Assembly (NCBI GenBank): GCA_012520915.1
Contig: JAAYNJ010000022.1
Span: 124,001-188,000 of the forward strand
Source: Oscillospiraceae bacterium
GTDB lineage: Bacteria; Bacillota; Clostridia; Oscillospirales; Ruminococcaceae
DNA length: 64,000 nt
Direction: 5' to 3'
A program made the translations under genes and the position numbers. Under the pieces are notes generated by a model. It made no database searches, was not told where the DNA came from, and was given only the letters and a program-made list of their open reading frames with translations. Shown piece by piece: positions 1-64,000 of the stretch (positions are counted from its first letter, which is position 1; every line of letters begins with the position of its first letter).

Positions 1-549
1 CCTACATATCTGTCTTCGGGAATTGACAGACTGATACCGCTTGGCGTTTTCCGAACTTTGATTGAGGGAGTAATAAAAATATTTATTTTTATAGGGTATT
101 TGTTTTTGGCAACAAGAAACAAAGATATCAGGAGAGTGTTTGAATACCATGGCGCAGAGCATAAGTCGGTCTCATGCTATGAGGCGGGTGAAATGCTGAC
201 AGTTGAAAATGTGAAAAAACACTCGAGATTCCATCCGCGGTGTGGAACGAGTTATATTTTTCTTGTGCTGATAGTTAGTATTTTGGTTTTTTCATTCGTT
301 CCTATTGAAGATGCCTTGTTGAGGACAGGCTTGAAATTAGTATCCGTTCCTCTGGTAATGGGGTTGTCATACGAGATTCTGCGGTTTACCGGAAAGAATA
401 ACGGAATCCTTTCAAAAATAATTGCCTCTCCCGGTCTTTGGGTTCAGAGATTGACGACTTTTGAACCCGATGAGTATCAAATCGAAGTAGCAATCGCGGC
501 GCTTTGTCAGGTTATTCCGGATGAGGGGCAAATCTGTGGAAATGCTTAG
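1..549 (+). CDS. DUF1385 family membrane protein (3' part)
   Basis: The reading frame is open from the first base of the window, so the true start lies upstream; the TTG at 58 is internal. The visible part has a hydrophobic segment, then a conserved block with EYHGAEHKSVSCYE and HPRCGTSY, then two more hydrophobic segments, which is the pattern of DUF1385 (YqhQ-like) proteins. The function of this family is not established. In many Clostridia such a gene sits next to prmC and prfA, and prmC follows here with a 29-base overlap, so the two are probably co-transcribed and translationally coupled. No prfA is present in the visible part. Confidence 0.85.
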   Translation, partial: PTYLSSGIDRLIPLGVFRTLIEGVIKIFIFIGYLFLATRNKDIRRVFEYHGAEHKSVSCYEAGEMLTVENVKKHSRFHPRCGTSYIFLVLIVSILVFSFVPIEDALLRTGLKLVSVPLVMGLSYEILRFTGKNNGILSKIIASPGLWVQRLTTFEPDEYQIEVAIAALCQVIPDEGQICGNA

Positions 550-1384
550 GAGAGATTTATACAAAAAAATTAAAGACACCCTTCTAACTGCCGGCTTCTC
601 GCTTATCGATGTAAGGGAAATATACAAAATTACAAGCGGTAAGAATATATTTGATACCGACTTTGATGAATTAGCCGATATACTGGAGATCGAAACTGCA
701 AAAGAACTGACGGAAAAAAGAATGTCGGGTTATCCGATTCAATATATTTGCGGTTCCTGGCCATTTTTGGATTTTGAGCTTGAGGTAAATGAAAATGTTT
801 TGATACCGAGGCCGGAAACGGAGTCGGTTGCAGATTGCGCAATAGAAATAATTAAAAAATTCCACATGAAGCGCAATATAAATGTCGTTGATCTTTGCAG
901 CGGAAGCGGTTGTATTGCCATTGCAATAAGCAGAGAGATTGAGGATGCTTCGGTTACCGCTGTGGAAATTTCTATCGGTGCTTACGAAATTTTAACAAGA
1001 AATATCAAACAATTGGCGCCGAAAGTTATTCCCGTATTGGACGATATCTTTCAATATTTGGAAACCATAGAAGATTCCTGCTTGGACATGATAGTATCCA
1101 ATCCTCCTTATGTCTCTTTAAATGACTATTCCGCACTTCAAAAAGAGTTGCATTACGAACCGAGAATTGCTCTGTGCGATGAAGGAGACGGGCTCAATTA
1201 CTATCGTAAGATTTCTAAGAAATTTAAAAGAAAATTAAAAAGACAAGGGCATATTGTTTTTGAAGTTGGCGATAACATGTCAGATGATGTCGGCTCCATA
1301 TTAAAGGAAGATGGATACAAGGATATTGAGACGATTAAAGACGGATTTTTAAATCCAAGAATTGTTATTGCAGTGAACGATTGA
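521..1384 (+). CDS. prmC: Peptide chain release factor N5-glutamine methyltransferase
   Basis: PrmC methylates the glutamine of the GGQ motif in release factors RF1 and RF2 using S-adenosylmethionine. The protein has an N-terminal helical substrate-binding domain (first ~80 residues), then the SAM-binding motif DLCSGSGCIAIAI and the catalytic NPPY motif (VSNPPYVSLNDY). Length (287 aa) is normal. Two in-frame starts compete: ATG 521, which overlaps the upstream gene, and ATG 542, just before that gene's stop; neither has an ideal ribosome binding site, so the first seven residues are uncertain. Its usual partner prfA is not adjacent. Confidence 0.93.
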   Translation: MRGKSVEMLRRDLYKKIKDTLLTAGFSLIDVREIYKITSGKNIFDTDFDELADILEIETAKELTEKRMSGYPIQYICGSWPFLDFELEVNENVLIPRPETESVADCAIEIIKKFHMKRNINVVDLCSGSGCIAIAISREIEDASVTAVEISIGAYEILTRNIKQLAPKVIPVLDDIFQYLETIEDSCLDMIVSNPPYVSLNDYSALQKELHYEPRIALCDEGDGLNYYRKISKKFKRKLKRQGHIVFEVGDNMSDDVGSILKEDGYKDIETIKDGFLNPRIVIAVND

Positions 1385-1386
1385 CA

Positions 1387-1415
1387 TTATCTATTATGTG
1401 TAATTGTGATATAAT
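1387..1415 (+). promoter_or_regulatory. Predicted recA promoter (extended -10)
   Basis: TATAAT at 1410-1415 is preceded by TG at 1407-1408, forming an extended -10, with a weak -35 (TTATCT, 1387-1392) at 17 bases. It overlaps or directly follows the prmC stop. A TTGACA at 1381-1386 is too far (23 bases) from this -10. I see no GAAC-N4-GTTC type LexA operator between here and recA. Confidence 0.55.
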
Positions 1416-1464
1416 ATAATAGTATTGTTTTTTATTAAGCTTCGTCAGGGGAGGATTGTTTATT

Positions 1465-2529
1465 TTGGATAATCGGCAAAAGGCAATAGAAACCGCTATT
1501 GCGCAAATTGAAAAGCAATTCGGCAAGGGTGCGGTAATGAGGCTCGGTCAAAATGCGAGTATGAATGTAGAGAGCATATCTACCGGCTCGTTGACGCTTG
1601 ATCTCGCCCTAGGAATAGGCGGACTTCCCAGAGGAAGAATTGTTGAAATTTTTGGACCGGAGAGCTCAGGTAAGACCACGGTAGCATTGCATGCAGTGGC
1701 GGAAGCTCAAAAAGCAGGTGGAGATGCAGCTTTTATAGATGTTGAGCATGCGCTCGATCCCGTATATGCAAAAGCGCTTGGGGTTGACATAGATAATCTG
1801 CTGGTTGCTCAACCCGATACAGGAGAACAGGCGTTGGAAATATGTGAGGCTCTTGTAAGGTCCGGTGCGATTGATATAGTAGTGATAGATTCGGTTGCAG
1901 CAATGGTTCCCAGAGCTGAGATTGAAGGCGAAATGGGGGACAGTCATGTCGGAATACAGGCAAGGTTAATGTCTCAAGCCCTTAGAAAACTCACGGGTAT
2001 AGTATCAAAGAGCAACACAATCTGTATTTTTATCAACCAGCTCCGTGAAAAAATCGGTGTAATGTATGGAAATCCTGAGACGACACCGGGTGGAAGAGCT
2101 CTGAAATTCTATTCTTCTGTCAGACTTGATGTAAGAAGGATAGAAACTCTTAAAATCGGAACCGAAATGGTTGGCAACAGGACAAGAGTAAGAGTTGTTA
2201 AGAATAAAGTTGCGCCGCCGTTTAAGGAAGGCGAGTTTGACATAATGTACGGTCGCGGAATAAGCAAAGAGGGCGAAATTCTTGATATGGCCGTCAAGCT
2301 GAATATCGTTCAAAAATCCGGATCGTGGTTTAACTATGGGGATGTAAAACTCGGACAGGGCAGGGACAATTCAAAGAGGTTTATTCTCGAAAATCCGGAG
2401 TTGCTTAAAGAGCTTGAGGACAAAATTAAATCCGAACCGGAAGAAGTGAAGGATGCGAAAAAAGAACCGGTAAGAACGCCGGCCGGAACCGCAAAAACAT
2501 CAAAAATGTCAATAGATATAGAAGTATAG
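1465..2529 (+). CDS. recA: Recombinase A
   Basis: RecA forms ATP-dependent filaments on single-stranded DNA, drives strand exchange and triggers LexA self-cleavage in the SOS response. Walker A is GPESSGKTT; the conserved [19 protein letters not shown] region and the [16 protein letters not shown] loop are intact. The acidic/basic C-terminal tail ends with a Pro-rich stretch. I choose TTG 1465 rather than TTG 1456: the ribosome binding site AGGGGAGG (1447-1454) is about ten bases from 1465 but abuts 1456. This gives 354 aa starting [11 protein letters not shown], matching other RecA proteins. recX follows after one base. Confidence 0.98.
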
Positions 2530-2530
2530 A

Positions 2531-3166
2531 TTGTTGAATAGTATGACTCTAACTGATATTAAAAAAACAAAAAGGGGCAGCTATGCCCTTTTTTTTGACG
2601 GCGAATTCAAATTTTCAATCAATGATGATGTTCTGATTAGCTATAAATTGACAAAAGACATGATAGTAGATGACTATCTGTTCAGTGAACTTCAAAGAAA
2701 ATCTGATATTGGAAGAGCGAAAAATAAAGCTTACCGATATTTATCTATGAGGGCACATTCCAGGGAAGAGCTCAAAAAAAAGTTGGAGAGGGAATTTGAT
2801 CCGTTAACTTCAGGGTTGGCGGTCGAGGATATAGAAAAGCTTGGCTATATCGATGATTATTCCTATGCCAAATCCTGTTTAGATTATGTGATTATTAGAA
2901 AAAAAATGAGCTACAGACAAGCGGAAAAATACCTTTCAAACAAGGGAATTGCCAGGGAGATAATCTCTGAAATTTTGTGTGATTATAAAAACAACGAAAG
3001 AGCGGTTTTAGAAGAGATTATAGAGAACAACTACAAAGATAAATTGAATATAAAAGGCTATAACAAAGTTTTTGCTTCTTTAGCCAGAAAAGGATTTTCT
3101 CCAAAAGATATAAGTGATGCTTTGCAAACATTTATAGGGGGAGATGACGATGAATATGATTATTAA
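2531..3166 (+). CDS. recX: Regulatory protein RecX
   Basis: RecX binds RecA filaments and modulates their activity. The 211-residue protein is made of helical three-helix repeats rich in charged residues (for example SREELKKKLEREF and YRQAEKYLSNKGI), as in the family. It lies directly after recA, the normal partner. The start is uncertain: TTG 2531 sits immediately behind the recA stop and ATG 2543 is four codons later; neither has a clear Shine-Dalgarno site, which suggests coupled translation from recA. The end overlaps rimO by 17 bases. Confidence 0.9.
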   Translation: MLNSMTLTDIKKTKRGSYALFFDGEFKFSINDDVLISYKLTKDMIVDDYLFSELQRKSDIGRAKNKAYRYLSMRAHSREELKKKLEREFDPLTSGLAVEDIEKLGYIDDYSYAKSCLDYVIIRKKMSYRQAEKYLSNKGIAREIISEILCDYKNNERAVLEEIIENNYKDKLNIKGYNKVFASLARKGFSPKDISDALQTFIGGDDDEYDY

Positions 3167-4481
3167 AGATAAAGTCTTTTTCCTGCATTTAGGATGTGAT
3201 AAAAATAAAATTGACTCTGAAATGGTTAAGAAAAAAATCGTTGACGGCAATTATGTTTTAATCGATAATCCTTGGGAGGCTGATGTAGCTGTTATAAATA
3301 CTTGCGGTTTTATTGATATTGCAAAAGAAGAAGCGATTGATTCAATATTGACCCTTTCGAAGATTCGCGATGATAGCGGCTCAGAGCTTTCTAAAATTAT
3401 TGTTATCGGTTGCCTTGCAGAGAGGTACAGAGATGAAATTATAAGGAATCTGCCCGAAGTTGACGCAGTTGCAGGGCTTGCATATAATGGGGACATTGTA
3501 AAAATAATCAGAGATACTCTCCTGGGCAAAAAGGTAACCGCGTATGGAAATCCCCTTGATATGCCGCTTGAGGGAGAACGTCTCCTTACAGAACCGCATC
3601 ATGTTGCATATATAAGAATAGCTGAAGGGTGTTCCAATACCTGCACATATTGTGCAATACCTTCGATTAGAGGCGGGTACAGGAGCAGATCGCCTCAGGC
3701 AATATTGAAAGAAGCGAAATCTCTAGCGCTGTCGGGTGTGAAAGAGCTTATAGTTGTTGCGCAGGATACCACAAGCTATTCCTGTCAGGGAATGAATATT
3801 TCATCGATTATGAAGCTTTTAGCCAGTGTAGAAGGGTTTTGGAAAATCAGATTGTTATATACTTACCCGGATAAGATCACGGATGAGCTTTTAGGTGTGA
3901 TTGCAAATGAAGAAAGGATAGCCAAGTATCTGGACATCCCGCTACAGCATTGCAGCGAAAAAGTTTTAAAAAGGATGGGGAGAAAGGGAAACAGGCAGAA
4001 ATTTGCGGAACTGATAGACAAAATAAGAAATACGGTTTCGGGAATAACAATCAGGACGACATTTATTGTCGGATTTCCCGGTGAAGAAGATGAAAACTTT
4101 GAGGAGCTCTATAGATTTATCGAAGATATGCGGTTTGACAGGGCAGGTTTTTTTGAGTTTTCAGCAGAAGAGAGCACTCCTGCGGCAAGACTGGACAGAC
4201 AGGTAAGAAAAGAAGTCAGATCGGGTCGAATGGATAAAATCATACTCAAACAGAATGAGATTCTTGAAGGTCTGCAAAAAATAAAAATCGGCAAAAAACT
4301 GGAGGCGATCTGTGATGGATATTGTTCTGAAACCGGTAATTATATCTTCAGATCGGAAGCGGACCTGCCTGAGGTTGACACTGTTATAAACCTTATCAGC
4401 GACAAGAAAATTGCATCGGGTACAATCAAAAATATTCATATAAAGAATGTCGATGGGGTGGATCTTGTCGGAACCCTTTGA
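3150..4481 (+). CDS. rimO: Ribosomal protein S12 methylthiotransferase RimO
   Basis: RimO is a radical-SAM enzyme with two 4Fe-4S clusters that adds a methylthio group to an aspartate of ribosomal protein S12. The N-terminal UPF0004 domain carries cysteines C16, C52 and the one in IVIGCLAER; the radical-SAM motif is CSNTCTYC; a C-terminal TRAM domain closes the 443-residue chain. The LGCDKNKIDSE signature separates RimO from MiaB. ATG 3150 is favoured over ATG 3144 because the GGGGGAG at 3136-3143 is better spaced to it. The recA-recX-rimO-pgsA order suggests one operon. Confidence 0.95.
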   Translation: MNMIIKDKVFFLHLGCDKNKIDSEMVKKKIVDGNYVLIDNPWEADVAVINTCGFIDIAKEEAIDSILTLSKIRDDSGSELSKIIVIGCLAERYRDEIIRNLPEVDAVAGLAYNGDIVKIIRDTLLGKKVTAYGNPLDMPLEGERLLTEPHHVAYIRIAEGCSNTCTYCAIPSIRGGYRSRSPQAILKEAKSLALSGVKELIVVAQDTTSYSCQGMNISSIMKLLASVEGFWKIRLLYTYPDKITDELLGVIANEERIAKYLDIPLQHCSEKVLKRMGRKGNRQKFAELIDKIRNTVSGITIRTTFIVGFPGEEDENFEELYRFIEDMRFDRAGFFEFSAEESTPAARLDRQVRKEVRSGRMDKIILKQNEILEGLQKIKIGKKLEAICDGYCSETGNYIFRSEADLPEVDTVINLISDKKIASGTIKNIHIKNVDGVDLVGTL

Positions 4482-4526
4482 AATTTGTCTTATAAACAAT
4501 TTGAAAATGAATTCAGGTGGATTGCT

Positions 4527-5102
4527 ATGAATACAGCTAATAAGTTTACGCTGGCGAGAATAATTCTTGTCCCCCTTTTCCTCCTTTTTATATACCTCGA
4601 CGCAATTCCGTATAACTACTTTTGGGCCGCGTTAATCTTTATAGTTGCATCGATTACCGATTTGATAGATGGTCATATTGCGAGGAAAAATAAAATCGTT
4701 ACAAATTTCGGAAAGTTTTTGGATCCGATAGCGGATAAGATATTGGTTATTTCGGCATTAATTTGTTTCATAGACCTGAATTTTGCCCACTCCGTTTCGG
4801 TAATAATAGTTATCACAAGGGAGTTTATAGTGAGCGGAATCCGCCTGCTCTCGCTAAGTGTAGGCGGGGTAGCCGTTTCGGCAAACTGGTGGGGCAAAGT
4901 AAAGACAGTTTTGCAGATGATCGGGATAATAGCGGTTTTAATTGCCTATGAATTCGGAAAGACCGTTCTTTCAAATGGAACTTTTACCGAATTAGTTGCG
5001 AAAGTCTCGAACATTTATATGTGGGCGTTAGCTGTTTATACCTTGGTTTCGGGAATGACATATGTCATTCAAAATAAGGAAATTATATTTAAAGATATGT
5101 GA
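4527..5102 (+). CDS. pgsA: CDP-diacylglycerol--glycerol-3-phosphate 3-phosphatidyltransferase
   Basis: PgsA makes phosphatidylglycerophosphate, the precursor of phosphatidylglycerol, in the membrane. The CDP-alcohol phosphotransferase motif D-x2-DG-x2-AR-x8-G-x3-D-x3-D is complete (D45, D48-G49, A52-R53, G62, D66, D70). Several hydrophobic membrane segments flank it. I choose ATG 4527 (191 aa), which has AGGTGGA just upstream; a TTG at 4485 would add 14 residues without family support. In many Firmicutes pgsA lies just before or near recA; here it follows rimO and is followed closely by cysS. Confidence 0.94.
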   Translation: MNTANKFTLARIILVPLFLLFIYLDAIPYNYFWAALIFIVASITDLIDGHIARKNKIVTNFGKFLDPIADKILVISALICFIDLNFAHSVSVIIVITREFIVSGIRLLSLSVGGVAVSANWWGKVKTVLQMIGIIAVLIAYEFGKTVLSNGTFTELVAKVSNIYMWALAVYTLVSGMTYVIQNKEIIFKDM

Positions 5103-5115
5103 CAGGAGGATTTTT

Positions 5116-6498
5116 GTGCGCATATATAATACATTGACGAGAAAAAAAGAAGAGCTAAAACCGCTTGGAAACGAGCTGCTAATATATTTATGCGGACCTA
5201 CCGTTTATAATTTCATACATGTGGGAAATGCGAGAACTCTATGCGTCTTTGATGTGTTTAGAAGATATTTAAACTACAAAAAGATTCCCTTTAAGTTTGT
5301 TATGAACTATACGGATATTGATGACAGAATTATAGAAGGGGCAATAGAGAACGACATGTCCGCCAAGGAGTATGCTGAAAAGTATATAGATGAATTTCTT
5401 GTTGACAGTGATGGACTTTCCATAACTCCGCCGTCGGTAACACCCAAGGCCACTGAAAGCATTGATGCGATTTTGAAGATAATAGACAATTTAGTGGATA
5501 ACGGTCATGCTTATGTTGCAGAAAACTCGGATGTGTATTTTAGGACCAGAAGTTTTGAAGACTATGGAAAACTGTCAAATCAGGATATCGAACAGATAGA
5601 AGAGGGGCACAGGATAGAATATAACGACGTAAAAGAAGATCCAATGGATTTTGCCCTGTGGAAATCTTCTAAACCGGGTGAACCCAGCTGGGAATCGAGA
5701 TATGGAAACGGACGTCCGGGTTGGCACATAGAATGTTCCGCAATGGCAAAAAAACATCTTGGGAAAACCATAGATGTTCATTGTGGCGGCCTTGACCTCG
5801 TTTTTCCTCACCATGAAAATGAAATAGCGCAAAGTGAAAGCTATTCCGGCGAAGTGTTTTCAAGATATTGGATGCATGTGGCAATGATTAATGTCGATAA
5901 CAGAAAAATGTCGAAATCGCTGGGAAATTTTTATACGGTTAGGGAAATTTCTGATATATATGGTTATGCTCCCATAAGATTTTTCCTGATAAATGCGCAT
6001 TACAGAAGTCAGATCAATTTTTCTAAAAAAGCCATTGAAAGCAGTGTGGCTTCTTTGAAAAGAATTAATATTGCCAGAGAAAACCTTGAACGAGCAATTG
6101 AATCTGCCGATAGCTTCGGTGAAGATATTCTCCTTGCTTCAGCAAAAAAAAGACTCGAGCAGTTTGAAGCTTCAATGGATGATGATTTGAACACCGCCGA
6201 TGCGATTGCTGCCCTGTTTGATTTGATAAAGGATATCAATACAAGTGAAGGGCAGAACAAAACATCTCTGATCAGCGTGGCGGAGATATTTGATACGATG
6301 ACGGAAGTATTGGGTATTAAAGTGGAGACGGATGACGAAGAGATTCCGCCTGAGATAGAACAACTGCTGGAAGAACGCAAAAAATCCAGAGATGATAAAA
6401 ACTATGCCGAATCCGACAGGCTGAGAGAAGTATTGCTGGAAAGAGGATACCAGGTAGAAGATACTAAAGACGGGCAGGTTTTGAGGAAAAACAATTAA
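5116..6498 (+). CDS. cysS: Cysteinyl-tRNA synthetase
   Basis: Class I aminoacyl-tRNA synthetase that charges tRNA-Cys. The zinc-binding C26, the HIGH-type motif HVGN (35-38) and the KMSKS motif are all visible, and the GLDLVFPHHENEIAQSE stretch is typical. Start is GTG 5116, with AGGAGGA (5104-5110) five bases upstream; the longer frame from 5062 lies inside pgsA and is not supported. Length is 460 aa, normal for the family. It follows pgsA by 13 bases and is probably the last gene of the recA operon. Confidence 0.97.
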   Translation: MRIYNTLTRKKEELKPLGNELLIYLCGPTVYNFIHVGNARTLCVFDVFRRYLNYKKIPFKFVMNYTDIDDRIIEGAIENDMSAKEYAEKYIDEFLVDSDGLSITPPSVTPKATESIDAILKIIDNLVDNGHAYVAENSDVYFRTRSFEDYGKLSNQDIEQIEEGHRIEYNDVKEDPMDFALWKSSKPGEPSWESRYGNGRPGWHIECSAMAKKHLGKTIDVHCGGLDLVFPHHENEIAQSESYSGEVFSRYWMHVAMINVDNRKMSKSLGNFYTVREISDIYGYAPIRFFLINAHYRSQINFSKKAIESSVASLKRINIARENLERAIESADSFGEDILLASAKKRLEQFEASMDDDLNTADAIAALFDLIKDINTSEGQNKTSLISVAEIFDTMTEVLGIKVETDDEEIPPEIEQLLEERKKSRDDKNYAESDRLREVLLERGYQVEDTKDGQVLRKNN

Positions 6499-6540
6499 TT
6501 TAAACCCAATGACATAGTTAATAATGTGAGGAAACAGAAT

Positions 6541-7470
6541 ATGTATGATGTGTTGATATTAGGGGCGGGTCCGAGCGGGCTCGCGGCCGCAATATATGCC
6601 GGAAGAGCGAATCTCAAAGTAGGCGTCATTGAGAACATGATGCCGGGCGGACAGGTGCTGCTAACTGAAAGCGTAGAGAACTATCCCGGCACCGTCAAAG
6701 GCGAAAGCGGGATGGAACTGATAATGCGTTTTGAGCAATCCGCAAAAGACTTCGGTGCGGAATTCATTCACGATGACATAGTCGAAGTTGAGCTTGCCGG
6801 AGATGTCAAAGTGCTGAAGGGGGCAAATAACGAGTACAGGTCAAAGACGGTGATTATTGCTACAGGTTCGAAAAGGCGAAAACTTGACCTGCCCGGAGAG
6901 AGTGAGTTTATTGGACGCGGTATATCTTTCTGCGCAACGTGTGACGGCGCTTTTTTCAAAAATAAAGATGTGTTCGTAATCGGCGGCGGAGATGCTGCCA
7001 TAGAAGAAGCCGTTTATCTCACGAGATATGCGAAAAAAGTTACCGTAATTCACAGAAGAGACGAATTGCGTGCCGTGAAATCACTTCAAATTAAGGCTTT
7101 TGAAAATGAAAAGATTGACTTTATGTGGAACACGGTTCCTGTTGCCTTTATCGGAGAAGGTCTTTTGACGGGAATTCGTGTCAAGGATGTAAATACGGGC
7201 GAAGAAAAGGTTGTTGAAAGCTCAAATGCCGGAGAAAATATCGGCGTGTTCATTTTTGTAGGGAATTTACCCAACACCGAAAAGCTTGTCGGGCATATTG
7301 ATGTGGACAAAAGCGGATTTATATTTACTGATAAAGAAATGCGTACAAATGTCAGCGGCGTCTATGCGGCAGGCGATGTTAGGGTTAAGACGCTCAGACA
7401 GGTTGTAACTGCGACAGCCGACGGTGCAATTGCCGCATACGATGCGTCAAAATATCTCGAGGAGAAATAA
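6541..7470 (+). CDS. trxB: Thioredoxin reductase
   Basis: Low-molecular-weight thioredoxin reductase that passes electrons from NADPH through FAD to thioredoxin. FAD motif GAGPSGLAAAIYAG at the N-terminus, redox-active C131-A-T-C134, NADPH-binding GGGDAAIEEA and IHRRDELRA motifs, and the C-terminal FAD motif ending in AAGDV are present. ATG 6541 is preferred over GTG 6526, which lies in the ribosome binding site GTGAGGAAA. Length is 309 aa, as usual. A perfect 14-bp terminator hairpin follows at 7487. Confidence 0.96.
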   Translation: MYDVLILGAGPSGLAAAIYAGRANLKVGVIENMMPGGQVLLTESVENYPGTVKGESGMELIMRFEQSAKDFGAEFIHDDIVEVELAGDVKVLKGANNEYRSKTVIIATGSKRRKLDLPGESEFIGRGISFCATCDGAFFKNKDVFVIGGGDAAIEEAVYLTRYAKKVTVIHRRDELRAVKSLQIKAFENEKIDFMWNTVPVAFIGEGLLTGIRVKDVNTGEEKVVESSNAGENIGVFIFVGNLPNTEKLVGHIDVDKSGFIFTDKEMRTNVSGVYAAGDVRVKTLRQVVTATADGAIAAYDASKYLEEK

Positions 7471-7486
7471 AAAAGCACTAATCGAT

Positions 7487-7535
7487 TATATCGCTGTTTA
7501 ACTTGATTTTTAAACAGCGATATAATATAATTTTG
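7487..7535 (+). terminator. Intrinsic terminator after trxB
   Basis: Perfect 14-bp inverted repeat (7487-7500 with 7511-7524) around a 10-base loop, followed by an AT-rich tract ending TTTT. The stem is AT-rich at its base, so efficiency may be moderate. It separates trxB from the tRNA gene. Confidence 0.75.
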
Positions 7536-7558
7536 TTCGTATCGTTAATAACTGACAG

Positions 7559-7634
7559 GGACGATTAGCTCAGCTGGTAGAGCATTCGCTTGACGTGCGA
7601 AGGGTCGGGGATTCGAGTTCCTCATCGTCCACCA
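7559..7634 (+). tRNA. tRNA-Val (anticodon GAC)
   Basis: A full cloverleaf can be drawn: acceptor GGACGAT pairs with ATCGTCC, D-loop AGCTCAGCTGGTAGAGC, anticodon stem TTCGC/GCGAA with loop TTGACGT (anticodon GAC), T-loop GGTTC-like GATTCGAGTTCC, and encoded CCA at 7632-7634. It lies alone between trxB and the next gene, without other tRNA genes nearby. Confidence 0.97.
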
Positions 7635-7722
7635 AAATCATTTTCGCCCTTTTTTGCAAATTCGGGATTCTCGATTGCATTTTTGGGCGATTTACAATTT
7701 TAATGGTTTTCAGAGTATCAAA

Positions 7723-8349
7723 ATGGAAGTGAAATTAAAAAAAACAGAGTATTTTAATACCCGGATAAGTGATGAAATCTATTTCGGCGCCGATCAGGAA
7801 TGGTATAAGTCGCTTCATCAAAGGCTGTCTGGATGTGGTCCGACAACTGCCGCATTAATTATAAGATACTTGTCACTTTCAAGAAGACCTGAAAAATTTA
7901 ACTGCGGAAGCGATTTTATAGACAAGGCGGGTTTCGAAAAGCTGATGGAGTTAGTTTGGGACTATGTGACACCCAGGTGGAGAGGAGTCTACAACTCCGG
8001 AATTTTTGTCAACGGAATAGAAAATTTCGGAAAAGACATAGATGTTAAAATAAAATGCAGGGCATTGGAGATACCCGGAGACAACTATATAAAACCGGAG
8101 TATGAAAAAGCGGAAGCATTTTTGACGGACTCTCTTTCAAATGACAGACCGATAGCTTTTCTTAATTTGAATAACGGTGAAGAGAAAAGGCTTGATTTGT
8201 GGCATTGGGTTGTTCTGTATGCATATAATAAATACAATAATCAAGCGATAATATGTGATAATTGTGCCGTGCGGGAGATAGATTTTCATCTTTGGTACAA
8301 AACGACAACTCTTGGAGGTGCGATTGTTTCGGTAGATATGGAAAGTTGA
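7723..8349 (+). CDS. Putative C39-like cysteine peptidase-fold protein, function unknown
   Basis: I do not recognise an established name. The 208-residue protein has SGCGPTTAALIIRYL early and LWHWVVLYAY plus CDN late. This Cys-...-His-...-Asp/Asn arrangement, with GCGPT around the Cys helix and a His in a hydrophobic strand, is what C39-type papain-like peptidases show. No signal peptide or membrane segment is seen, so it would act in the cytosol unless the start is wrong. ATG 7723 is chosen over the TTG at 7654, which lies right after the tRNA; no clear ribosome binding site precedes either. The next gene starts 63 bases later in the same direction. Confidence 0.55.
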   Translation: MEVKLKKTEYFNTRISDEIYFGADQEWYKSLHQRLSGCGPTTAALIIRYLSLSRRPEKFNCGSDFIDKAGFEKLMELVWDYVTPRWRGVYNSGIFVNGIENFGKDIDVKIKCRALEIPGDNYIKPEYEKAEAFLTDSLSNDRPIAFLNLNNGEEKRLDLWHWVVLYAYNKYNNQAIICDNCAVREIDFHLWYKTTTLGGAIVSVDMES

Positions 8350-8412
8350 ATCATCGTAAGGCGCAAAGTTTAAGAAGATGCCGGCTATACTATAAAAAGA
8401 GAGGTGGTTTAA

Positions 8413-8997
8413 GTGTATACTTTTGGTGCACTCTTAATGAGAATGAACTATATAAATCGTTGGGGACTAATGAGAAACACGAGGACGGAAACACTCTCTG
8501 AACATGTCACAATGGTATGCGTGATTTCAAACATCCTTGCACATCTGGCAAATGAGATGTACGGGGCCGATGTGGATCCGGGGGTGGTAACATCTTATGC
8601 CGTATACCATGACATACCTGAAATTTTAAATGGGGATTTGCCGACGCCCGTAAAGTATTCAAGCAGAGGAATGAGAGAAGAATATAAAAAAGTAGAAAAA
8701 GTCGCGCTTGAAAAGCTGATTAATACTTTACCCGAAAAATTAATTGAAACGATGTCCCCGGTTTTGCGGGGTGATAACCTGACGGAGAGGGAATACGAAA
8801 TTGTAAAGTCGGCGGACAGAATTTCCGCTTTAATCAAATGTATCGAAGAAAACCGAAGCGGAAATATGGAATTTGAAAGTGCTTATAAAACAATTGAGGA
8901 GAAGATAAAAGAAAATATGCTTCCCGAAACGGAGTTTTTTATGAATCATTTCATTCCCGCATATAAACTCACGCTTGATGAACTTTTGTTTGAATAA
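8413..8997 (+). CDS. YfbR-like HD-domain 5'-deoxynucleotidase
   Basis: Resembles Escherichia coli YfbR, a metal-dependent phosphohydrolase that removes phosphate from deoxynucleoside 5'-monophosphates. Features: N-terminal INRWGLMRNTRTETLSEHV, the HD pair in YHDIPEILNGDLPTPVKY, and the distal metal-binding D in SADRISAL. Length (194 aa) fits. GTG 8413 is the start, with GAGGTGG (8401-8407) five bases upstream. It ends 15 bases before the end of the convergent dusB, with no terminator hairpin between them. Confidence 0.88.
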   Translation: MYTFGALLMRMNYINRWGLMRNTRTETLSEHVTMVCVISNILAHLANEMYGADVDPGVVTSYAVYHDIPEILNGDLPTPVKYSSRGMREEYKKVEKVALEKLINTLPEKLIETMSPVLRGDNLTEREYEIVKSADRISALIKCIEENRSGNMEFESAYKTIEEKIKENMLPETEFFMNHFIPAYKLTLDELLFE

Positions 8998-9012
8998 TCA
9001 AAATATGAGAGT

Positions 9013-9975
9013 TTAACCTGCCCTCTCGAGTTCCAACGCTTTTATTATCAGATTTTTCAATTCAATATAACTTGAGATTTTTGACGCATCGTTTCTCAGT
9101 TTGCTCGCGCCTCTCATACCCTTGAGATACCAACAAACATGCTTTCTGGATTGATTTAATGCGTTTCTTTCTCCCTTGTCTTCGATTGCCCTTTCAACCT
9201 GCTTTAACAATACGTCAAATTTTTCCTTTGACGTCGGAGCGTTGAAAGGAACCCCTCTCTTGTTTGAAGAAAGCTCGAGAAAAATAAACGGATTGCCCAT
9301 GGCGGCACGACCTATCATAACCCCGCTGCAACCCAGATTATTCATGATTTTTATATGATTCACCGTGCATATGTCGCCGTTGCCGATAACCGGCACTCTT
9401 ACTGCGTTGCAAAGCTTCTCAATTGTAAATAAGTCGATGGGAGGTTTGTATTTCATATTAGATGTTCGTGCATGTATTGTTACAGCATCAATACCGGATT
9501 GTTCAAGTGCCCGTGCAAACTCTGGGGCATTTTTTTTGTCCTTAAAACCGCATCTGATTTTTGCGGTAACCGGTACGGAAATGCTTTTCTTGACGGCTTC
9601 CACTATTTTTGTTGAAAGAACTACATCGTCCATTAAAGCGCAACCGGCGCCGGAACTGATTATTTTAGGAGCGGGACATCCCATATTTATATCAACAAAG
9701 TCCGGCGAATAATCATCTTCCAGTATTTCTGACGCAGATTTGAAATCGTCGGGAGAATGGCCGAAAAGCTGTATACCGAACGGCTTCTCAACGGATCTTT
9801 TTTTTAAAAGGGATTTGGTTTTTTTGTCACCCATGCTGAGAGCTTTTGCACTTATCATCTCGCTGACGGTGTAGCTGGCGTGATGCTCCATGCATATTGA
9901 ACGAAATGCACTATCGGTAACGCCTGCCATTGGAGCAAGTGCAACAGCATCTTCGACAATATCTTTTATATCCAA
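9013..9975 (-). CDS. dusB: tRNA-dihydrouridine synthase
   Basis: FMN enzyme that reduces uridine to dihydrouridine in tRNA D-loops. The APMAGVTD FMN-binding start, the catalytic cysteine in DINMGCPAPK, and the GNGDI and GVMIGRAAMGNPF blocks are typical of the DusB group. Start is TTG (9975-9973), with AGGGGGTG upstream on the minus strand. Length is 320 aa, normal. The gene is convergent with the YfbR-like gene and divergent from polA. Confidence 0.94.
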   Translation of the reverse strand: MDIKDIVEDAVALAPMAGVTDSAFRSICMEHHASYTVSEMISAKALSMGDKKTKSLLKKRSVEKPFGIQLFGHSPDDFKSASEILEDDYSPDFVDINMGCPAPKIISSGAGCALMDDVVLSTKIVEAVKKSISVPVTAKIRCGFKDKKNAPEFARALEQSGIDAVTIHARTSNMKYKPPIDLFTIEKLCNAVRVPVIGNGDICTVNHIKIMNNLGCSGVMIGRAAMGNPFIFLELSSNKRGVPFNAPTSKEKFDVLLKQVERAIEDKGERNALNQSRKHVCWYLKGMRGASKLRNDASKISSYIELKNLIIKALELERAG

Positions 9976-10015
9976 TAGGCACCCCCTAAATATTATGTCT
10001 GAAAAAAGCGATATG

Positions 10016-10044
10016 TTATCGTACGGTATTCGCTGTGCTATAAT
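10016..10044 (+). promoter_or_regulatory. Predicted polA promoter
   Basis: TATAAT at 10039-10044 has TGC directly before it (extended -10), and a weak TTATCG sits 17 bases upstream at 10016-10021. It lies in the divergent gap between dusB and polA and reads toward polA. Confidence 0.5.
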
Positions 10045-10110
10045 TATACATTAAAGTGATATGCTTAATTTGCGAAAATTTTGAAGAAGAGATTTTTATG
10101 AGGTATTTCA

Positions 10111-12645
10111 TTGAAAATATTGTGTTTTGACGGCAACAGCATAATTAACAGAGCTTTTTATGCAATAAAGATGTTGACGACGAAGGACGGTAGATACACG
10201 AACGGAATCTACGGGTTTATGAATATTTTTCTGAAGGTACTCGATAGTGAAAACCCCGATGCTGTTGTAATTGCATTTGACACCCCTGCAAAAACATTCA
10301 GAAAAGAAATGTACGCTGAATATAAAGCGAATAGAAAGGGCATGCCTCCCGAGTTGGCGGAACAAATGCCGATTCTAAAGGAGCTTATTGTTTTATTGGG
10401 ATATTCAGAGATAGGGGTAGACGGATATGAAGCTGATGATGTACTTGGCACATTATCCAGACTTAGCAGCGAAAACGGATGGGAATGTGTTATTGCAACA
10501 GGTGACAGGGACAGTCTGCAGTTGATTACAAATAACACCAAGGTGTTGCTCACCACAACCCAATTCGGAAGAGGCGAAACAACTGCCTTGGGTGTGGAAG
10601 AGATTGAAAATAAATATGGAATAGGTCCGCGACAGCTTATTGATGTAAAAGCTCTGATGGGTGACAGTTCAGATAATATCCCCGGGATTGCCGGAATAGG
10701 TGAAAAGACAGCACTTAACCTTATCAGGAGTTTTTCTTCGCTGGACAATATTTACAATAATATTGACAGCGATCTGATATCTGAAACGGTGAGAAAAAGA
10801 TTGATAGCCGGTAAAGAAACGGCCTACCTTTGTAAAAAACTTGTAGAGATAAACTGTTATGTTCCGATAGACGGGAATCTTATGAGTTATGTAAAGAATG
10901 AAGGAAGTCCCGATGAAGCCTATAAACTGCTGGCCAATCTGGAAATGCACACACTTATAGACAGACTTGGTATTAAAAGTGAAAAATTAGAGGGATCCGA
11001 AACCGGTTCTGCAGCTATTGAATGTGTTGAATTGTCGACTCTGACAAGGAATTCTGAAGATGATTTTAAATCAGTCGGTGTATATAGCTGTGAAGAGGAG
11101 TTCTACCTAACCGAGAATAATAAGCTGTTCAGAGTTGATAAAGCCCTGCTTTTGAAAATACTTAAAAATCCGAATATCGAAAAAATCTGTGTCGACTCTA
11201 AAAGAATTTTTGACTCAATTCCGTATATTGATTTTGAATGTAAAAATGTTGTATTTGACTTGGTGCTCGCTGGTTATCTTCTTAATCCTTCATCGAATGA
11301 TTACAGCATAATGAAATTGGCTTCCGAGTTTGATATAAAACCTGATTTTGAGAATGATGAAATTCCGGAAATGGGATATGTAATACCGCTGTATTCTGAC
11401 TTAAAAAAGAGACTTGAATCGGAAGAAATGCTTGAATTATTGGAAGATATAGAAATTCCGCTGGCACGTGTCCTGTCGGATATGGAAAAAACAGGTTTCA
11501 GGGTTGATTCCAAGGGAATCGAAAACTTCGGTCTTGAGTTGAAGAAAAATATATCCGTTGAAGAAGAAAAAATATTTGAAATTGTAGGGTATGAATTTAA
11601 TATCAACAGTCCAAAACAACTTTCCAAGGCCTTGTTTGAGGATTTGGGATTGCCGCACGGCAGAAAGACAAAAACCGGTTATTCAACCGATGCGGAAGTG
11701 TTGGAAAATTTGAGAGGTAAACACGAAGTTATAGATCATATTCTGGATTACAGGAGTTATCAAAAGCTTAACTCGACTTATGTGGAAGGGCTCTTGAAAA
11801 CTGTTGACAAGAACAACAGGATTCACTCCGTATTTAAACAGGCGGAGACAAGGACGGGAAGAATAAGCTCCACAAATCCGAATTTGCAAAATATCCCGAT
11901 AAGAACGGAACTTGGCAGCAGAATAAGGGAATTCTTTATAGCGGATGAAGGAAATTTATTGATAGATGCCGATTACTCGCAAATTGAATTGAGGGTTTTG
12001 GCTCATTTGAGTAATGATGAAAAGATGATTGAGGCTTTTTCCGAAAATAGAGACATCCATACGGAAACGGCCGGAGAAATATTCGGAGTTCCCAGAAAAA
12101 TGGTAAATGATGAGCTTAGAAGGAGAGCTAAAGCAGTCAACTTTGGGATAGTTTATGGTATCGGTGCCTACTCTTTAGCAAAAGATGTTGGGGTAAGTGT
12201 TTATGAAGCGGACGAATACATAAAAGGATATATGAATACATACAAAGGAGTAAGTGAATATCTCGAAAAGACAGTTGCGAAAGCTCAGGATGAGGGTTAT
12301 GTAAAAACATTATTCAACAGACGAAGAAAATTACCCGAATTGGCGAGCTCGAATAGGATTACTAAAGCGTTCGGCAAAAGACTTGCCATGAATACGCCCA
12401 TTCAGGGAACGGCGGCAGATATCATAAAAATTGCAATGATAAGAGTTCACGAGAGGTTGAAATCTGAGAAATTAAATGCAAGACTGATTCTTCAGGTACA
12501 TGACGAACTGATAATTGAGTGCTCTTATTCGGATAGCGACAAAGTCGCAAAATTGCTGAAGGAAGAAATGGAGAATGCCGTCAACCTGACAGTTCCCCTA
12601 TCCGTTTCGATTAAAAAAGGAAATAATTGGTATGATGCCGGATGA
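10111..12645 (+). CDS. polA: DNA polymerase I
   Basis: Pol I fills gaps and removes RNA primers. Domain order over 844 aa: 5'-3' exonuclease (about 1-290; GYEADDVLGT and DSSDNIPGIAGIGEKTA), a 3'-5' exonuclease-fold region (about 300-460) in which I see no FDTE-type catalytic motif, and the polymerase domain with motif A (DADYSQIELRVLAHLS), motif B (RRRAKAVNFGIVYG) and motif C (LQVHDELIIE). Proofreading is therefore probably absent, as in many Firmicutes. TTG 10111 is the start, with GAGGT upstream. The 3' end overlaps rimI by 14 bases. Confidence 0.97.
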   Translation: MKILCFDGNSIINRAFYAIKMLTTKDGRYTNGIYGFMNIFLKVLDSENPDAVVIAFDTPAKTFRKEMYAEYKANRKGMPPELAEQMPILKELIVLLGYSEIGVDGYEADDVLGTLSRLSSENGWECVIATGDRDSLQLITNNTKVLLTTTQFGRGETTALGVEEIENKYGIGPRQLIDVKALMGDSSDNIPGIAGIGEKTALNLIRSFSSLDNIYNNIDSDLISETVRKRLIAGKETAYLCKKLVEINCYVPIDGNLMSYVKNEGSPDEAYKLLANLEMHTLIDRLGIKSEKLEGSETGSAAIECVELSTLTRNSEDDFKSVGVYSCEEEFYLTENNKLFRVDKALLLKILKNPNIEKICVDSKRIFDSIPYIDFECKNVVFDLVLAGYLLNPSSNDYSIMKLASEFDIKPDFENDEIPEMGYVIPLYSDLKKRLESEEMLELLEDIEIPLARVLSDMEKTGFRVDSKGIENFGLELKKNISVEEEKIFEIVGYEFNINSPKQLSKALFEDLGLPHGRKTKTGYSTDAEVLENLRGKHEVIDHILDYRSYQKLNSTYVEGLLKTVDKNNRIHSVFKQAETRTGRISSTNPNLQNIPIRTELGSRIREFFIADEGNLLIDADYSQIELRVLAHLSNDEKMIEAFSENRDIHTETAGEIFGVPRKMVNDELRRRAKAVNFGIVYGIGAYSLAKDVGVSVYEADEYIKGYMNTYKGVSEYLEKTVAKAQDEGYVKTLFNRRRKLPELASSNRITKAFGKRLAMNTPIQGTAADIIKIAMIRVHERLKSEKLNARLILQVHDELIIECSYSDSDKVAKLLKEEMENAVNLTVPLSVSIKKGNNWYDAG

Positions 12646-13084
12646 CTTTTATGTAACAAAAGCTGACGATAATGATGCCGATTGTATATCTGAAATATCA
12701 AGAAAGAATTCGCGGAATCCATGGAATAAAACGGCAATATTACAGGAGCTGAACAACGGAATATCCTCGATTTTTATTGCTAAAAGAAAAACCGAAACAA
12801 TCGGATTTGTGATCATGCGAATTACCGATTGCTCCGAAATTGTAGAAATCGCCGTGAGTTCAAAACACAGAAAATGCGGAGCAGGCCGCGCACTTATTTC
12901 AAAGTGCATAGAAGGTTCAAAATGCAATTCAATATGTGATATTATTTTACAGGTAAGAAAATCCAACATTGGAGCGTTAAATTTTTATTTAAAGTGCGGA
13001 TTTGAAGTTCTTGGGGAAAGAAGGAATGTTTTTGACAATCCTGCAGAAGACGGATATATAATGAATCTTGGAATAGAGGCATAA
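12632..13084 (+). CDS. rimI: Ribosomal protein S18-alanine N-acetyltransferase (GNAT)
   Basis: GNAT-fold acetyltransferase. The acetyl-CoA loop appears as SSKHRKCGAGRALI and the C-terminal half has NIGALNFYLKCGFEVLGERRNVF, a typical RimI pattern. Its position between polA and tsaD supports the RimI assignment, since rimI and tsaD are often neighbours. ATG 12632 or 12635 are both possible starts, inside the end of polA. The gene ends three bases before tsaD. Substrate is inferred from family and context only. Confidence 0.85.
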   Translation: MMPDDFYVTKADDNDADCISEISRKNSRNPWNKTAILQELNNGISSIFIAKRKTETIGFVIMRITDCSEIVEIAVSSKHRKCGAGRALISKCIEGSKCNSICDIILQVRKSNIGALNFYLKCGFEVLGERRNVFDNPAEDGYIMNLGIEA

Positions 13085-13087
13085 GTA

Positions 13088-14098
13088 ATGAAAATTTTGG
13101 GGGTAGAGACATCATGTGATGAAACGGCGGTTGCCGTTGTTGAAAACGGAAGAAAAGTACTCTCAAATATTGTGGTATCGCAGATAAGCGAGCATAACAA
13201 GTACGGAGGCGTTGTTCCGGAAATTGCTTCAAGGCGTCATACGGAGTGGATTGGAATAGCTGCAAAAAACGCCTTGTCGGAGGCGGGAATAAAGTTAGAA
13301 GACATTGATGCGGTTGCGGTTACCTATGCCCCGGGTCTTATAGGTGCATTGTTGATTGGTGTCGGGTTTGCAAAAGGACTGTGTTATTCGTTGAAAAAGA
13401 GTCTTGTTCCCGTTCATCATTTAGAGGGACATATTGCCTCTCTGTATATCTCGTATCCGGACCTGACTCCTCCATTTACGGTACTCGTTGCATCGGGAGG
13501 ACACAGCCACCTGATTGAAGTTAAAGATTATACAAAATTTAAAACCATAGGAAGGGCAGTTGACGATGCTGCAGGTGAAGCATTTGACAAGGTTGCAAGG
13601 AAGCTCGGATTGGGTTATCCGGGGGGGCCTGCGATAGCAAGAATGGCATCATACGGTAATCCGAAAGGATATGAACTTCCCAATCCGAAAACAAAGGAAC
13701 CTCTGGATGTCAGTTTTTCCGGTCTGAAGACGGCAGTAATTAACATTGTAAATTCTGCACAGATGAAAGGTCAGCAAATTAATGTAGAAGATTTGGCTGC
13801 GTCGTTTCAAGATAGGGTGTGTGACATGCTGTCGAGCAGACTCGTTGAATCCGTCAAAAAATCAGGACTTCCCATAGCGGTTTGCGGTGGTGTTGCGGCA
13901 AATAAAGTACTCAAGACGAAAACGGAGATGATTGCAGCTAAAGAAGGAATTGAGGTATATTTCGCTGATAGAGAGTTGTGTGGTGATAATGCCGCTATGA
14001 TTGCTTCAGCAGGATATTATAATTATTTAAATGGAGTAAGGGGCGGACTTGACCTAAATGCCTACGCTACACGGGAAATTGAAGAAGACAGCTTTTAG
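13088..14098 (+). CDS. tsaD: tRNA N6-adenosine threonylcarbamoyltransferase
   Basis: TsaD transfers the threonylcarbamoyl group to A37 of tRNAs reading ANN codons, working with TsaB and TsaE. The ASKHA-fold start MKILGVETSCDETAVAVVENG is split by the well-known SCDET block; metal-binding histidines are in HHLEGH; SGGHSHL and FDKVARKLGLGYPGGP are present. Length 336 aa is normal. tsaB and tsaE are not in the window. ATG 13088 follows rimI closely, so polA-rimI-tsaD is probably one operon. Confidence 0.96.
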   Translation: MKILGVETSCDETAVAVVENGRKVLSNIVVSQISEHNKYGGVVPEIASRRHTEWIGIAAKNALSEAGIKLEDIDAVAVTYAPGLIGALLIGVGFAKGLCYSLKKSLVPVHHLEGHIASLYISYPDLTPPFTVLVASGGHSHLIEVKDYTKFKTIGRAVDDAAGEAFDKVARKLGLGYPGGPAIARMASYGNPKGYELPNPKTKEPLDVSFSGLKTAVINIVNSAQMKGQQINVEDLAASFQDRVCDMLSSRLVESVKKSGLPIAVCGGVAANKVLKTKTEMIAAKEGIEVYFADRELCGDNAAMIASAGYYNYLNGVRGGLDLNAYATREIEEDSF

Positions 14099-14200
14099 TA
14101 TTTCGATGAAGCGGATTGTGATTATTTTGCCGAAAATGAATTATGAATCAGTGATTTACTTATAAATTAGTAGTTATTTTGATAAAAAATCGATATTCAG

Positions 14201-14229
14201 TTGACAATGCTCGCTAAACACGGTATAAG
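14201..14229 (+). promoter_or_regulatory. Promoter of acpP
   Basis: Consensus TTGACA at 14201-14206 and TATAAG at 14224-14229 with a 17-base spacer, a strong sigma-A type promoter. It lies in the 198-base gap after tsaD and shows that acpP has its own transcript. Confidence 0.85.
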
Positions 14230-14296
14230 AATGATAATTTAATGAAATTAAAAGTAATTCGTTTCTAACGTAAAACAATTACAAAGGGAGGAAAAA

Positions 14297-14524
14297 ATGG
14301 TTTTTGAAAAAATTAGAGAGATCCTATGCGATCAGTTGGATTATGAAGAGGACAAGATTACTATGGATTCAAGCATAGTCGATGATCTTGGTGCGGATTC
14401 GCTGGATGTCGTCGATCTTATTATGTCAATCGAAGAAGAATTTGATATTGAGGTGCCCGACGAAGAGATTGATGAAGTTAAAACTGTTGGAGATCTCGTT
14501 AGATATATTGAATCGGTTAGCTGA
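14297..14524 (+). CDS. acpP: Acyl carrier protein
   Basis: Small acidic carrier (75 aa) that holds growing fatty acids on a phosphopantetheine arm. The modification site is S35 in GADSLDVVDL; the helix after it (SIEEEFDIEVPDEEID) is typical. A good ribosome binding site (AAAGGGAGG) precedes ATG 14297. It has its own consensus promoter and its own terminator, and no fatty-acid genes are next to it, so it is monocistronic here. Such isolated acpP genes may serve general fatty-acid synthesis or a second, specialised role; the sequence does not distinguish these. Confidence 0.94.
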   Translation: MVFEKIREILCDQLDYEEDKITMDSSIVDDLGADSLDVVDLIMSIEEEFDIEVPDEEIDEVKTVGDLVRYIESVS

Positions 14525-14537
14525 CTTGGTTGTCAAA

Positions 14538-14574
14538 AATAAAGGCCCGAGTCAAATCGGGCCTTTATTTTATT
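14538..14574 (+). terminator. Terminator of acpP
   Basis: 13-bp stem (14538-14550 with 14557-14569, core AAAGGCCCGA/TCGGGCCTTT) with loop GTCAAA and a T-rich tail. Strong intrinsic terminator, and because of the A-run on the other side possibly bidirectional. Confidence 0.92.
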
Positions 14575-14623
14575 GCCTTGATTTGTTCAAAATCACGAAA
14601 TAAAATTTATTTTTAAAATACTA

Positions 14624-14652
14624 TTGCATTATATTGTTGTTTTTGATATAAT
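14624..14652 (+). promoter_or_regulatory. Main promoter of the ribosomal protein supercluster
   Basis: TTGCAT at 14624-14629 and TATAAT at 14647-14652 with a 17-base spacer. It is the only strong promoter seen between the acpP terminator and rpsJ, so it probably drives the whole S10-spc-alpha cluster. Confidence 0.82.
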
Positions 14653-14659
14653 CCCTTGG

Positions 14660-14923
14660 CGACTGTTTTTTTAACATTTGCGGAAGTTTATTTTGTGTAC
14701 AGGCAATTTCCGCATATTTCCGAAAAAATCGGGATATATGGGTATTCTGCAGTCATGATCCTATCGGTTTGGTGTCAAGACCTTCCGAACTTATAAGGGA
14801 TCCGCTGGCATTAAACGCAGAAGTTTTACGGATTGTCCGGGAACGCTTTTGAGGGGCGGAACCGGTATTTCAATTGTAAGTGGTTGATACACACGGACCA
14901 GTGTAATAATATGCCGAACTGAC
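14660..14923 (+). promoter_or_regulatory. Long structured 5' leader of rpsJ
   Basis: About 270 transcribed bases without an open reading frame. Several helices can be drawn: TGCGGAA (14679-14685) with TTCCGCA (14708-14714); GATCC (14757-14761) with GGATC (14798-14802), enclosing a GGT-GTCAAG-ACC hairpin; and TACAC (14888-14892) with GTGTA (14901-14905). Long leaders upstream of rpsJ are sites of feedback by ribosomal protein L4 in enteric bacteria; a similar autoregulatory role here is inference. I see no clear terminator hairpin with T-run inside it. Confidence 0.45.
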
Positions 14924-14939
14924 AGGAGGAATGCAGACG

Positions 14940-15245
14940 GTGGAAAAGAAGATTAGAATTAGGATTAAAAGTTACGATCATTATCTCGTAGACAGTGCGG
15001 CAGAGAGAATAATTGAGACCGCAAAAAGAACGGGTTCAAGGATTTCCGGTCCTATACCGCTTCCCACTGACAAAGAGGTCGTCACGATATTGAGAGCTGT
15101 TCACAAGTATAAGGACAGCCGTGAGCAATTCGAAATGAGAACTCATAAGAGGCTGATTGATATTTTGAGACCCTCGAATAAAACGGTTGAAGCGTTGACC
15201 AGCTTACAGCTTCCCGCAGGAGTTGACATCGAAATAAAGTTATAA
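14940..15245 (+). CDS. rpsJ: 30S ribosomal protein S10
   Basis: S10 is part of the small-subunit head and also acts with NusB in antitermination. The 102-residue product starts [14 protein letters not shown] and has the [15 protein letters not shown] block. I choose GTG 14940 because AGGAGGA (14924-14930) is nine bases from it but directly touches the ATG at 14931; the longer form would add three residues. First gene of the supercluster; the rpsL, rpsG and fusA/tuf genes that often come before it are not here. Confidence 0.96.
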
Positions 15246-15309
15246 AAGAGGATGTGCAAAAGGTGATGTTGGCAGGACCAACCAATAACCTTATAAGGAG
15301 GACACATAG

Positions 15310-15942
15310 GTGCAAAAGGGAATAATAGGCAAAAAGGTCGGAATGACACAATTATTTGATGAAAATGCAAATATAGTACCCGTAACAATAGTACAGGCGG
15401 GACCCTGTGTTGTTGTTCAGAAGAAGACGGTTGAAAGAGACGGCTACGATGCAATCCAACTTGGATACGATGATGCTTCGGTAAAAAGAACAAAGAAACC
15501 GCAGAAGGGGCATTTTGACAAAGCCGATGCCGGTTATAAGAAAGTTCTGAGAGAGTTTAAGTTTTCCGAATCCAATCTGGAAATAGGAGATATTATTAAA
15601 GCGGATACCTTTGAAGCCGGTGACGTAATTGATGTTGTCGGGGTAAGCAAAGGAAAAGGCTATGCGGGACCGGTTAAAAGATGGGGAGTCAGAACTTTAA
15701 AGCGTTCCCACGGTACAGGGCCGGTCGCGAGACACATGGGCGCAATAGGAGCTGCCGCTTCTCCTGCAAAGGTCTTTAAGGGACGCAAGATGGCTGGCCA
15801 GCTGGGAGCCGAGAGGGTAACGGTGCAAAACCTTAAAGTTGTTAAGGTTGATGCGGAAAATAACTTAATTGCCATCAAGGGAGCCGTTCCGGGACCAAAA
15901 GGCGGAATTGTGACTCTTTTTGACGCTGTCAAAAATGTTTAG
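15310..15942 (+). CDS. rplC: 50S ribosomal protein L3
   Basis: L3 is an early-assembly large-subunit protein reaching toward the peptidyl transferase centre. GIIGKKVGMTQLF at the start and SKGKGYAGPVKRWG plus the RHMGAIGAA region near the middle are family signatures; 210 aa. The start is GTG 15310 with AAGGAGGAC (15295-15303) upstream. It lies 64 bases after rpsJ and 12 bases before rplD. Confidence 0.97.
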   Translation: MQKGIIGKKVGMTQLFDENANIVPVTIVQAGPCVVVQKKTVERDGYDAIQLGYDDASVKRTKKPQKGHFDKADAGYKKVLREFKFSESNLEIGDIIKADTFEAGDVIDVVGVSKGKGYAGPVKRWGVRTLKRSHGTGPVARHMGAIGAAASPAKVFKGRKMAGQLGAERVTVQNLKVVKVDAENNLIAIKGAVPGPKGGIVTLFDAVKNV

Positions 15943-15954
15943 GGGAGTAAAAAA

Positions 15955-16578
15955 ATGGCTAAATTAACAGTTTACGATATGGATGGGAATGAAGTTTCAA
16001 AAATTGAGCTGAATGATTCGATATTCTCAATTGAACCTCATAAGACATTAATGCATAGAGCAGTGGTCAGACATCTGGCGAATAAAAGACAGGGAACACA
16101 GTCAACCAAAACCAGGGCCGAAGTGTCCGGTGGCGGGAGAAAACCCTGGCGTCAAAAAGGAACGGGTAGAGCAAGGCAGGGGTCCACAAGAAGTCCCCAG
16201 TGGAGACACGGAGGAGTTGCCCTCGGGCCGAAGCCCAGAGACTATTCAATCTCCATGAATAAAAAAGAGATAAAGACAGCGATTAAATCCGCTTTATCAA
16301 GCAAATTGTTGTCGAATGATATTTTGGTTGTTGACAATATTGCTCTGGACGGTTTTAAAACGAAAAAAATAGCCGGCATGCTGAACGCTCTGAAGGTTGA
16401 AAAGAAAGCATTGCTTGTAATGCCGGAAAGCAATGTGTTTGTGACGAAAAGTGCGAACAACATTCCCGGGATAAAAACATCTCTTTACAATACTTTAAAT
16501 GTATATGACATATTAAATTATGACAAATTTATAATCACAGTCGAGGCTGTTAAGAAAATTGAGGAGGTGTGGGCATAA
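15955..16578 (+). CDS. rplD: 50S ribosomal protein L4
   Basis: L4 lines the nascent-chain exit tunnel; in enteric bacteria it also represses its own operon through the S10 leader. The tunnel loop GGRKPWRQKGTGRARQGS and the following SPQWRHGGVALGP are clear. Length 207 aa. Its stop codon shares one base with the rplW start (TAATG), so translation is coupled. If the leader at 14660-14923 is autoregulated, L4 is the first candidate. Confidence 0.97.
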   Translation: MAKLTVYDMDGNEVSKIELNDSIFSIEPHKTLMHRAVVRHLANKRQGTQSTKTRAEVSGGGRKPWRQKGTGRARQGSTRSPQWRHGGVALGPKPRDYSISMNKKEIKTAIKSALSSKLLSNDILVVDNIALDGFKTKKIAGMLNALKVEKKALLVMPESNVFVTKSANNIPGIKTSLYNTLNVYDILNYDKFIITVEAVKKIEEVWA

Positions 16579-16871
16579 TGAACCTTCCGCAGGATATAGT
16601 TATTAAGCCTATCGTCACTGAAAAGAGCATGGATGCAATAGCGGATAGAAAATACACTTTTAAAGTTAAAAAAACTGCAGGAAAGATTGAAATAGCAAAG
16701 GCAGTGGAGTCGCTGTTTGGAGTAACGGTAGAAAAAGTGAATACGGTCAATGTCAAAGGCAAGCTGAGAAGGCAGGGCCTTAACAGAGGATATACGGCAT
16801 CCTGGAAAAAGGCTATCGTGACGTTGACTCCCGATTCGAAAGGAATAGAGTTCTTTGAATCAATGGTTTAA
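16578..16871 (+). CDS. rplW: 50S ribosomal protein L23
   Basis: L23 sits at the tunnel exit and docks trigger factor and SRP. DIVIKPIVTEKSM and YTFKVKKTAGKIEIAKAVE are typical; 97 aa. ATG 16578 overlaps the rplD stop by one base and has GAGGAGGT (16561-16568) upstream; the GTG at 16569 inside that site is rejected. Followed by a 66-base gap before rplB. Confidence 0.96.
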   Translation: MNLPQDIVIKPIVTEKSMDAIADRKYTFKVKKTAGKIEIAKAVESLFGVTVEKVNTVNVKGKLRRQGLNRGYTASWKKAIVTLTPDSKGIEFFESMV

Positions 16872-16937
16872 ATATCCGTTATTTAAATCGTAAGGGCAAA
16901 GAATTAAGAAATATCTTGTATTAGAGGAGACATAAGA

Positions 16938-17768
16938 ATGTCAATTAAGAAATATAAACCCACAACACCCGGACGCAGAGGAATGACGGTAGCTGATTAT
17001 TCCGGCCTTTCAAAAAAAGGACCTGAGAAAAGTCTTACCGAAAGTAAAAAGAAGCATTCGGGGAGAAATAATACAGGTAGAATTACAGTTCGCCACAGGG
17101 GCGGTGGAAATAGACAAAAGTACAGAATTATTGACTTTAAGAGAAGAAAACACGATATCCCCGCAACTGTAATGTCTCTCGAATATGATCCGAACCGAAG
17201 CTGTCACATTGCACTTATTCAATACGAAGATGGAGAAAAGAGCTACATCCTCGCTCCTGCAAATCTCAAAGTCGGAGATACGGTAATGTCCGGGGAAAAT
17301 GCAGATATCAAGCCGGGGAATGCTCTTCCGTTTTCAAATATACCCGTGGGAACATTTATACACAATATTGAAATGCATCCCGGTAAGGGCGGACAGCTGG
17401 TCCGCAGTGCCGGAAACATGGCACAGCTGATGGCCAGAGAGGGCAGGTTCGCGCTTGTCCGTCTTCCGTCGGGAGAGCTGAGAAACGTTCCTATAGAGTG
17501 TATGGCTTCAATAGGGCAGGTTGGGAATATTGAGCATCAAAATGTGAACATAGGAAAAGCCGGACGCAGAAGACATATGGGGATTAGACCCACGGTCAGG
17601 GGCTCGGCGATGAACCCGGTAGACCATCCTCACGGAGGCGGTGAAGGCAAGGCACCGATAGGAAGACCTGGACCGGTAACACCATGGGGCAAGCCCACTT
17701 TGGGATATAAGACGAGAAAGAAAAACAAGCCTTCTGACAGCGCTATTGTCAGACCGCGCACCAGATAG
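16938..17768 (+). CDS. rplB: 50S ribosomal protein L2
   Basis: L2 is needed for subunit joining and peptidyl transferase activity. The 276-residue chain contains the [16 protein letters not shown] block and the C-terminal [15 protein letters not shown] signature with the functionally important histidine. Start ATG 16938 has GAGGAGA upstream. Length and motifs are ordinary. Confidence 0.98.
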
Positions 17769-17777
17769 GGAGACGAT

Positions 17778-18050
17778 ATGAGTAGAAGTGTAAAAAAAGG
17801 ACCTTTTGTTCAGGCCTCACTGTTAAAAAAAGTTCAGCAGATGAATGAAACAGGGGAGAAACGCGTAATCCAGACTTGGAGTAGAGCGTCAACGATTTTT
17901 CCCGACTTTGTCGGACATACATTTGCGGTTCATGACGGAAGAAAGCATGTCCCCGTATATGTGACAGAGGATATGGTTGGTCATAAGCTCGGAGAGTTTG
18001 CTCCCACCAGAATATTTAGAGGTCATGCAGGAAGTAAGACATCCAGATGA
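17778..18050 (+). CDS. rpsS: 30S ribosomal protein S19
   Basis: S19 binds the head of 16S rRNA together with S13. [18 protein letters not shown] opens the 90-residue protein and [17 protein letters not shown] near the end is the family signature. It starts nine bases after rplB and ends 11 bases before the rplV start. Confidence 0.97.
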
Positions 18051-18061
18051 GGAGAGAAACT

Positions 18062-18415
18062 ATGGAATCTAATAAATTGGAAGCGAGAGCACACCTGAGA
18101 CACTGTAGAATATCTCCGAGAAAGGTAAGTGTTGTTCTCGACTTGATAAGAAACCAGCCGCTTGAAAAAGCAATCTCGATTTTGAGATATTCGCCGAGAG
18201 GCGCAAGTGAACCGCTTTTAAAGCTGGTTAACTCCGCTGCGGCAAACGCGGAAAACAATTTTCAAATGGACAACGATTTGCTATATGTGTCAGAGTGTTT
18301 TGTGACACCGGGACCTACTCTCAAAAGAATACGTCCCAGAGCACGCGGCAGTGCGGATAGAGTGCTAAAGAGAACCTGTCATGTTACTGTGGTTCTAAAA
18401 GAGAGAATGGCGTAG
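18062..18415 (+). CDS. rplV: 50S ribosomal protein L22
   Basis: L22 lines the exit tunnel beside L4. The 117-residue product begins MESNKLEARAHLRHCRISP; RISPRKVSVVLDLIR and the C-terminal hairpin GPTLKRIRPRARGSADR are typical. ATG 18062 is preferred over ATG 18047 because GAGGAGAG lies at 18049-18056; the upstream ATG overlaps the rpsS stop. Confidence 0.96.
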   Translation: MESNKLEARAHLRHCRISPRKVSVVLDLIRNQPLEKAISILRYSPRGASEPLLKLVNSAAANAENNFQMDNDLLYVSECFVTPGPTLKRIRPRARGSADRVLKRTCHVTVVLKERMA

Positions 18416-18427
18416 GAGGAATATGAT

Positions 18428-19117
18428 ATGGGACAAAAAGTCAACCCGCACGGGCTTAGAGTAGGGATAATTAAAGATTGGGATTCAAGATGGTATTCCG
18501 ACAAAAAGAATTTTGGAGACCTGATCGTCGAAGATTATAATCTGAGAAAACGGATTAAAAAGGATTTATACGCGGCGGGTATCTCAAAGATTGAGATAGA
18601 ACGCGACTCATCGTCAAAAATCAAAATCACCATTCATTGCGCAAAGCCGGGCATGGTTATAGGCAGAAGCGGGGCGGAAATAGACAAGCTCCGCACATCG
18701 CTTGAATCTTTTACCGGAAAATCCGTAAATATCAATATCGAGGCAATAAAAAATGCCGACTTAAATGCACAGCTTGTTGCGGAGAATATTGCAGCGCAAC
18801 TTGAACGCAGGATGGCATTTCGCCGTGTTATGAAACAGGCCATACAAAGGGCGATGCGCTTGGGAGCCAAGGGCATAAAGACAATGGTATCCGGCAGGTT
18901 AAACGGCGCGGATATTGCGAGGAGTGAAACATACCATGAAGGTACAATCCCGCTGCAGACTTTAAGAGCAGATATTGAATATGGATTTGCAGAAGCAAAA
19001 ACGACTTACGGAATACTCGGGGTTAAGGTGTGGATTTATAAAGGTGAGGTGTTAAGCACTTCCAAGAATGCGCCTGACAGGAAGGAGCGAGCAAATGTTG
19101 CTACCAAAACGCGTTAA
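18428..19117 (+). CDS. rpsC: 30S ribosomal protein S3
   Basis: S3 lines the mRNA entry channel. [20 protein letters not shown] opens the protein, the KH domain shows [15 protein letters not shown], and the C-terminal domain has [13 protein letters not shown]; 229 aa. Its last 23 bases overlap the start of rplP. Confidence 0.97.
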
Positions 19118-19511
19118 ATATCGCCGCGTCCATAGAGGAAGAATGAAGGGAAAAGCCCTCAGGGGCAACACAATAACATACGGAAAATACGGACTAGTGG
19201 CGGAAGAACCCGGGTGGATAAAATCAAATCAGATAGAAGCTGCCCGAGTGGCAATGACAAGATATATAAGAAGAGGCGGAAATGTTTGGATAAAAATATT
19301 TCCCGATAAGCCTGTAACCCAAAAACCTGCTGAAACCAGAATGGGTTCGGGTAAAGGATCTCCGGAATATTGGGTTGCCGTTGTAAAGCCGGGAAGAGTC
19401 CTTTTTGAGATAGCAGGAGTCAGTGAAACTGTTGCTAAAGAAGCAATGCGGCTTGCAGGTCATAAACTACCGATAAAAACAAGTTTTATGAAAAAGGAAG
19501 AGGAGGCTTAG
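19095..19511 (+). CDS. rplP: 50S ribosomal protein L16
   Basis: L16 helps place aminoacyl-tRNA in the A site. [19 protein letters not shown] opens the 138-residue product and [19 protein letters not shown] is the family signature. ATG 19095 is chosen (AGGAAGGAG just upstream, and it matches family N-termini); the frame open from 19068 lies inside rpsC. Confidence 0.97.
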
Positions 19512-19517
19512 AAATAT

Positions 19518-19715
19518 ATGAAAGCATCTGAATTCCGCAAATTATCTGAGAAAGAATTGCAGGAAAAGCTTTTGGACTTAAAGGGAGAATTATTTAACTT
19601 GAGGTTTCAACATGCTGTAAATCAACTCGAGAACCCGGGGAGAATAAGTGATGTAAAACGCGATATCGCAAGGGTTAAAACAGTTATTCGCGAGAATGAA
19701 CTTGAACTTAGGTAA
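19518..19715 (+). CDS. rpmC: 50S ribosomal protein L29
   Basis: Small two-helix protein (65 aa) at the tunnel exit near L23. [20 protein letters not shown] and the C-terminal [11 protein letters not shown] helix match the family. It starts six bases after rplP and ends 22 bases before rpsQ. Confidence 0.95.
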
Positions 19716-19737
19716 TGGTCAAGGTAGAGGAGTAGCA

Positions 19738-19998
19738 ATGGAAAAAACCAGAAATCTCAGGAAAACCAGAATCGGCACGGTTGTGAGCGATAAAATGGAT
19801 AAAACAATAACTGTTGCAATACAGAGCAGAAGGCAACATAAGCTTTATAAGAAGTTTGTAAAGCATACCGTAAAGTTCATGGCTCATGACGAAAACAACG
19901 AGTGCAAAATTGGAGACCGTGTCAAGATTATGGAGACACGTCCTCTTTCGAAGAATAAAAACTGGAGACTTGTTGAAATTATAGAAAAAGCAAAATAG
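19738..19998 (+). CDS. rpsQ: 30S ribosomal protein S17
   Basis: Primary 16S rRNA-binding protein, OB fold, 86 aa. [19 protein letters not shown] and [18 protein letters not shown] are typical. ATG 19738 follows GAGGAG (19727-19732); the ATG at 19696 inside rpmC would add an unsupported 14 residues. Confidence 0.96.
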
Positions 19999-20022
19999 TG
20001 CTATTGGAGGGAGGAATACTCT

Positions 20023-20391
20023 ATGATACAGATGCAAAGTCGCCTCAAAGTAGCAGACAATACCGGAGCGCGCGAAATAATGTGCATAAGAGTTCTTGGC
20101 GGTTCTGGAAAAAGGTATGCAAGAATAGGTGATGTTATAGTTGCATCCGTGAAAAAAACTTCGCCGGGAGGATCGCTTAAAAAAGGTGATGTTGTTAAAG
20201 CGGTGATTGTAAGAACAAAAAGCGGAGCACGAAGAAAAGACGGTACTTATATTAAATTCGATGAAAACGCTGCCGTTGTTATTAAAGAAGATAAGGATCC
20301 AAGCGGAACGCGTATTTTCGGACCGGTTGCCAGAGAGCTAAGAGAAAAGGGATACCTTAAGATTCTCTCTCTTGCACCTGAAGTTCTTTAA
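20023..20391 (+). CDS. rplN: 50S ribosomal protein L14
   Basis: L14 contacts the small subunit and the RsfS silencing factor. [19 protein letters not shown] and [20 protein letters not shown] are near-invariant family blocks; 122 aa. First gene of what is the spc-type part of the cluster; no separate promoter is evident in the 24-base gap before it. Confidence 0.98.
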
Positions 20392-20407
20392 ACGGAGGAT
20401 TTTGAAA

Positions 20408-20734
20408 TTGATAAATAAACTCCACGTTAAAACAGGTGACAACGTTCAGATTATAACTGGACGCGACAGGGGAAATAAGGGCAAAATCCTCGATGTTTCC
20501 ATAAAAGAAAAAAAGGTCATAGTGGAAGGGCAAAACATTGTCACCAAACATGTGAAGCCGAGAAGGCAAGGCGAGCTTGGAGGTTTGGTTAAGGCTGAAG
20601 CTCCGATGTATGCTTGTAAAGTCATGCCCATATGCCCTAAATGCAACAAACCGACCAGGGTGGGTTATAAAATTGACTCCGACGGTAAGAAAGTTCGTTG
20701 CTGTAAAAACAAAGACTGTGACGGGACATTTTAA
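20408..20734 (+). CDS. rplX: 50S ribosomal protein L24
   Basis: Assembly initiator with a KOW motif (GDNVQIITGRDRGNKGKIL). The C-terminal part carries four cysteines as CPKC and a later CCKNKDC group, so this is the zinc-binding form. TTG 20408 is the best start, nine bases from GGAGG (20394-20398); TTG 20402 is three bases away and ATG-less frames further upstream lie in rplN. Product 108 aa. Confidence 0.94.
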   Translation: MINKLHVKTGDNVQIITGRDRGNKGKILDVSIKEKKVIVEGQNIVTKHVKPRRQGELGGLVKAEAPMYACKVMPICPKCNKPTRVGYKIDSDGKKVRCCKNKDCDGTF

Positions 20735-20745
20735 GGGGGGAATAA

Positions 20746-21297
20746 ATGGCAAGATTAAAAGATAAGTACTATTCGGAAATTGTTCCCGCCCTTGTAAAAA
20801 GGTTTGGGTACACCAGTGTAATGCAAGCTCCGAAACTTGATAAAGTAGTTGTGAATGTCGGAGTCGGTGAAGCAAAAGAAAACCCGAAAGTCATTGATTC
20901 GGTATTAGCTGATTTGGCTAAAATTACCGGTCAAAAAGGAGTTGTAAGAAACGCAAAAAAGTCGGTTGCGAACTTCAAATTGAGAGAAGGAATGCCGGTA
21001 GGGGTCATGGTGACTCTCAGAGGAGACCGGATGTACGAATTCGTTGACAGGCTTTTCAATGTTGCGTTTCCGCGCGTAAGAGACTTTAGGGGAATTAATC
21101 CCGAAAGCTTTGACGGAAGAGGAAACTACTCTGTCGGATTACGTGAACAACTTATTTTTCCGGAAATTGAATATGACAAAATTGATGCAATAAGAGGAAT
21201 GGATATCTCTTTTGTTACTACTGCAAATACCGACGAGGAAGGCAGGGAGCTGCTTTCCGCCCTCGGTGCACCATTTAAAGAAATGGGAGGCAAATAA
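20746..21297 (+). CDS. rplE: 50S ribosomal protein L5
   Basis: L5 binds 5S rRNA and the central protuberance. [17 protein letters not shown] and LPRVRDF-like [19 protein letters not shown] are the family signatures; 183 aa. Its stop overlaps the rpsZ start by one base (TAATG), so the two are coupled. Confidence 0.97.
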
Positions 21298-21482
21298 TGG
21301 CTAAAAAATCGCTGATTAACAAGCAAAAGAGGACTCCCAAGTTCTCCACCAGAGCATATAACAGATGTAAAATCTGCGGAAGACCACGTGCATATATCAG
21401 GAAATATGGCGTGTGTCGAATATGTTTCAGGGAATTGGCTTACAAAGGGTATATTCCCGGAGTAAAGAAATCGAGTTGGTAG
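21297..21482 (+). CDS. rpsZ: 30S ribosomal protein S14, zinc-binding type
   Basis: Short S14 (61 aa) with CKIC and CRIC zinc pairs, the C+ form found in most Firmicutes (rpsN1/rpsZ class), as opposed to the longer zinc-free form used in zinc limitation. [11 protein letters not shown] opens the protein. Coupled to rplE by a one-base overlap. Confidence 0.97.
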
Positions 21483-21498
21483 AAGGAGAGAATAGATT

Positions 21499-21897
21499 AT
21501 GAATATAACAGATCCGATAGCCGATCTATTGACTCGTATAAGAAATGCGAGTAGAGCGAGACATGCAACTGTTGAGATTCCTGCTTCCAACATGAAAAAA
21601 TCGATTTCGAAAATTCTTGTCGATGAAGGATATATCAAAAGCATGCAGGTAATTGAAGACGATAAGCAGGGGATGATAAAGCTCACGCTGAAGTATTCGG
21701 AAGACCGCACTCCCGCATTGAAAGGTCTCAGGAGAGTCAGCAAACCCGGTTTGAGAATTTACACCAGCTGTGAAAAAATGCCTAAGGTGTTGAGGGGATT
21801 AGGGATAGCTATAGTATCGACTCCTAAAGGTGTAATGACCGACAAGCAGGCAAGAAAAGAAAATGTCGGTGGCGAAGTGCTGGCATTTGTCTGGTAG
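21499..21897 (+). CDS. rpsH: 30S ribosomal protein S8
   Basis: S8 binds the central 16S domain and, in enteric bacteria, represses the spc operon. [19 protein letters not shown] opens the 132-residue protein and the C-terminal [19 protein letters not shown] block is typical. AAGGAGAG precedes ATG 21499. Confidence 0.97.
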
Positions 21898-21923
21898 AAA
21901 ACAATTTTGAGAGGGATAACGCA

Positions 21924-22466
21924 ATGTCGAGAATTGGTAGAAAACCGATAGTTATTCCCGAAGGCGTAGATGCTAAGATAGAGGGAAACAGCATTGTTGT
22001 GAAAGGACCGAAAGGTGAACTTAGCGGCAACTTCGACCCTTTGATTGAAGTGGAGCTTGAGGGAAATGAAATACTGGTAAAACGCTCATCTGATGAGAAG
22101 AAACTGCGTGAACTTCACGGTTTGACGCGAACACTCCTTGCAAACATGGTTTTAGGCGTGACAGAGGGCTTTAAGAAGGAACTTGAAATTCAGGGAGTAG
22201 GCTATAGAGCTCAAAAGCAGGGAAATGATTTGGTTATGAACCTGGGCTACTCACATCAGGTCATATTCAGCGAAACCGATGAAATAAAAATCGAAGTGCC
22301 TTCCCCGACTAAGATAATTATAACGGGAATTGACAAACAAAAAGTAGGACAGTTTGCTGCTGAAGTAAGAGGTAAGCGTCCGCCCGAACCCTATAAGGGA
22401 AAAGGGATCAGGTATGTTGGTGAATATGTAATTCGCAAGGAAGGTAAGGCCGGTAAGACCGGATAA
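21924..22466 (+). CDS. rplF: 50S ribosomal protein L6
   Basis: Two-domain protein at the base of the L12 stalk, 180 aa. SRIGRKPIVIPEGV opens it and KGKGIRYVGEYVIRKEGKAG closes it, the latter being the family signature (PEPYKGKGIRY). Ordinary length and context. Confidence 0.97.
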   Translation: MSRIGRKPIVIPEGVDAKIEGNSIVVKGPKGELSGNFDPLIEVELEGNEILVKRSSDEKKLRELHGLTRTLLANMVLGVTEGFKKELEIQGVGYRAQKQGNDLVMNLGYSHQVIFSETDEIKIEVPSPTKIIITGIDKQKVGQFAAEVRGKRPPEPYKGKGIRYVGEYVIRKEGKAGKTG

Positions 22467-22477
22467 GGTAAAGGTTT

Positions 22478-22837
22478 ATGATTATCAAGAAAGATAAAAA
22501 CAAACAGCGCCAGAGACGCCAAGCAAGGGTAAGAGGAAAAATCAGAGGTACCGGGGCCCGTCCCAGATTGAGTGTGTTTCGTTCAAAAAAACATATTTAT
22601 GCTCAGTTGATAGATGATGATAAGGGTATTACACTATGTTCCTCATCGAGCATGGAGAAAGGTTTTGAAGGCGCTACCGCTGATATGAAAGCAGCTGAGA
22701 AGGTAGGAAAACAGTTGGCTGAAAAGGCAGTTGCCCTTGGAATCACCAAAGTGGTGTTTGACAGGAGCGGCTACATATACCACGGTCGGGTCAAATCAGT
22801 GGCAGACGGTGCAAGGTCCGCCGGACTTGAGTTTTAA
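22478..22837 (+). CDS. rplR: 50S ribosomal protein L18
   Basis: 5S rRNA-binding protein of 119 aa. The basic N-terminus ([19 protein letters not shown]) and the block [21 protein letters not shown] are typical. It starts 11 bases after rplF; the rpsE ribosome binding site begins immediately after its stop. Confidence 0.97.
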
Positions 22838-22853
22838 AAGGAGGACACTGGAT

Positions 22854-23354
22854 TTGGAGAGAATAGATGCATCCACGCTTGATCTGCAGGAAAGAGTTGT
22901 AAGCATTAACCGTGTAGCGAAAACGGTTCGCGGAGGAAGAAATTTTAAGTTTGCAGCTCTGGTCGTTGTAGGTGACGGTAATGGATATGTGGGATTTGGG
23001 CTTGGAAAAGCGGGAGAAGTCCCTGAAGCGATTAGAAAAGGCATCGATGATGCAAAGAAAAATGTAGTAAAGATAGCGATGAAGGGGACGACGATTCCTC
23101 ATGAAGTTATTGGCAAATTTGGAGCGGGAAGGGTGCTGATGATGCCCGCGGCTCCAGGTACGGGTGTTATTGCTGGAGGTCCGGTTCGCGCAGTTGTTGA
23201 GGTAGCCGGAATAAAAGATATTAGAACAAAATCTCTCAGATCCAACAACCCGATAAATGTTGTAACGGCAACAATGCAAGGCCTGAAATCTTTAAGAGGA
23301 GCGGAAGAGGTTGCCAAAATTCGAGGAAAATCCGTTAAAGAGATTTTTGACTAA
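22854..23354 (+). CDS. rpsE: 30S ribosomal protein S5
   Basis: S5 is at the mRNA entry site and affects decoding accuracy. [19 protein letters not shown] and the [19 protein letters not shown] block are typical. The frame is open far upstream inside rplR, but TTG 22854 has AAAGGAGG (22838-22844) at a good distance and gives 166 aa, the common length; no ATG start fits. Confidence 0.95.
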
Positions 23355-23369
23355 GGAGGCAGCAGAAGC

Positions 23370-23894
23370 ATGACTGAAAATAATTTAGAAGTTGTTGATC
23401 AGAAAAAACCTCTTGAAGAAGAGACGGAGAAAAAAACCGTGAAAAAATCTGCAACCGATTTGGAAAAAGAAACTGCCGCAGAGCCCAAAAAGACTGTAAA
23501 AAAAGCCGCAGCAAAGCCTAAAGCTAAAGCGGAAGACAAAACAAAAGCTGAAGTCAAAGAAAAATCCGATAAGCCGGCGGCAAAAAAAGCAGTTAAAAAA
23601 CCTGAAGAGAAAACAACTGTTGAAAAGAAACCCGAAACGAAAAAAGCGGCTAAATCTCCCGAAGAAACCAAGGAGAAACCTAAGGCGAAAAAAGAAGCCG
23701 CAGTTGCTAAAGACGTTTCAGAGACAATCAGGATAAAGTTGGTAAAGGGTTTTTCAGGCAGAACTCAAAAACAAAAATCAACAATATTGTCCTTAGGGTT
23801 ACGCAGAATAGGTGATATTACCGTTCAGCCGAACAATGAAGCGACAAAAGGAAAAATTGCAAAAATAAATCATGTCATTGAAATCATTGATTAA
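23370..23894 (+). CDS. rpmD: 50S ribosomal protein L30 with long Lys/Ala/Glu-rich N-terminal extension
   Basis: Residues about 117-174 are an ordinary L30 (IRIKLVKGFSGRTQKQKSTI, then LGLRRIGDITVQPNN and KINHVIEI). Residues 1-116 are a low-complexity tail almost entirely Lys, Ala, Glu, Pro and Thr, with KKAAAKP- and KKPEEK-like units. L30 is normally about 60 aa alone. The extension is in frame and uninterrupted, and a strong AAGGAGG (23355-23361) stands eight bases before ATG 23370, while no ribosome binding site is evident near residue 110, so the long form is the likely product. The extension is probably disordered and basic-acidic mixed; its role (extra rRNA contact, assembly, or none) is unknown. 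Confidence 0.9.
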   Translation: MTENNLEVVDQKKPLEEETEKKTVKKSATDLEKETAAEPKKTVKKAAAKPKAKAEDKTKAEVKEKSDKPAAKKAVKKPEEKTTVEKKPETKKAAKSPEETKEKPKAKKEAAVAKDVSETIRIKLVKGFSGRTQKQKSTILSLGLRRIGDITVQPNNEATKGKIAKINHVIEIID

Positions 23895-23918
23895 GATGAT
23901 GTTTTACGGGGGGATATA

Positions 23919-24356
23919 ATGAAACTCCATCAACTGAAACCAGCTGAAGGTTCGACAAGACCGTCAAAAAGAAAAGGCCGCGGTGCGGGTTCCGGAATGG
24001 GCAAGACAGCCGGGAAAGGCCACAAAGGTCAACTTGCCAGATCGGGAGGAAAAGGCCCGTATTTTGAAGGCGGTCAGCTTCCGCTGACGAGAAGATTGCC
24101 GAAACGCGGGTTTAATAACATTTTTGCCAAAAAGATATCTACGATAAATTTGAGCGACCTAAATGTTTTTGCTGACGGGTCTGTAGTAGATGTTCAAGCT
24201 GTTGTTAATTCCGGACTGGTAAAAAAGCCGGGCGACGGAATTAAGGTGTTGGGTAACGGAGAAATAACAAAAAAACTGACCGTTCGTCTTTCGGCATACT
24301 CTGCATCGGCAAAAGAAAAGATTGAATCTGCCGGAGGAAAGGCTGAGGTTGTATAA
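23919..24356 (+). CDS. rplO: 50S ribosomal protein L15
   Basis: Late-assembly 23S rRNA-binding protein of 145 aa with the Gly/Arg/Lys-rich N-terminal half ([20 protein letters not shown]) and [19 protein letters not shown]. The C-terminal half is the globular domain. GGGGGGA precedes ATG 23919. secY starts two bases after its stop. Confidence 0.97.
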
Positions 24357-24358
24357 AA

Positions 24359-25672
24359 ATGTTCCAAACATTTAAAAATGCATGGAAAATTGAAGAACTG
24401 AGGAGAAGAATAATTTTCACTCTGATGGTGCTCCTGATATTCCGATTGGGTGCAGCCATAGTTGTTCCGTTTATCGATGTTAAAACACTGGCTGCGGGTC
24501 TAAAAGCGAATTCGGGATCTATATTCGGGTTTTTCGATTTGATGACGGGCGGGTCTTTTTCCGAAGCAACATTATTTGCTCTATCGATTCAACCTTACAT
24601 AAACGCATCGATAATTATCAATCTGCTCCAGGTAGCGATTCCCGCACTGGAACGACTTTCAAAAGAAGGCGAGAGCGGTAAGAATAAAATTAATCTCATC
24701 ACGAGATACTCCACCATAGGAATATCACTGATGTTGTCTATTGTCTATTATTTTTTGGCAAAGAGAAGCGGGGCATTGGTTTACACGGAAGGTTTCAGCG
24801 GAACCTTTTCTGCGGTTGTCATTATCCTCTGTTTTACCGCCGGTTCGATGTTGCTGATGTGGCTCGGAGAACAGATAGATGATAAGGGTATTGGCAACGG
24901 TATCTCCCTATTGATATTCACCGGAATAATCAGCAGTATGGTAAGAGTATTTCCGCAGATAATATACTACTTCCAAGTTGCTTCCGGCAAAGTCCCGGGA
25001 GTGCAGGCGCAACCATTCCTGTATGTTGCGGTACCTGTAATTGTGGCGATGTTCTTCGGTATGCTGGTGTTGATAGTAGTAGTTACAAATGCGGAAAGAA
25101 AGATACCGATCCAATACGCAAAGAGAGTGGTCGGAAGAAAAATGTATGGCGGGCAGAGCACGCACTTACCGATAAAGGTCAACATGACCGGAGTTTTGCC
25201 TGTAATATTCGCTTCTTCCATTTTATCCGTACCGGGTACTATTAAAGACTTTTTCTCTATTAACTCAGGATTTTGGTCATCGGTACTTGGTTTTTTCAGC
25301 ATAAATAATTGGGGTTATGCCGTGTTTTATGCTCTGTTGATAATCGCTTTTAACTATTTTTATGTATCTGTGCAATATCAACCAATGCAGATGGCCAATG
25401 ACCTTAGAAAAAATTCCGGAACGATTCCCGGAATCAGACCGGGAAAACCCACAGCAGATTTTATTCAAAGAGTCCTATCAAAAATTACTTTAATAGGCGG
25501 AATATTTCTTGTTTTAGTCGCAACCGTACCGATTTTAATCGAGAAGACAACAGCAGTAGCAATTTCGCTCGGAGGTACGTCGATACTCATTGTCGTAGGA
25601 GTTGCATTGGAAATTTCCACTACACTCGAGAGCTACATGCTTATGAGACATCATAAGGGATTCCTGGAATAA
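24359..25672 (+). CDS. secY: Protein translocase subunit SecY
   Basis: Channel-forming subunit of the Sec translocon in the inner membrane. The 437-residue chain has about ten hydrophobic segments; LRRRIIFTLMVLLIFRLGA opens it, and the NAERKIPIQYAKRVVGRKMYG cytosolic loop, the plug-region DLMTGGSF and the QYQPMQMANDLRKNSGTIPG loop are typical. Located after rplO as in most bacteria. A 103-base gap follows before adk. Confidence 0.98.
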   Translation: MFQTFKNAWKIEELRRRIIFTLMVLLIFRLGAAIVVPFIDVKTLAAGLKANSGSIFGFFDLMTGGSFSEATLFALSIQPYINASIIINLLQVAIPALERLSKEGESGKNKINLITRYSTIGISLMLSIVYYFLAKRSGALVYTEGFSGTFSAVVIILCFTAGSMLLMWLGEQIDDKGIGNGISLLIFTGIISSMVRVFPQIIYYFQVASGKVPGVQAQPFLYVAVPVIVAMFFGMLVLIVVVTNAERKIPIQYAKRVVGRKMYGGQSTHLPIKVNMTGVLPVIFASSILSVPGTIKDFFSINSGFWSSVLGFFSINNWGYAVFYALLIIAFNYFYVSVQYQPMQMANDLRKNSGTIPGIRPGKPTADFIQRVLSKITLIGGIFLVLVATVPILIEKTTAVAISLGGTSILIVVGVALEISTTLESYMLMRHHKGFLE

Positions 25673-25775
25673 TACGACATACCAAATGTAATCGGGCTGA
25701 AACGGATGTTGCTGTAGTATAAGCTGATTGAATTAATTAGTTTAATTGTAAATGCAGAAATGGGAGGAATCTAAG

Positions 25776-26426
25776 ATGGGAAAAGGAAGAAGTAAAATAG
25801 TGATGCTTGGAGCTCCGGGTTCAGGTAAGGGAACCAGAGCCAAAATAATTTCTGAAAGACTGTCAATTCCTGTTATCAGCACCGGAGAAATATTGAGAGA
25901 AGAAATACACAAAGGCACTGACCTCGGAAAACAAGTTAAGAGCGATTTGGATTCAGGCAAATTGGTATCGGACGAAACCATTAACGGAATTCTTAAAAAA
26001 CGCCTTTCAATGCCGGATTGCGAAAATGGATTCATTCTGGACGGAGTACCGAGAACTTTAACTCAGGCGAAGTATCTGGAATCGATGGGGATAGATATCG
26101 ACTATGCCGTAAGCGTGGAGATTGAAGATGAAAAGATTGTCGACAGACTTGCCGGAAGAAGAGTCTGCCCAAATTGCGGAAGAGGTTACCATACAGATAT
26201 GTTTGCCGATTCTTCGGATGAACTCTGTGAAGACTGCGGATGCAAGCTAGCGAAGAGAAAAGACGATGAGGAAGAAACGGTTAGGGAAAGACTTAGAGTT
26301 TACTATGAACTAACCGAACCTCTGAAAGACTATTACGAGCAATCTAACAAACTGATAAAAGTAAGCGGGGACGATAAGCTTTCGGAGATAGCAAAAAACG
26401 TACTAAGAGCCATGGGACTTGACTGA
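25776..26426 (+). CDS. adk: Adenylate kinase
   Basis: Interconverts ATP + AMP and 2 ADP. P-loop GAPGSGKGT at the N-terminus; the AMP-binding STGEILRE (usually STGD) and GFILDGVPRT (usually GFP) show small substitutions; the LID domain carries CPNCGRGYH and CEDCGC, a zinc-binding lid. ATG 25776 has GGGAGG (25762-25767) at eight bases; ATG 25752 is too early. Product 216 aa. The stop overlaps the map start (TGATG). Confidence 0.95.
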   Translation: MGKGRSKIVMLGAPGSGKGTRAKIISERLSIPVISTGEILREEIHKGTDLGKQVKSDLDSGKLVSDETINGILKKRLSMPDCENGFILDGVPRTLTQAKYLESMGIDIDYAVSVEIEDEKIVDRLAGRRVCPNCGRGYHTDMFADSSDELCEDCGCKLAKRKDDEEETVRERLRVYYELTEPLKDYYEQSNKLIKVSGDDKLSEIAKNVLRAMGLD

Positions 26427-27184
26427 TGATCACGGTAAAATCTCAGTCAGAGCTGGAGGTTATGGCCCTCTCCGGAGATGTTGCAGCAAGCGCGCTGGGA
26501 GTTGCTAAGGAAATCATTAAAGAAGGTGTGACAACCGATTACATTGACAAAAAGATTAAAGAACATATAATTCAACGCGGCGGAAAACCCTCTTTTCTCG
26601 GATACAGAGGATTTCCTAAATCATCATGCATATCCGTAAATGACGAGGTCATTCATGGAATACCGGGTGACAGGGTAATTGTCGAAGGCGATATAGTAAG
26701 CGTAGATGTCGGTGTGCTCTATAAAGGATTTCATAGCGACAATGCCGCAACTTTTGCAGTCGGTCAGGTATCAAGAGAAAAAAAGAAACTGCTTGAAGTT
26801 ACAGCCTTGGCACTACAAGAAGGTATCTCTATGGCAGTCGAGGGAATGAGAATCGGCGATATAGGAAATGCTATACAGACTTTTGTAGAAAGCAACGGAT
26901 GTTCGGTAGTAAGAGAGTTTGTTGGTCACGGAATAGGATATGAGTTACATGAAGACCCGGAAGTTCCTAATTATGGAAGACCCGGAAGAGGTCAAAGGTT
27001 ATCAAAGGGAATGACAATTGCCATTGAACCGATGATTAATTTAGGGGCAAGACATGTTGATGTAATCGAAAACGACTGGACAGTTGTTACAAGAGATGGA
27101 AGCCCGTCAGCGCATTTTGAGATGACGGTTGCCATAACCGAATCCAAGGCGGTCATACTGACCGATTGGGGGAAGTACATCTGA
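26426..27184 (+). CDS. map: Methionine aminopeptidase, type I
   Basis: Removes the N-terminal methionine from new proteins. Metal ligands are seen in VDVGVLYKGFHSDNAATF (two Asp), GHGIGYELHEDPEVPNYG (His) and IEPMIN and HFEMTVAITE (Glu). Length 252 aa. It overlaps the stop of adk by one base and the next gene start by one base, a translationally coupled adk-map-KOW run as in other Clostridia. Confidence 0.96.
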   Translation: MITVKSQSELEVMALSGDVAASALGVAKEIIKEGVTTDYIDKKIKEHIIQRGGKPSFLGYRGFPKSSCISVNDEVIHGIPGDRVIVEGDIVSVDVGVLYKGFHSDNAATFAVGQVSREKKKLLEVTALALQEGISMAVEGMRIGDIGNAIQTFVESNGCSVVREFVGHGIGYELHEDPEVPNYGRPGRGQRLSKGMTIAIEPMINLGARHVDVIENDWTVVTRDGSPSAHFEMTVAITESKAVILTDWGKYI

Positions 27185-27459
27185 TGGAATTTGTTATAGG
27201 CAGAGCGGTAATATCAAAAAAAGGAAGAGATAAGGGCAGGGTTTTTCTTGTAGTCGGTTATTTAGATGATTATGTATTGATAGCTGATGGGAAACTCAGA
27301 AAAGTTGAAAAGCCCAAAAAGAAGAATAAAAAGCACCTACAATTGACAAAAACAATTTTTGACATTGAAGTGATTAACGATAACAGATTGACATACATGT
27401 CAATTAAAAAAGAGTTTAAAGATAAAACCGCAGAACAAACAGAGAAAAACACGGAGTAA
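27184..27459 (+). CDS. KOW-domain RNA-binding protein (L14e-like)
   Basis: 91-residue basic protein starting MEFVIGRAVISKKGRDKGR, a KOW-type RNA-binding fold like archaeal/eukaryotic L14e. Such a gene between map and infA is common in Clostridia and related Firmicutes; its exact role in ribosome function is not established. ATG 27184 overlaps the map stop (TGATG) and has GGGGGAAG a few bases upstream. The tail is Lys/Glu/Thr-rich. Confidence 0.85.
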   Translation: MEFVIGRAVISKKGRDKGRVFLVVGYLDDYVLIADGKLRKVEKPKKKNKKHLQLTKTIFDIEVINDNRLTYMSIKKEFKDKTAEQTEKNTE

Positions 27460-27478
27460 ATAAAGAGGAGGATACTGT

Positions 27479-27697
27479 TTGGCCAGAGAAGATGTAATTG
27501 AGGTCGAAGGAGTTGTAAGGGAAGTATTACCGAATGCCACATTTCTCGTAGAACTCCAAAACGGACACAAAATACATGCTCATATCTCAGGAAAGTTGAG
27601 GATGAATTTCATTAGGATACTGGCTGGAGATAGGGTTACTTTAGAAATGTCGCCATATGACCTGACTAAGGGAAGAATAACTTGGCGGTTTAAATAA
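27479..27697 (+). CDS. infA: Translation initiation factor IF-1
   Basis: 72-residue OB-fold factor that blocks the A site during initiation. [19 protein letters not shown] and [20 protein letters not shown] are near-invariant. The start is TTG 27479, with GAGGAGGA (27465-27472) upstream. rpmJ follows after 40 bases. Confidence 0.97.
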
Positions 27698-27737
27698 ATC
27701 ACGGAGTATCCGTTTTAGATTCAAGGAGGAAGAAACT

Positions 27738-27851
27738 ATGAAGGTAAGGCCTTCGGTGAAACCAATATGCGAAAAATGCAAAGTAATAAAGCGTCATGGA
27801 AGAGTGATGGTAATATGTCAAAACCCAAAACACAAACAGCGTCAGGGGTAG
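27738..27851 (+). CDS. rpmJ: 50S ribosomal protein L36
   Basis: Very short gene (37 aa). It begins [20 protein letters not shown] and ends KHKQRQG. Zinc ligands C11, C14, C27 and H32 give the C+ form. AAGGAGG (27722-27728) precedes ATG 27738. Its position between infA and rpsM is canonical. Confidence 0.97.
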
Positions 27852-27877
27852 GCGCAAGTAAATTGGAGGTATAATTT

Positions 27878-28246
27878 ATGGCGAGAATTGCCGGCGTTGA
27901 TTTGCCAAGAGAAAAAAGAATAGAGGCGGGGCTGACATATATATTCGGTATAGGAAACAGCCTTGCAAAAAAAATACTTGCTGAAACGGGAGTTAACCCC
28001 GATACAAGAGTCAGAGATTTAGACGGTGATGATGTTGCTAAGTTACGCGACTACATAGATCATAATGTAAAAGTTGAAGGTGATCTTCGTAGGGATGTGG
28101 CTTTAGATATTAAGAGGTTAGTTGAAATTGGGTGCTATCGCGGAGTAAGGCACAGAAAAGGTCTTCCCGTACGCGGACAAAGAAGCAAGACTAATGCAAG
28201 GACGAGAAAAGGCCCCAGAAAGACTATGGCTAATAAGAGGAAATAA
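27878..28246 (+). CDS. rpsM: 30S ribosomal protein S13
   Basis: Head protein contacting P-site tRNA and the large subunit. [20 protein letters not shown] opens the 122-residue chain; the basic tail has [19 protein letters not shown]. First gene of the alpha-type part; a GGAGGT site precedes ATG 27878. Confidence 0.97.
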
Positions 28247-28260
28247 GGAGGAAGAATAAT

Positions 28261-28662
28261 ATGGCTGCGCCGAAGAAAAGAACAACAGCAACCAGACGTC
28301 GTCGAGAACGTAAAAATATTGAACGCGGATCGGCTCATATACAGTCGACGTTTAACAATACGATAGTCACAATAACCGATACTTCCGGAAACACGGTGTC
28401 TTGGGCCAGTGCCGGCGGGTTAGGATTTAAAGGTTCCAGGAAATCAACACCGTTTGCGGCGCAACAGGCAGCAGAGGCTGCTGCTAAAGCGGCAACTGAA
28501 CATGGGATGAGAACGGTTGAAGTTTATGTAAAGGGACCGGGTTCGGGTAGAGAAGCTGCAATACGGGCTTTACAATCTGCAGGTTTGGAAATTAATATGA
28601 TAAAAGATGTTACTCCCATACCACATAACGGATGCCGCCCACCAAAAAGAAGACGCGTATAA
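28261..28662 (+). CDS. rpsK: 30S ribosomal protein S11
   Basis: Platform protein of 133 aa. [18 protein letters not shown] and [19 protein letters not shown] are signatures, and the C-terminal [13 protein letters not shown] is typical. AGGAGG stands before ATG 28261. Fifteen bases separate it from rpsM. Confidence 0.97.
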
Positions 28663-28680
28663 ATTGGAGGAATAGAAATT

Positions 28681-29295
28681 ATGGCACGATATACCGGTGC
28701 GGTTTGTAGGTATTGTCGCCGAGAAGGCGAAAAACTTTTCTTAAAAGGGGATCGTTGTTTTTCTGAAAAATGTGCTTTTCAGAGAAGAAGCTATCCTCCC
28801 GGTCAACATGGACAGGGAAGAAAAAAGAGCAGTGAATATGGCAACCAGTTAAGAATGAAACAAAAAGCAAAGAGATACTATGGCGTATTGGAAAGCCAAT
28901 TTGCAAAGTATTTTGATATGTCTGCAAGACAGGCCGGGATGACGGGTGAAAACCTTTTGAGAATTCTTGAGAGCCGCCTTGATAATATTGTTTATCGTGC
29001 GGGCTTTGCAAAATCCAGGAAGGAATCCAGGCAATTGGTGCTTCATCGCCACTTTGCGGTAAACGGGAAAACCGTCAACATTCCGTCTTTTTTAGTAAAA
29101 GCGGGCGATGTTATAACATTGAGATCGATTGACAGTGAAAAAATCAAGAGCTCGGTGGAAGCCAATAGCGCAAGACCGAAACCTGAATGGATGACAATCG
29201 AAGAAAACAAGGTGACAATTAGCAGATTACCGGAACGTGATGAGATAGACTTTAACGTAGAGGAACAGCTAATAGTTGAGTACTATTCCAAGTAA
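28681..29295 (+). CDS. rpsD: 30S ribosomal protein S4, zinc-binding type
   Basis: S4 starts 30S assembly. The 204-residue protein has four N-terminal cysteines (CRYC and a later C-x5-C group in [11 protein letters not shown]), the C+ form, and the S4 RNA-binding domain ([19 protein letters not shown]). In several bacteria S4 is the repressor of the alpha operon; no leader evidence for that is seen here. Confidence 0.97.
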
Positions 29296-29345
29296 TAGTA
29301 AATTTTAAATAGTACAATGGATTAATCTGCTCATGGGAGGGTTAA

Positions 29346-30305
29346 ATGATTATTGGAATAGAGAGACCCAAGATAGAAACGATTGAGTTGAGCGAGGACG
29401 GATCCTATGGTGTGTTTGTTGTAGAACCCCTTGAAAGGGGATTTGGAACAACTATTGGTAATGGACTTCGTCGGGTACTTCTTTCCTCACTTCCTGGCGT
29501 AGCCCCCGTCTCGATAAAAATAGATGGAGTTCTTCACGAGTTTTCTACAATTGAAGGTGTTAAAGAAGACGTAACCGAGATAGTTCTAAATGTTAAGGGG
29601 ATAAAGGCAAAACTCCATACTGACGGCCCGAAAACAGTATATTTGGAGGCCAGCGGAGAGGGCGAAGTAACAGCCTCGGGAATTAAACCCGATGCGGAGT
29701 TTGAGCTGCTCAACCCGGATTGGCATATTGCAACACTTGAAACAAACGGAAGACTCGGAATGGAGTTGACATTTAATAAAGGCAGAGGATATGTCTCTGC
29801 TGATAGAAACAAATCGGGTCCCGCTGCGTCAAATATTATTGGAATAATACCTGTCGATAGCATATATACCCCGGTGCTTAGGGTTAATTACAGTGTTGAA
29901 GACACGCGTGTCGGACAAATAACCGACTATGATAAATTGACGATTGAGGTACTTACCGATAAAACGGTTACGGCCAGAGAAGCGGTATCTTTGGGCGCGA
30001 AGGTTTTAACGGAGCACCTGAATCTTTTTAAGAATCTTTCGGAAGATACCGTTGAAACAGAAATCCTTGTCGAGAAAAAAGAGAAGAATAAAGAAAAACT
30101 TCTTTCAATGACAATAGAGGAACTTGATTTCTCTGTTAGAAGCTTTAACTGTTTGAAACGAGCGGGGATAAATACAGTTGGGGACTTGACAAGCAGGAGC
30201 GAAGAAGAAATGCGGAAAGTCAGAAATTTAGGAATGAAATCACTTGAAGAAGTTAAAAACAAACTTGATTTGTTAGGATTTGAACTTAGAAAAGAAGAAG
30301 ACTGA
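29346..30305 (+). CDS. rpoA: RNA polymerase alpha subunit
   Basis: 319 aa. The N-terminal dimerisation domain shows [20 protein letters not shown]; the C-terminal domain that contacts UP elements and regulators shows [19 protein letters not shown] and [22 protein letters not shown] precedes ATG 29346. Order rpsD-rpoA-rplQ is canonical. Confidence 0.98.
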
Positions 30306-30348
30306 ATTTTTGACGTTGATATTAAATTTACCTTAGGGGAGTGAGAAT

Positions 30349-30690
30349 ATGCCAGGAACGAGAAAGTTAGGTAGGCCTAGTGCCCATAGAAAGGCAATGA
30401 TTCGCGGAATGGTTACTTACCTACTGGAACACGGTCGTATAGAGACCACAGTAACAAGAGCAAAAGAAATCAGACCATTGGCCGAGAAGATGATAAATCT
30501 GGGGAAATCCGATTCTTTACATCACAAAAGGCAGGTGTTTTCTTTCATAACAAAAGAGTCTGTATCAAAGAAGCTGTTTGATGAGATTGCACCGAAATAC
30601 CTTGACCGAACAGGCGGATATACAAGAATAATCAGGACAGGCCCCCGAAGAGGGGATGCGTCGGAGATGGCGATAATAGAGCTTGTTTAA
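30349..30690 (+). CDS. rplQ: 50S ribosomal protein L17
   Basis: 113-residue tunnel-exit protein. [20 protein letters not shown] opens it and the [22 protein letters not shown] tail is typical (split here by YTRI). It is the last gene of the supercluster; the ecfA/ecfT and truA genes that often follow in Firmicutes are missing here and a terminator comes at once. Confidence 0.97.
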
Positions 30691-30703
30691 AAAATGAACA
30701 CAT

Positions 30704-30733
30704 AAAAACAGCTGCATAACTGCAGCTGTTTTT
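30704..30733 (+). terminator. Terminator of the ribosomal protein supercluster
   Basis: Perfect 13-bp stem AAAAACAGCTGCA / TGCAGCTGTTTTT with a TAAC loop. A-run on the left and T-run on the right make it work in both directions, serving rplQ and the convergent nucleoside hydrolase gene. Confidence 0.93.
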
Positions 30734-30746
30734 ATACTTGCGTATT

Positions 30747-31706
30747 TTATTTTTTTACCAGTTCGAAAAGAAAGCTTTTAAATTTTTCAGAATCGATAGA
30801 GGTAACAACTTTTGAATTGAAGGTTTTGCTTTTGTCAACATGAGCCTCAATCATGAAGTCTTTTTCATATTCAAAGAGGGTTGCGCCATATACCAGCGGA
30901 CTCTTTCTCTCGATACGGGTAAAACTTTTAAAAGAAACGGTTACGATATCCGGCCTCGCCCAAACCGCATATGCAATCGGGTCGGGGAGCTCTATAAAAG
31001 GTTCTTTACCCGAATCTTCGGCTGCTTTTATTGCTGTCATATTGCAATCAATACAGAAAGAACCGATTTCTCCCAGTTTCCTCATATGTTCAATATCGTC
31101 AGCATTTAATACTGCATCTCCTTGACATGCTTCCAATGTAACAAGTGTTATGGGTATTCCGGAATTAAAAACGATATATGCGGCATCGGGATCTGCCATA
31201 ATATTAAACTCGGAGGAGACGCTGTGAGGATTGTTATACGGGTGAGCTCCTCCCATTATGGTTATGCCCTTAAGCCTGTTCATAGATACGCTGTCTTTTA
31301 TTAGGGCAAGAGCAATATTTGTAAGCGGACCGATTGTTATAAGTTCGATCTCACCCTTATCGGAATTCTTTAAAATATCGATAATTGCATTAACGGCATG
31401 TTTTTCTTCAGCTCTATCTTTTGGTTCCCTTAAAGTGCCGAGATCGCCCATACCGTCCTCGCCATGAACTTGACTCGCCGTCTCAAGCTCCCTAATCATC
31501 GGCTTTTTGGAGCCAGCATATACAGGTGGAGAATAACTTTCGGCATAATCTATTGATATGAGTGCGTTCTTTGTCGCTTTTTCAAGATCCACGTTGCCTG
31601 CAACGGTTGTTAATGCGACTACTTCAACGTTGGGATCTCTGAGAGCCATAACTATGGCAACTGCGTCATCACTACCGGTATCGGTATCAATAATAATTTT
31701 ACGCAT
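30747..31706 (-). CDS. Inosine-uridine-preferring nucleoside hydrolase family protein (copy 1)
   Basis: Cleaves the N-glycosidic bond of nucleosides to base and ribose. The calcium-binding N-terminal motif DTDTGSDDA (D7, D9, D13-D14) is intact, followed by TTVAGNV, and the distal DPIAYAVWARPD supplies the last metal ligand. 319 aa. It lies nine bases downstream of a second, similar gene of identical length, so the pair probably arose by duplication and is co-transcribed. Substrate range (purine, pyrimidine or nicotinamide riboside) cannot be read from the sequence. Confidence 0.9.
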   Translation of the reverse strand: MRKIIIDTDTGSDDAVAIVMALRDPNVEVVALTTVAGNVDLEKATKNALISIDYAESYSPPVYAGSKKPMIRELETASQVHGEDGMGDLGTLREPKDRAEEKHAVNAIIDILKNSDKGEIELITIGPLTNIALALIKDSVSMNRLKGITIMGGAHPYNNPHSVSSEFNIMADPDAAYIVFNSGIPITLVTLEACQGDAVLNADDIEHMRKLGEIGSFCIDCNMTAIKAAEDSGKEPFIELPDPIAYAVWARPDIVTVSFKSFTRIERKSPLVYGATLFEYEKDFMIEAHVDKSKTFNSKVVTSIDSEKFKSFLFELVKK

Positions 31707-31714
31707 ATAACCCC

Positions 31715-32674
31715 CTAAATAATTAAACTGAAAAGGTACTCCTTAAATCCGGCACCGTCAACCTCGTAAACAATGGTGCAGTTATGCGGTTTTAGTACCG
31801 TGTCTTTTGAAATGTAAATGCTGTCGGTTTTCCTCAAATCATTTACAGTCATACCGTAGGTATATTCGCCGTCGATATCAAACCTTGTGTAGGAAGTAAC
31901 GGATTTTTTTATTAAATCAGGTCTTGCCATGACAGCTGTTGCCGTGGGGTCAGCTGTGACGAAATACCTTTCGCCTGAATTGCGAAAGACATTTTCGGCC
32001 ATCGTTGAGTTGCAGTCAACACAGAAGGCAGCGAGTCTGGAGCCGGTGTTTTTTAACATTAACATGTCTTCTTCCAAAATTCTCGTGTCGGGAGTGGCGC
32101 ATGCCTCAATAGTTATGGTCGTTATAGGGATGCCGAAATTAAAAACGATATCCGCAGCTTCCGCGTCCTGCCAAAAGTTGAACTCCGCAAGATGCCCCGT
32201 ATTCCCTCTGAAAATTGCTCCGCCCATCATTGTAATTTTGGGTATCTTTCTCATTGCCTCCGGATTCTGCATTATTGCGACCGCAATGTTTGTTAAAGGA
32301 CCTATGGTGTGAAACTCCACATCACCCATATCGGCATATCTGATTATTGCATCGACTGCATGTTCGGTTTCGGGTTTTCTTTTGCTTTTTGTGAAAATCC
32401 CCAAGTCTCCCATACCGTCTTTGCCATGCACCGAATCGGCAGTCAGCAGCTCTCTAAACAATGGTTTTGAACAACCCATGTAAACCGGAGGCTTGTCCCT
32501 CTCCGCATAATCGATGGTCATAAGCGCATTTTCGGTGGCGGTTTCGAGAGGGACATTTCCCGCAACCGTAGTAATTGCAACAACATCAAAAAGAGGTTCC
32601 CTCAATGCCATTGCAATCGAAAGCGCGTCGTCCGAACCGGTGTCAGTATCTATCAGAATTTTTCTTCTTTTCAA
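31715..32674 (-). CDS. Inosine-uridine-preferring nucleoside hydrolase family protein (copy 2)
   Basis: Paralogue of the gene beside it: same 319-residue length, DTDTGSDDA motif at the N-terminus, TTVAGNV, the TIGPLTNIAVA segment, and DPTATAVMARPD near the end. The start is TTG (32674-32672) with GGAGGTG on the minus strand six bases upstream; the frame continues upstream to 32725 but without a site. Copy 1 and copy 2 differ in the active-site histidine/aromatic region, so substrate preferences may differ. Divergent from nadE across a 113-base gap. Confidence 0.9.
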   Translation of the reverse strand: MKRRKILIDTDTGSDDALSIAMALREPLFDVVAITTVAGNVPLETATENALMTIDYAERDKPPVYMGCSKPLFRELLTADSVHGKDGMGDLGIFTKSKRKPETEHAVDAIIRYADMGDVEFHTIGPLTNIAVAIMQNPEAMRKIPKITMMGGAIFRGNTGHLAEFNFWQDAEAADIVFNFGIPITTITIEACATPDTRILEEDMLMLKNTGSRLAAFCVDCNSTMAENVFRNSGERYFVTADPTATAVMARPDLIKKSVTSYTRFDIDGEYTYGMTVNDLRKTDSIYISKDTVLKPHNCTIVYEVDGAGFKEYLFSLII

Positions 32675-32787
32675 AATTAACACCTCCAATACAATTAACG
32701 ATATAATAGAAGTATATACTTGCATAAGAATCTTCTCAAGCTGTGATTATTGTTGATAGGGACTGAGATTATTAAAACGGTGGTGAA

Positions 32788-34608
32788 ATGAAAAAGATTA
32801 CTATCGCATCAGCTTCACCGGCAATTGATGTCGGGAATATCGAAATAAATGCTGAAAATATTGAGAAAACAATCAGGGAGGCTCATTTAAACGGCGCCGA
32901 AGTTGTTGTTTTTCCGGAGCTTTCATTGACGGGTTGCAGTTGCCGGGATATATTCGGCTATAAATATTTTGCGGATAAAGCGCTTAGATTTCTCGATAAA
33001 ATCATATACGGAACCAAAGAGCTGAATATTTATTCCGTTATAGGCTTGCCCGTTTGGTTTAAAGACAAAGTCTATAGCGGTGCGGCTGTAATCTTTAAAG
33101 GCGAATTCAAAGGCATCGTTCTAGGCGTAGGCGAAAAAAAGAAGGGTGTTACTTTTGAGTTTGCGGATTCTTCCTTTATCGGAAGGGAAGAACAAATTGA
33201 AAACGGTTTTTTTAAAGAGCTTGACTTTTTTATTGGAAATACGGCTTTTAAAGTAGTTTTGGGAGACGGGATAAACCTGGTATCCGAAAGGGGTATTGTG
33301 ATATTAAATCCGAATACCGATATTGAAAACTACAGAAGCAGAGAAATAAGAATGTTAAAAGCTAAAAAACATTCTTTCCAAAACACAATATTATCGGCAT
33401 ATCCATCTCATTGGGAGTCCACATCGGAATATGTGTATCCCGCACATCATGTATTGTCGTCTAAGGGTGAGATTATTAAAGAAGAAGGCCCGTTTTATTC
33501 AGGCATTATGTATGCGGATATACCCGCTTTTGACAACGGTTCAAATAAGTCCGAGGATTTTAAAAATACTGTTGAGGATACCCATTCGGTTGAGAAAAGC
33601 ATATATGAAAAATACAGATACTCGAAACTGCCTTTTGTTTCAGGGAATCCCGAAGAGTATGAGAAGGTGCTCGATATACAGAGCATAGGCCTTATGAAGC
33701 GAATGAGACATATAAACTCAAAAAAAATACTTCTCGGTATATCGGGCGGGCTGGATTCTACATTGGCAGCCATAGTCGCCCATAGAACGGTCAAAAAAAT
33801 GGGCATGTCTACGCAGGATGTTATTGCCGTATCCATGCCCTCGTTCGGTTCGTCTGAAAGAACAAAAAACAATGCCGAAAAAATTTCAAAATTGCTTGGA
33901 TTTGATTATAGAGAAATAGATATTACGGAATCGGTTAAAAAACATTTTACGGATATCGGCCATTCAGGCGCTGTATTCGATGCAGCATTTGAAAATGCTC
34001 AGGCGCGGGAGAGAACACAGATACTGATGGATATGGCAAACATGAACAGCGGGATACATCTGGGAACAGGCGATTTATCCGAATCCGCACTCGGATTCAC
34101 TACATACAACGGGGACCATATGTCCATGTACAATGTCAACGCAACCGTTCCGAAAACATTGGTCAGAGAAGTCGTTTTATATGCTGCAGGTAGCTTTAAA
34201 GGAGAAATCGGAGAAACGCTCAAAGATATCTGTGAAACGCCCATCAGTCCCGAACTCAGTCCGCTTATTGAAAACGAACAACATCAGAAAACCGAAGAAA
34301 TTGTCGGTCCCTATGAGCTTCATGATTTTTTCATTTACCATATCTTTGTTTTGAAACAGAGTCCGGCTGAAGTTTTCGCAGATGCGATAAAAGTGTTTAA
34401 AGATACATATAATGAAAAACAGATATCAAATTGTATGAGAGAATTCTACCGAAGATTTTTCGGTTCTCAATTTAAAAGGTCCTGCATGCCTGAAGGACCA
34501 ATGGTTACAGAAGTGTCTTTTTCTCCCAGAACGGGATTTGTTATTCCGAGCGATTTCTCACCCGAATTATTTTTGAAGGAGCCGGATATCCCGAAAACCA
34601 CAACTTAA
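32788..34608 (+). CDS. nadE: NAD+ synthetase with an apparently inactive glutaminase domain
   Basis: NadE converts deamido-NAD to NAD with ATP and ammonia. The C-terminal synthetase domain (about 290-606) is intact: P-loop GISGGLDST, ENAQARERTQILMDMAN, GTGDLSESALGFTTYNGDHMSMYNVN. The N-terminal domain (1-250) is a nitrilase-type glutaminase domain with the glutamate (E44 in FPELSLTG) and a plausible lysine (K117 in VLGVGEK), but where the family has the catalytic cysteine in an EICED-like strand, this protein has VVLGDG (G159). The only cysteines in the first 300 residues are C50 and C52, next to the glutamate. It therefore probably uses free ammonia. ATG 32788 follows GGTGG. Confidence 0.93.
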   Translation: MKKITIASASPAIDVGNIEINAENIEKTIREAHLNGAEVVVFPELSLTGCSCRDIFGYKYFADKALRFLDKIIYGTKELNIYSVIGLPVWFKDKVYSGAAVIFKGEFKGIVLGVGEKKKGVTFEFADSSFIGREEQIENGFFKELDFFIGNTAFKVVLGDGINLVSERGIVILNPNTDIENYRSREIRMLKAKKHSFQNTILSAYPSHWESTSEYVYPAHHVLSSKGEIIKEEGPFYSGIMYADIPAFDNGSNKSEDFKNTVEDTHSVEKSIYEKYRYSKLPFVSGNPEEYEKVLDIQSIGLMKRMRHINSKKILLGISGGLDSTLAAIVAHRTVKKMGMSTQDVIAVSMPSFGSSERTKNNAEKISKLLGFDYREIDITESVKKHFTDIGHSGAVFDAAFENAQARERTQILMDMANMNSGIHLGTGDLSESALGFTTYNGDHMSMYNVNATVPKTLVREVVLYAAGSFKGEIGETLKDICETPISPELSPLIENEQHQKTEEIVGPYELHDFFIYHIFVLKQSPAEVFADAIKVFKDTYNEKQISNCMREFYRRFFGSQFKRSCMPEGPMVTEVSFSPRTGFVIPSDFSPELFLKEPDIPKTTT

Positions 34609-34638
34609 CAAATAGTTTTTATATTTTGACTGCTGACA

Positions 34639-35202
34639 CTATCCCCGGTTCTCTTTGAGTTCAGCCACCTTTTCCGCCAATTTTTTGAAATCTGAAAGAG
34701 CCGGTATTTTGTTTCCGGGATTTCGCAAAAGTGCTGAAGGATGAAAGGTTCCCATGATAATAAACCCGTCCTTTTCAAAAAAATCACCGTGTTGTCGGGT
34801 AACCTTAAAGTCTGGATCGATTATTCTCATAGCAGATACCCTTCCTAAACACACCAGTATTTCGGGTTTAATAATTTCAAGCTGTTTTTGCAACCAGCCT
34901 ATGCATATATCCTGTTCTTCGGGAAGGGGATCACGATTTTGCGGAGGTCTGCATTTTACGATATTCGCAATATACACTTCTTCGCGTTTTATGCCCACCG
35001 CACCCATTAAATTGTCAAGAAGCTTTCCGGATCTGCCGACAAAAGGCTTCCCTGTCTCATCTTCATAACGGCCGGGCCCTTCGCCGACAAACATGACGAC
35101 GGAGTCGGGATTCCCTTCTCCGAACACCACATTTGTCCTGGATTTTGCAAGACTGCATTTTTGGCAGGAAAGGCACTGTTCTCTTAAGTCAAGTAAATTC
35201 AT
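34639..35202 (-). CDS. Uracil-DNA glycosylase, family 4 (Fe-S)
   Basis: Removes uracil from DNA. The 187-residue protein has the GEGPGRYEDETGKPFVGRSG motif split around GEGPG, the KCRPPQNRDP block, and late HPSALLRNP. Cysteines C9/C12 (EQCLSCQKC group), one in VKCRPP and one in EILVCLGR are placed for the 4Fe-4S cluster. ATG is at 35202-35200 with GGAGG upstream on the minus strand. The gene is convergent with nadE. Confidence 0.92.
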   Translation of the reverse strand: MNLLDLREQCLSCQKCSLAKSRTNVVFGEGNPDSVVMFVGEGPGRYEDETGKPFVGRSGKLLDNLMGAVGIKREEVYIANIVKCRPPQNRDPLPEEQDICIGWLQKQLEIIKPEILVCLGRVSAMRIIDPDFKVTRQHGDFFEKDGFIIMGTFHPSALLRNPGNKIPALSDFKKLAEKVAELKENRG

Positions 35203-35274
35203 TTTTCCTCCGTAGGGATGCAACATTCACCTATTTTCTTCTATTATAGCATTGATACAGGTGGGTTAAAACGC

Positions 35275-35303
35275 TTGAACCTATCCATAACCATTGGTAT
35301 AAT
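35275..35303 (+). promoter_or_regulatory. Promoter of pduL
   Basis: TTGAAC at 35275-35280 and TATAAT at 35298-35303, 17-base spacer, with TGG before the -10 (extended). It may also feed transcription into the SRP RNA and dnaX. On the other strand a TGC-TATAAT (complement of 35243-35248) could start the uracil glycosylase transcript. Confidence 0.78.
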
Positions 35304-35359
35304 ATATTAGTCAAGATATGGGTTTAATAACATTTCTTCATAAAGAGGGGTAATTGGAT

Positions 35360-35935
35360 ATGGGCTATAAGTTTTTGGTTGAAGTATCTGCGAGACACAT
35401 ACACCTGTGCAGGGAAGATTTGGAAAAACTGTTTGGCGAGGGATATGAGCTTACGGTAAAGAAGTATCTGTCTCAGCCCGGAGAGTTTGCGTCTGAAGAA
35501 CGCCTTACCGTTGTCGGACCGAAAAGGGAACTTGCGAATGTGTCAATATTAGGGCCGCTCAGAGCGGAGACCCAAGTGGAAATATCCCTGACTGATGCAA
35601 GATCGATAGGTGTTACCGTGCCCGTAAGAGAATCGGGAGACATCAAGGGTTCAGCCGGGTGTAAATTGGTCGGACCAAAAGGCAGCATTGAATTGGAAGA
35701 AGGTGTCATTGCCGCAATGAGACATATTCATTTTACCGAAGAAGACGCTGCCGAAGCGGGAGTGAAGAATAAACAGATTGTCAATGTTAAGATAGAGACC
35801 GAAGGCAGAAGCCTGACATTCGGCGATGTGGTGGTGAGGGTTAAAGACACATATGCCACAGCAATGCATATTGATACGGACGAAGGAAATGCAGCCGGAA
35901 TAACCGGAGAAATATTCGGAGAAATTGTAGACTGA
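35360..35935 (+). CDS. pduL: Phosphate propanoyltransferase, PduL type
   Basis: Transfers an acyl group between CoA and phosphate, making acyl phosphate for ATP production by a kinase. Two tandem beta-barrel halves each carry the zinc histidine motif (ARHIHLCREDLE early, MRHIHFTEEDA in the second half), and HID near the end. 191 aa. ATG 35360 is nine bases from GAGGGG; the TTG at 35354 is too close. No microcompartment shell gene, propanediol or ethanolamine gene is nearby, and no encapsulation peptide is evident at the N-terminus, so it probably works as a cytosolic phosphotransacylase. Confidence 0.92.
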   Translation: MGYKFLVEVSARHIHLCREDLEKLFGEGYELTVKKYLSQPGEFASEERLTVVGPKRELANVSILGPLRAETQVEISLTDARSIGVTVPVRESGDIKGSAGCKLVGPKGSIELEEGVIAAMRHIHFTEEDAAEAGVKNKQIVNVKIETEGRSLTFGDVVVRVKDTYATAMHIDTDEGNAAGITGEIFGEIVD

Positions 35936-35949
35936 TTTACTTTGTTTTT

Positions 35950-36072
35950 CGTGGCTAAGCGATGGGTGAAGCCTGTGCGATGAGACCCTGTGAACCATGT
36001 CAGACGGGGAACCGAGCAGCATTAAGCAGATGTCTCATGTGCCGCAGCCACTTTGCCCATCGTTTAGCCACG
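35950..36072 (+). ncRNA. ffs: Signal recognition particle RNA (small type)
   Basis: A long hairpin: CGTGGCTAAGCGATGGG at the 5' end pairs with CCCATCGTTTAGCCACG at the 3' end. The apical part has the conserved CCATGTCAGACGGGGAACC and GAGCAGC elements that bind Ffh. About 123 bases, too short for the Alu domain of the Bacillus type. Its place just upstream of dnaX is typical. An AT-rich tail follows the 3' strand. Confidence 0.93.
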
Positions 36073-36095
36073 AATATTTTATTTTGAGGTGAAAT

Positions 36096-37658
36096 TTGTC
36101 AAAAGCTCTGTACAGAAAATATCGGCCGGGAAGCTTTTCTGAAATAATCGGGCAGGACGCAATAGCGAAAACCCTCAAGAATCAGGTTTTGAGAGGGAAG
36201 GTTGCTCATGCCTATATTTTTACCGGGATGCGGGGCACAGGCAAGACATCACTTGCAAAAATATTGGCAAAAGCCGTAAACTGCATTGACAGACGGGATG
36301 GGAATCCCTGCGGCAGATGTGATATTTGTCTCGGCATTGATGACGGATCGATACTTGATGTTATCGAAATTGATGCCGCGAGTAACAGCGGAGTTGATAA
36401 CATAAGGGAACTGAAGGAAGAAACCGCTTATTCACCCGCCGTCACGGATATGAGGGTTTATATAATTGACGAAGTCCATATGCTGTCGACCGGTGCGTTT
36501 AATGCTTTATTAAAAATAATGGAGGAACCTCCCTCACATGTTTTATTTATTTTAGCAACAACGGAGGTGCATAAAGTACCTGCAACGGTATTATCTAGGT
36601 GTCAAAGGTTTGATCTTGACAGAGTCGAAACCGCATTAATTTCCGACCATTTGATGTCTATAGCTGAAAAAGAGGATATTTTAATCACCGAAGCTGCTGC
36701 AAAAAGAATTGCGATATTGTCGGAAGGTTCTCTCAGAGACGCCTTGTCGATTCTTGATGCGGTTTCTTCTCTTGATTCCAAAGTTAACGAAGAGACTCTT
36801 GCAAGGTATACCGGAACTATCGATAAAACGTATCTGAAACGGATTGCTGAATTTGTTTCAAAAAAGAACTTGGAAAATCTTTTGTTGGAAATCGATACGG
36901 TGCTTTCGAAATCGATAAATGTAGACAGATTGGTTATCGAGATGATGTCATACTACAGAAATCTGCTGGTTGCAAAGACTGTAGGTGAGAATAGTGCCGG
37001 AAAATTTTTTGATGAAGGAAAGGAAGAGTACCTGAGTTTAAGCAACGATTATGAAACCGACCAACTTATAGGCATTCTCGAAAAACTTAAATCTTTATAC
37101 GAAAGGCTTGCGTTTATTTCCGACAAGAAACTTTTGCTGGAAGTAACATTGATAGGCCTAATCGGAAAAACACAAGATGATGTTAAAGATAAACCGAAAA
37201 CCGCCGATACCCGCTCAAGTTATGTGAAGAACGAAACGGAAAATAAGGTCGATGAAAGGGAGAAAACCGCAACAAGATCGGGGAGTATACCGAAAAGATT
37301 TGATAATGCCGATAAAAGTGGGGAAGTTGAGTTTGAAGAATGGATTGAAGTCATCGAAGCGATGAAAAATGTCAACGGTATGCTTTACGGTTTTATGGAG
37401 GGGTCGCGGGCATATATTACGAATACACACCTGTTAATAGAATGCAGCGAAGCATTTAAAAGTTATCTGAGGGACAATCGCCAGATGAACGATCAAATCA
37501 AACAGGTAGTGTTTGAAACGACGGGAATAAGAATGCCGATTGGCCCATATGAAAAGAATAGAATTGAAAAAAAGGAGAAAGAAACCGATATGCCGGAATC
37601 TTTGAAAAAATTTATTGACACTGCAATAGATAAAGGTATTCCGGTTACTGTGGAGTGA
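36096..37658 (+). CDS. dnaX: DNA polymerase III gamma/tau subunit
   Basis: Clamp-loader ATPase. Walker A is GMRGTGKTS (44-52), the zinc module has four Cys (C63, C72, C75, C78), Walker B is VYIIDEVHML, and TTEVHKVPATVLSRCQRF holds the SRC arginine finger. The C-terminal third is charged and poorly conserved, as expected for tau. 520 aa. TTG 36096 follows GAGGTG. Neighbours ybaB and recR are the canonical partners. Confidence 0.96.
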   Translation: MSKALYRKYRPGSFSEIIGQDAIAKTLKNQVLRGKVAHAYIFTGMRGTGKTSLAKILAKAVNCIDRRDGNPCGRCDICLGIDDGSILDVIEIDAASNSGVDNIRELKEETAYSPAVTDMRVYIIDEVHMLSTGAFNALLKIMEEPPSHVLFILATTEVHKVPATVLSRCQRFDLDRVETALISDHLMSIAEKEDILITEAAAKRIAILSEGSLRDALSILDAVSSLDSKVNEETLARYTGTIDKTYLKRIAEFVSKKNLENLLLEIDTVLSKSINVDRLVIEMMSYYRNLLVAKTVGENSAGKFFDEGKEEYLSLSNDYETDQLIGILEKLKSLYERLAFISDKKLLLEVTLIGLIGKTQDDVKDKPKTADTRSSYVKNETENKVDEREKTATRSGSIPKRFDNADKSGEVEFEEWIEVIEAMKNVNGMLYGFMEGSRAYITNTHLLIECSEAFKSYLRDNRQMNDQIKQVVFETTGIRMPIGPYEKNRIEKKEKETDMPESLKKFIDTAIDKGIPVTVE

Positions 37659-37669
37659 AAGGGGGAAAC

Positions 37670-38011
37670 ATGAAAGCGAGATTACCTAAAGGATACGGAT
37701 CAAAGGGAATGAATGATATGCTGAAACAGGCTCAGGCAATGCAAAACGAGATGGAGCTTGTAAAGGCCGAACTGGACAAAAAGGAATATACATCAACTTC
37801 CGGAGGAGGGGTTGTCAAAACTACGGTTTTGGGGGATAAAACAGTTGTGGGCATAAAAATCGAACCTGAAGTTGTCGACCCCGAGGATATCGAAATGCTT
37901 GAAGACCTGATTATTGCATCAATCAACGATGCTATGAGAATGGTCGATGAAGACAGTGAAAAAACGATGGGAGATATCACCTCGAAATACGGTCTTGGTG
38001 GAATTTTATAA
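37670..38011 (+). CDS. ybaB: YbaB/EbfC family nucleoid-associated protein
   Basis: Small DNA-binding protein of 113 aa. GMNDMLKQAQAMQNEME is the N-terminal helix signature, then GVVKTTVLGDKTVVGIKI and an acidic helix. ATG 37670 has GGGGGAA upstream; the GTG at 37655 overlaps the dnaX stop. It ends two bases before recR. Confidence 0.93.
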   Translation: MKARLPKGYGSKGMNDMLKQAQAMQNEMELVKAELDKKEYTSTSGGGVVKTTVLGDKTVVGIKIEPEVVDPEDIEMLEDLIIASINDAMRMVDEDSEKTMGDITSKYGLGGIL

Positions 38012-38013
38012 AT

Positions 38014-38613
38014 ATGGAAGAGTATATCCCCTCAATTGGGCGTCTTGTAGATTGTTTTGCCGCTTTGCCGGGAGTCGGCAGAAAGACTGCCGCAAGGCTT
38101 GCGTACTGGGTGCTTGATATGAATAACGAAGATGCGGAAAACTTTGCGGATGCAATTATTTCTGCGAGAAAGAATGTCAAGCAATGTCCGGTTTGCCACA
38201 ATCTTTCCGATAGTGAGATATGTAAAATATGTTCTGACGAAAAGAGAGATAAATCCGTAATCTGTGTCGTTGAAGGTCCGAGGGATGTCGGGGCGTTCGA
38301 AAAAACAAGAGAATATAGGGGCGTTTATCATGTCCTTCACGGGCTCATCTCTCCGATGGACGGTATAAGTCCCGAACAAATATTTGTTAAAGATCTTGTG
38401 GTCAGAGCATCGGATGAAACGGTTAAGGAAGTGATAATGGCTACGAACCCGACAGTAGAAGGCGAGTCGACCGCGATATATATATCGCGATTGATTAAAC
38501 CTTTAGGCGTGAAAGTTACGCGTCTGGCTTACGGAATGCCCGTGGGAGGAAATCTTGAACACGCGGATGAAGTTACATTGTTCAGGGCTCTGATGGGAAG
38601 AAGTGAAATATAG
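38014..38613 (+). CDS. recR: Recombination protein RecR
   Basis: RecR loads RecA onto gapped DNA with RecF and RecO. Helix-hairpin-helix LPGVGRKTAARLAYWVL, zinc finger CPVCHNLSDSEICKIC, and a Toprim domain with VVEGPRDVGAFEKT and the late GMPVGGNLEHADEVTL are all present; 199 aa. dnaX-ybaB-recR spacing implies one operon. Confidence 0.97.
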   Translation: MEEYIPSIGRLVDCFAALPGVGRKTAARLAYWVLDMNNEDAENFADAIISARKNVKQCPVCHNLSDSEICKICSDEKRDKSVICVVEGPRDVGAFEKTREYRGVYHVLHGLISPMDGISPEQIFVKDLVVRASDETVKEVIMATNPTVEGESTAIYISRLIKPLGVKVTRLAYGMPVGGNLEHADEVTLFRALMGRSEI

Positions 38614-38628
38614 GACCTGGGGTAGTTA

Positions 38629-39099
38629 ATGGCAGCTAAGGGAATAAAAAAAATTACAGACAACCGAAAGGCAAGACATGAATACTTTGTTTTGGAAAGT
38701 TTTGAAGCGGGAATCGAACTTTTCGGCACAGAAGTAAAGTCTTTAAGAAACGGAGCTGTCAACTTAAAGGACAGTTGGTGTGACATAGATTCAAACAATG
38801 AGATATATGTAAAAAATATGCATATAAGTCCTTATGAAAAAGGAAATATTTTTAATCGCGACCCGATGAGAGACAGAAAGCTTTTGATGCATAAAAGGGA
38901 AATTGTCAGATTAAAAAGCGAGATAAAACAACAGGGATTAACACTGATTCCGCTATCCCTGTATTTTAAAAATTCGTTGGTAAAAGTTGATGTCGGTCTT
39001 TGCAAAGGGAAAAAGATACACGATAAAAGGCGTAGCATTGCCGAGAGGGACGCAAAAAAACAGATTGAACGACATACAAAATATCAAATAAAGGATTAA
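38629..39099 (+). CDS. smpB: SsrA-binding protein
   Basis: SmpB brings tmRNA to stalled ribosomes. [38 protein letters not shown] and the basic C-terminal tail [18 protein letters not shown] are family signatures; 156 aa. The tmRNA gene itself starts 48 bases downstream. Confidence 0.97.
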
Positions 39100-39128
39100 A
39101 AAACAGCAATATAACGGACATATTTATT

Positions 39129-39137
39129 TGTTATAAT
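39129..39137 (+). promoter_or_regulatory. Extended -10 element before ssrA
   Basis: TG at 39129-39130 followed after one base by TATAAT at 39132-39137, ten bases before the mature tmRNA 5' end. No good -35 is seen, so extended -10 recognition is likely. Confidence 0.6.
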
Positions 39138-39147
39138 ATTTTATAAA

Positions 39148-39497
39148 GGGGGCGTAAAGGTTTCGACGGGGATCAAGAATCATGAGAAGCGGGCAGTGGT
39201 GAGGACCCACTATAAAATCTTCAAAAACAATAGCTGACAATAATAAATTAGCTTTAGCGGCTTAATTATAGCCGCTCGTCGTGACCGTTGAGTACTGCGT
39301 AGACGGTTGTGGCGTAATATTTAGCAGTGAACGTGAGCGGTCCAAAGCTTTGCGGAGCGCCATGAACTTATGAAGCTACCGACTCGGCGGCCTGACTATC
39401 GGCCTGCCGACGGGGGAATCCTGTAGATAGTCTGCGCCCGGAGATGCCCATGGGGAAAGGTTTTCGGACGCGGGTTCAATTCCCGCCGCCTCCACCA
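39148..39497 (+). ncRNA. ssrA: Transfer-messenger RNA
   Basis: Rescues stalled ribosomes and adds a degradation tag. The 5' end GGGGGCG pairs with CGCCTCC next to the encoded CCA (39495-39497). The tag reading frame runs from GCT at 39233 to TAA at 39263-39265 and encodes ADNNKLALAA. The T-arm GGACGCGGGTTCAATTCCCG lies near the 3' end. smpB is directly upstream. Confidence 0.96.
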
Positions 39498-39505
39498 GAT
39501 AAGAT

Positions 39506-39541
39506 AGCAGATTTTGATAGAAAAATCTGCTTTTCTTTTTT
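39506..39541 (+). terminator. Terminator of ssrA
   Basis: 10-bp stem AGCAGATTTT (39506-39515) with AAAATCTGCT (39522-39531) and a T-rich run TTTTCTTTTTT after it. Confidence 0.88.
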
Positions 39542-39546
39542 GCCTG

Positions 39547-39628
39547 AAACCCCTTGAAATCAAGGGGTTTTGAGCCTTATGAGGCATAAATCAACCCGCC
39601 TCGGAGTCATTTTCAGGGCGGGTTTTTC
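39547..39628. other. Cluster of three further hairpins after ssrA
   Basis: AAACCCCTTG/CAAGGGGTTT (39547-39570, loop AAAT), GCCT/AGGC (39574-39585), and AACCCGCC (39593-39600) with GGCGGGTT (39617-39624) followed by T's. The last looks like a second terminator. Why three hairpins stand in a row after one terminator is unclear; backup termination or remnants are possible. Confidence 0.6.
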
Positions 39629-40000
39629 TTGTTTTTGAGGTCGCGGCGGACTGACAAAAAAGTAAAGGGTTGCTTTGCGGGGTATTCGTTTATTTTGTAT
39701 AATTTTTTATTGATAGTTATTCGGCACTCATATTGATTTTTAACGCATTTCCTTCCCGCCTTGAGTGCCTCGGTAGATTATGTTACGATGTGGTTTAAGC
39801 TTTAGAAGGAATGTTTGTGCTGATAAGTTTTTTTAATAACTTTACTAATAGATACAAAAATCGGGGGCGAGGCAATCGCCCTCATTAACTTAACAAATCT
39901 TCCTTTATGTTTAAATAATAAAATATAAAGTAAGGTGTTTTAACAGTTCTTCTGTGTATCCGATTTCTAAAATATATTATGTGTTGGAAACTGCAAACAC
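39629..40000. other. Intergenic stretch without a recognisable gene
   Basis: AT-rich sequence between the ssrA hairpins and the YibE/F gene. No coding frame with a ribosome binding site, tRNA, or clear promoter is seen. It contains short T-rich and A-rich runs only. Confidence 0.5.
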
Positions 40001-41221
40001 ATGAGCAAATCAGAAAATGAAAGTGAAAATATCATTATGAAAACAAAAAATTGGAAGGGAATATTCACTTATCTGTTCGTTACGCTAATTGCCGTAGTCT
40101 ACACGATCGTCGGCAATAAAATATGCTCGACGGATTTCAAAGAGCAAACCGACATGGATTTTTACAGAGCAAAGGTTACTGTTGTCGGGGATTCGATTAC
40201 CGATTCGTTCAGCATCAACGATGGAGCGAGTTGGATCGAAAATAAAGTGATCCCGTTTTCCGTGGAGCTCACCAGTGGTCCGTACAAAGGCAAATCCGTC
40301 GAAGTCACCCAGCCGATTGACAGTATATATATGAATCCATCTAAGGAAGTAGAGGAGGGCGACAACATAATTGTTGCCAACAAAGCCGGAATGGGAAGCT
40401 CAACTGGCGAGTGGATATTTATAGAGCATAACCGCAGCAACTACCTCATCATCCTTTGCCTGGTCTTCCTGTTGCTCATTGTCCTGATCGGCAGATTCAA
40501 AGGGCTTGCTACAATCCTATCACTCCTGTTCACCGGATCCGCCATCTTTTTGGTCTACATTCCTTCGATTCTAAAGGGCTATAATATTTATGTGTCCACG
40601 ATTATAAATTGTGTTTTTATCATAATGGTCAGCCTGAGCCTGCTCAACGGTATAAACAAGAAAACTCTTTGCGCTATCCTCGGCAATATCGGCGGCGTTG
40701 CGGTCTCCGGCATCCTGACTCTCATAATGAACAAACTGCTGAATATTACCGGATTTGTTGATGAAGACTATACATTCCTAGCTTGTCTTGAAACCGATGT
40801 TCCCATTAATCTTAAGGCCGTGATCTGGGGCGGGGTTGTCATCGGGTCGCTCGGAGCTATAATGGATGTTGCGATGTCGATTGCCTCAGCCATGAACGAG
40901 CTGTCTGCCCATATGCAGAAAAAATCCTTCTCAAGAATGCTGAAATCCGGCATGAACATCGGAAAAGACGCCATCGGCACGATGACCAACACTCTAATTC
41001 TGGCCTATATCGGTGGCTCGCTGGCAATGGTACTGCTGCTGACCGCATACAACCGTAATGTACTTTACCTGTTCAACCTTGAAAGGATAGCTGTTGAAGT
41101 CGTGCAAGCTGTCGTAGGCAGCATTGGGATCCTCTTCGCAGTTCCGGCCACCGCCGCTTTCTCAGCATATATCTTTAACCGAGACTCCAAATTTATTATA
41201 TTAAAAACCGACAATCCTTAG
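40001..41221 (+). CDS. YibE/F family membrane protein
   Basis: 406 aa: one N-terminal membrane segment (about 20-40), an extracytoplasmic region (about 45-145, with VTVVGDS and IIVANKAGMGSSTGEWIFIEHNR), then about seven hydrophobic segments. The block GGVVIGSLGAIMDVAMSIASAM and GKDAIGTMTNTLILAYIGGSLA are YibE/F signatures. The biochemical role of this family is not established. ATG 40001 or ATG 40037 may be the start; neither has a good ribosome binding site. Codons here end in C or G far more often than in neighbouring genes (ATC, CTG, GGC, TTC), which suggests recent acquisition. No partner gene stands beside it. Confidence 0.85.
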   Translation: MSKSENESENIIMKTKNWKGIFTYLFVTLIAVVYTIVGNKICSTDFKEQTDMDFYRAKVTVVGDSITDSFSINDGASWIENKVIPFSVELTSGPYKGKSVEVTQPIDSIYMNPSKEVEEGDNIIVANKAGMGSSTGEWIFIEHNRSNYLIILCLVFLLLIVLIGRFKGLATILSLLFTGSAIFLVYIPSILKGYNIYVSTIINCVFIIMVSLSLLNGINKKTLCAILGNIGGVAVSGILTLIMNKLLNITGFVDEDYTFLACLETDVPINLKAVIWGGVVIGSLGAIMDVAMSIASAMNELSAHMQKKSFSRMLKSGMNIGKDAIGTMTNTLILAYIGGSLAMVLLLTAYNRNVLYLFNLERIAVEVVQAVVGSIGILFAVPATAAFSAYIFNRDSKFIILKTDNP

Positions 41222-41418
41222 AATAATAAAATCTGAGTCGGGGAAGAGGCATCTGGTTTGCATCTATACGCCTTGATTTGCACCCGCGACCTTCAATTTG
41301 CAACCATTGCCTATATTCTGTCAAAATATGATTTCTTTTTGTTTTGTTTAAAGTCTGGAATTAACGGAATATTGTTATTTGTAATTAATATAGTATAAAA
41401 AGGTCTATCAAAATAGTC

Positions 41419-41448
41419 ATAGCAGGTAGAGACATCTCTACCTGCTAT
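41419..41448. repeat. Perfect 14-bp inverted repeat
   Basis: ATAGCAGGTAGAGA (41419-41432) and its complement (41435-41448) separated by two bases. It is followed by ATCTTTA rather than a clean T-run, so it is a weak terminator at best; it lies about 200 bases after the YibE/F gene. Confidence 0.7.
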
Positions 41449-41633
41449 ATCTTTATGATAGGTATATTATTTAATTATTCACATCAGATACATGTCGGCT
41501 GTATGACTATAAAAAATTATAAATTTAAGACTTTAAATACAATATGATAGGAAATTTGATTTTACATCTATTTGTGTTTATGGAATGAATCCCTAACATT
41601 TTTAAAAAATAGATTGTATTGGTAATAAAACAA

Positions 41634-41662
41634 TTGACAAGACGTTCTGCAACATGTACAAA
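41634..41662 (+). promoter_or_regulatory. Possible promoter of the nitroreductase gene
   Basis: TTGACA at 41634-41639 with TACAAA (41657-41662, TG just before it) 17 bases later; TATAGA at 41667 is an alternative -10. The motif TGTACAAAA occurs at 41655 and again at 41692. Confidence 0.4.
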
Positions 41663-41790
41663 ACTGTATAGATTGAAGGGCAATAAATAAAATGTACAAA
41701 AATATGATATCATATAATTGCAAATTAAAAGTAAGCCAGTAATTTATCTATTACAGGTTTATCATTTGGGAAAGGTAGTTGAGGTATTAA

Positions 41791-42330
41791 ATGAAGTTTG
41801 AAGATTTGCTTAATGAAAGACGAAGTATAAGAAACTTTGACGGGGACAAAGTAGTCACAAAGGAACAGGTTGTACAAATAGTGGAGTCGGCAGTTAAAGC
41901 TCCATCCTGGAAGAATCTACAAACATCAAGATATTATTGTGTGTTGTCTGACGAAATGTTGAAAAACTTTCTGTCAGATTGTCTGCCGAGCTACAATGCA
42001 AAAAGTGCCAGAGGTGCAGCACTGGTAGTAACTACATTCATTTCAAACTGTTCAGGATATGATTTAAAAACCGGAAATCCGGAAAATGAATGTGGAAATG
42101 GTTGGGGATATTATGATTTGGGATTGCAAAATGAAAACTTTATTTTAAAAGCTAAAGAACTTGGGCTCGATACACTCATAATGGGATTACGAGATTCAGA
42201 TAAAATTCGTGAGTTAATTAAAATCCCTGAGGAGGAGACAGTCGTATCAGTGATTGCTTTGGGATATGCTTCAGAGAAGCCCAAAAAGACAAAGAGGAAA
42301 GACGTTGAGGAAATATTGAAATTTCTCTGA
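41791..42330 (+). CDS. Nitroreductase family protein
   Basis: FMN-dependent oxidoreductase of 179 aa, at the short end of the family. RRSIRNFDGDKVVTKEQV at the N-terminus holds the FMN phosphate-binding Arg/Ser, APSWKNLQTSRYY is typical, and ELGLDTLIMGLRD closes the flavin site. The real substrate is unknown; such enzymes reduce quinones, nitro compounds or flavins. Single gene with its own candidate promoter, ending at a strong bidirectional terminator. Confidence 0.88.
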   Translation: MKFEDLLNERRSIRNFDGDKVVTKEQVVQIVESAVKAPSWKNLQTSRYYCVLSDEMLKNFLSDCLPSYNAKSARGAALVVTTFISNCSGYDLKTGNPENECGNGWGYYDLGLQNENFILKAKELGLDTLIMGLRDSDKIRELIKIPEEETVVSVIALGYASEKPKKTKRKDVEEILKFL

Positions 42331-42372
42331 GTCTTTGATGTAGAATCGAGCAATGAAAGGTGAATTTATTTT

Positions 42373-42420
42373 AAACCTCAAGGTATAGGGCAATAACGGC
42401 CCTATACCTTGAGGTTTTCT
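42373..42420. terminator. Bidirectional terminator
   Basis: Perfect 19-bp stem (42373-42391 with 42399-42417) around a 7-base loop, with A's on the left and T's on the right. It ends the nitroreductase transcript from the left and the eight-gene minus-strand operon from the right. Confidence 0.93.
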
Positions 42421-42438
42421 ACTATTTAATTATATGAA

Positions 42439-43257
42439 TTAAATTAATCCGTGTTGCTTTAAAACATGGTCTGCAATTTCTAAATTAGTTGTAATCCATG
42501 CACCTCGGGTTTTCATATAACAGATAAGACGTGTTAAAGATAATACTCGCCCGGAACGACCTGAAAATTGGGGGTGGATGATAAAATCTATTACCTTACC
42601 TCCTTCGAGTGCAAGCGCATCAAACTCGTCTCTCCATACCTCGAACTGGTCGCTTGCGCTCAATAAACCATAGCGGGCAGGTGGGCTATCAATGTAGTAA
42701 TTATAGGCCGTGTCGTCAAAAAATACATCAGCTTCTAAGTCTACCAATGGAATACTCTTTTCGCCTAATTTCACTATTTGAGGACCGTCCCAATTCCCCC
42801 GGTAAGAGACGTAACGATACCCTCGTTCAAGGAGAATTTGTGCAAGTTCGTCCGTAAATTCTGCCTCGGTTGGGCGATAGCCATAGGGTCTTTCACATCC
42901 GAGAGACTCAAATATCTTTTCACACTTTGCCAAATTGTCATATTCGGAACCGATAGGTTTATCATAATGGTGGTATCCGTGGTAGGCAATCTCATGCCCT
43001 TTGCGGTTTATTGTTTTTACAATTTCAGGGTATTTTTCCGCATTTACGCCCGGAATAAAGAAAGTTGCTTTTATGTCAGTCTCATCAAGCATTTTCAATA
43101 TTCGAGGTAAGCCCTGTTTTGCTCCGTAAGTACCTTTTGACATGTGTACTGTATGCCCGGGATCCAAACGATTAGATTCTGACCAATTCAACTCCAAGTC
43201 AACATCAAAAGCAAACGAAACGGCTATACGTGCATCATTTGGCCACTTAACAAGCAT
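42439..43257 (-). CDS. PuuE-like polysaccharide deacetylase-fold hydrolase (copy 1)
   Basis: 272 aa, NodB-fold. Motif 1 is SFAFDVDLE (D18, D20), motif 2 is GHEIAYHGYHHY (H88, H93, H96), and the late HPQFSGRSGRV matches the HP-x-GR-x-R signature of the PuuE allantoinase / PgdA-like subgroup. Such enzymes hydrolyse cyclic amides (allantoin, imides) or N-acetyl groups of glycans. No signal peptide is present, which speaks for a small cytosolic substrate. It overlaps the next paralogue by one base (TAATG) and is the last gene of the minus-strand operon. Confidence 0.85.
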   Translation of the reverse strand: MLVKWPNDARIAVSFAFDVDLELNWSESNRLDPGHTVHMSKGTYGAKQGLPRILKMLDETDIKATFFIPGVNAEKYPEIVKTINRKGHEIAYHGYHHYDKPIGSEYDNLAKCEKIFESLGCERPYGYRPTEAEFTDELAQILLERGYRYVSYRGNWDGPQIVKLGEKSIPLVDLEADVFFDDTAYNYYIDSPPARYGLLSASDQFEVWRDEFDALALEGGKVIDFIIHPQFSGRSGRVLSLTRLICYMKTRGAWITTNLEIADHVLKQHGLI

Positions 43258-44114
43258 TAGGTCCTCCCCCCTTTTTCTTCATACTTTTTTATGTAAAGTG
43301 CTATCTGCTCACATGTAGCGAACCAAGCCCCTTTTGATAGGGCATAACCGATAAAGTCCGACAACATCTTAATTCTGCCTGCCCGCCCGATTATTTGAGG
43401 GTGGAGCTTTAAATTGAATAATTTATCTCTTTCAAGAATCATACCATCAAATTCTTCACGCCAAATTTCAAAGACTTTTGAGTTTGTAAAGGGAACTCGA
43501 TGACCGGGTTCTATTGCGGTTGAATAGTAGAAATATGTAAAGTCATCAAGAAGAACGTCAGTGGGCAGTTCAACTATGCCGTCGGGTCTCAAATATCCGT
43601 AATCACAATCTCGAAGATTTGAACTATATAAATACCCGCGCTCCACCATAAGAGAATACGCATCTTCATGTAAGGTGCTGTGCGGAGCACGATGACCTAC
43701 TGGCCTTCGTCCAAAAACTTTTTTAATCGCATTTTCAGAACGTTCCATTTTAGCTGACTCAATACTCCGGGCAGTTCCGCGTTCTGGAATATGGTTCCAA
43801 CCATGGTATGCTAGTTCATGGCCGGCGGACACAATGGATTTTACTCTTTCCGGATAGTTTTCAACAACCCATCCCGGAGTAAAAAAGGTTGCTTTTATCC
43901 CGTATTCGCAAAGCATACGCAAAATTCTTGGAATTCCCTCATTTGCACCGTATCGCCCCTGATCTCGTTCATCCGGCTCTTTACCCTGGCGCGCGAGCTG
44001 GCTGATTCTTAGAGTCTCTGCTTCAAATTCTATGCCCAAGGCAAAAGCTATTGGCCTACCGTCAGGCCAAACTATACCATTTCCGAGTTTTTCACCATTA
44101 AAATTGTTTATCAT
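43257..44114 (-). CDS. PuuE-like polysaccharide deacetylase-fold hydrolase (copy 2)
   Basis: 285 aa, paralogue of the gene after it. Motif 2 GHELAYHGWNH (H99, H104, H108) and HPQIIGRAGRI are kept, but motif 1 reads AFALGIEFE, so the two Asp of copy 1 are G27 and E29. Pseudomonas PuuE allantoinase also lacks the usual motif 1 Asp, so this copy may be the closer match to a metal-independent or altered allantoinase-type chemistry. ATG 44114 has AAAGGA upstream on the minus strand. Cytosolic, no signal peptide. Confidence 0.83.
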   Translation of the reverse strand: MINNFNGEKLGNGIVWPDGRPIAFALGIEFEAETLRISQLARQGKEPDERDQGRYGANEGIPRILRMLCEYGIKATFFTPGWVVENYPERVKSIVSAGHELAYHGWNHIPERGTARSIESAKMERSENAIKKVFGRRPVGHRAPHSTLHEDAYSLMVERGYLYSSNLRDCDYGYLRPDGIVELPTDVLLDDFTYFYYSTAIEPGHRVPFTNSKVFEIWREEFDGMILERDKLFNLKLHPQIIGRAGRIKMLSDFIGYALSKGAWFATCEQIALYIKKYEEKGGRT

Positions 44115-44133
44115 TTACAAATCCTTTCAAAAA

Positions 44134-45528
44134 CTAACTTTCCGGATTTTTTAAAATATCGATAAGTTTGGTTATGGATTCTTTTGCATCTCCCAACAAG
44201 ATACTGACTCCGGATGGTCTTGAATAAATCGGGTTTTCGACCCCTGCATATCCCGGTTTAAGATCGTAGTTGCAGATTATTATATTTTTTGCAAGATCCA
44301 CATTTAGGATAGGCATTCCGTAAATGGGAGTATCTGTAGCATCGCGCGCTGCCGGATTTATTACATCATTAGCTCCGATAACTATTGCCAGGTCGCATTT
44401 TTCAAAATCCTCATTTATATCATCAAGTTCATATAAATCCTCATAATCAATATCAGCTTCGCAAAGCAAAACATTCATGTGTCCGGGCATGCGACCGGCT
44501 ACAGGATGAATTGCAAATCTAACTGTGACTTTTGAGGATGTAAGAACGTCATAAAGCTCTTTAATGAGAAATTGAGCTTGAGATAGAGCCATTCCGTAAC
44601 CGGGAACAATAATAATATTTTTTGCATCTCGAATCGTCATAAGAACTTCAGTTGAATTATTTTTGTCGAATTTTTCCGAGTTCTCTATTTTAGTAACATG
44701 TTCGGGGACAGAAGATTCACTATTGGATACTGTAGTTTTACCTAGAAGAATGTCGGCAAGACTTCGATTCATTGAACGACACATTATTTGAGTCAAAAGA
44801 AGACCGCTTGCTCCTACAATTCCGCCAATTGCAACAAGCAGTATATTATAAACAGCCATTCCTGCAATAGAACCGGCGACACCGCTGAGTGAGTTAAGAA
44901 GAGAAATTGTTATCGGCATGTCCGCACCGCCAACAGCGAAAGCAAACAATGTACCGAATATAGCAGAAGCAACTATTCCTATGAAAAGTGCTGTATAAGA
45001 GAATTTGCCTATCGTTGGAAAGACTATTGAAAGAATCATCAAACTAACGAGAATGATGCTGACGGTAAGGTGACCTTTAAAACTTCGCGGTGCAGAGTCT
45101 ATTTTTTTTGAGAGCTTACCGGCAGCAATTAAGCTCCCGGTAAATGTAATAGTGCCGATTACTACGGCTAACATTGCGGTTGCAAGTGAAAAAGCTTCCC
45201 CGGTACAGGTCAAAAATTCAATACCCCCAATAATTGCACTCGCTAACCCCCCAATCCCGTTCAACAAAGCAACAGTTTCAGGCATCTCAATCATTTTTAC
45301 CTTTGAAGACCAAATCAAACCAAATATTGAAGCCGCAAGCAAACATATCAAAACAATTGAAAGATTACCCGGATTGCGGATTATTGTGATTGCTACAGCC
45401 AACATTAAAGCACCTGCTCCTAACAGGTTTCCGAATAATGCAGTCTTAACTTTTGACATTAAATAGATACCTGTGAGCACAATCAAAGTAAGGGCGGCAC
45501 AAACTATGTAGTATGCAAAGTTGCTCAT
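44134..45528 (-). CDS. pntB: NAD(P) transhydrogenase beta subunit
   Basis: Membrane and NADP(H)-binding subunit of the proton-translocating transhydrogenase that makes NADPH from NADH using proton motive force. About nine hydrophobic segments (1-265) and a C-terminal domain with IIIVPGYGMALSQAQ, AIHPVAGRMPGHMNVLL and VIGANDVINPAA. 464 aa. GGAGGAC precedes the ATG at 45528. It overlaps the pntAB gene by four bases. Finding it inside a catabolic operon is unusual. Confidence 0.94.
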   Translation of the reverse strand: MSNFAYYIVCAALTLIVLTGIYLMSKVKTALFGNLLGAGALMLAVAITIIRNPGNLSIVLICLLAASIFGLIWSSKVKMIEMPETVALLNGIGGLASAIIGGIEFLTCTGEAFSLATAMLAVVIGTITFTGSLIAAGKLSKKIDSAPRSFKGHLTVSIILVSLMILSIVFPTIGKFSYTALFIGIVASAIFGTLFAFAVGGADMPITISLLNSLSGVAGSIAGMAVYNILLVAIGGIVGASGLLLTQIMCRSMNRSLADILLGKTTVSNSESSVPEHVTKIENSEKFDKNNSTEVLMTIRDAKNIIIVPGYGMALSQAQFLIKELYDVLTSSKVTVRFAIHPVAGRMPGHMNVLLCEADIDYEDLYELDDINEDFEKCDLAIVIGANDVINPAARDATDTPIYGMPILNVDLAKNIIICNYDLKPGYAGVENPIYSRPSGVSILLGDAKESITKLIDILKNPES

Positions 45529-45818
45529 TTGTCCTCCTCTCCGCGTTTATGTACAAACATCTTTAACATCCTGTGAGTCACACTAAAACCACCAACAACA
45601 TTTGTAAAAGCAAGGACAACAGCGAGACCCGAAAAGATTTGCACTATTGGTTTTGAACTTGTTGCAGTTGCAACTAAGGCTCCCAAAACGGTTACGCCGG
45701 AAAGTGCATTCATTCCGGACATAAGAGGGGTGTGGAGCAGACTTGGTACTTTTCGAATTATCAAGTACCCAACTATTGAAGAAATTAAAAATACGCCAAC
45801 CATCAAAAGTTCCATCAT
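45525..45818 (-). CDS. pntAB: NAD(P) transhydrogenase alpha subunit, part 2 (membrane part)
   Basis: 97-residue membrane protein with three hydrophobic segments. PLMSGMNALSGVTVLGAL and NVVGGFSVTHRMLKMF are typical of the membrane part of the alpha subunit. In E. coli it is fused to PntA; here, as in Rhodospirillum and many others, it is separate. Four-base overlaps on both sides imply coupled translation. Confidence 0.93.
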   Translation of the reverse strand: MMELLMVGVFLISSIVGYLIIRKVPSLLHTPLMSGMNALSGVTVLGALVATATSSKPIVQIFSGLAVVLAFTNVVGGFSVTHRMLKMFVHKRGEEDK

Positions 45819-46975
45819 TTAACCCCCATAGCTTCAAGCGCGCCACTGTGTACAACATTTTTTCCGTCGGTTACCAAGATCGAACGGACAATTTCATCAT
45901 TCATATCCAGGTATATCTCTCCGTCTTTAGTCAAATAGTTGACAAGGTTAAAGATGTTTTTTGCAAACATCCAAGTAGAACTTTTGGGTAGATGCCCCGG
46001 AATATTCTTTATGCCGAATAAACTTACGCCGTGTTCTATAGAGATATCACCGGGAGGGGTAATCTCGCAATTTCCGCCTTGATCAATCGATATGTCAACG
46101 ATAACCGAGCCCGGCTTCATATTTTGCACCATCTCTTCGGTTATCAAAATAGGCGCAATTTTTCCGGGAACAAGTGCGGAAAGAAAAATGATATCCATTT
46201 TTTTAACCGTTTCAAATAGAACTTCTCTTTCTTTTAAAATCCAATAATCAGGGAGCGGGTTGGCATATCCCCCTTCTGCAACGGCAATTTTTTCAGGTAT
46301 AGGCATATCAACAATTTTGGCTCCAAGGCTTGTGGCCTGTTCCACTGCATCGGGACGTATATCACATGCAAACACACTTGCTCCTAAACGTTTTGCGGTA
46401 GCTATAGCTTGTAAGCCCGCAACACCGGCACCAACTACAAACACATTTGCGGGTTTCGTTGAACCGACGGCACTGAATATCGGAGGTATAAACCAACCCA
46501 AGCGTTCCGCGGCCATGATAATTCCGCGATACCCGGCACAAGTGCTCATGGAAGTTAGAGCGTCCATACTCTGTGCTCGGGAAATTCGAGGGATTCCATC
46601 AAGCGTAAGGCCGATAACTCCGGATCTTGCCATTTTATTGACCATTTCGTGGTTTGCCGGAGAAGCAGGGTGAATAAATGTTATAAGATACTGCCCTCTG
46701 TGCATCATGTCCAGCTCGTGAATATCTTTCTGTGTATTGAAGAGAGGTTCCTTTACTTTTAAAATCAAATCTGCACGCTCGTATAAATCAGCTACATCAC
46801 TTATTAATTCTGCACCGGCATCTACATACAGAGAATCTGGATAATAAGCGCCCTCACCCGCACCTGATTCCACTAAAACAACGTTTCCGCTGTCAATCAT
46901 TTTTTTTACTGTTTCAGGAATAGCCGATACACGTCTCTCTTCATGCATAATTTCTTTTGGAATACCAATAACCAT
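45815..46975 (-). CDS. pntAA: NAD(P) transhydrogenase alpha subunit, part 1 (NAD-binding)
   Basis: 386-residue soluble NAD(H)-binding subunit, related to alanine dehydrogenase. IGIPKEIMHEERRVSAIPETV opens it (split at RVSA), YLITFIHPASPANHE is typical, and the Rossmann motif is VVGAGVAGLQAIATAKRLGA. It lies 15 bases after the M20 gene in the same train and completes a three-subunit transhydrogenase. Confidence 0.94.
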   Translation of the reverse strand: MVIGIPKEIMHEERRVSAIPETVKKMIDSGNVVLVESGAGEGAYYPDSLYVDAGAELISDVADLYERADLILKVKEPLFNTQKDIHELDMMHRGQYLITFIHPASPANHEMVNKMARSGVIGLTLDGIPRISRAQSMDALTSMSTCAGYRGIIMAAERLGWFIPPIFSAVGSTKPANVFVVGAGVAGLQAIATAKRLGASVFACDIRPDAVEQATSLGAKIVDMPIPEKIAVAEGGYANPLPDYWILKEREVLFETVKKMDIIFLSALVPGKIAPILITEEMVQNMKPGSVIVDISIDQGGNCEITPPGDISIEHGVSLFGIKNIPGHLPKSSTWMFAKNIFNLVNYLTKDGEIYLDMNDEIVRSILVTDGKNVVHSGALEAMGVK

Positions 46976-46990
46976 AACAACTTCCTTTCT

Positions 46991-48109
46991 TCAGACAAAT
47001 AATAATTTTTGCAAAATAATTCCAGACTTTTCGATCTCTTCAATAGATACCCATTCATCAGCGACATGCATATTGTTGCCGAAAGGGCCGTAGCAGACTG
47101 AAGGTATTCCGGAATCGGACAAAATATTGCAGTCACTAACCCCGTCGTCAAAAGATAAAGATGGAGATTTACCTGTGACGGTTGTAACTGCGGCTATAAG
47201 TTTTTGAAGAATTGGGTTATTTTCTTCAAGCCGATAGGCAGGATAATATGGTTGTCCGATTTTGAACTCAAAACGGGAAGCAAAATTGAGATTTTCATAC
47301 AATTTCCTGAGAGAACCAAGAACGCTGTCTCCGGTTTCTCCGGGAACGGTTTGTTTACCAATTATAAAATGACAGTAGTCAGGGACATCTGGACTGTAAA
47401 AATCTTTTCCCCCATTAATTCGAAGCGGCATAAAAGGCTGGGCCTTGCAATGAGGATGTGAGGGAAGTTTGATATTATCAATTGCAGAGATAAACCGTGA
47501 AGCTTCAGTTATCGAATTAATTCCTTTTTGGGGTTCAGATCCATGTGCAGAACGCCCAAACACCTCGCATTCCAAAACAAGCTTACCTACTGCACCTATT
47601 ACTATCTCGCCAAAAGACGGTTCAAGAGCTATTCCAAAGTCAACAGGGGGAAATTCTAAAGAAAATTTACGTGCTCCTGCAGAAAAAGCTTCCTCATCAG
47701 GGAAAAATGCTATTACCAAATCGCCTTTGAGTTTGGATCGATCAAGAGATATATTTTCTGCAATGGATAATGCGATAGCTATACCGGCCTTCATATCTTG
47801 AGAACCGCGACCATATATGCGATCCCCCTCAATGGTTGCACTGAAAGGATTTCTCCTCCAACCTTCTCCGGCAGAAACGGTGTCCATATGACCAAAAATT
47901 AGTATTTTAGGACCGGCTCCACCCTTAAAATGTGCCACAACATTGAATCGCCCGTCTTGCAAAGGTTGTCGATAGATTAAATTCGGCCTGCATTTCTTGA
48001 GGCTCTCCTCAATAAATTCAGCGATTGTGTTTTCCGTTCCGGTTACGGAAGGTATCTCGATAAGAGTTTTCAATTTTGAAATAGTTTCACTGGTTTTAAA
48101 ACATGACAT
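46991..48109 (-). CDS. M20 family metallohydrolase (ArgE/DapE/carboxypeptidase type)
   Basis: 372 aa. Zinc ligands are visible in FGHMDTV, GRGSQDMKAG, FFPDEEAFSAGA and the late CYGPFGNNMHVADEWV. The family removes acyl, succinyl or carbamoyl groups from amino acids or dipeptides. Here it stands between a racemase and the transhydrogenase genes in the eight-gene train, so a role on an N-substituted amino acid produced by ring opening fits. ATG 48109 has only a weak ribosome binding site. Substrate not determined. Confidence 0.88.
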   Translation of the reverse strand: MSCFKTSETISKLKTLIEIPSVTGTENTIAEFIEESLKKCRPNLIYRQPLQDGRFNVVAHFKGGAGPKILIFGHMDTVSAGEGWRRNPFSATIEGDRIYGRGSQDMKAGIAIALSIAENISLDRSKLKGDLVIAFFPDEEAFSAGARKFSLEFPPVDFGIALEPSFGEIVIGAVGKLVLECEVFGRSAHGSEPQKGINSITEASRFISAIDNIKLPSHPHCKAQPFMPLRINGGKDFYSPDVPDYCHFIIGKQTVPGETGDSVLGSLRKLYENLNFASRFEFKIGQPYYPAYRLEENNPILQKLIAAVTTVTGKSPSLSFDDGVSDCNILSDSGIPSVCYGPFGNNMHVADEWVSIEEIEKSGIILQKLLFV

Positions 48110-48117
48110 GCTAGGAC

Positions 48118-48834
48118 CTATTCTATTCTTATTTTGTCCATGGGACGCGGATGACTTATCTTGCTATGTGAAATCCCGATTGAGACAAGTAATTCCGCAT
48201 ATTTTACAGCGGCAAATGCCGGATCTATTACAGGAACTCCGAGTTCTTTTGTGAGTTGTGCGGCAAGTCCTGCCATTCCCAGACAGGAAAGCACAATACA
48301 TTGAGCCCCATCAGTTTCGACACACTGCCGCCCGACGTCTAATAATGCTTTGTAGGTTTCGCAAAGGTCTTCACGCACATCTGATACGGAAATATCAATG
48401 CTTCTAACAGAAGCAAGACGGTTCATATCAATGCCTTTTCGATATACTTCCTCGGTATCGCCCGGGATACAACATTTCAGTACGGTTATCACCGAAAACT
48501 TATAGGCTAGATCGACAGCGATTAATTTTGAAAGCTTCCCTGGACCGACTACCGGAATATCTACAAGTTCTCGCGCCGCCCCTATTGCGGGATCATCCCC
48601 GCAATATATAATCACTGCGTCAAACCCGTTTTCTTCTGCCTCAATCACCTTTTTTAACAGATATACTGAAGCAAGGACTTCGTCGTAAGCGGACTCTATG
48701 CTTTCAGGTCCTTTATCAATGCAATCTACTGATATTTTTGTCCCAGGGGCGGCGCACTCCGACAACATTTCTTCACGAGATTTCAGAGTTTCTGAATCCA
48801 TACCACTATTTGGAATAATAACTTTCAACTTCAT
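48118..48834 (-). CDS. Asp/Glu/hydantoin racemase family protein
   Basis: 238 aa. The two catalytic cysteines are C78 in IIYCGDDPAIGAAREL and C184 in IVLSCLGMAGL, the spacing expected for hydantoin and amino acid racemases of this family. It has no close similarity to the second racemase at 57239 beyond the fold (different strand blocks), so it may act on another substrate. It overlaps the M28 gene upstream by four bases. Confidence 0.85.
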   Translation of the reverse strand: MKLKVIIPNSGMDSETLKSREEMLSECAAPGTKISVDCIDKGPESIESAYDEVLASVYLLKKVIEAEENGFDAVIIYCGDDPAIGAARELVDIPVVGPGKLSKLIAVDLAYKFSVITVLKCCIPGDTEEVYRKGIDMNRLASVRSIDISVSDVREDLCETYKALLDVGRQCVETDGAQCIVLSCLGMAGLAAQLTKELGVPVIDPAFAAVKYAELLVSIGISHSKISHPRPMDKIRIE

Positions 48835-50591
48835 TTTTCTTCACCAATCACTTTAAACAGAAGTTCAAGTTCATAATTAACAGCATGTAGATTATCTGCC
48901 ACACGGTTCCTGTTGCGCAAAAGTTCTGTGTAATTCAGCTTAAACTCCAAATTGCTCCGATCTGTTTTTGACAGCTTAATTAGTCCGAAAAGCAGGGGGA
49001 TAGGCTTTGAAAGAATGCTGAGCCCATAGCTGTCCTGGGAATATTTATCGGTATAGGTAAACATTGAGGCAGTCAATGCTCTGCTAACCCTCATAAGTGA
49101 GTCATTTAACAAGGAAAGTTGATCTTTTGTCAACTTATCGTCATTTCCCAGAAATCTTAAATTGTTAAGTTCCTTTACATAACTTGAAAAAATATTAGCT
49201 TCGTCAATAACATTGTTCAAATCTATTATATTGCCCGACTGCTCACGTATATATTCAAGTTTCTCAAGTAGATATTCTGCCGTTTTTGAAAAATCGTAGG
49301 GAAGAACTTTTGCATTCACCAAACCTAAAAGTATACCGACGTCTACTTTATTGTCGCGTTCTAAAACGGATACATCCATTTTGTCAAGGTTATCTTCAAC
49401 TGTATGGTTCCACCAACCCAAACAAGCACCGTTTTGCTCGACAATTACTTCATGAGGCAGTCCGACACGCCCTGCTATTGAAGGAACACCTGTTCCGAAG
49501 AATGATTGATCGCCTGTTTTTTCCAGAAAATACATAAGCGAGTCTTCGCCCAAAACTTCTTGGGTTGTTTGTCTCGCATAATCCGATAATTCGCGTGAAG
49601 CTTCGTTTTCGTAAACTACACAGTCTTTCATGCCTGTAGAATCGATATTTATATATCCGATACAATTTTTATTTATTTCTTCAAAAAAGTAATCATGAAA
49701 CCAAGTTGACCCGGCTGCTTCAGCTATCTCGTGACCGTTCCAATTGACAAAATAAATACTTCTTTTTAATTCGGATTGGTATTTTCCGAAAACTCTGGCT
49801 AATTCGAGTAGAGTTGCTATTCCTGTGGCATTGCAGGTAACACCGGGTTCCCACGCATCAAGATGTGCACTGACAAGCAGAAATTTCTCAGGTTGTTCAG
49901 TACCTGTGAGTTTACCGAAAGGTTGACTTAACATCATCCACTCACGTGTTGCATCGGCGCGAAGATTTATTTTCACTTCGCCTTTTGCACATAAATCTCG
50001 AAGATATTCTCCGGATTTTCTGGAAACACTTATACCCGCCACTTGCGGTATCTGTCTAAAAGTTTCAGGCGTCGGATTTCCCCAAACGGCTTTGAGCGCA
50101 CGATTACAAATGAAAGGTTGATCTGTTCCCCAGTTCATACAAATCATTGCAGCTACTCCGTGTTTTGAAGCGATCATTGCCTTTTCAGGAGTGGCAGGTG
50201 AATATGATACCTCTACTAGTATGGCTTTTCCCCGAAGGTCTTTGCCCTCATAATCTGCTTCGCCTCCGGAACCGAGATAAACAAGAGGCAAATCAATTCC
50301 CTGAGGTAACGTTGAAGCAATATGACAACATGGCAATGAATCGATAACGGTTGTCTCGGGAGATAAAACTATCAGGTGAGAACTTCCCCCGTGACTGTTA
50401 TAGGCTTCGAACTCCAATAAGTTCCCCTCTAACCCGTAATCGCTAAACCTATCACGAATGTATTCAGCAGCAACAGTATCCTGACCTTTTCCCGAAATTC
50501 TGGAGGGAGTATTTTCTGTAAGCCATTTTACATGACTGACAGCAATCTCGGAATCAAGTTCCGAGAGCATTCTTTTTAACAAATCACTCAT
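48831..50591 (-). CDS. Diverged M28 family metallohydrolase with PA-type insert
   Basis: 586 aa. N-terminal part (1-110), a PA-like insert (about 100-215), then the M28 catalytic domain and a helical C-terminal domain (about 420-586). Expected ligands: H243 in SAHLDAW, D317 in NIDSTG, H396 in NHTVEDN and E288 are there, but the bridging Asp of the family is C253 (GVTCNATG) and the catalytic Glu before E288 is H287 (NGHEIAEAAGS). The enzyme may thus be altered in mechanism or inactive as a peptidase. Start ATG 50591 has AAGGTG upstream; the frame open to 50765 runs into the intergenic region. First gene of the minus-strand train. Confidence 0.8.
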   Translation of the reverse strand: MSDLLKRMLSELDSEIAVSHVKWLTENTPSRISGKGQDTVAAEYIRDRFSDYGLEGNLLEFEAYNSHGGSSHLIVLSPETTVIDSLPCCHIASTLPQGIDLPLVYLGSGGEADYEGKDLRGKAILVEVSYSPATPEKAMIASKHGVAAMICMNWGTDQPFICNRALKAVWGNPTPETFRQIPQVAGISVSRKSGEYLRDLCAKGEVKINLRADATREWMMLSQPFGKLTGTEQPEKFLLVSAHLDAWEPGVTCNATGIATLLELARVFGKYQSELKRSIYFVNWNGHEIAEAAGSTWFHDYFFEEINKNCIGYINIDSTGMKDCVVYENEASRELSDYARQTTQEVLGEDSLMYFLEKTGDQSFFGTGVPSIAGRVGLPHEVIVEQNGACLGWWNHTVEDNLDKMDVSVLERDNKVDVGILLGLVNAKVLPYDFSKTAEYLLEKLEYIREQSGNIIDLNNVIDEANIFSSYVKELNNLRFLGNDDKLTKDQLSLLNDSLMRVSRALTASMFTYTDKYSQDSYGLSILSKPIPLLFGLIKLSKTDRSNLEFKLNYTELLRNRNRVADNLHAVNYELELLFKVIGEEK

Positions 50592-50623
50592 GTTTAACAC
50601 CTTCATAGTCTTAATAGAAACGG

Positions 50624-50758
50624 TTTTCAAATTTATTCTAACATTTAATTTACTGCAAAGGCATTGTCTTCGCATACAATAATTACTAAACTTATTTGTA
50701 AAGTATATTAATTTTGTTAAAAAGTACAAAAAAATATAAGCATTTTCAAAATTAATCC
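50624..50758. repeat. Two similar 15-mers in the divergent region
   Basis: TTTTCAAATTTATTC at 50624-50638 and TTTTCAAAATTAATC at 50743-50757 share 13 of 15 bases in the same orientation, 119 bases apart. They flank the minus-strand promoter and lie near the plus-strand one, so they could be operator half-pairs; the AT-richness makes chance similarity possible. Confidence 0.35.
50702..50729 (-). promoter_or_regulatory. Predicted promoter of the minus-strand train
   Basis: On the minus strand, TTGTAC (complement of 50724-50729) and TATACT (complement of 50702-50707) are 16 bases apart, giving a leader of about 105 bases before the M28 gene. Confidence 0.5.
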
Positions 50759-50769
50759 AATGCAATGAA

Positions 50770-50778
50770 TGATATACT
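50770..50778 (+). promoter_or_regulatory. Predicted promoter of the plus-strand train
   Basis: TGA-TATACT (50770-50778) is an extended -10 with no clear -35, leaving a leader of about 95 bases before the APC permease gene. Confidence 0.45.
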
Positions 50779-50790
50779 CAACTAAATAGG

Positions 50791-50834
50791 GCTGGTGTCA
50801 ATGATACAATTTATTGCTTTCGAACCGACACAGC
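50791..50834 (+). promoter_or_regulatory. Hairpin in the leader of the APC permease gene
   Basis: GCTGGTGTC (50791-50799) pairs with GACACAGC (50827-50834) with one bulged G, around a 27-base loop. It lies in the untranslated leader, 40 bases before the ribosome binding site. It could be a regulatory RNA element, but it matches no riboswitch I can name. Confidence 0.4.
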
Positions 50835-50881
50835 AAAACCTGTTTCTAAACATGAAACTTAATAGAGAGGAGTAATTGCAA

Positions 50882-52279
50882 ATGGAAAAAACTTCCCAAA
50901 GCATCAAAGCGCCTGAATCGAATATTCGTGCCCAAAATCAGCTTAAAAGGGTTTTGCCCACCAGTGTCGCAGTAGCTATAGGAATTGGCACCGCAGTAGG
51001 CTCAGGAATATTTACTACAGTAGGCGAAGTTGCCGCAGCAAGCGGGTGTGCACTTTTTGTCATGCTGTCGTTTTTAATTGGAGGTCTTAAACAGATTCCT
51101 GAAGCACTATTTTACGCCGAGGTCTCAACAGCCTATCCTCAAAACGGAGCGTCCTACAGATACTTTGAGCGTGCCAACTGGCGTTATATTGCGTTTCTCT
51201 CAGGCATGACCAACTTTTTGGGGACAGATCCTCCCGGCATAGCAATAATAGCGATTGCATTTGCCCGTTATGTATCCTATTTTTTGGGTGCAGGAGATCT
51301 TGTAAACAAATTTATTGCCATTGCGGCGATTCTTGCATTTATGTTTATCTATGTCCGCAGTTCCGAGGGTGGCGGAAAAGTTTTGAATGTCATAACCACT
51401 TTTAAAATAATTCCTTTCGTTATACTTACCCTTGTGGGCTTGGCATTTATTAATCCTTCGTTCATAACAGCCGGACCTGCACCGGGTGCTCCCACGGGGA
51501 TATTGGCATTGATTGCCGGTGTTTCCGCTACATCATGGTCCTATGACGGCGTAACAAATGCGGTTTGTATAACAGGGGAACTCAAGGATCCGAAGAAAAT
51601 GCCTTTTGCTTTGGTGACATCCGTGCTGTCGGTCACTATCCTCTACACGTTGTTCGGAGGTGTGGTTTCAGGACTTCTGCCTTTCGATAAGCTGACGACT
51701 TCAGATACGCCTGTTGCAGATGCCTTTACAAACATCTCCTTTATAGGTAAAGCAGCAGGAAGCGTTACGGCCGCAATAGGCATAGTTGTCATTCTCGGGT
51801 GTTTAGGTAGCTGTATATTTGCTCAGCCGAGGCTGCAGCACGCCATGGCAAATGACGGATTGTGGTTCCAACAGTTCGGAAAAATTCATCCGAAGTATGG
51901 TACTCCGGCATTTTCGATTATTGTTCAGTGTCTCATAGCCTGTGTATTTGTATTTTTCCTCGACTTTGCCGATCTGCTCGGATATTTTTCATTTGTTTTA
52001 AACATTCGAAGCATTGCCGGTTATCTTGTAATATTCAAATATAGAAAACAAAAGAACTATAGACCGACATACCGTATGCCTGTATGGTGGCTTATAACAG
52101 GATTTTTAGTTGTTATGGCAGCGATAATGCTGTATGGCACACTCCAATGGGCTCCGGTAGCCAGTTTGATTGCACTAGGTATTGCGATAGTACTGTCGTT
52201 AATTGGTTTTACATACTTCAACAAAAAGTACGGACACTTGTATGAATATCAGGAAGAACTTCCGGTTGAAGAAGAGTAA
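50882..52279 (+). CDS. APC superfamily permease
   Basis: 465 aa with about twelve membrane segments. The first segment has AIGIGTAVGSGIFTTVGEVA, the unwound GSGIF motif of amino acid-polyamine-organocation transporters; a second block is GVSATSWSYDGVTNAVCITGEL. It probably imports the substrate of the surrounding pathway (amino acid, hydantoin or ureide). ATG 50882 is nine bases from GAGAGGAG; the TTG at 50876 is too close. First gene of the plus-strand train, separated from the next by a strong hairpin. Confidence 0.9.
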   Translation: MEKTSQSIKAPESNIRAQNQLKRVLPTSVAVAIGIGTAVGSGIFTTVGEVAAASGCALFVMLSFLIGGLKQIPEALFYAEVSTAYPQNGASYRYFERANWRYIAFLSGMTNFLGTDPPGIAIIAIAFARYVSYFLGAGDLVNKFIAIAAILAFMFIYVRSSEGGGKVLNVITTFKIIPFVILTLVGLAFINPSFITAGPAPGAPTGILALIAGVSATSWSYDGVTNAVCITGELKDPKKMPFALVTSVLSVTILYTLFGGVVSGLLPFDKLTTSDTPVADAFTNISFIGKAAGSVTAAIGIVVILGCLGSCIFAQPRLQHAMANDGLWFQQFGKIHPKYGTPAFSIIVQCLIACVFVFFLDFADLLGYFSFVLNIRSIAGYLVIFKYRKQKNYRPTYRMPVWWLITGFLVVMAAIMLYGTLQWAPVASLIALGIAIVLSLIGFTYFNKKYGHLYEYQEELPVEEE

Positions 52280-52343
52280 AAAAATAATTTTATATCATCA
52301 TATCGCTGTGGCCCGTCTCCAACGAAATTAGAATAGATGATTA

Positions 52344-52380
52344 TCGGCGGTGCGGGAAATTCCCCGCACCGCCGAATTTT
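52344..52380 (+). terminator. GC-rich terminator after the permease
   Basis: 13-bp stem TCGGCGGTGCGGG (52344-52356) with its complement (52363-52375), loop of six bases, followed by ATTTT. It could reduce read-through so that the permease is made in excess over the enzymes, or it could end the transcript, in which case the downstream genes need their own promoter in the 40 bases before 52417. Confidence 0.85.
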
Positions 52381-52416
52381 GAGAGTCTAAATATTAGAAT
52401 TGTGAGGTGATTTCAA

Positions 52417-53697
52417 ATGAAAGAGTTTGTGTTTGATGTCGACTATGTAAGAAATCAATTTCCCTGCCTATGCCGTTCAGTTAACGGAAATCCAGCAGCT
52501 TTTTTTGACGGTCCGGGTGGAACTCAGGTACCCGTAAATGTTGTTGAGAAGATGACCGACTACCTTATTAACCACAATGCAAATCAGGCAGGTCACTTTA
52601 TAACCTCTGTTGAGAGTGATGCTTTGTTCAAAACAGGACGTGAAGTGTTGGCGGATTTTCTTGGTGCGGATTCGGATGAAATTGCATTTGGCGCAAGCAG
52701 CACCTCGAATCTTGTGAGATTGGCATTCGGGTTTGCGAGAAGTTTTAAGCCGGGCGATGAGGTGATAATTACTGATATTGATCACGAAGGTAATCGCTCT
52801 CCCTGGCGCACATTATCAGATTTCGGAGTTGTTGTAAAAAGTGTAAAAGTTAACCCGGAAACCTGTATGCTTGACATGGAAGATTATGAGGATAAGTTGA
52901 CAGATAAAACCAAACTTGTTGCTGTCAACTGGGCTGCCAATGCGTGCGGAACGATAACCGATGTGGCACATATTATAAAACTTGCCCATGATAAAGGGGC
53001 AATAACAGTTGTAGATGCCGTACACTATGCTCCTCATTACCCAATAGATGTCAAAGAATTGGATGTAGATATTTTGGTCTGCTCTGCATATAAGTTCTTT
53101 GGACCGCACTTGGGTATTGTTTACATGAAACGCTCGATCGGAGAAAAATTCAAAGCGGTTAGAGTATATGCAGATGATAATGCAACGATGCCGTCTAAAC
53201 TCGAAACGGGAACACCTGCATTTGAAAATGTCCTCGGAGCAGTGGCTGCTGTAGAGTTTCTTGCTGACATAGGAGAAAAATATCTCGAGTGTTTTGCCGA
53301 AAAACTCGGAAATTCAACAGGTCGTCGACGTAAGATACTTGCAGGTATGATGGCAATAGCAGCGTATGAGAAACCGTTGGCAGATTATATTCGCGCTGAG
53401 CTTGGAAAGATAGATGGGATAAAATTATATATGTCGCCGCCGGATCAACCCAAAACATCCACGGTATCCTTTACCTACAGAGATATAAATTCGAGTGATG
53501 TGGCAGAATACCTTGCTTCTAAAGGGATATTTGTTTGGTATGGAGATTTCTACGCACTGCAAATAGTAAACTCCGTTCTTAAACTTGGAGACAGAGGAGG
53601 ACTTGTTAGAGTCGGACTCGAACCCTATAATACCCGCCAGGAATGTGACCGTCTTATAGAATCTGTTAAAGAATTTGCTAATACCGCAAAACTTTAA
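52417..53697 (+). CDS. Class V aminotransferase fold PLP enzyme (cysteine desulfurase-like)
   Basis: 426 aa. The PLP lysine is K226 in CSAYKFFGPHLG, with D200 and H203 (VVDAVHYAPH) as cofactor contacts. FFDGPGGTQVP near the N-terminus and the overall plan match the cysteine-desulfurase-like subgroup of unknown function rather than SufS/IscS; I see no mobile Cys loop near the C-terminal third. Class V members also include ureidoglycine-glyoxylate aminotransferase, which would fit a purine pathway, but the sequence does not prove that. GAGGTG precedes ATG 52417. Confidence 0.85.
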   Translation: MKEFVFDVDYVRNQFPCLCRSVNGNPAAFFDGPGGTQVPVNVVEKMTDYLINHNANQAGHFITSVESDALFKTGREVLADFLGADSDEIAFGASSTSNLVRLAFGFARSFKPGDEVIITDIDHEGNRSPWRTLSDFGVVVKSVKVNPETCMLDMEDYEDKLTDKTKLVAVNWAANACGTITDVAHIIKLAHDKGAITVVDAVHYAPHYPIDVKELDVDILVCSAYKFFGPHLGIVYMKRSIGEKFKAVRVYADDNATMPSKLETGTPAFENVLGAVAAVEFLADIGEKYLECFAEKLGNSTGRRRKILAGMMAIAAYEKPLADYIRAELGKIDGIKLYMSPPDQPKTSTVSFTYRDINSSDVAEYLASKGIFVWYGDFYALQIVNSVLKLGDRGGLVRVGLEPYNTRQECDRLIESVKEFANTAKL

Positions 53698-53766
53698 AGA
53701 TTAATAATTTTTAAAACAATCACACTATCTTCATGTTTAAATTTGCTTAATTATATGGAGGAAATG

Positions 53767-54432
53767 ATGACAAAACCGGAATTGATAGTAATGTTGACTT
53801 GGAATGATAAAACGGTCGAAGGTGCAAAGAAAATTTTTCTTGAAGCGAAGGATGCGCCTGCAAGATATTGGGGATGCAAACGCGAAGGAATTTCTGAAGA
53901 GAATCTTCGAGACTTGCTGTTGACAATGAAAGAAAACGGAAAAGAAACTTTTATGGAAACAATTGCAATTGACGAGGAACCTTGTCTTGAGACGGCGAGA
54001 ATAGCTGCGAGTTGTGGCGCGGAACACCTTATAGGAACAGTATATTTCGATAGTGTAAAAAAGATATGTGATGAAGCCGGAATGACGTATTATCCGTTTA
54101 TCGGGCTGGGTTCAGATACCCATCTTCACGGGACACCTGAAATCATTGCAGCGGATGCTAAAAGAGTTGAAAATAAAGGCGTTACAGGAATATCGCTTTC
54201 TGCCTTCAGGTATACCGAGGGCGATCCGCTTGAGTTGTTGAAGGTTGTAAGCGATACAGTAAATTGCAAAATTATATTGGCAGGCAGTGTAAATAGCACT
54301 GAAAGAATTGATGTTCTGAAAGCAACAAAAAACCTCTTTGGATTTACAATTGGAGGAGCATTCTTTGAAAACGTATTTGGAAACGGATTCTCGGAACAAA
54401 TAAAAGTGGTCAGCGAATATATTCTTAAGTGA
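53767..54432 (+). CDS. TIM-barrel-like protein of unknown function
   Basis: I do not recognise a named family. The 221-residue protein alternates short strands and helices: LIVMLTWND, TFMETIAIDEE, GAEHLIGTVYFDS, MTYYPFIGLGS, GVTGISLSAFRY, KIILAGSVNSTERI and LFGFTIGGAFFEN. The last two look like the phosphate-binding strands 7 and 8 of HisA/ThiG-like barrels (GS and GGAFFE). A phosphorylated or carboxylated small substrate is therefore likely. ATG 53767 has GGAGG at five bases (ATG 53764 is too close). It lies between the PLP enzyme and the MATE transporter. Confidence 0.65.
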   Translation: MTKPELIVMLTWNDKTVEGAKKIFLEAKDAPARYWGCKREGISEENLRDLLLTMKENGKETFMETIAIDEEPCLETARIAASCGAEHLIGTVYFDSVKKICDEAGMTYYPFIGLGSDTHLHGTPEIIAADAKRVENKGVTGISLSAFRYTEGDPLELLKVVSDTVNCKIILAGSVNSTERIDVLKATKNLFGFTIGGAFFENVFGNGFSEQIKVVSEYILK

Positions 54433-54461
54433 CCTGGTTTTGACAAACTAATATATTCACT

Positions 54462-55859
54462 ATGAAAAAATGTCCTTCGCTTGATAGAAACCTTTTGAGA
54501 TCAATTGTTGTACTCTCTTGGCCCACGGTAGTTGAGCAGGCTCTTCACACAGGAGTAATGTATATTGACACAGCCCTAGTGGGTCATATAGGTGCAAACG
54601 CATCTGCGGCGGTTGGAATAACCTCTTCGTCAAATTGGATGATAATTGGATTTTTTTCCGCAATAGGCATGGGTGTGATTTCGAGTATAGCCAAGTCCAT
54701 GGGTGCCAAGAATTACGATAAAGTGGGCAACTCTTTGGTTCAATCAATTATTATCTCCTTGATAGTTGGGGTTGTTACAGCAGTAATTGCTGTGTCTATT
54801 AGCCCGTTTCTCCCTCGTCTTCTTGGTGCTGAGAAAAAGATAGAACATGATGCTTTTATATACTTTTTTATCATAAGTCTGGCCACACCTCTTCGAGCAT
54901 GTGCAATGATAATAGGGGCAGCTTTGAGGGCGACCGGAAATACAAGAAAACCGATGATGATTACGATTGTGTCTGTATTCATCAAATTACTATTATCTAT
55001 ATTTCTAATTTCAGGAACAAAAAAGATAGATTTATTCGGATTGAACTTTGTGTTACCTGGAATGAAGTTGGGGGTTATGGGAGCGGGAATTGCTTCCGCA
55101 GCTGGTTTTATTATAAACGGGCTGATTATGTTGCGTGCGGTTGTCAAAAACAGATATTTTCCAAAGTATAATGTCAATTGGAAATTAAACAGAGGAATTA
55201 TTAGCGAGTATGCAAGAATAGGACTGCCTGTGGCAGCTCAAAAGACGGTTATTAACCTCGGTCATGTTGTATTTACCTCTCTCGTATCAAGGCTTGGTAC
55301 CATAGCTCTCGCTACTCATTCAATTGCGTTAACGGCGGAGGAGGCTTTTTATATTCCGGGATTTGGCATGCAGATTGCCGCTGCCACTTTGGCGGGGAAT
55401 GCCGTTGGTCAACAAGATGCCAAAAAGCTTAGAAAAACTACATTTGCCATAAGTGGAGTTTCAGCCAGTGTGATGACAATACTTGCAACGCTCCTGTTTA
55501 TTTTCCCTTCGACGGTAATGAGTTTATTTACAACAGATCCGGGTGTCATACGAGGCGGTGCTACTATCCTAAGAATAGTAGCGGTTTCAGAACCTCTATT
55601 TGCAATGACCATCATATTGGAAGGTGTTTTTAATGGTGTTGGAGATGTGAAGACCCCATTTATTGTTCTGGTATCATCGATGTGGGGTGTCAGGATATTA
55701 TGGACATTAATTTGTGTGGTGGTTTTAGGTTTGGGACTACAGGCAGTATGGGTTTGTATGATTGCAGATAATATTATTCGATGCATCTTGTTATTTATGG
55801 TATTTACCAGAAGAAATTGGAATGAATATCTATCCGGCATTAGTACGATGAGATATTAA
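54462..55859 (+). CDS. MATE family efflux transporter
   Basis: 465 aa with about twelve hydrophobic segments in two halves. VLSWPTVVEQALHTGVMYID and DTALVGHIG at the N-terminus, the RATGNTRKPM loop, and GAALRATG / EGVFNGVGDVKTP in the two halves are MATE signatures. MATE proteins export cationic or aromatic compounds with Na+ or H+. In this locus it may export a dead-end product or toxic intermediate; that is inference. No strong ribosome binding site precedes ATG 54462. Confidence 0.92.
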   Translation: MKKCPSLDRNLLRSIVVLSWPTVVEQALHTGVMYIDTALVGHIGANASAAVGITSSSNWMIIGFFSAIGMGVISSIAKSMGAKNYDKVGNSLVQSIIISLIVGVVTAVIAVSISPFLPRLLGAEKKIEHDAFIYFFIISLATPLRACAMIIGAALRATGNTRKPMMITIVSVFIKLLLSIFLISGTKKIDLFGLNFVLPGMKLGVMGAGIASAAGFIINGLIMLRAVVKNRYFPKYNVNWKLNRGIISEYARIGLPVAAQKTVINLGHVVFTSLVSRLGTIALATHSIALTAEEAFYIPGFGMQIAAATLAGNAVGQQDAKKLRKTTFAISGVSASVMTILATLLFIFPSTVMSLFTTDPGVIRGGATILRIVAVSEPLFAMTIILEGVFNGVGDVKTPFIVLVSSMWGVRILWTLICVVVLGLGLQAVWVCMIADNIIRCILLFMVFTRRNWNEYLSGISTMRY

Positions 55860-55875
55860 ATAGAAAGGAAAATAT

Positions 55876-57222
55876 ATGTTTGATTTGCGTGTTAAAAATG
55901 GAATATTAGTTGTATCGGGTGAAGAGATAAAGACCGATTTATATGTTAAAAAAGGCGTTGTATCAGCAATTTCAAGCGAAGATTTACCTGCTGAATTGAT
56001 AGTTGATGCTGAAGGTAAATATGTATTTCCAGGATTTGTTGATCCGCATTCGCATATGAATGATCCTCCCGGAGGAGATGTAAGTGAAGATTTTTATACA
56101 GGAACATGTTCTGCTGCAGCAGGAGGTATCACAACATCTATAGAAATGCCATTGACTACTCCGGTTACAGCCACGAAAAAGGCTCTGATAGATAAAATTA
56201 ATATATGTGGAAAGAAAGCGGTTGTCGACTTTTCAATGATATGCGGATACACACCGGATAATGGTGATGAAATCGAGCCAATGCTTTCGGCAGGAGCAGT
56301 AGGTTTTAAAGCATTTACTCCGTATTCCACTGAAATCAAACGACTGGATGACGCAGATTTATACAAAGCATTAAGTCGTCTTTCAGGAACAGGGGTGACC
56401 CTTTCAATACATTGCGAAAATGCTGATATTGTAAAAAAGTTCACGGATGAGTTAAGAGAAAACGGAAAAGTTTCTCCTGAATACTATGGGCAGGGAAGGC
56501 CGGAAATAGCAGAAATCGAGTCAGTAATGAAAGTAAGTCTGATGGCATATAAAACGGGAGCAAAAGTAAATATAGCTCACTGTTCATCTCCGGAAGCTGT
56601 CGATATTGCGTCATATTATCGGCAGTTGGGTGCCGATATTTCCGTTGAAACTTGTACCCATTATCTTGCCTTAAACGATAAGGATATTGAGAAGTGGGGA
56701 GTTTATTGTGTGTGTAACCCTCCATTAAGAAGCGAAAAAACAAGGAACGAGCTGTGGAAAAGGGTAGTGGAGGGGAAAATTGACTTTATAGGAAGCGACC
56801 ATTCCGCATATCTTCACTCTGAAAAAGCCGAAGGAAAAGATGACATATTCTTGACACCTGCAGGAATTACAGCTCTACAGACATGTTACCCAATATTCTT
56901 TGATGAAGCAGTAAATAAACGCGGTATGCCGGTTGCAAGATTTTGTGAAATGACGAGTGCGTCCGCGGCAAAACGTTTTGACATATATCCACGTAAAGGC
57001 TCCCTGATGGTTGGTTCGGATGCGGATTTTGTCATATTTGATGCTGGGAAAAAATGGAAAGTCAGAAGTGATGACTTCTTTTATCTGGAAAAATGGACTC
57101 CGCATGAAGGCCAAACTGTCACAGGCTCAGTTGAAAGAACATTTGTCCGCGGGCAGGAAGTTTTTTCGAGTGGAAAAATAGTTGTAAAAGCCGGTAGTGG
57201 ACAATTTATCGCCAGAAATTAA
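55876..57222 (+). CDS. Cyclic amidohydrolase (allantoinase/dihydropyrimidinase-like)
   Basis: 448 aa TIM-barrel amidohydrolase. All metal ligands of the class are visible: H58 and H60 (VDPHSHMND), the carbamylated lysine K145 (VGFKAFTPYS), H179 (SIHCENA), H235 (IAHCSSPE) and D308 (GSDHSAY). These enzymes open five- and six-membered cyclic ureides such as allantoin, hydantoin or dihydropyrimidines. The adjacent allantoin/hydantoin racemase and allantoate-amidohydrolase-like gene favour a ureide ring. AllB and HydA cannot be told apart safely from sequence alone. GAAAGGA precedes ATG 55876. Confidence 0.88.
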   Translation: MFDLRVKNGILVVSGEEIKTDLYVKKGVVSAISSEDLPAELIVDAEGKYVFPGFVDPHSHMNDPPGGDVSEDFYTGTCSAAAGGITTSIEMPLTTPVTATKKALIDKINICGKKAVVDFSMICGYTPDNGDEIEPMLSAGAVGFKAFTPYSTEIKRLDDADLYKALSRLSGTGVTLSIHCENADIVKKFTDELRENGKVSPEYYGQGRPEIAEIESVMKVSLMAYKTGAKVNIAHCSSPEAVDIASYYRQLGADISVETCTHYLALNDKDIEKWGVYCVCNPPLRSEKTRNELWKRVVEGKIDFIGSDHSAYLHSEKAEGKDDIFLTPAGITALQTCYPIFFDEAVNKRGMPVARFCEMTSASAAKRFDIYPRKGSLMVGSDADFVIFDAGKKWKVRSDDFFYLEKWTPHEGQTVTGSVERTFVRGQEVFSSGKIVVKAGSGQFIARN

Positions 57223-57238
57223 CTGTGAGGAGATAAAG

Positions 57239-57901
57239 ATGAAGCGAATACTGCTATTAAATCCAAATTCCACGAAAAGTGTGACAGAAAGAATTTCGAA
57301 AACTGCCAAACGCTATGATCAGCCGGGATTTATAATTGAAACAATAACCTGTGAGGATGCCCCTAGCGCAATAGAAACATCATATGACGAACTTATGTCG
57401 GGGAAAGCCGTTGTAGATGAACTTTCAAAGAGAGAGTTTGATGCTGCTGCCATCTGCTGTTTCTCGGATCCTGGACTTTTATCTGCACGTGAATTATTCA
57501 GTCAACCGATAGTGGGAATCTGCCAGGCGGCTGTGAACTATTCTGCTCTGTTTTCACGAAGGTTTTCTATAATTGCTTCAGGTGGATCGAGTGAAATTGA
57601 CTCCTTTATAAACCAAATGAAAAGTTATCAAGCTGGGGAAAGATTGGCATCTGTTGAATATCTTGACACGGGAGTTTTGGGTGTAACAACAAATTCTGAT
57701 GAGATTTCGGAAAGAATAGAAAAATGTATAAAAGACCACGGCGTGGGTGCAGTTCTTTTGGGGTGTGCAGCGTTCTCCGGACTTTCGGAAAAACTATCTG
57801 CCAAGCATAAAATATTTGTAAGTGAAGGTGTAGGTCCTGCAATTCTAACGCTGGTTTCACTTATGAATTTTCGAGAATCTAATAAAGGATGGTTGAAATG
57901 A
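57239..57901 (+). CDS. Hydantoin/allantoin racemase family protein
   Basis: 220 aa. LLLNPNSTKSVTERI at the N-terminus and CCFSDPGLLSAREL with catalytic C74, plus LLGCAAFSGL with C176, match the hydantoin/allantoin racemase group more closely than the gene at 48118. It interconverts the two enantiomers of a 5-substituted hydantoin or allantoin so both can be used. ATG 57239 has GAGGAG upstream; the last four bases overlap the next gene (ATGA). Confidence 0.87.
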   Translation: MKRILLLNPNSTKSVTERISKTAKRYDQPGFIIETITCEDAPSAIETSYDELMSGKAVVDELSKREFDAAAICCFSDPGLLSARELFSQPIVGICQAAVNYSALFSRRFSIIASGGSSEIDSFINQMKSYQAGERLASVEYLDTGVLGVTTNSDEISERIEKCIKDHGVGAVLLGCAAFSGLSEKLSAKHKIFVSEGVGPAILTLVSLMNFRESNKGWLK

Positions 57902-59124
57902 ACCTCGGAGAAAGAATAGAAAATAAACTGAATCTGTTGGCTGAGGTATCAAAAATTGATGACATAATCTGGAGAGCGGCATACACTCCGGAGTATGAGG
58001 CTGCAAAAAAACTCATTAAAAAATGGGCTGTTGAGAGCGGACTGGATATGAGAGAAGATTCCGTTGGAAACCTCTACGTCTCAATACGTGGCAAAACAAA
58101 AGAAACAATATTGGTTGCATCGCACTTAGATACGGTACGTGACGGAGGAAAATATGATGGAGCAGCGGGTATAATCTGTGGTCTTGTCGCACTTCAAGAG
58201 TTAAAGTCGGAAGGATTTTCTCCGGAGTTGAATTTAGAGTTGGTTGCCCTGCTTGAGGAGGAAGGAAGTCGGTTTTCTTCATCCTGTCATGGCAGCTGTG
58301 CTATATGTGGAACATTTGATTTCGCAGCGCTTGATGAGTGTGACAGAGACGGAGTGAGTTTCCGGGAAGCTATGACGGCTTCCGGTTATTTTCCTGAAGA
58401 TATAGGTTCTGCAAAACGGGACGACATTTTCTCAGTAATTGAGCTCCATATAGAGCAGGGACCATATCTTGAAGATAATGGAATGGACATAGGAATAGTT
58501 GACGCGATAGTTGGCATTGTAACATACGATATAGTGATTGAAGGACAACAAAACCATGCCGGGACAACCCCAATGAATATGCGATTAGATCCTGTAACTG
58601 AAATGGCAGGCTTTGTTACAAAAGTAACAAACAAAGCGATAGCATTAGGAACACCGACAGCTACTTTCGGATACATCAGATCATTTCCCGGTATGCTTAA
58701 TGTCATTCCGAATCGAATTGAAATGACGTTGGATGTAAGGGATGGTGATGAAGAGATATTGAGAGATTTTGAAGAAAAGATTAAATCAGAGTTAGATTTG
58801 ATTTCGCAAAAAGGATTCAAAACCGATGTAAATCGCACTCAGTGGTCGCCGCCCGTTTCTATGAACATAGAGTTGGGTAAAATTATAGAAAGAACTTGCA
58901 AAAAGCTTAACCTCAATTATTGCCACATGAACAGTGGGGCTGGTCATGATTCGATGGTGTTTGGAAAAAAATTTAAAACGGCCATGATTTTTGTGCCAAG
59001 CAGAGACGGAATTAGTCACCACAGGGATGAATATACATCTCCAGCACAACTTGAAAAGGGATGTCTTTTGCTAAAAGAATTATTGATTGAATTAGCTACA
59101 AAAAATACTAAAAATATTATTTGA
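57898..59124 (+). CDS. M20 amidase, allantoate amidohydrolase / N-carbamoyl-amino-acid hydrolase type
   Basis: 408 aa. Metal ligands H76 (ASHLDTV), D87 (KYDGAAG), E121-E122 (LLEEEGSRF), the His of IELHIEQGP and the His of SHHRDEYT are all present, as is the GHDSMVFG block. This group hydrolyses N-carbamoyl or ureido groups, releasing CO2 and ammonia. Together with the cyclic amidohydrolase and racemase just upstream it makes a hydantoinase-racemase-carbamoylase triad. ATG 57898 overlaps the racemase stop by four bases. Confidence 0.88.
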   Translation: MNLGERIENKLNLLAEVSKIDDIIWRAAYTPEYEAAKKLIKKWAVESGLDMREDSVGNLYVSIRGKTKETILVASHLDTVRDGGKYDGAAGIICGLVALQELKSEGFSPELNLELVALLEEEGSRFSSSCHGSCAICGTFDFAALDECDRDGVSFREAMTASGYFPEDIGSAKRDDIFSVIELHIEQGPYLEDNGMDIGIVDAIVGIVTYDIVIEGQQNHAGTTPMNMRLDPVTEMAGFVTKVTNKAIALGTPTATFGYIRSFPGMLNVIPNRIEMTLDVRDGDEEILRDFEEKIKSELDLISQKGFKTDVNRTQWSPPVSMNIELGKIIERTCKKLNLNYCHMNSGAGHDSMVFGKKFKTAMIFVPSRDGISHHRDEYTSPAQLEKGCLLLKELLIELATKNTKNII

Positions 59125-59137
59125 AAGGAATAATGTA

Positions 59138-60475
59138 ATGAAGAAATCTTTAGTAGCACTTGTAGGAGTTGCAAGTCATGATGAGAGTGGCGGATATAGA
59201 GCTGAGGAGCTTTTAGATGCCGCTGAAAAAAGAATAAAAGCGGAGGGCTTTGATGTCTACAGAGCTTCTAGGGTTGTTTGGACACAGTCGGACGCATTGG
59301 TGATTTCAAGCGAGCTCGAGGATATGAAAATTAGCTCACTTGTAGTATTAAACATCACATGGGTGGCGGATTCCCTTTTATATCTGTTGCTTCATAAAAT
59401 TCATGTGCCGTTTGCTTTATGGGCTGTACCTTTTACAGAAACATTTGCATTAGGTTGCGTACAGCATATGGGAGCGACCCTGAAAATGGTAAAGTTCCCG
59501 TTTCAACCGCTTTACGGGGACGCAGATAATCCAAACTTAATAAAAAAGCTCGTCCGGTTTTTAAAAGCTTCAGCTGCAATTTGTGAAATTCGCAACATGC
59601 GTGTAGCTCTTATGGGTCCCCGTCAAACTTGGCGGGTTGCTGGCCCTCAGGATATGAGTCTTGAAGAGTGGGATTTTTCACTCAAGTTTGGAGTCACTAT
59701 AATTCATTTTGAAATGGATGAATTATTAGACCGTGTCGATAAAATAGATGATAGCGATGCAAAAATTACCCTTGCTTGTCTTGAAAAACGGATTGGAAAT
59801 TCGTCGGCCGGTGAAGAACGGATGATTTTTGCGGCAAAAGTATATAAAGCGCTAAAGCAAATAATTGAGGAAAATTCTCTTGCGGGAATAGCAGCGGAAT
59901 GCTATCCGAAATTTGACGGAATAACAAATCTTTCAGCGGCATGGTTGGCCGATGAGGGGATTGTTATTGAGACCGAGGGGGATATTTCAAATACCGTATT
60001 GCGCGCTGTATTAAATTCAATAGATAAAGAAGGAACAACATTTCTGGGAGAAGCCGGCAGTTACAATGTCAATGAGAACTACATGTTTATGTCTCATGGC
60101 GGAAGCACCGCTCCGACATTATCAGATGAGTTGAAAAGGGTTGAGGTTTCAGCTAGCGGAGAAATGGGTACTTATGTGGGTACTCCAATAAAGGCGATGA
60201 AGGATGTGACGATTTCTAATTTAACCGGATCGAACGGAAATTACAAAATGTTGATTGCCTCCGGAGAGACATTGCAAGTAAGTGATGAAGATTACGACAA
60301 AACGGGTAAAAGACTGGCATCAAAAGTTCGCTTTAAAAATGCAGATATTGCGACCGCATTTGAAAAACTATTCAAGTCCGGTATTGATCATCACCTTGTG
60401 TTGAGAGAAGGCGATCATACCGATATTCTTGCTACGATTGCAGATCTTATGGGAATTGAAAAAGTAATCATATAG
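59138..60475 (+). CDS. L-fucose/L-arabinose isomerase-like protein
   Basis: 445 aa. The fold and blocks GIAAECYPKFDG, ETEGDISNTVLRAVLNSI, TFLGEAGSYN and FMSHGGST resemble L-fucose isomerase-like proteins, including a Glu, an Asp and a His at metal-ligand positions. No sugar kinase, aldolase or sugar transporter is near, and the neighbours are ureide enzymes, so the substrate is probably not fucose; an open-chain carbohydrate-like intermediate or a ketose/aldose formed from a nucleoside is conceivable. GAAAGGA precedes ATG 59138. Confidence 0.75.
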   Translation: MKKSLVALVGVASHDESGGYRAEELLDAAEKRIKAEGFDVYRASRVVWTQSDALVISSELEDMKISSLVVLNITWVADSLLYLLLHKIHVPFALWAVPFTETFALGCVQHMGATLKMVKFPFQPLYGDADNPNLIKKLVRFLKASAAICEIRNMRVALMGPRQTWRVAGPQDMSLEEWDFSLKFGVTIIHFEMDELLDRVDKIDDSDAKITLACLEKRIGNSSAGEERMIFAAKVYKALKQIIEENSLAGIAAECYPKFDGITNLSAAWLADEGIVIETEGDISNTVLRAVLNSIDKEGTTFLGEAGSYNVNENYMFMSHGGSTAPTLSDELKRVEVSASGEMGTYVGTPIKAMKDVTISNLTGSNGNYKMLIASGETLQVSDEDYDKTGKRLASKVRFKNADIATAFEKLFKSGIDHHLVLREGDHTDILATIADLMGIEKVII

Positions 60476-60498
60476 ATGCTTTATATTTGGAGGATAAA

Positions 60499-61920
60499 AT
60501 GCCAATAAAAATTGATATGTTAGTGAAAGCCCCTCACATATATACAATGGAGGGAGAGGGAGTTGGATACCGTTCGAACACTACCTTGGCTATTGATTCA
60601 GGTAAAATAATTGATGTTTTTTCTGCATCCGAAAACCGTTATGAGGCAAATGAATACATTGACTTAAAACATCATGTTGTGCTTCCGGGTTTCATAGATT
60701 CGCATATGCACACAGGCGATAATATTATGCGAGGCTTGGCACAGGATACCTCTCATTGGATGATGTATGGGCTTCAACCGTTTGACAATGTTGTGAGCGA
60801 CGATGAGCTCGATGCGGGCAGTCGGCTGGCAATAATTGAAGCGATTAAAGCCGGGACTACGACATTGGGAGACTACAATTGGCAGATGGAAAATGTTTGC
60901 AGATTCATTAAAAAAATCGGAGCTCGCGGACATATCACTCAAATGATCCGGGCGATTGTGTCAAGAGTATACGATCCGGGCGAACTATATGAGTTTGATG
61001 AAATAAAAGGAGAAGAAAGTTTTAAACGCAATCTTGAACTTTTTGAGAAATGGCATGGGGCTGAAGGAGGGAGAATCAGAATTCTTTTTGGGCCACAAGG
61101 GGCCGACTTTGTAAGTCCGGAACTGTTGCTTAAAGTAAAAAAAGCCGCAATTGAGCGAAAGACCATGATACATATGCATGTCCAGCAGGGAGAACGCGAG
61201 ACTGCCCAGATGATTGGGCGTTACGGCAAACGAACGACAGAGTTTCTTGCAAAAATCGGATATTTGGATAGCACTCTTATGGCTGTGCACCTTGCGGATT
61301 GTAATGACCAGGAAGCTGCGGAAATTGCTAAAAGCGGTGCTTCTATGCTGTTTTGTCCCGGCTCTATCGCGATAATTGACGGAATATTACCTCCCGTTCT
61401 TCCATTTATTGAAGCGGGAGGAAAAGTTGCATTGGGGTCAGATCAGGCTCCGGGCAACAATTGTCATAATATCATCAATGAGATGAAGAATGCGGCACTT
61501 TTTTGTAAGTTGGAAAAGAAAAATCCTGAAATAATGCCTGCTTGGAAAGTGTTGCGTATGGCGACTATCGAGGGGGCAAAAGCAATAGGACTTGGAGATG
61601 AAATAGGTTCTTTAGAAATTGGCAAACGCGCAGATTTCATAGCAATAGATCTGCATGTTCCGTCAATGCAACCGGTTTACACATTTCCTATGAGGAATAT
61701 AGTTCCCAATCTTGTGTATTCTGCTCGCGGTTCAGAGGTAGTATTTTCTGTAGTTGATGGAAGAATAATTATGGAAAATGGTAAAATTTCCGGAATAGAT
61801 GAATTGGAATACATACGTGATGTTGATAAATATCCTGATGATATTGGCAGACGGGCGAGCGAGGAGTTTTATCGAATAAACGGTACAAATGCAAGGTTTA
61901 TGTCTGAAGGAAAACTATAA
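60499..61920 (+). CDS. Amidohydrolase of the SsnA/AtzA/guanine deaminase group
   Basis: 473 aa. The class motif is H69-x-H71 (GFIDSHMHTGD), then IHMHVQQGERE, VHLADCNDQE and GSDQAPGNNCHN supply the other metal and substrate residues. Members deaminate or dechlorinate heterocyclic rings (guanine, 8-oxoguanine, cytosine, s-triazines) or, as SsnA, take part in anaerobic purine use. It is the last enzyme gene of the plus-strand train. ATG 60499 follows GGAGGA (60489-60494). Confidence 0.86.
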   Translation: MPIKIDMLVKAPHIYTMEGEGVGYRSNTTLAIDSGKIIDVFSASENRYEANEYIDLKHHVVLPGFIDSHMHTGDNIMRGLAQDTSHWMMYGLQPFDNVVSDDELDAGSRLAIIEAIKAGTTTLGDYNWQMENVCRFIKKIGARGHITQMIRAIVSRVYDPGELYEFDEIKGEESFKRNLELFEKWHGAEGGRIRILFGPQGADFVSPELLLKVKKAAIERKTMIHMHVQQGERETAQMIGRYGKRTTEFLAKIGYLDSTLMAVHLADCNDQEAAEIAKSGASMLFCPGSIAIIDGILPPVLPFIEAGGKVALGSDQAPGNNCHNIINEMKNAALFCKLEKKNPEIMPAWKVLRMATIEGAKAIGLGDEIGSLEIGKRADFIAIDLHVPSMQPVYTFPMRNIVPNLVYSARGSEVVFSVVDGRIIMENGKISGIDELEYIRDVDKYPDDIGRRASEEFYRINGTNARFMSEGKL

Positions 61921-62106
61921 GACATACTGTATCCGAATATTCCACCTTACTGATATTATTATTTCACCAAAATGCGAAAATACTTGGTTGATTTTGTTCA
62001 ATTCTTAAAAGTGGCTTGAAAACAACAAATGATACATGATATTTTTATATTGGTAGTTATTTGAAATTAGTATCAGTTTATGAGAGCAATCTTAGGAGGT
62101 GGAAGT

Positions 62107-63270
62107 TTGCTGACGGTTATGAATGCATTATCACAACCACTTTTTAAGGGTTTTAGATTTCTTTCAGGTGTAAAAGGAGCTGCTAATATCATAACGGGAG
62201 TCGGAATATTTGAATGGGAAACTCTCGATGATATAGAAACGGATTTCATGCAAGGAGAATTTGTTGTCACGACTCTTTCGTGTGCAAGAAATGACGTTGG
62301 TTACGCGTGCGAATGCTTGAAGGCCCTTATTGATAAAAAGGTTGCTGCTATAGCAATAAAAAACATATATTTTAGCGAGTTGCCACAAGAAATTCTAAGG
62401 TATTCAGATAATGCACAAGTCCCGATATTTTCTTTCAGCGATGCAAATTTTGAAGATTTGATTTTTAATATTAAAAATGCAATTGAACTTGGAGGATTGA
62501 ATAAAGAATGGAATCGAGCTGTAGAGAATCTCATAAGAGGTAAGGGGAAACCGAAAAAACTAAGCGAATTGGCTCGAGAACTGAATCCTTTTTTTTATAA
62601 GCATCATATATGCGCAAGTTGTGTTATGCGTGACAACAGCACCAAAATACTTGAACAGGTGAGTTTTGAGTACAGTAATATGTCTCACAAGCTACCTTCT
62701 TTTGAGCGAGCAGTGTTTATGTTAATAGAAAGAAGAAACAACCTTTTAGCAATCTATTCTTCTGCCATAAATGAGAACTTGAAACGGGAAATTTTACGAT
62801 TGCTATCAGATGTTGGAATAAACCAGGATAAATTCAGGATAGGGTTGAGTTCTATTAAACATGAGCTGCATATGATGGGTACTAGTATTAAGGAAAGTTT
62901 TTATGCTGCTATAACATGCCGTATAAATGGAGAGCAACTACTTGAGTTCGAAAAAATTGGGTTAAACAGATTTCTATGTCCGCTTAGAAACAGTGATTGG
63001 ATAAAAGAGTTTTATAGCGATTATTTATCAAAACTTGAAGAATATGATAATAAGAATAAATCCAATCTGCTGGAAACACTTCTTACATATGTTGCGTGTG
63101 GCGGAAATGTTGCCGCAACTGCCAAGCAAATGTATCAACATAGCAACACAATCCGATACAGGCTCGAAAAGATCAGGGGACTTTTGGGTCTGGGAGATTC
63201 TATAAATTCCTATACTAACCTTTATGTTTTTGCCATTCTGTATGATATATATAAAAATTTTGACGTGTAA
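62107..63270 (+). CDS. PucR family transcriptional regulator
   Basis: 387 aa. The N-terminal half is the PucR-type sensor domain (LFKGFRFLSGVKGAAN, IFEWETLDDIETDFMQGEFVVTT), the middle a GGDEF-like degenerate region, and the C-terminus a PucR helix-turn-helix (TYVACGGNVAATAKQMYQHS then NTIRYRLEKIRGLLG). PucR of Bacillus controls purine and allantoin catabolism, which supports such a role for the locus. TTG 62107 is the best start: AGGAGGTGG (62094-62102) lies five bases before it; ATG 62080 lacks a site. It probably controls both trains. Confidence 0.9.
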   Translation: MLTVMNALSQPLFKGFRFLSGVKGAANIITGVGIFEWETLDDIETDFMQGEFVVTTLSCARNDVGYACECLKALIDKKVAAIAIKNIYFSELPQEILRYSDNAQVPIFSFSDANFEDLIFNIKNAIELGGLNKEWNRAVENLIRGKGKPKKLSELARELNPFFYKHHICASCVMRDNSTKILEQVSFEYSNMSHKLPSFERAVFMLIERRNNLLAIYSSAINENLKREILRLLSDVGINQDKFRIGLSSIKHELHMMGTSIKESFYAAITCRINGEQLLEFEKIGLNRFLCPLRNSDWIKEFYSDYLSKLEEYDNKNKSNLLETLLTYVACGGNVAATAKQMYQHSNTIRYRLEKIRGLLGLGDSINSYTNLYVFAILYDIYKNFDV

Positions 63271-63287
63271 ACGGAGTAAAGATATCT

Positions 63288-64000
63288 ATGAATAAGGCCA
63301 ATTTTCGCAATATAATTACAGACCTGATTTTTGATGTAGCCGGCAGCTTGATGTATGCAGCCGGTATTTATTCGTTTGCCAAAAATGCGGACTTTGCACC
63401 GGCAGGAGTAAGTGGTATAGCGCTTATTATCAATCACTATACTGACTGGCCAATTGGTATGATGACAATTTTGTTGAACATACCGATAATATTGTTTAGC
63501 CTAAAGTATTTGAGCAAGATGTTTTTTATTAAGTCAATCAAATCAATGGTGATAGTAGCTGTATTTCTTGATATGGTGTTTCCTATGCTTCCCGCATATA
63601 ACGGGGATCCTTTGCTGGCTGCGATATTCTCTGGTGCGCTTACCGGTGCCGGTTTGGGTATGATTTACTTAAGAGATTCATCTACTGGTGGAAGTGATTT
63701 TTTAGTATTTACAATTAAAAAAATTTGGCCTCATCGTTCTTTAGGTGAAATAGCTGTTGTTATTGATGGGATTGTTATACTGGCAGGTGCATTTGTATTC
63801 GGAAGAATAGACTCTGCCCTGTACGGATTTATAATGATGGTAGTTGGGACAACAATAATTGATAAAATGATGATTGGTTCGAATGTGGGCAAGATAGCTT
63901 TTATAATTACAAATTTACCATATGAAGTTGCAGAGGCAATATCAATATCTACTGAAAGAGGTTCCACAGTTTTTGACGGAAAAGGCGCATATAGCAGAAG
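63288..64000 (+). CDS. YitT family membrane protein (5' part)
   Basis: Begins at ATG 63288 and runs off the window end. Five hydrophobic segments, GVSGIALIINHYTDWPIG, GAGLGMIYLRDSSTGGSDF and the start of a DUF2179 domain (VGKIAFIITNLPYEV, RGSTVFDGKGAYS) mark the YitT/DUF161 family. Function of the family is unknown. It starts 17 bases after the regulator stop, so it is likely in the same transcript and may be controlled with the locus. Confidence 0.85.
   Translation, partial: MNKANFRNIITDLIFDVAGSLMYAAGIYSFAKNADFAPAGVSGIALIINHYTDWPIGMMTILLNIPIILFSLKYLSKMFFIKSIKSMVIVAVFLDMVFPMLPAYNGDPLLAAIFSGALTGAGLGMIYLRDSSTGGSDFLVFTIKKIWPHRSLGEIAVVIDGIVILAGAFVFGRIDSALYGFIMMVVGTTIIDKMMIGSNVGKIAFIITNLPYEVAEAISISTERGSTVFDGKGAYSR

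Follow-up and report, generated by a model that had tools for sequence, protein, structure and literature searches.

The locus at positions 42439-63270 of the window, by which we mean the whole 64,000-nucleotide stretch analysed (Oscillospiraceae bacterium, GCA_012520915.1, contig JAAYNJ010000022.1, positions 124,001-188,000, forward strand), combines a standard hydantoin toolkit with an unusual ring hydrolase, whose gene in a few related bacteria adjoins genes for racemases and ring openers and in one genus is close to ornithine-fermentation genes. This suggests, without proving it, that arginine-derived cyclic compounds, for instance glycation products from food, serve the host as nutrients. 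We tentatively propose that a rare COG0402 amidohydrolase converts a cyclic guanidine to a hydantoin substituted at position 5, which a hydantoinase, a racemase and a carbamoylase would then degrade to an amino acid.

The genes, their order and their strands were as described in the initial annotation, with eight minus-strand genes and nine plus-strand genes diverging from a common region and a PucR-type regulator gene starting 159 nt after the ninth plus-strand gene. The length of 290 nt given for the divergent gap also holds if the M28 gene starts at 50591 and the APC gene at 50882, two positions picked by eye from ribosome-binding-site-like sequence. The minus-strand train reads PuuE1, PuuE2, PntB, PntA2, PntA1, M20, racemase A and M28, neighbours being no more than 19 nt apart or overlapping; its count of eight genes stands, but the three of them that code for the transhydrogenase PntAB had been omitted. 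The plus-strand train reads APC, class V aminotransferase, 229-aa protein, MATE, AllB, racemase B, AllC, FucI/AraA-like protein and COG0402 amidohydrolase. The locus boundary is marked by a hairpin that resembles a terminator on the plus strand only and lies where the nitroreductase and PuuE1 genes converge. The GC content of the locus is similar to that of its flanks, and promoter-like sites are about as frequent as in shuffled sequence (56 versus 50.4, standard deviation 7.1). Family scans covered 17 of the 18 locus proteins, the exception being PntA2. The features are listed below.

42373-42417, plus strand: hairpin of 19 pairs
42439-43257, minus strand: PuuE1, PuuE-like, polysaccharide-deacetylase fold, probable cyclic amidase (PF01522, 66.4 bits)
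43257-44114, minus strand: PuuE2, second PuuE-like protein, in tandem with PuuE1 (PF01522, 75.4 bits)
44134-45528, minus strand: PntB, NAD(P) transhydrogenase beta (PF02233, 500.6 bits), the only PntB found in the genome
45525-45818, minus strand: PntA2, membrane part of transhydrogenase alpha, 97 aa (assigned from position and, by eye, from sequence)
45815-46975, minus strand: PntA1, soluble part of transhydrogenase alpha (NF006942, 373.4 bits, cut-off 383)
46991-48109, minus strand: M20 hydrolase, ArgE/DapE type (TIGR01910, 197.2 bits, cut-off 217.6)
48118-48834, minus strand: racemase A, hydantoin/allantoin-racemase-like (PF01177, 126.8 bits; 3qvj, E = 4.6e-31)
48831-50591, minus strand: diverged M28 peptidase-like protein (PF04389, 60.9 bits; alignment to 2ek8)
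50592-50881, no strand: divergent control region, 290 nt, from the chosen M28 and APC starts
50882-52279, plus strand: APC permease, closest to FrlA, a fructoselysine/psicoselysine transporter (NF008466, 378.8 bits, cut-off 800)
52417-53697, plus strand: class V aminotransferase, cysteine-desulfurase-like, AT5 (TIGR01976, 395.7 bits, cut-off 352.35)
53743-54432, plus strand: 229-aa protein, TIM229 (matched by neither NCBIfam nor Pfam at E 0.001)
54462-55859, plus strand: MATE exporter (TIGR00797, 238 bits, cut-off 147.4)
55876-57222, plus strand: AllB, hydantoinase/allantoinase family (TIGR03178, 381.5 bits, cut-off 357.85)
57197-57901, plus strand: racemase B, hydantoin-racemase-like (PF01177, 134.1 bits; 3qvj, E = 2.1e-26); ATG more likely at 57239
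57889-59124, plus strand: AllC, carbamoylase/allantoate-amidohydrolase family (TIGR01879, 368.1 bits, cut-off 204)
59138-60475, plus strand: L-fucose/L-arabinose-isomerase-like protein, FucI-like (NF048012, 92.3 bits, cut-off 700)
60487-61920, plus strand: COG0402 amidohydrolase of a rare clade with HxxQ and [ST]DQxxGNN motifs, proposed cyclic-guanidine aminohydrolase (from sequence and neighbourhoods)
62080-63270, plus strand: PucR-type regulator (PF07905, 54.7 bits, and PF13556, 59.5 bits, both above gathering thresholds)

Judged from their sequences, the contiguous genes of AllB, racemase B and AllC (55876-59124) are a classical hydantoinase/racemase/carbamoylase trio, thereby supporting the earlier reading of such enzymes as a ureide-degrading set. 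AllB has H58, H60, K145, H179, H235 and D308, which we take to be its metal ligands and which are invariant in six aligned sequences, so that the ligand set is indeed complete as annotated; its best solved relative is the L-selective hydantoinase 1gkr. Racemases A and B each retain, in alignment to 3qvj, two cysteines that are presumably catalytic. The trio thus matches known hyu clusters (hydantoinase, hydantoin racemase and N-carbamoyl-amino-acid hydrolase), with the expected residues wherever they were tested: a predicted operon holds a hydantoinase with complete metal ligands, a two-cysteine racemase and a putative N-carbamoyl amino acid hydrolase. Unlike hyu clusters, the window locus adds a further racemase, two PuuE-type proteins, the rare-clade COG0402 hydrolase and transhydrogenase genes, and where hyu clusters have an NCS1-type hydantoin permease, the scanned locus proteins include a FrlA-like APC importer and no NCS1 permease. 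That difference bears on a plain use of hydantoins or dihydropyrimidines, in which free 5-substituted hydantoins would be taken up and pass through racemisation, ring opening and decarbamoylation, with no part for the COG0402 enzyme, which would be incidental. We regard this as rather unlikely: the L-selective hydantoinase, the carbamoylase family and the two racemases with their paired cysteines all agree with it, but it leaves unexplained both the importer and the gene company kept by the COG0402 clade at nine of 13 loci (eight of them in one genus; see below).

A variant allantoin pathway would assign the same genes to an allantoin racemase, an allantoinase (AllB or PuuE) and an allantoate amidohydrolase under PucR control. 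AllB passes the allantoinase model TIGR03178 (381.5 bits against 357.85), the best model for AllC is the allantoate amidohydrolase NF006771 (393.9 against 399), racemase A also matches the allantoin racemase 5lfd, and a PucR domain is present. However, AllB falls below another allantoinase model, NF004839 (382.8 against 631), and likewise below NF005960, AllC scores 311.1 against 597.75 with TIGR03176, TIGR01976 is the model matched by the class V aminotransferase, the locus scans revealed no enzyme for ureidoglycolate or ureidoglycine, and the COG0402 clade is left without a role, all of which makes this pathway improbable. Nor do the PuuE proteins reach the PuuE allantoinase model TIGR03212 (PuuE1 83.6 bits, PuuE2 76.2 bits, cut-off 424.6). 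The best solved chains for PuuE2 are 3rxz, 3qbu, 1z7a and 3cl6. AllB and AllC also resemble ErtD and ErtE of ergothioneine utilisation (352.6 bits to NF058539 and 341.3 bits to NF058540), but below the cut-offs of 650 and 520 and with no other Ert match in the locus.

The product of the last gene of the plus-strand train had been annotated as an SsnA-like deaminase. It is not SsnA, and belongs instead to a rare COG0402 clade: it reaches neither the SsnA model TIGR03314 (112.6 bits, cut-off 455.5) nor its best model PRK09045 (276.3 bits, cut-off 540), both scores lying under the cut-offs. In COG0402 deaminases acting on MTA/SAH or 8-oxoguanine, a catalytic Glu follows the strand-5 His at a distance of three residues. 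This Glu aligns in five solved relatives, one of them named MTA/SAH deaminase, whereas the window protein has the Gln of the HxxQ motif there, as does each of the 13 relatives examined (14 sequences, eight aligned and six others, one of the six being broken and in neither tree group). H73, H75, H231, Gln234, H268 and D319 are invariant in all eight aligned clade members. Outside the window the clade was found at 15 loci in 10 genomes; among 240 sampled genomes of the window's order it occurs in one, which is the window's own. Scans of viral contigs found no relative of this protein or of the FucI-like protein. The structure model of the enzyme was of unusably low confidence (pLDDT 38.2). No clade member has a known activity, and two cyanobacterial relatives have just a proposed role.

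The anaerobic reductive uric acid pathway, as given in PMC12507026, comprises XdhD, YgfK/UacX, SsnA, HyuA, YgeY, YgeW/UacY and YgeX. It shares with the window locus a COG0402 hydrolase (there a true SsnA), a hydantoinase-family enzyme and an M20 hydrolase, but XdhD, YgfK/UacX, YgeW/UacY and YgeX had no match among the 17 of 18 proteins scanned; the annotated absence of ygeX, ygeW, ygfK, xanthine dehydrogenase and urease genes was borne out within these scans.

We read the neighbourhoods at 13 of the 15 clade loci (all but G1100:C33 and G1096:C35), including G1093a, a possibly broken gene with two internal stops. At nine of the 13, the 9 kb around the clade gene include a gene for a racemase, AllB or PuuE (tblastn, E 1e-10; racemase at four loci, PuuE pair at three, AllB at four). 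One such match was found in 12 control stretches (129,266 bp, seven of the same genomes), a small control of which about 45 kb comes from the genus holding eight of the nine positive loci. A second control, made up of nine stretches around other anchors or in the window's own genome (147,178 bp), gave, besides the anchors, an AllB-type match in L049. The eight loci belong to G929, G1093, G1094, G1096 and G1100, and the ninth to Oscillibacter sp. ER4 (G843), where a 67% identical COG0402 enzyme adjoins AllC, a racemase and a hydantoinase. The four negative loci come from four other genomes (G500, G728, G673 and G971), and two of them are among the closest relatives of the window enzyme in the tree. 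In two lineages outside the window, then, the clade adjoins racemase and ring-opener genes, and these neighbours suggest a cyclic guanidine as precursor.

In G1094 the gene row is racemase (40% identical to racemase A), clade gene, PuuE2 and PuuE1, and in G929 the clade gene and the PuuE pair are followed by a LysR gene and by Ord, OrtB and OraE genes whose products exceed the NCBIfam cut-offs. PuuE1 is 46% and PuuE2 42-43% identical to their counterparts in both genomes. G1094 too has relatives of these three, sharing 88-93% identity with the G929 copies of Ord, OrtB and OraE, on the opposite strand at a distance of 6-10 kb. Since these ornithine-fermentation genes adjoin the clade only in one genus (G929, G1100 and G1094), they count as a single instance; the window's genome, G843 and G971 lack OraE, while G500, G728 and G673 have it on a separate contig or 1.2 Mb away. 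The 45-kb contig of G929 also carries a FrlC gene (446.7 bits, cut-off 305) and APC and MATE genes whose products are each 44% identical to those of the window, the MATE gene being 6 kb and the Frl-type genes, in this single genome, 11-13 kb from the clade gene. The window APC resembles the frl operon in being closest to FrlA (runner-up family, 158.9 bits) and in having this 44% identical relative near FrlC, but no FrlB, FrlC or FrlD match occurs among the scanned locus proteins. Genes resembling FrlD and FrlR by eye lie near the G929 FrlC gene.

The 17 genes had been viewed as one system whose synteny should recur in other Clostridia. Part of that view stands, as another genus also has the clade gene, PuuE1 and PuuE2 next to one another; one of its genomes adds a racemase to them, and a different one carries MATE and APC on that contig. 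The 17 genes do not form one conserved unit, however: at most five occur in any other neighbourhood examined, the largest shared set being that on the 45-kb contig, and the full block was found nowhere else in the searched data. At the 13 clade loci, M28, AT5, the 229-aa protein, the FucI-like protein and PucR had no match at E 1e-10, PntA1 had one (G971, 25% identity) and M20 one weaker match (G500, E 6.7e-10). Among 80 AllB loci listed (a sample following one pattern), PucR was matched eight times, PntA1 twice, M20 twice and AT5 once, at 23-36% identity. M28, M20, PntAB, AT5, the 229-aa protein, the FucI-like protein and PucR, about half of the locus, thus have little or no synteny support and are outside the pathway proposed here.

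Other anchors were tried and rejected. PuuE2 found matches in 116 of 149 genomes at E 1e-3, mainly to short deacetylase domains; its relatives were in tandem in G086 and G064 and single in G145, the sole neighbour match being a weak M20 in G086. At E 1e-3 the FucI-like protein was matched in 78 of the 394 genomes searched from the order, the best only 28% identical and none a close relative, and in four neighbourhoods the only other locus gene was an AllB-type (dihydroorotase-like) match in G221. At E 1e-60 AllB had matches in 48 of the 391 genomes searched from the class, none above 37% identity, and ten stretches in seven genomes held only AllC, racemase, PucR and one 28% SsnA match. The 229-aa protein had relatives in five of 149 genomes, its own included, with no other locus gene at E 1e-5 in five stretches (four of about 20 kb, one of 4.7 kb).

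Such results would fit a mosaic, in which one module for hydantoins and another for ring opening happen to lie next to unrelated genes of peptidase, sugar and redox functions, with no single pathway. Besides the limit of five shared genes, relatives of the 229-aa protein, the FucI-like protein and AllB had few or no other locus genes beside them where these were read, and of five genomes having the clade, four gave no match to PntB and the other gave a match that was weak and partial. Against it, genes of both trains cluster again in another genus (PuuE1, PuuE2 and the clade gene in G929, with MATE and APC on the contig; racemase, clade gene, PuuE2 and PuuE1 in G1094), and spacing within each train is tight. 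We hold a mosaic to be unlikely.

Under the cyclic-guanidine reading that we favour, the locus would import a small cyclic guanidine, a 2-amino-imidazolin-4-one ring probably carried on an amino acid, and break it down hydrolytically. The COG0402 enzyme would swap the exocyclic amine at ring C2 for oxygen, so that a 5-substituted hydantoin forms and ammonia or ornithine is released as the amine. Racemase A or B, with its two aligned cysteines, would equilibrate the hydantoin, AllB, with its metal-ligand residues, or PuuE1/PuuE2 would open the ring to an N-carbamoyl amino acid, and AllC, perhaps also the M20 enzyme, would split this into the free amino acid, ammonia and CO2. Import may be the task of the FrlA-like APC, export that of MATE and sensing that of PucR; putative control of the locus by PucR is suggested solely by its position. 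The substrates proposed earlier (free hydantoins, allantoin or purine-derived amides) offer no clear step for the COG0402 enzyme.

The best-fitting if unproven candidates are hydroimidazolones formed from arginine, among them MG-H1, in which ornithine carries an imidazolone; MG-H1 would give ornithine and 5-methylhydantoin, and from the latter alanine. A fully specified version, in which anaerobes degrade MG-H1, G-H1 and 3-deoxyglucosone hydroimidazolone through an HxxQ-clade N-substituted cyclic-guanidine hydrolase that frees ornithine for fermentation or export, while the hydantoin is racemised, opened by AllB or PuuE1/PuuE2 and decarbamoylated to an amino acid (alanine for MG-H1), is speculative and rather unlikely. 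Creatinine is also a cyclic guanidine, and the COG0402 enzyme could be a creatinine deaminase that passes N-methylhydantoin to the trio; an ATP-independent breakdown of N-methylhydantoin, with N-carbamoylsarcosine as intermediate, is described for Clostridium sp. FS41 (PMC4417704), and a creatininase-family gene lies about 16 kb from the clade gene in G971 (141.2 bits, cut-off 235). This is very improbable, as N-methylhydantoin has no stereocentre and would leave the racemase without function, and no sarcosine or glycine reductase match was found among the scanned locus proteins.

Among the products of arginine glycation in heated food, compounds of the MG-H1 type are abundant. No paper on a gene for hydroimidazolone breakdown was found among the top-ranked open-access PMC literature matches; PMC12735817 describes bacterial fructoselysine use and cites anaerobic carboxymethyllysine breakdown by intestinal bacteria. 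A rare, easily recognised clade encoded beside hydantoin racemases and ring openers offers a single enzyme to test, and even another cyclic guanidine as substrate would provide a function for an uncharacterised amidohydrolase clade and for tandem PuuE pairs.

Amidohydrolases 42.8% identical over 99% of the COG0402 enzyme are encoded at two Dolichospermum places, read from annotation only and separate from the 13 loci, in a cluster whose gene content looks like that of cylindrospermopsin biosynthesis, a biosynthetic setting unlike that of the window locus. A MATE gene lies near them. For CyrG and CyrH of the cylindrospermopsin cluster, a role in uracil-ring formation is only proposed (PMC2885083).

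Divergence of the M28 protein, noted earlier, is evident from its alignment to 2ek8, in which Cys and His occupy what we take to be the positions of the bridging Asp and the catalytic Glu. The 229-aa protein may form a TIM barrel like KDPG aldolase or TrpA, according to a fold search with a weak model (pLDDT 68.3). A Staphylococcus plasmid region with one of its relatives lacks PdxA and four-carbon acid sugar kinase neighbours; in two alphaproteobacterial regions, plasmid relatives adjoin genes for both.

The locus consists of two divergent gene trains, and the 290-base divergent region of the initial annotation was confirmed as the 290 nt between the starts of the M28 gene (50591) and the APC permease gene (50882).

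Features of the locus, in gene order
Minus strand, from 50591: M28 (48831-50591), racemase A, M20, PntA1, PntA2, PntB, PuuE2, PuuE1
Plus strand, from 50882: APC permease, class V aminotransferase (AT5), 229-aa protein (53743-54432), MATE, AllB, racemase B (RacB), AllC, FucI-like, COG0402 amidohydrolase (60487-61920), then the PucR regulator
42373-42417: hairpin of 19 pairs, terminator-like on the plus strand according to the scan, between the end of the minus train and the convergent nitroreductase gene

Intergenic gaps in the minus train do not exceed 19 nt, and GC content is 0.40-0.42 throughout, similar to the flanks. This is a real and apparently intact catabolic locus. The transhydrogenase genes (44134-46975), located inside the catabolic minus train, code for the only NAD(P) transhydrogenase found in the genome using PntB, itself detected once, as the query. 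Alignment of the M28 protein revealed that two expected active-site residues are missing, the bridging Asp being replaced by Cys and the catalytic Glu by His, which possibly reflects an altered chemistry; the remaining ligand positions appear to be retained.

The 17 genes had been proposed to act as a single system. We searched for relatives of the 229-aa protein (149 genomes), the FucI-like protein (394), PuuE2 (149) and AllB (391), and examined at least 80 named AllB loci; the whole block recurred in none of the neighbourhoods examined. Those of the four anchors either lacked the other locus genes or contained just AllC, a racemase, PucR and a few weak matches. Among the 80 AllB loci listed, the neighbours were AllC (20), PucR (8), a racemase (3) and SsnA (3). 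One of these loci, in Oscillibacter sp. ER4, codes for a COG0402 protein 67% identical to that of the window, the gene of which adjoins AllC, a racemase, a hydantoinase and a gene resembling, by eye, an NhaC antiporter.

The hydantoin trio AllB-RacB-AllC is ordinary. It has the enzymes of a hyu cluster, and the locus would work in a similar way. AllC scores above the cut-off of a hydantoinase/carbamoylase subfamily model. Each of the racemases is similar to a putative hydantoin racemase and has two Cys in alignment with it. AllB retains the full set of what we take to be the metal-ligand positions. Among solved proteins an L-selective hydantoinase is closest to it, followed by allantoinases. 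Because its score exceeds the cut-off of one of the allantoinase models (TIGR03178), we keep use of allantoin by the locus as an alternative of low probability. The anaerobic uric acid pathway described in PMC12507026 does not fit: among the 17 of 18 locus proteins scanned, none matches SsnA, YgfK/UacX, XdhD or YgeX. The locus proteins also fall short of the models for ergothioneine utilisation. PuuE1 and PuuE2 score far under the PuuE model cut-off, and the APC permease is closest by a wide margin to the fructoselysine transporter FrlA, yet remains under its cut-off.

Using the COG0402 enzyme as the anchor (relatives taken at E 1e-80), we found its clade in 4 of the 391 class genomes (the window's own among them), 1 of the 240 order genomes (its own only) and 3 of 250 from the Oscillibacter family; querying with the G929 protein gave 5 of the 11 genomes in the genus to which genome G929 belongs. 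Beyond the window, these searches gave 15 loci in 10 genomes. H73, H75, H231, H268, D319 and Gln234 are common to eight aligned members; Gln occupies the Gln234 position in all 13 relatives examined, and Glu does so in five solved COG0402 proteins, one of which is named a deaminase. In the tree, the window protein groups with those of Oscillibacter sp. ER4, G971 and G500 with support of 83/96, under the strict threshold. The other branches unite G929a, G1100a and G1094 (99/100), G1096a and G1093a (99/100), and the remaining five (88/99). Directly upstream of the COG0402 gene, the three closest relatives of the window enzyme carry an NhaC-type-antiporter-like gene recognised by eye (L193:11696-13228 in ER4, L209:17194-18726 in G971 and L198:15880-17400 in G500), which is not found in the window and may code for a transporter of the COG0402 substrate.

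Neighbourhoods were examined for 13 of the 15 loci, and were scored positive when a racemase, AllB or PuuE matched at E 1e-10 within 9 kb. Nine were positive.

Ureide genes near the COG0402 gene (G843 is Oscillibacter sp. ER4; a and b are loci of one genome)
Racemase: G843, G1094, G1096a, G1093a
PuuE pair: G929a, G1100, G1094
AllB: G843, G929b, G1096b, G1093b

No such match was found within 9 kb in G500, G728, G673 and G971. Twelve control stretches, totalling 129,266 bp and drawn from 7 of the clade-bearing genomes (the G929 genus accounting for about 45 kb), gave a single match, an AllB in G971. The nine positive loci are not independent: eight belong to the G929 genus, where they fall into three gene branches, and the remaining one is that of Oscillibacter sp. 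ER4. In G1094, a racemase, COG0402, PuuE2 and PuuE1 follow one another on one strand, and window PuuE1 and PuuE2 each have their own counterpart there as best match (46% and 43%). A distinctive COG0402 clade keeps company with racemases and ring openers in the window and two other lineages, which is worth follow-up.

In G929, the COG0402 gene adjoins the PuuE pair and, past a LysR gene, the ornithine-fermentation genes Ord, OrtB and OraE, all over the NCBIfam cut-offs; the same contig carries MATE (44%) at a distance of 6 kb, FrlC at 11 kb (446.7 bits against a cut-off of 305) and APC (44%) at 13 kb. The same ornithine genes lie near COG0402 in G1094 and G1100, and count as one case since all three belong to one genus. 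OraE was present in 5 of the 11 genomes searched, lying apart from the COG0402 gene in G500, G728 and G673; the window's own genome, G843 and G971 gave no OraE match.

Because COG0402 family members strip ammonia or alkylamines from nitrogen-rich rings, the window enzyme, whose solved relatives include 7ww2 (listed as hydroxydechloroatrazine ethylaminohydrolase), would be suited to convert a cyclic guanidine into a 5-substituted hydantoin. We infer that the recurring partners supply the functions needed once this product appears. Gene context points to the glycation product MG-H1 as a candidate substrate. MG-H1 is an imidazolone on ornithine, according to the title of PMC8835445; hydrolysis by the COG0402 enzyme would therefore yield ornithine and 5-methylhydantoin, which would explain the racemase, the ring opener, the ornithine genes and the FrlA/FrlC company. 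The MG-H1 reading is weakest in three respects: a single genus provides the ornithine and Frl company, most positive loci come from that genus as well, and four clade loci have no ureide gene. The top-ranked results in open-access PMC text described neither a hydroimidazolone hydrolase nor the present locus.

The closest enzymes for which a role has been proposed belong to a cyanobacterial cluster resembling the cylindrospermopsin cluster (42.8% identity to the window COG0402 enzyme); PMC2885083 gives the role of CyrG/CyrH as proposed only. The plasmid L204, from Dolichospermum sp. DET69 and classed as conjugative, has a set of genes resembling a cyanotoxin biosynthesis cluster: PKS, sulfotransferase, 2OG-Fe(II) oxygenase and MATE genes along with two for amidohydrolases.

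More distant tandem PuuE-like pairs occur at L071:310-2023 (G086) and L072:3152-4313 (G064), where the short contigs examined have no relatives of AllB, AllC or the racemases; this suggests that tandem pairing of PuuE-like genes is a broader, uncharacterised theme. Two alphaproteobacterial plasmids (L008 and L009) carry relatives of the 229-aa protein, which has no family, next to genes for PdxA and four-carbon acid sugar kinase. The weak structure model of the window's 229-aa protein is similar to phosphate-binding TIM barrels, and it may represent an unnamed aldolase or isomerase family.
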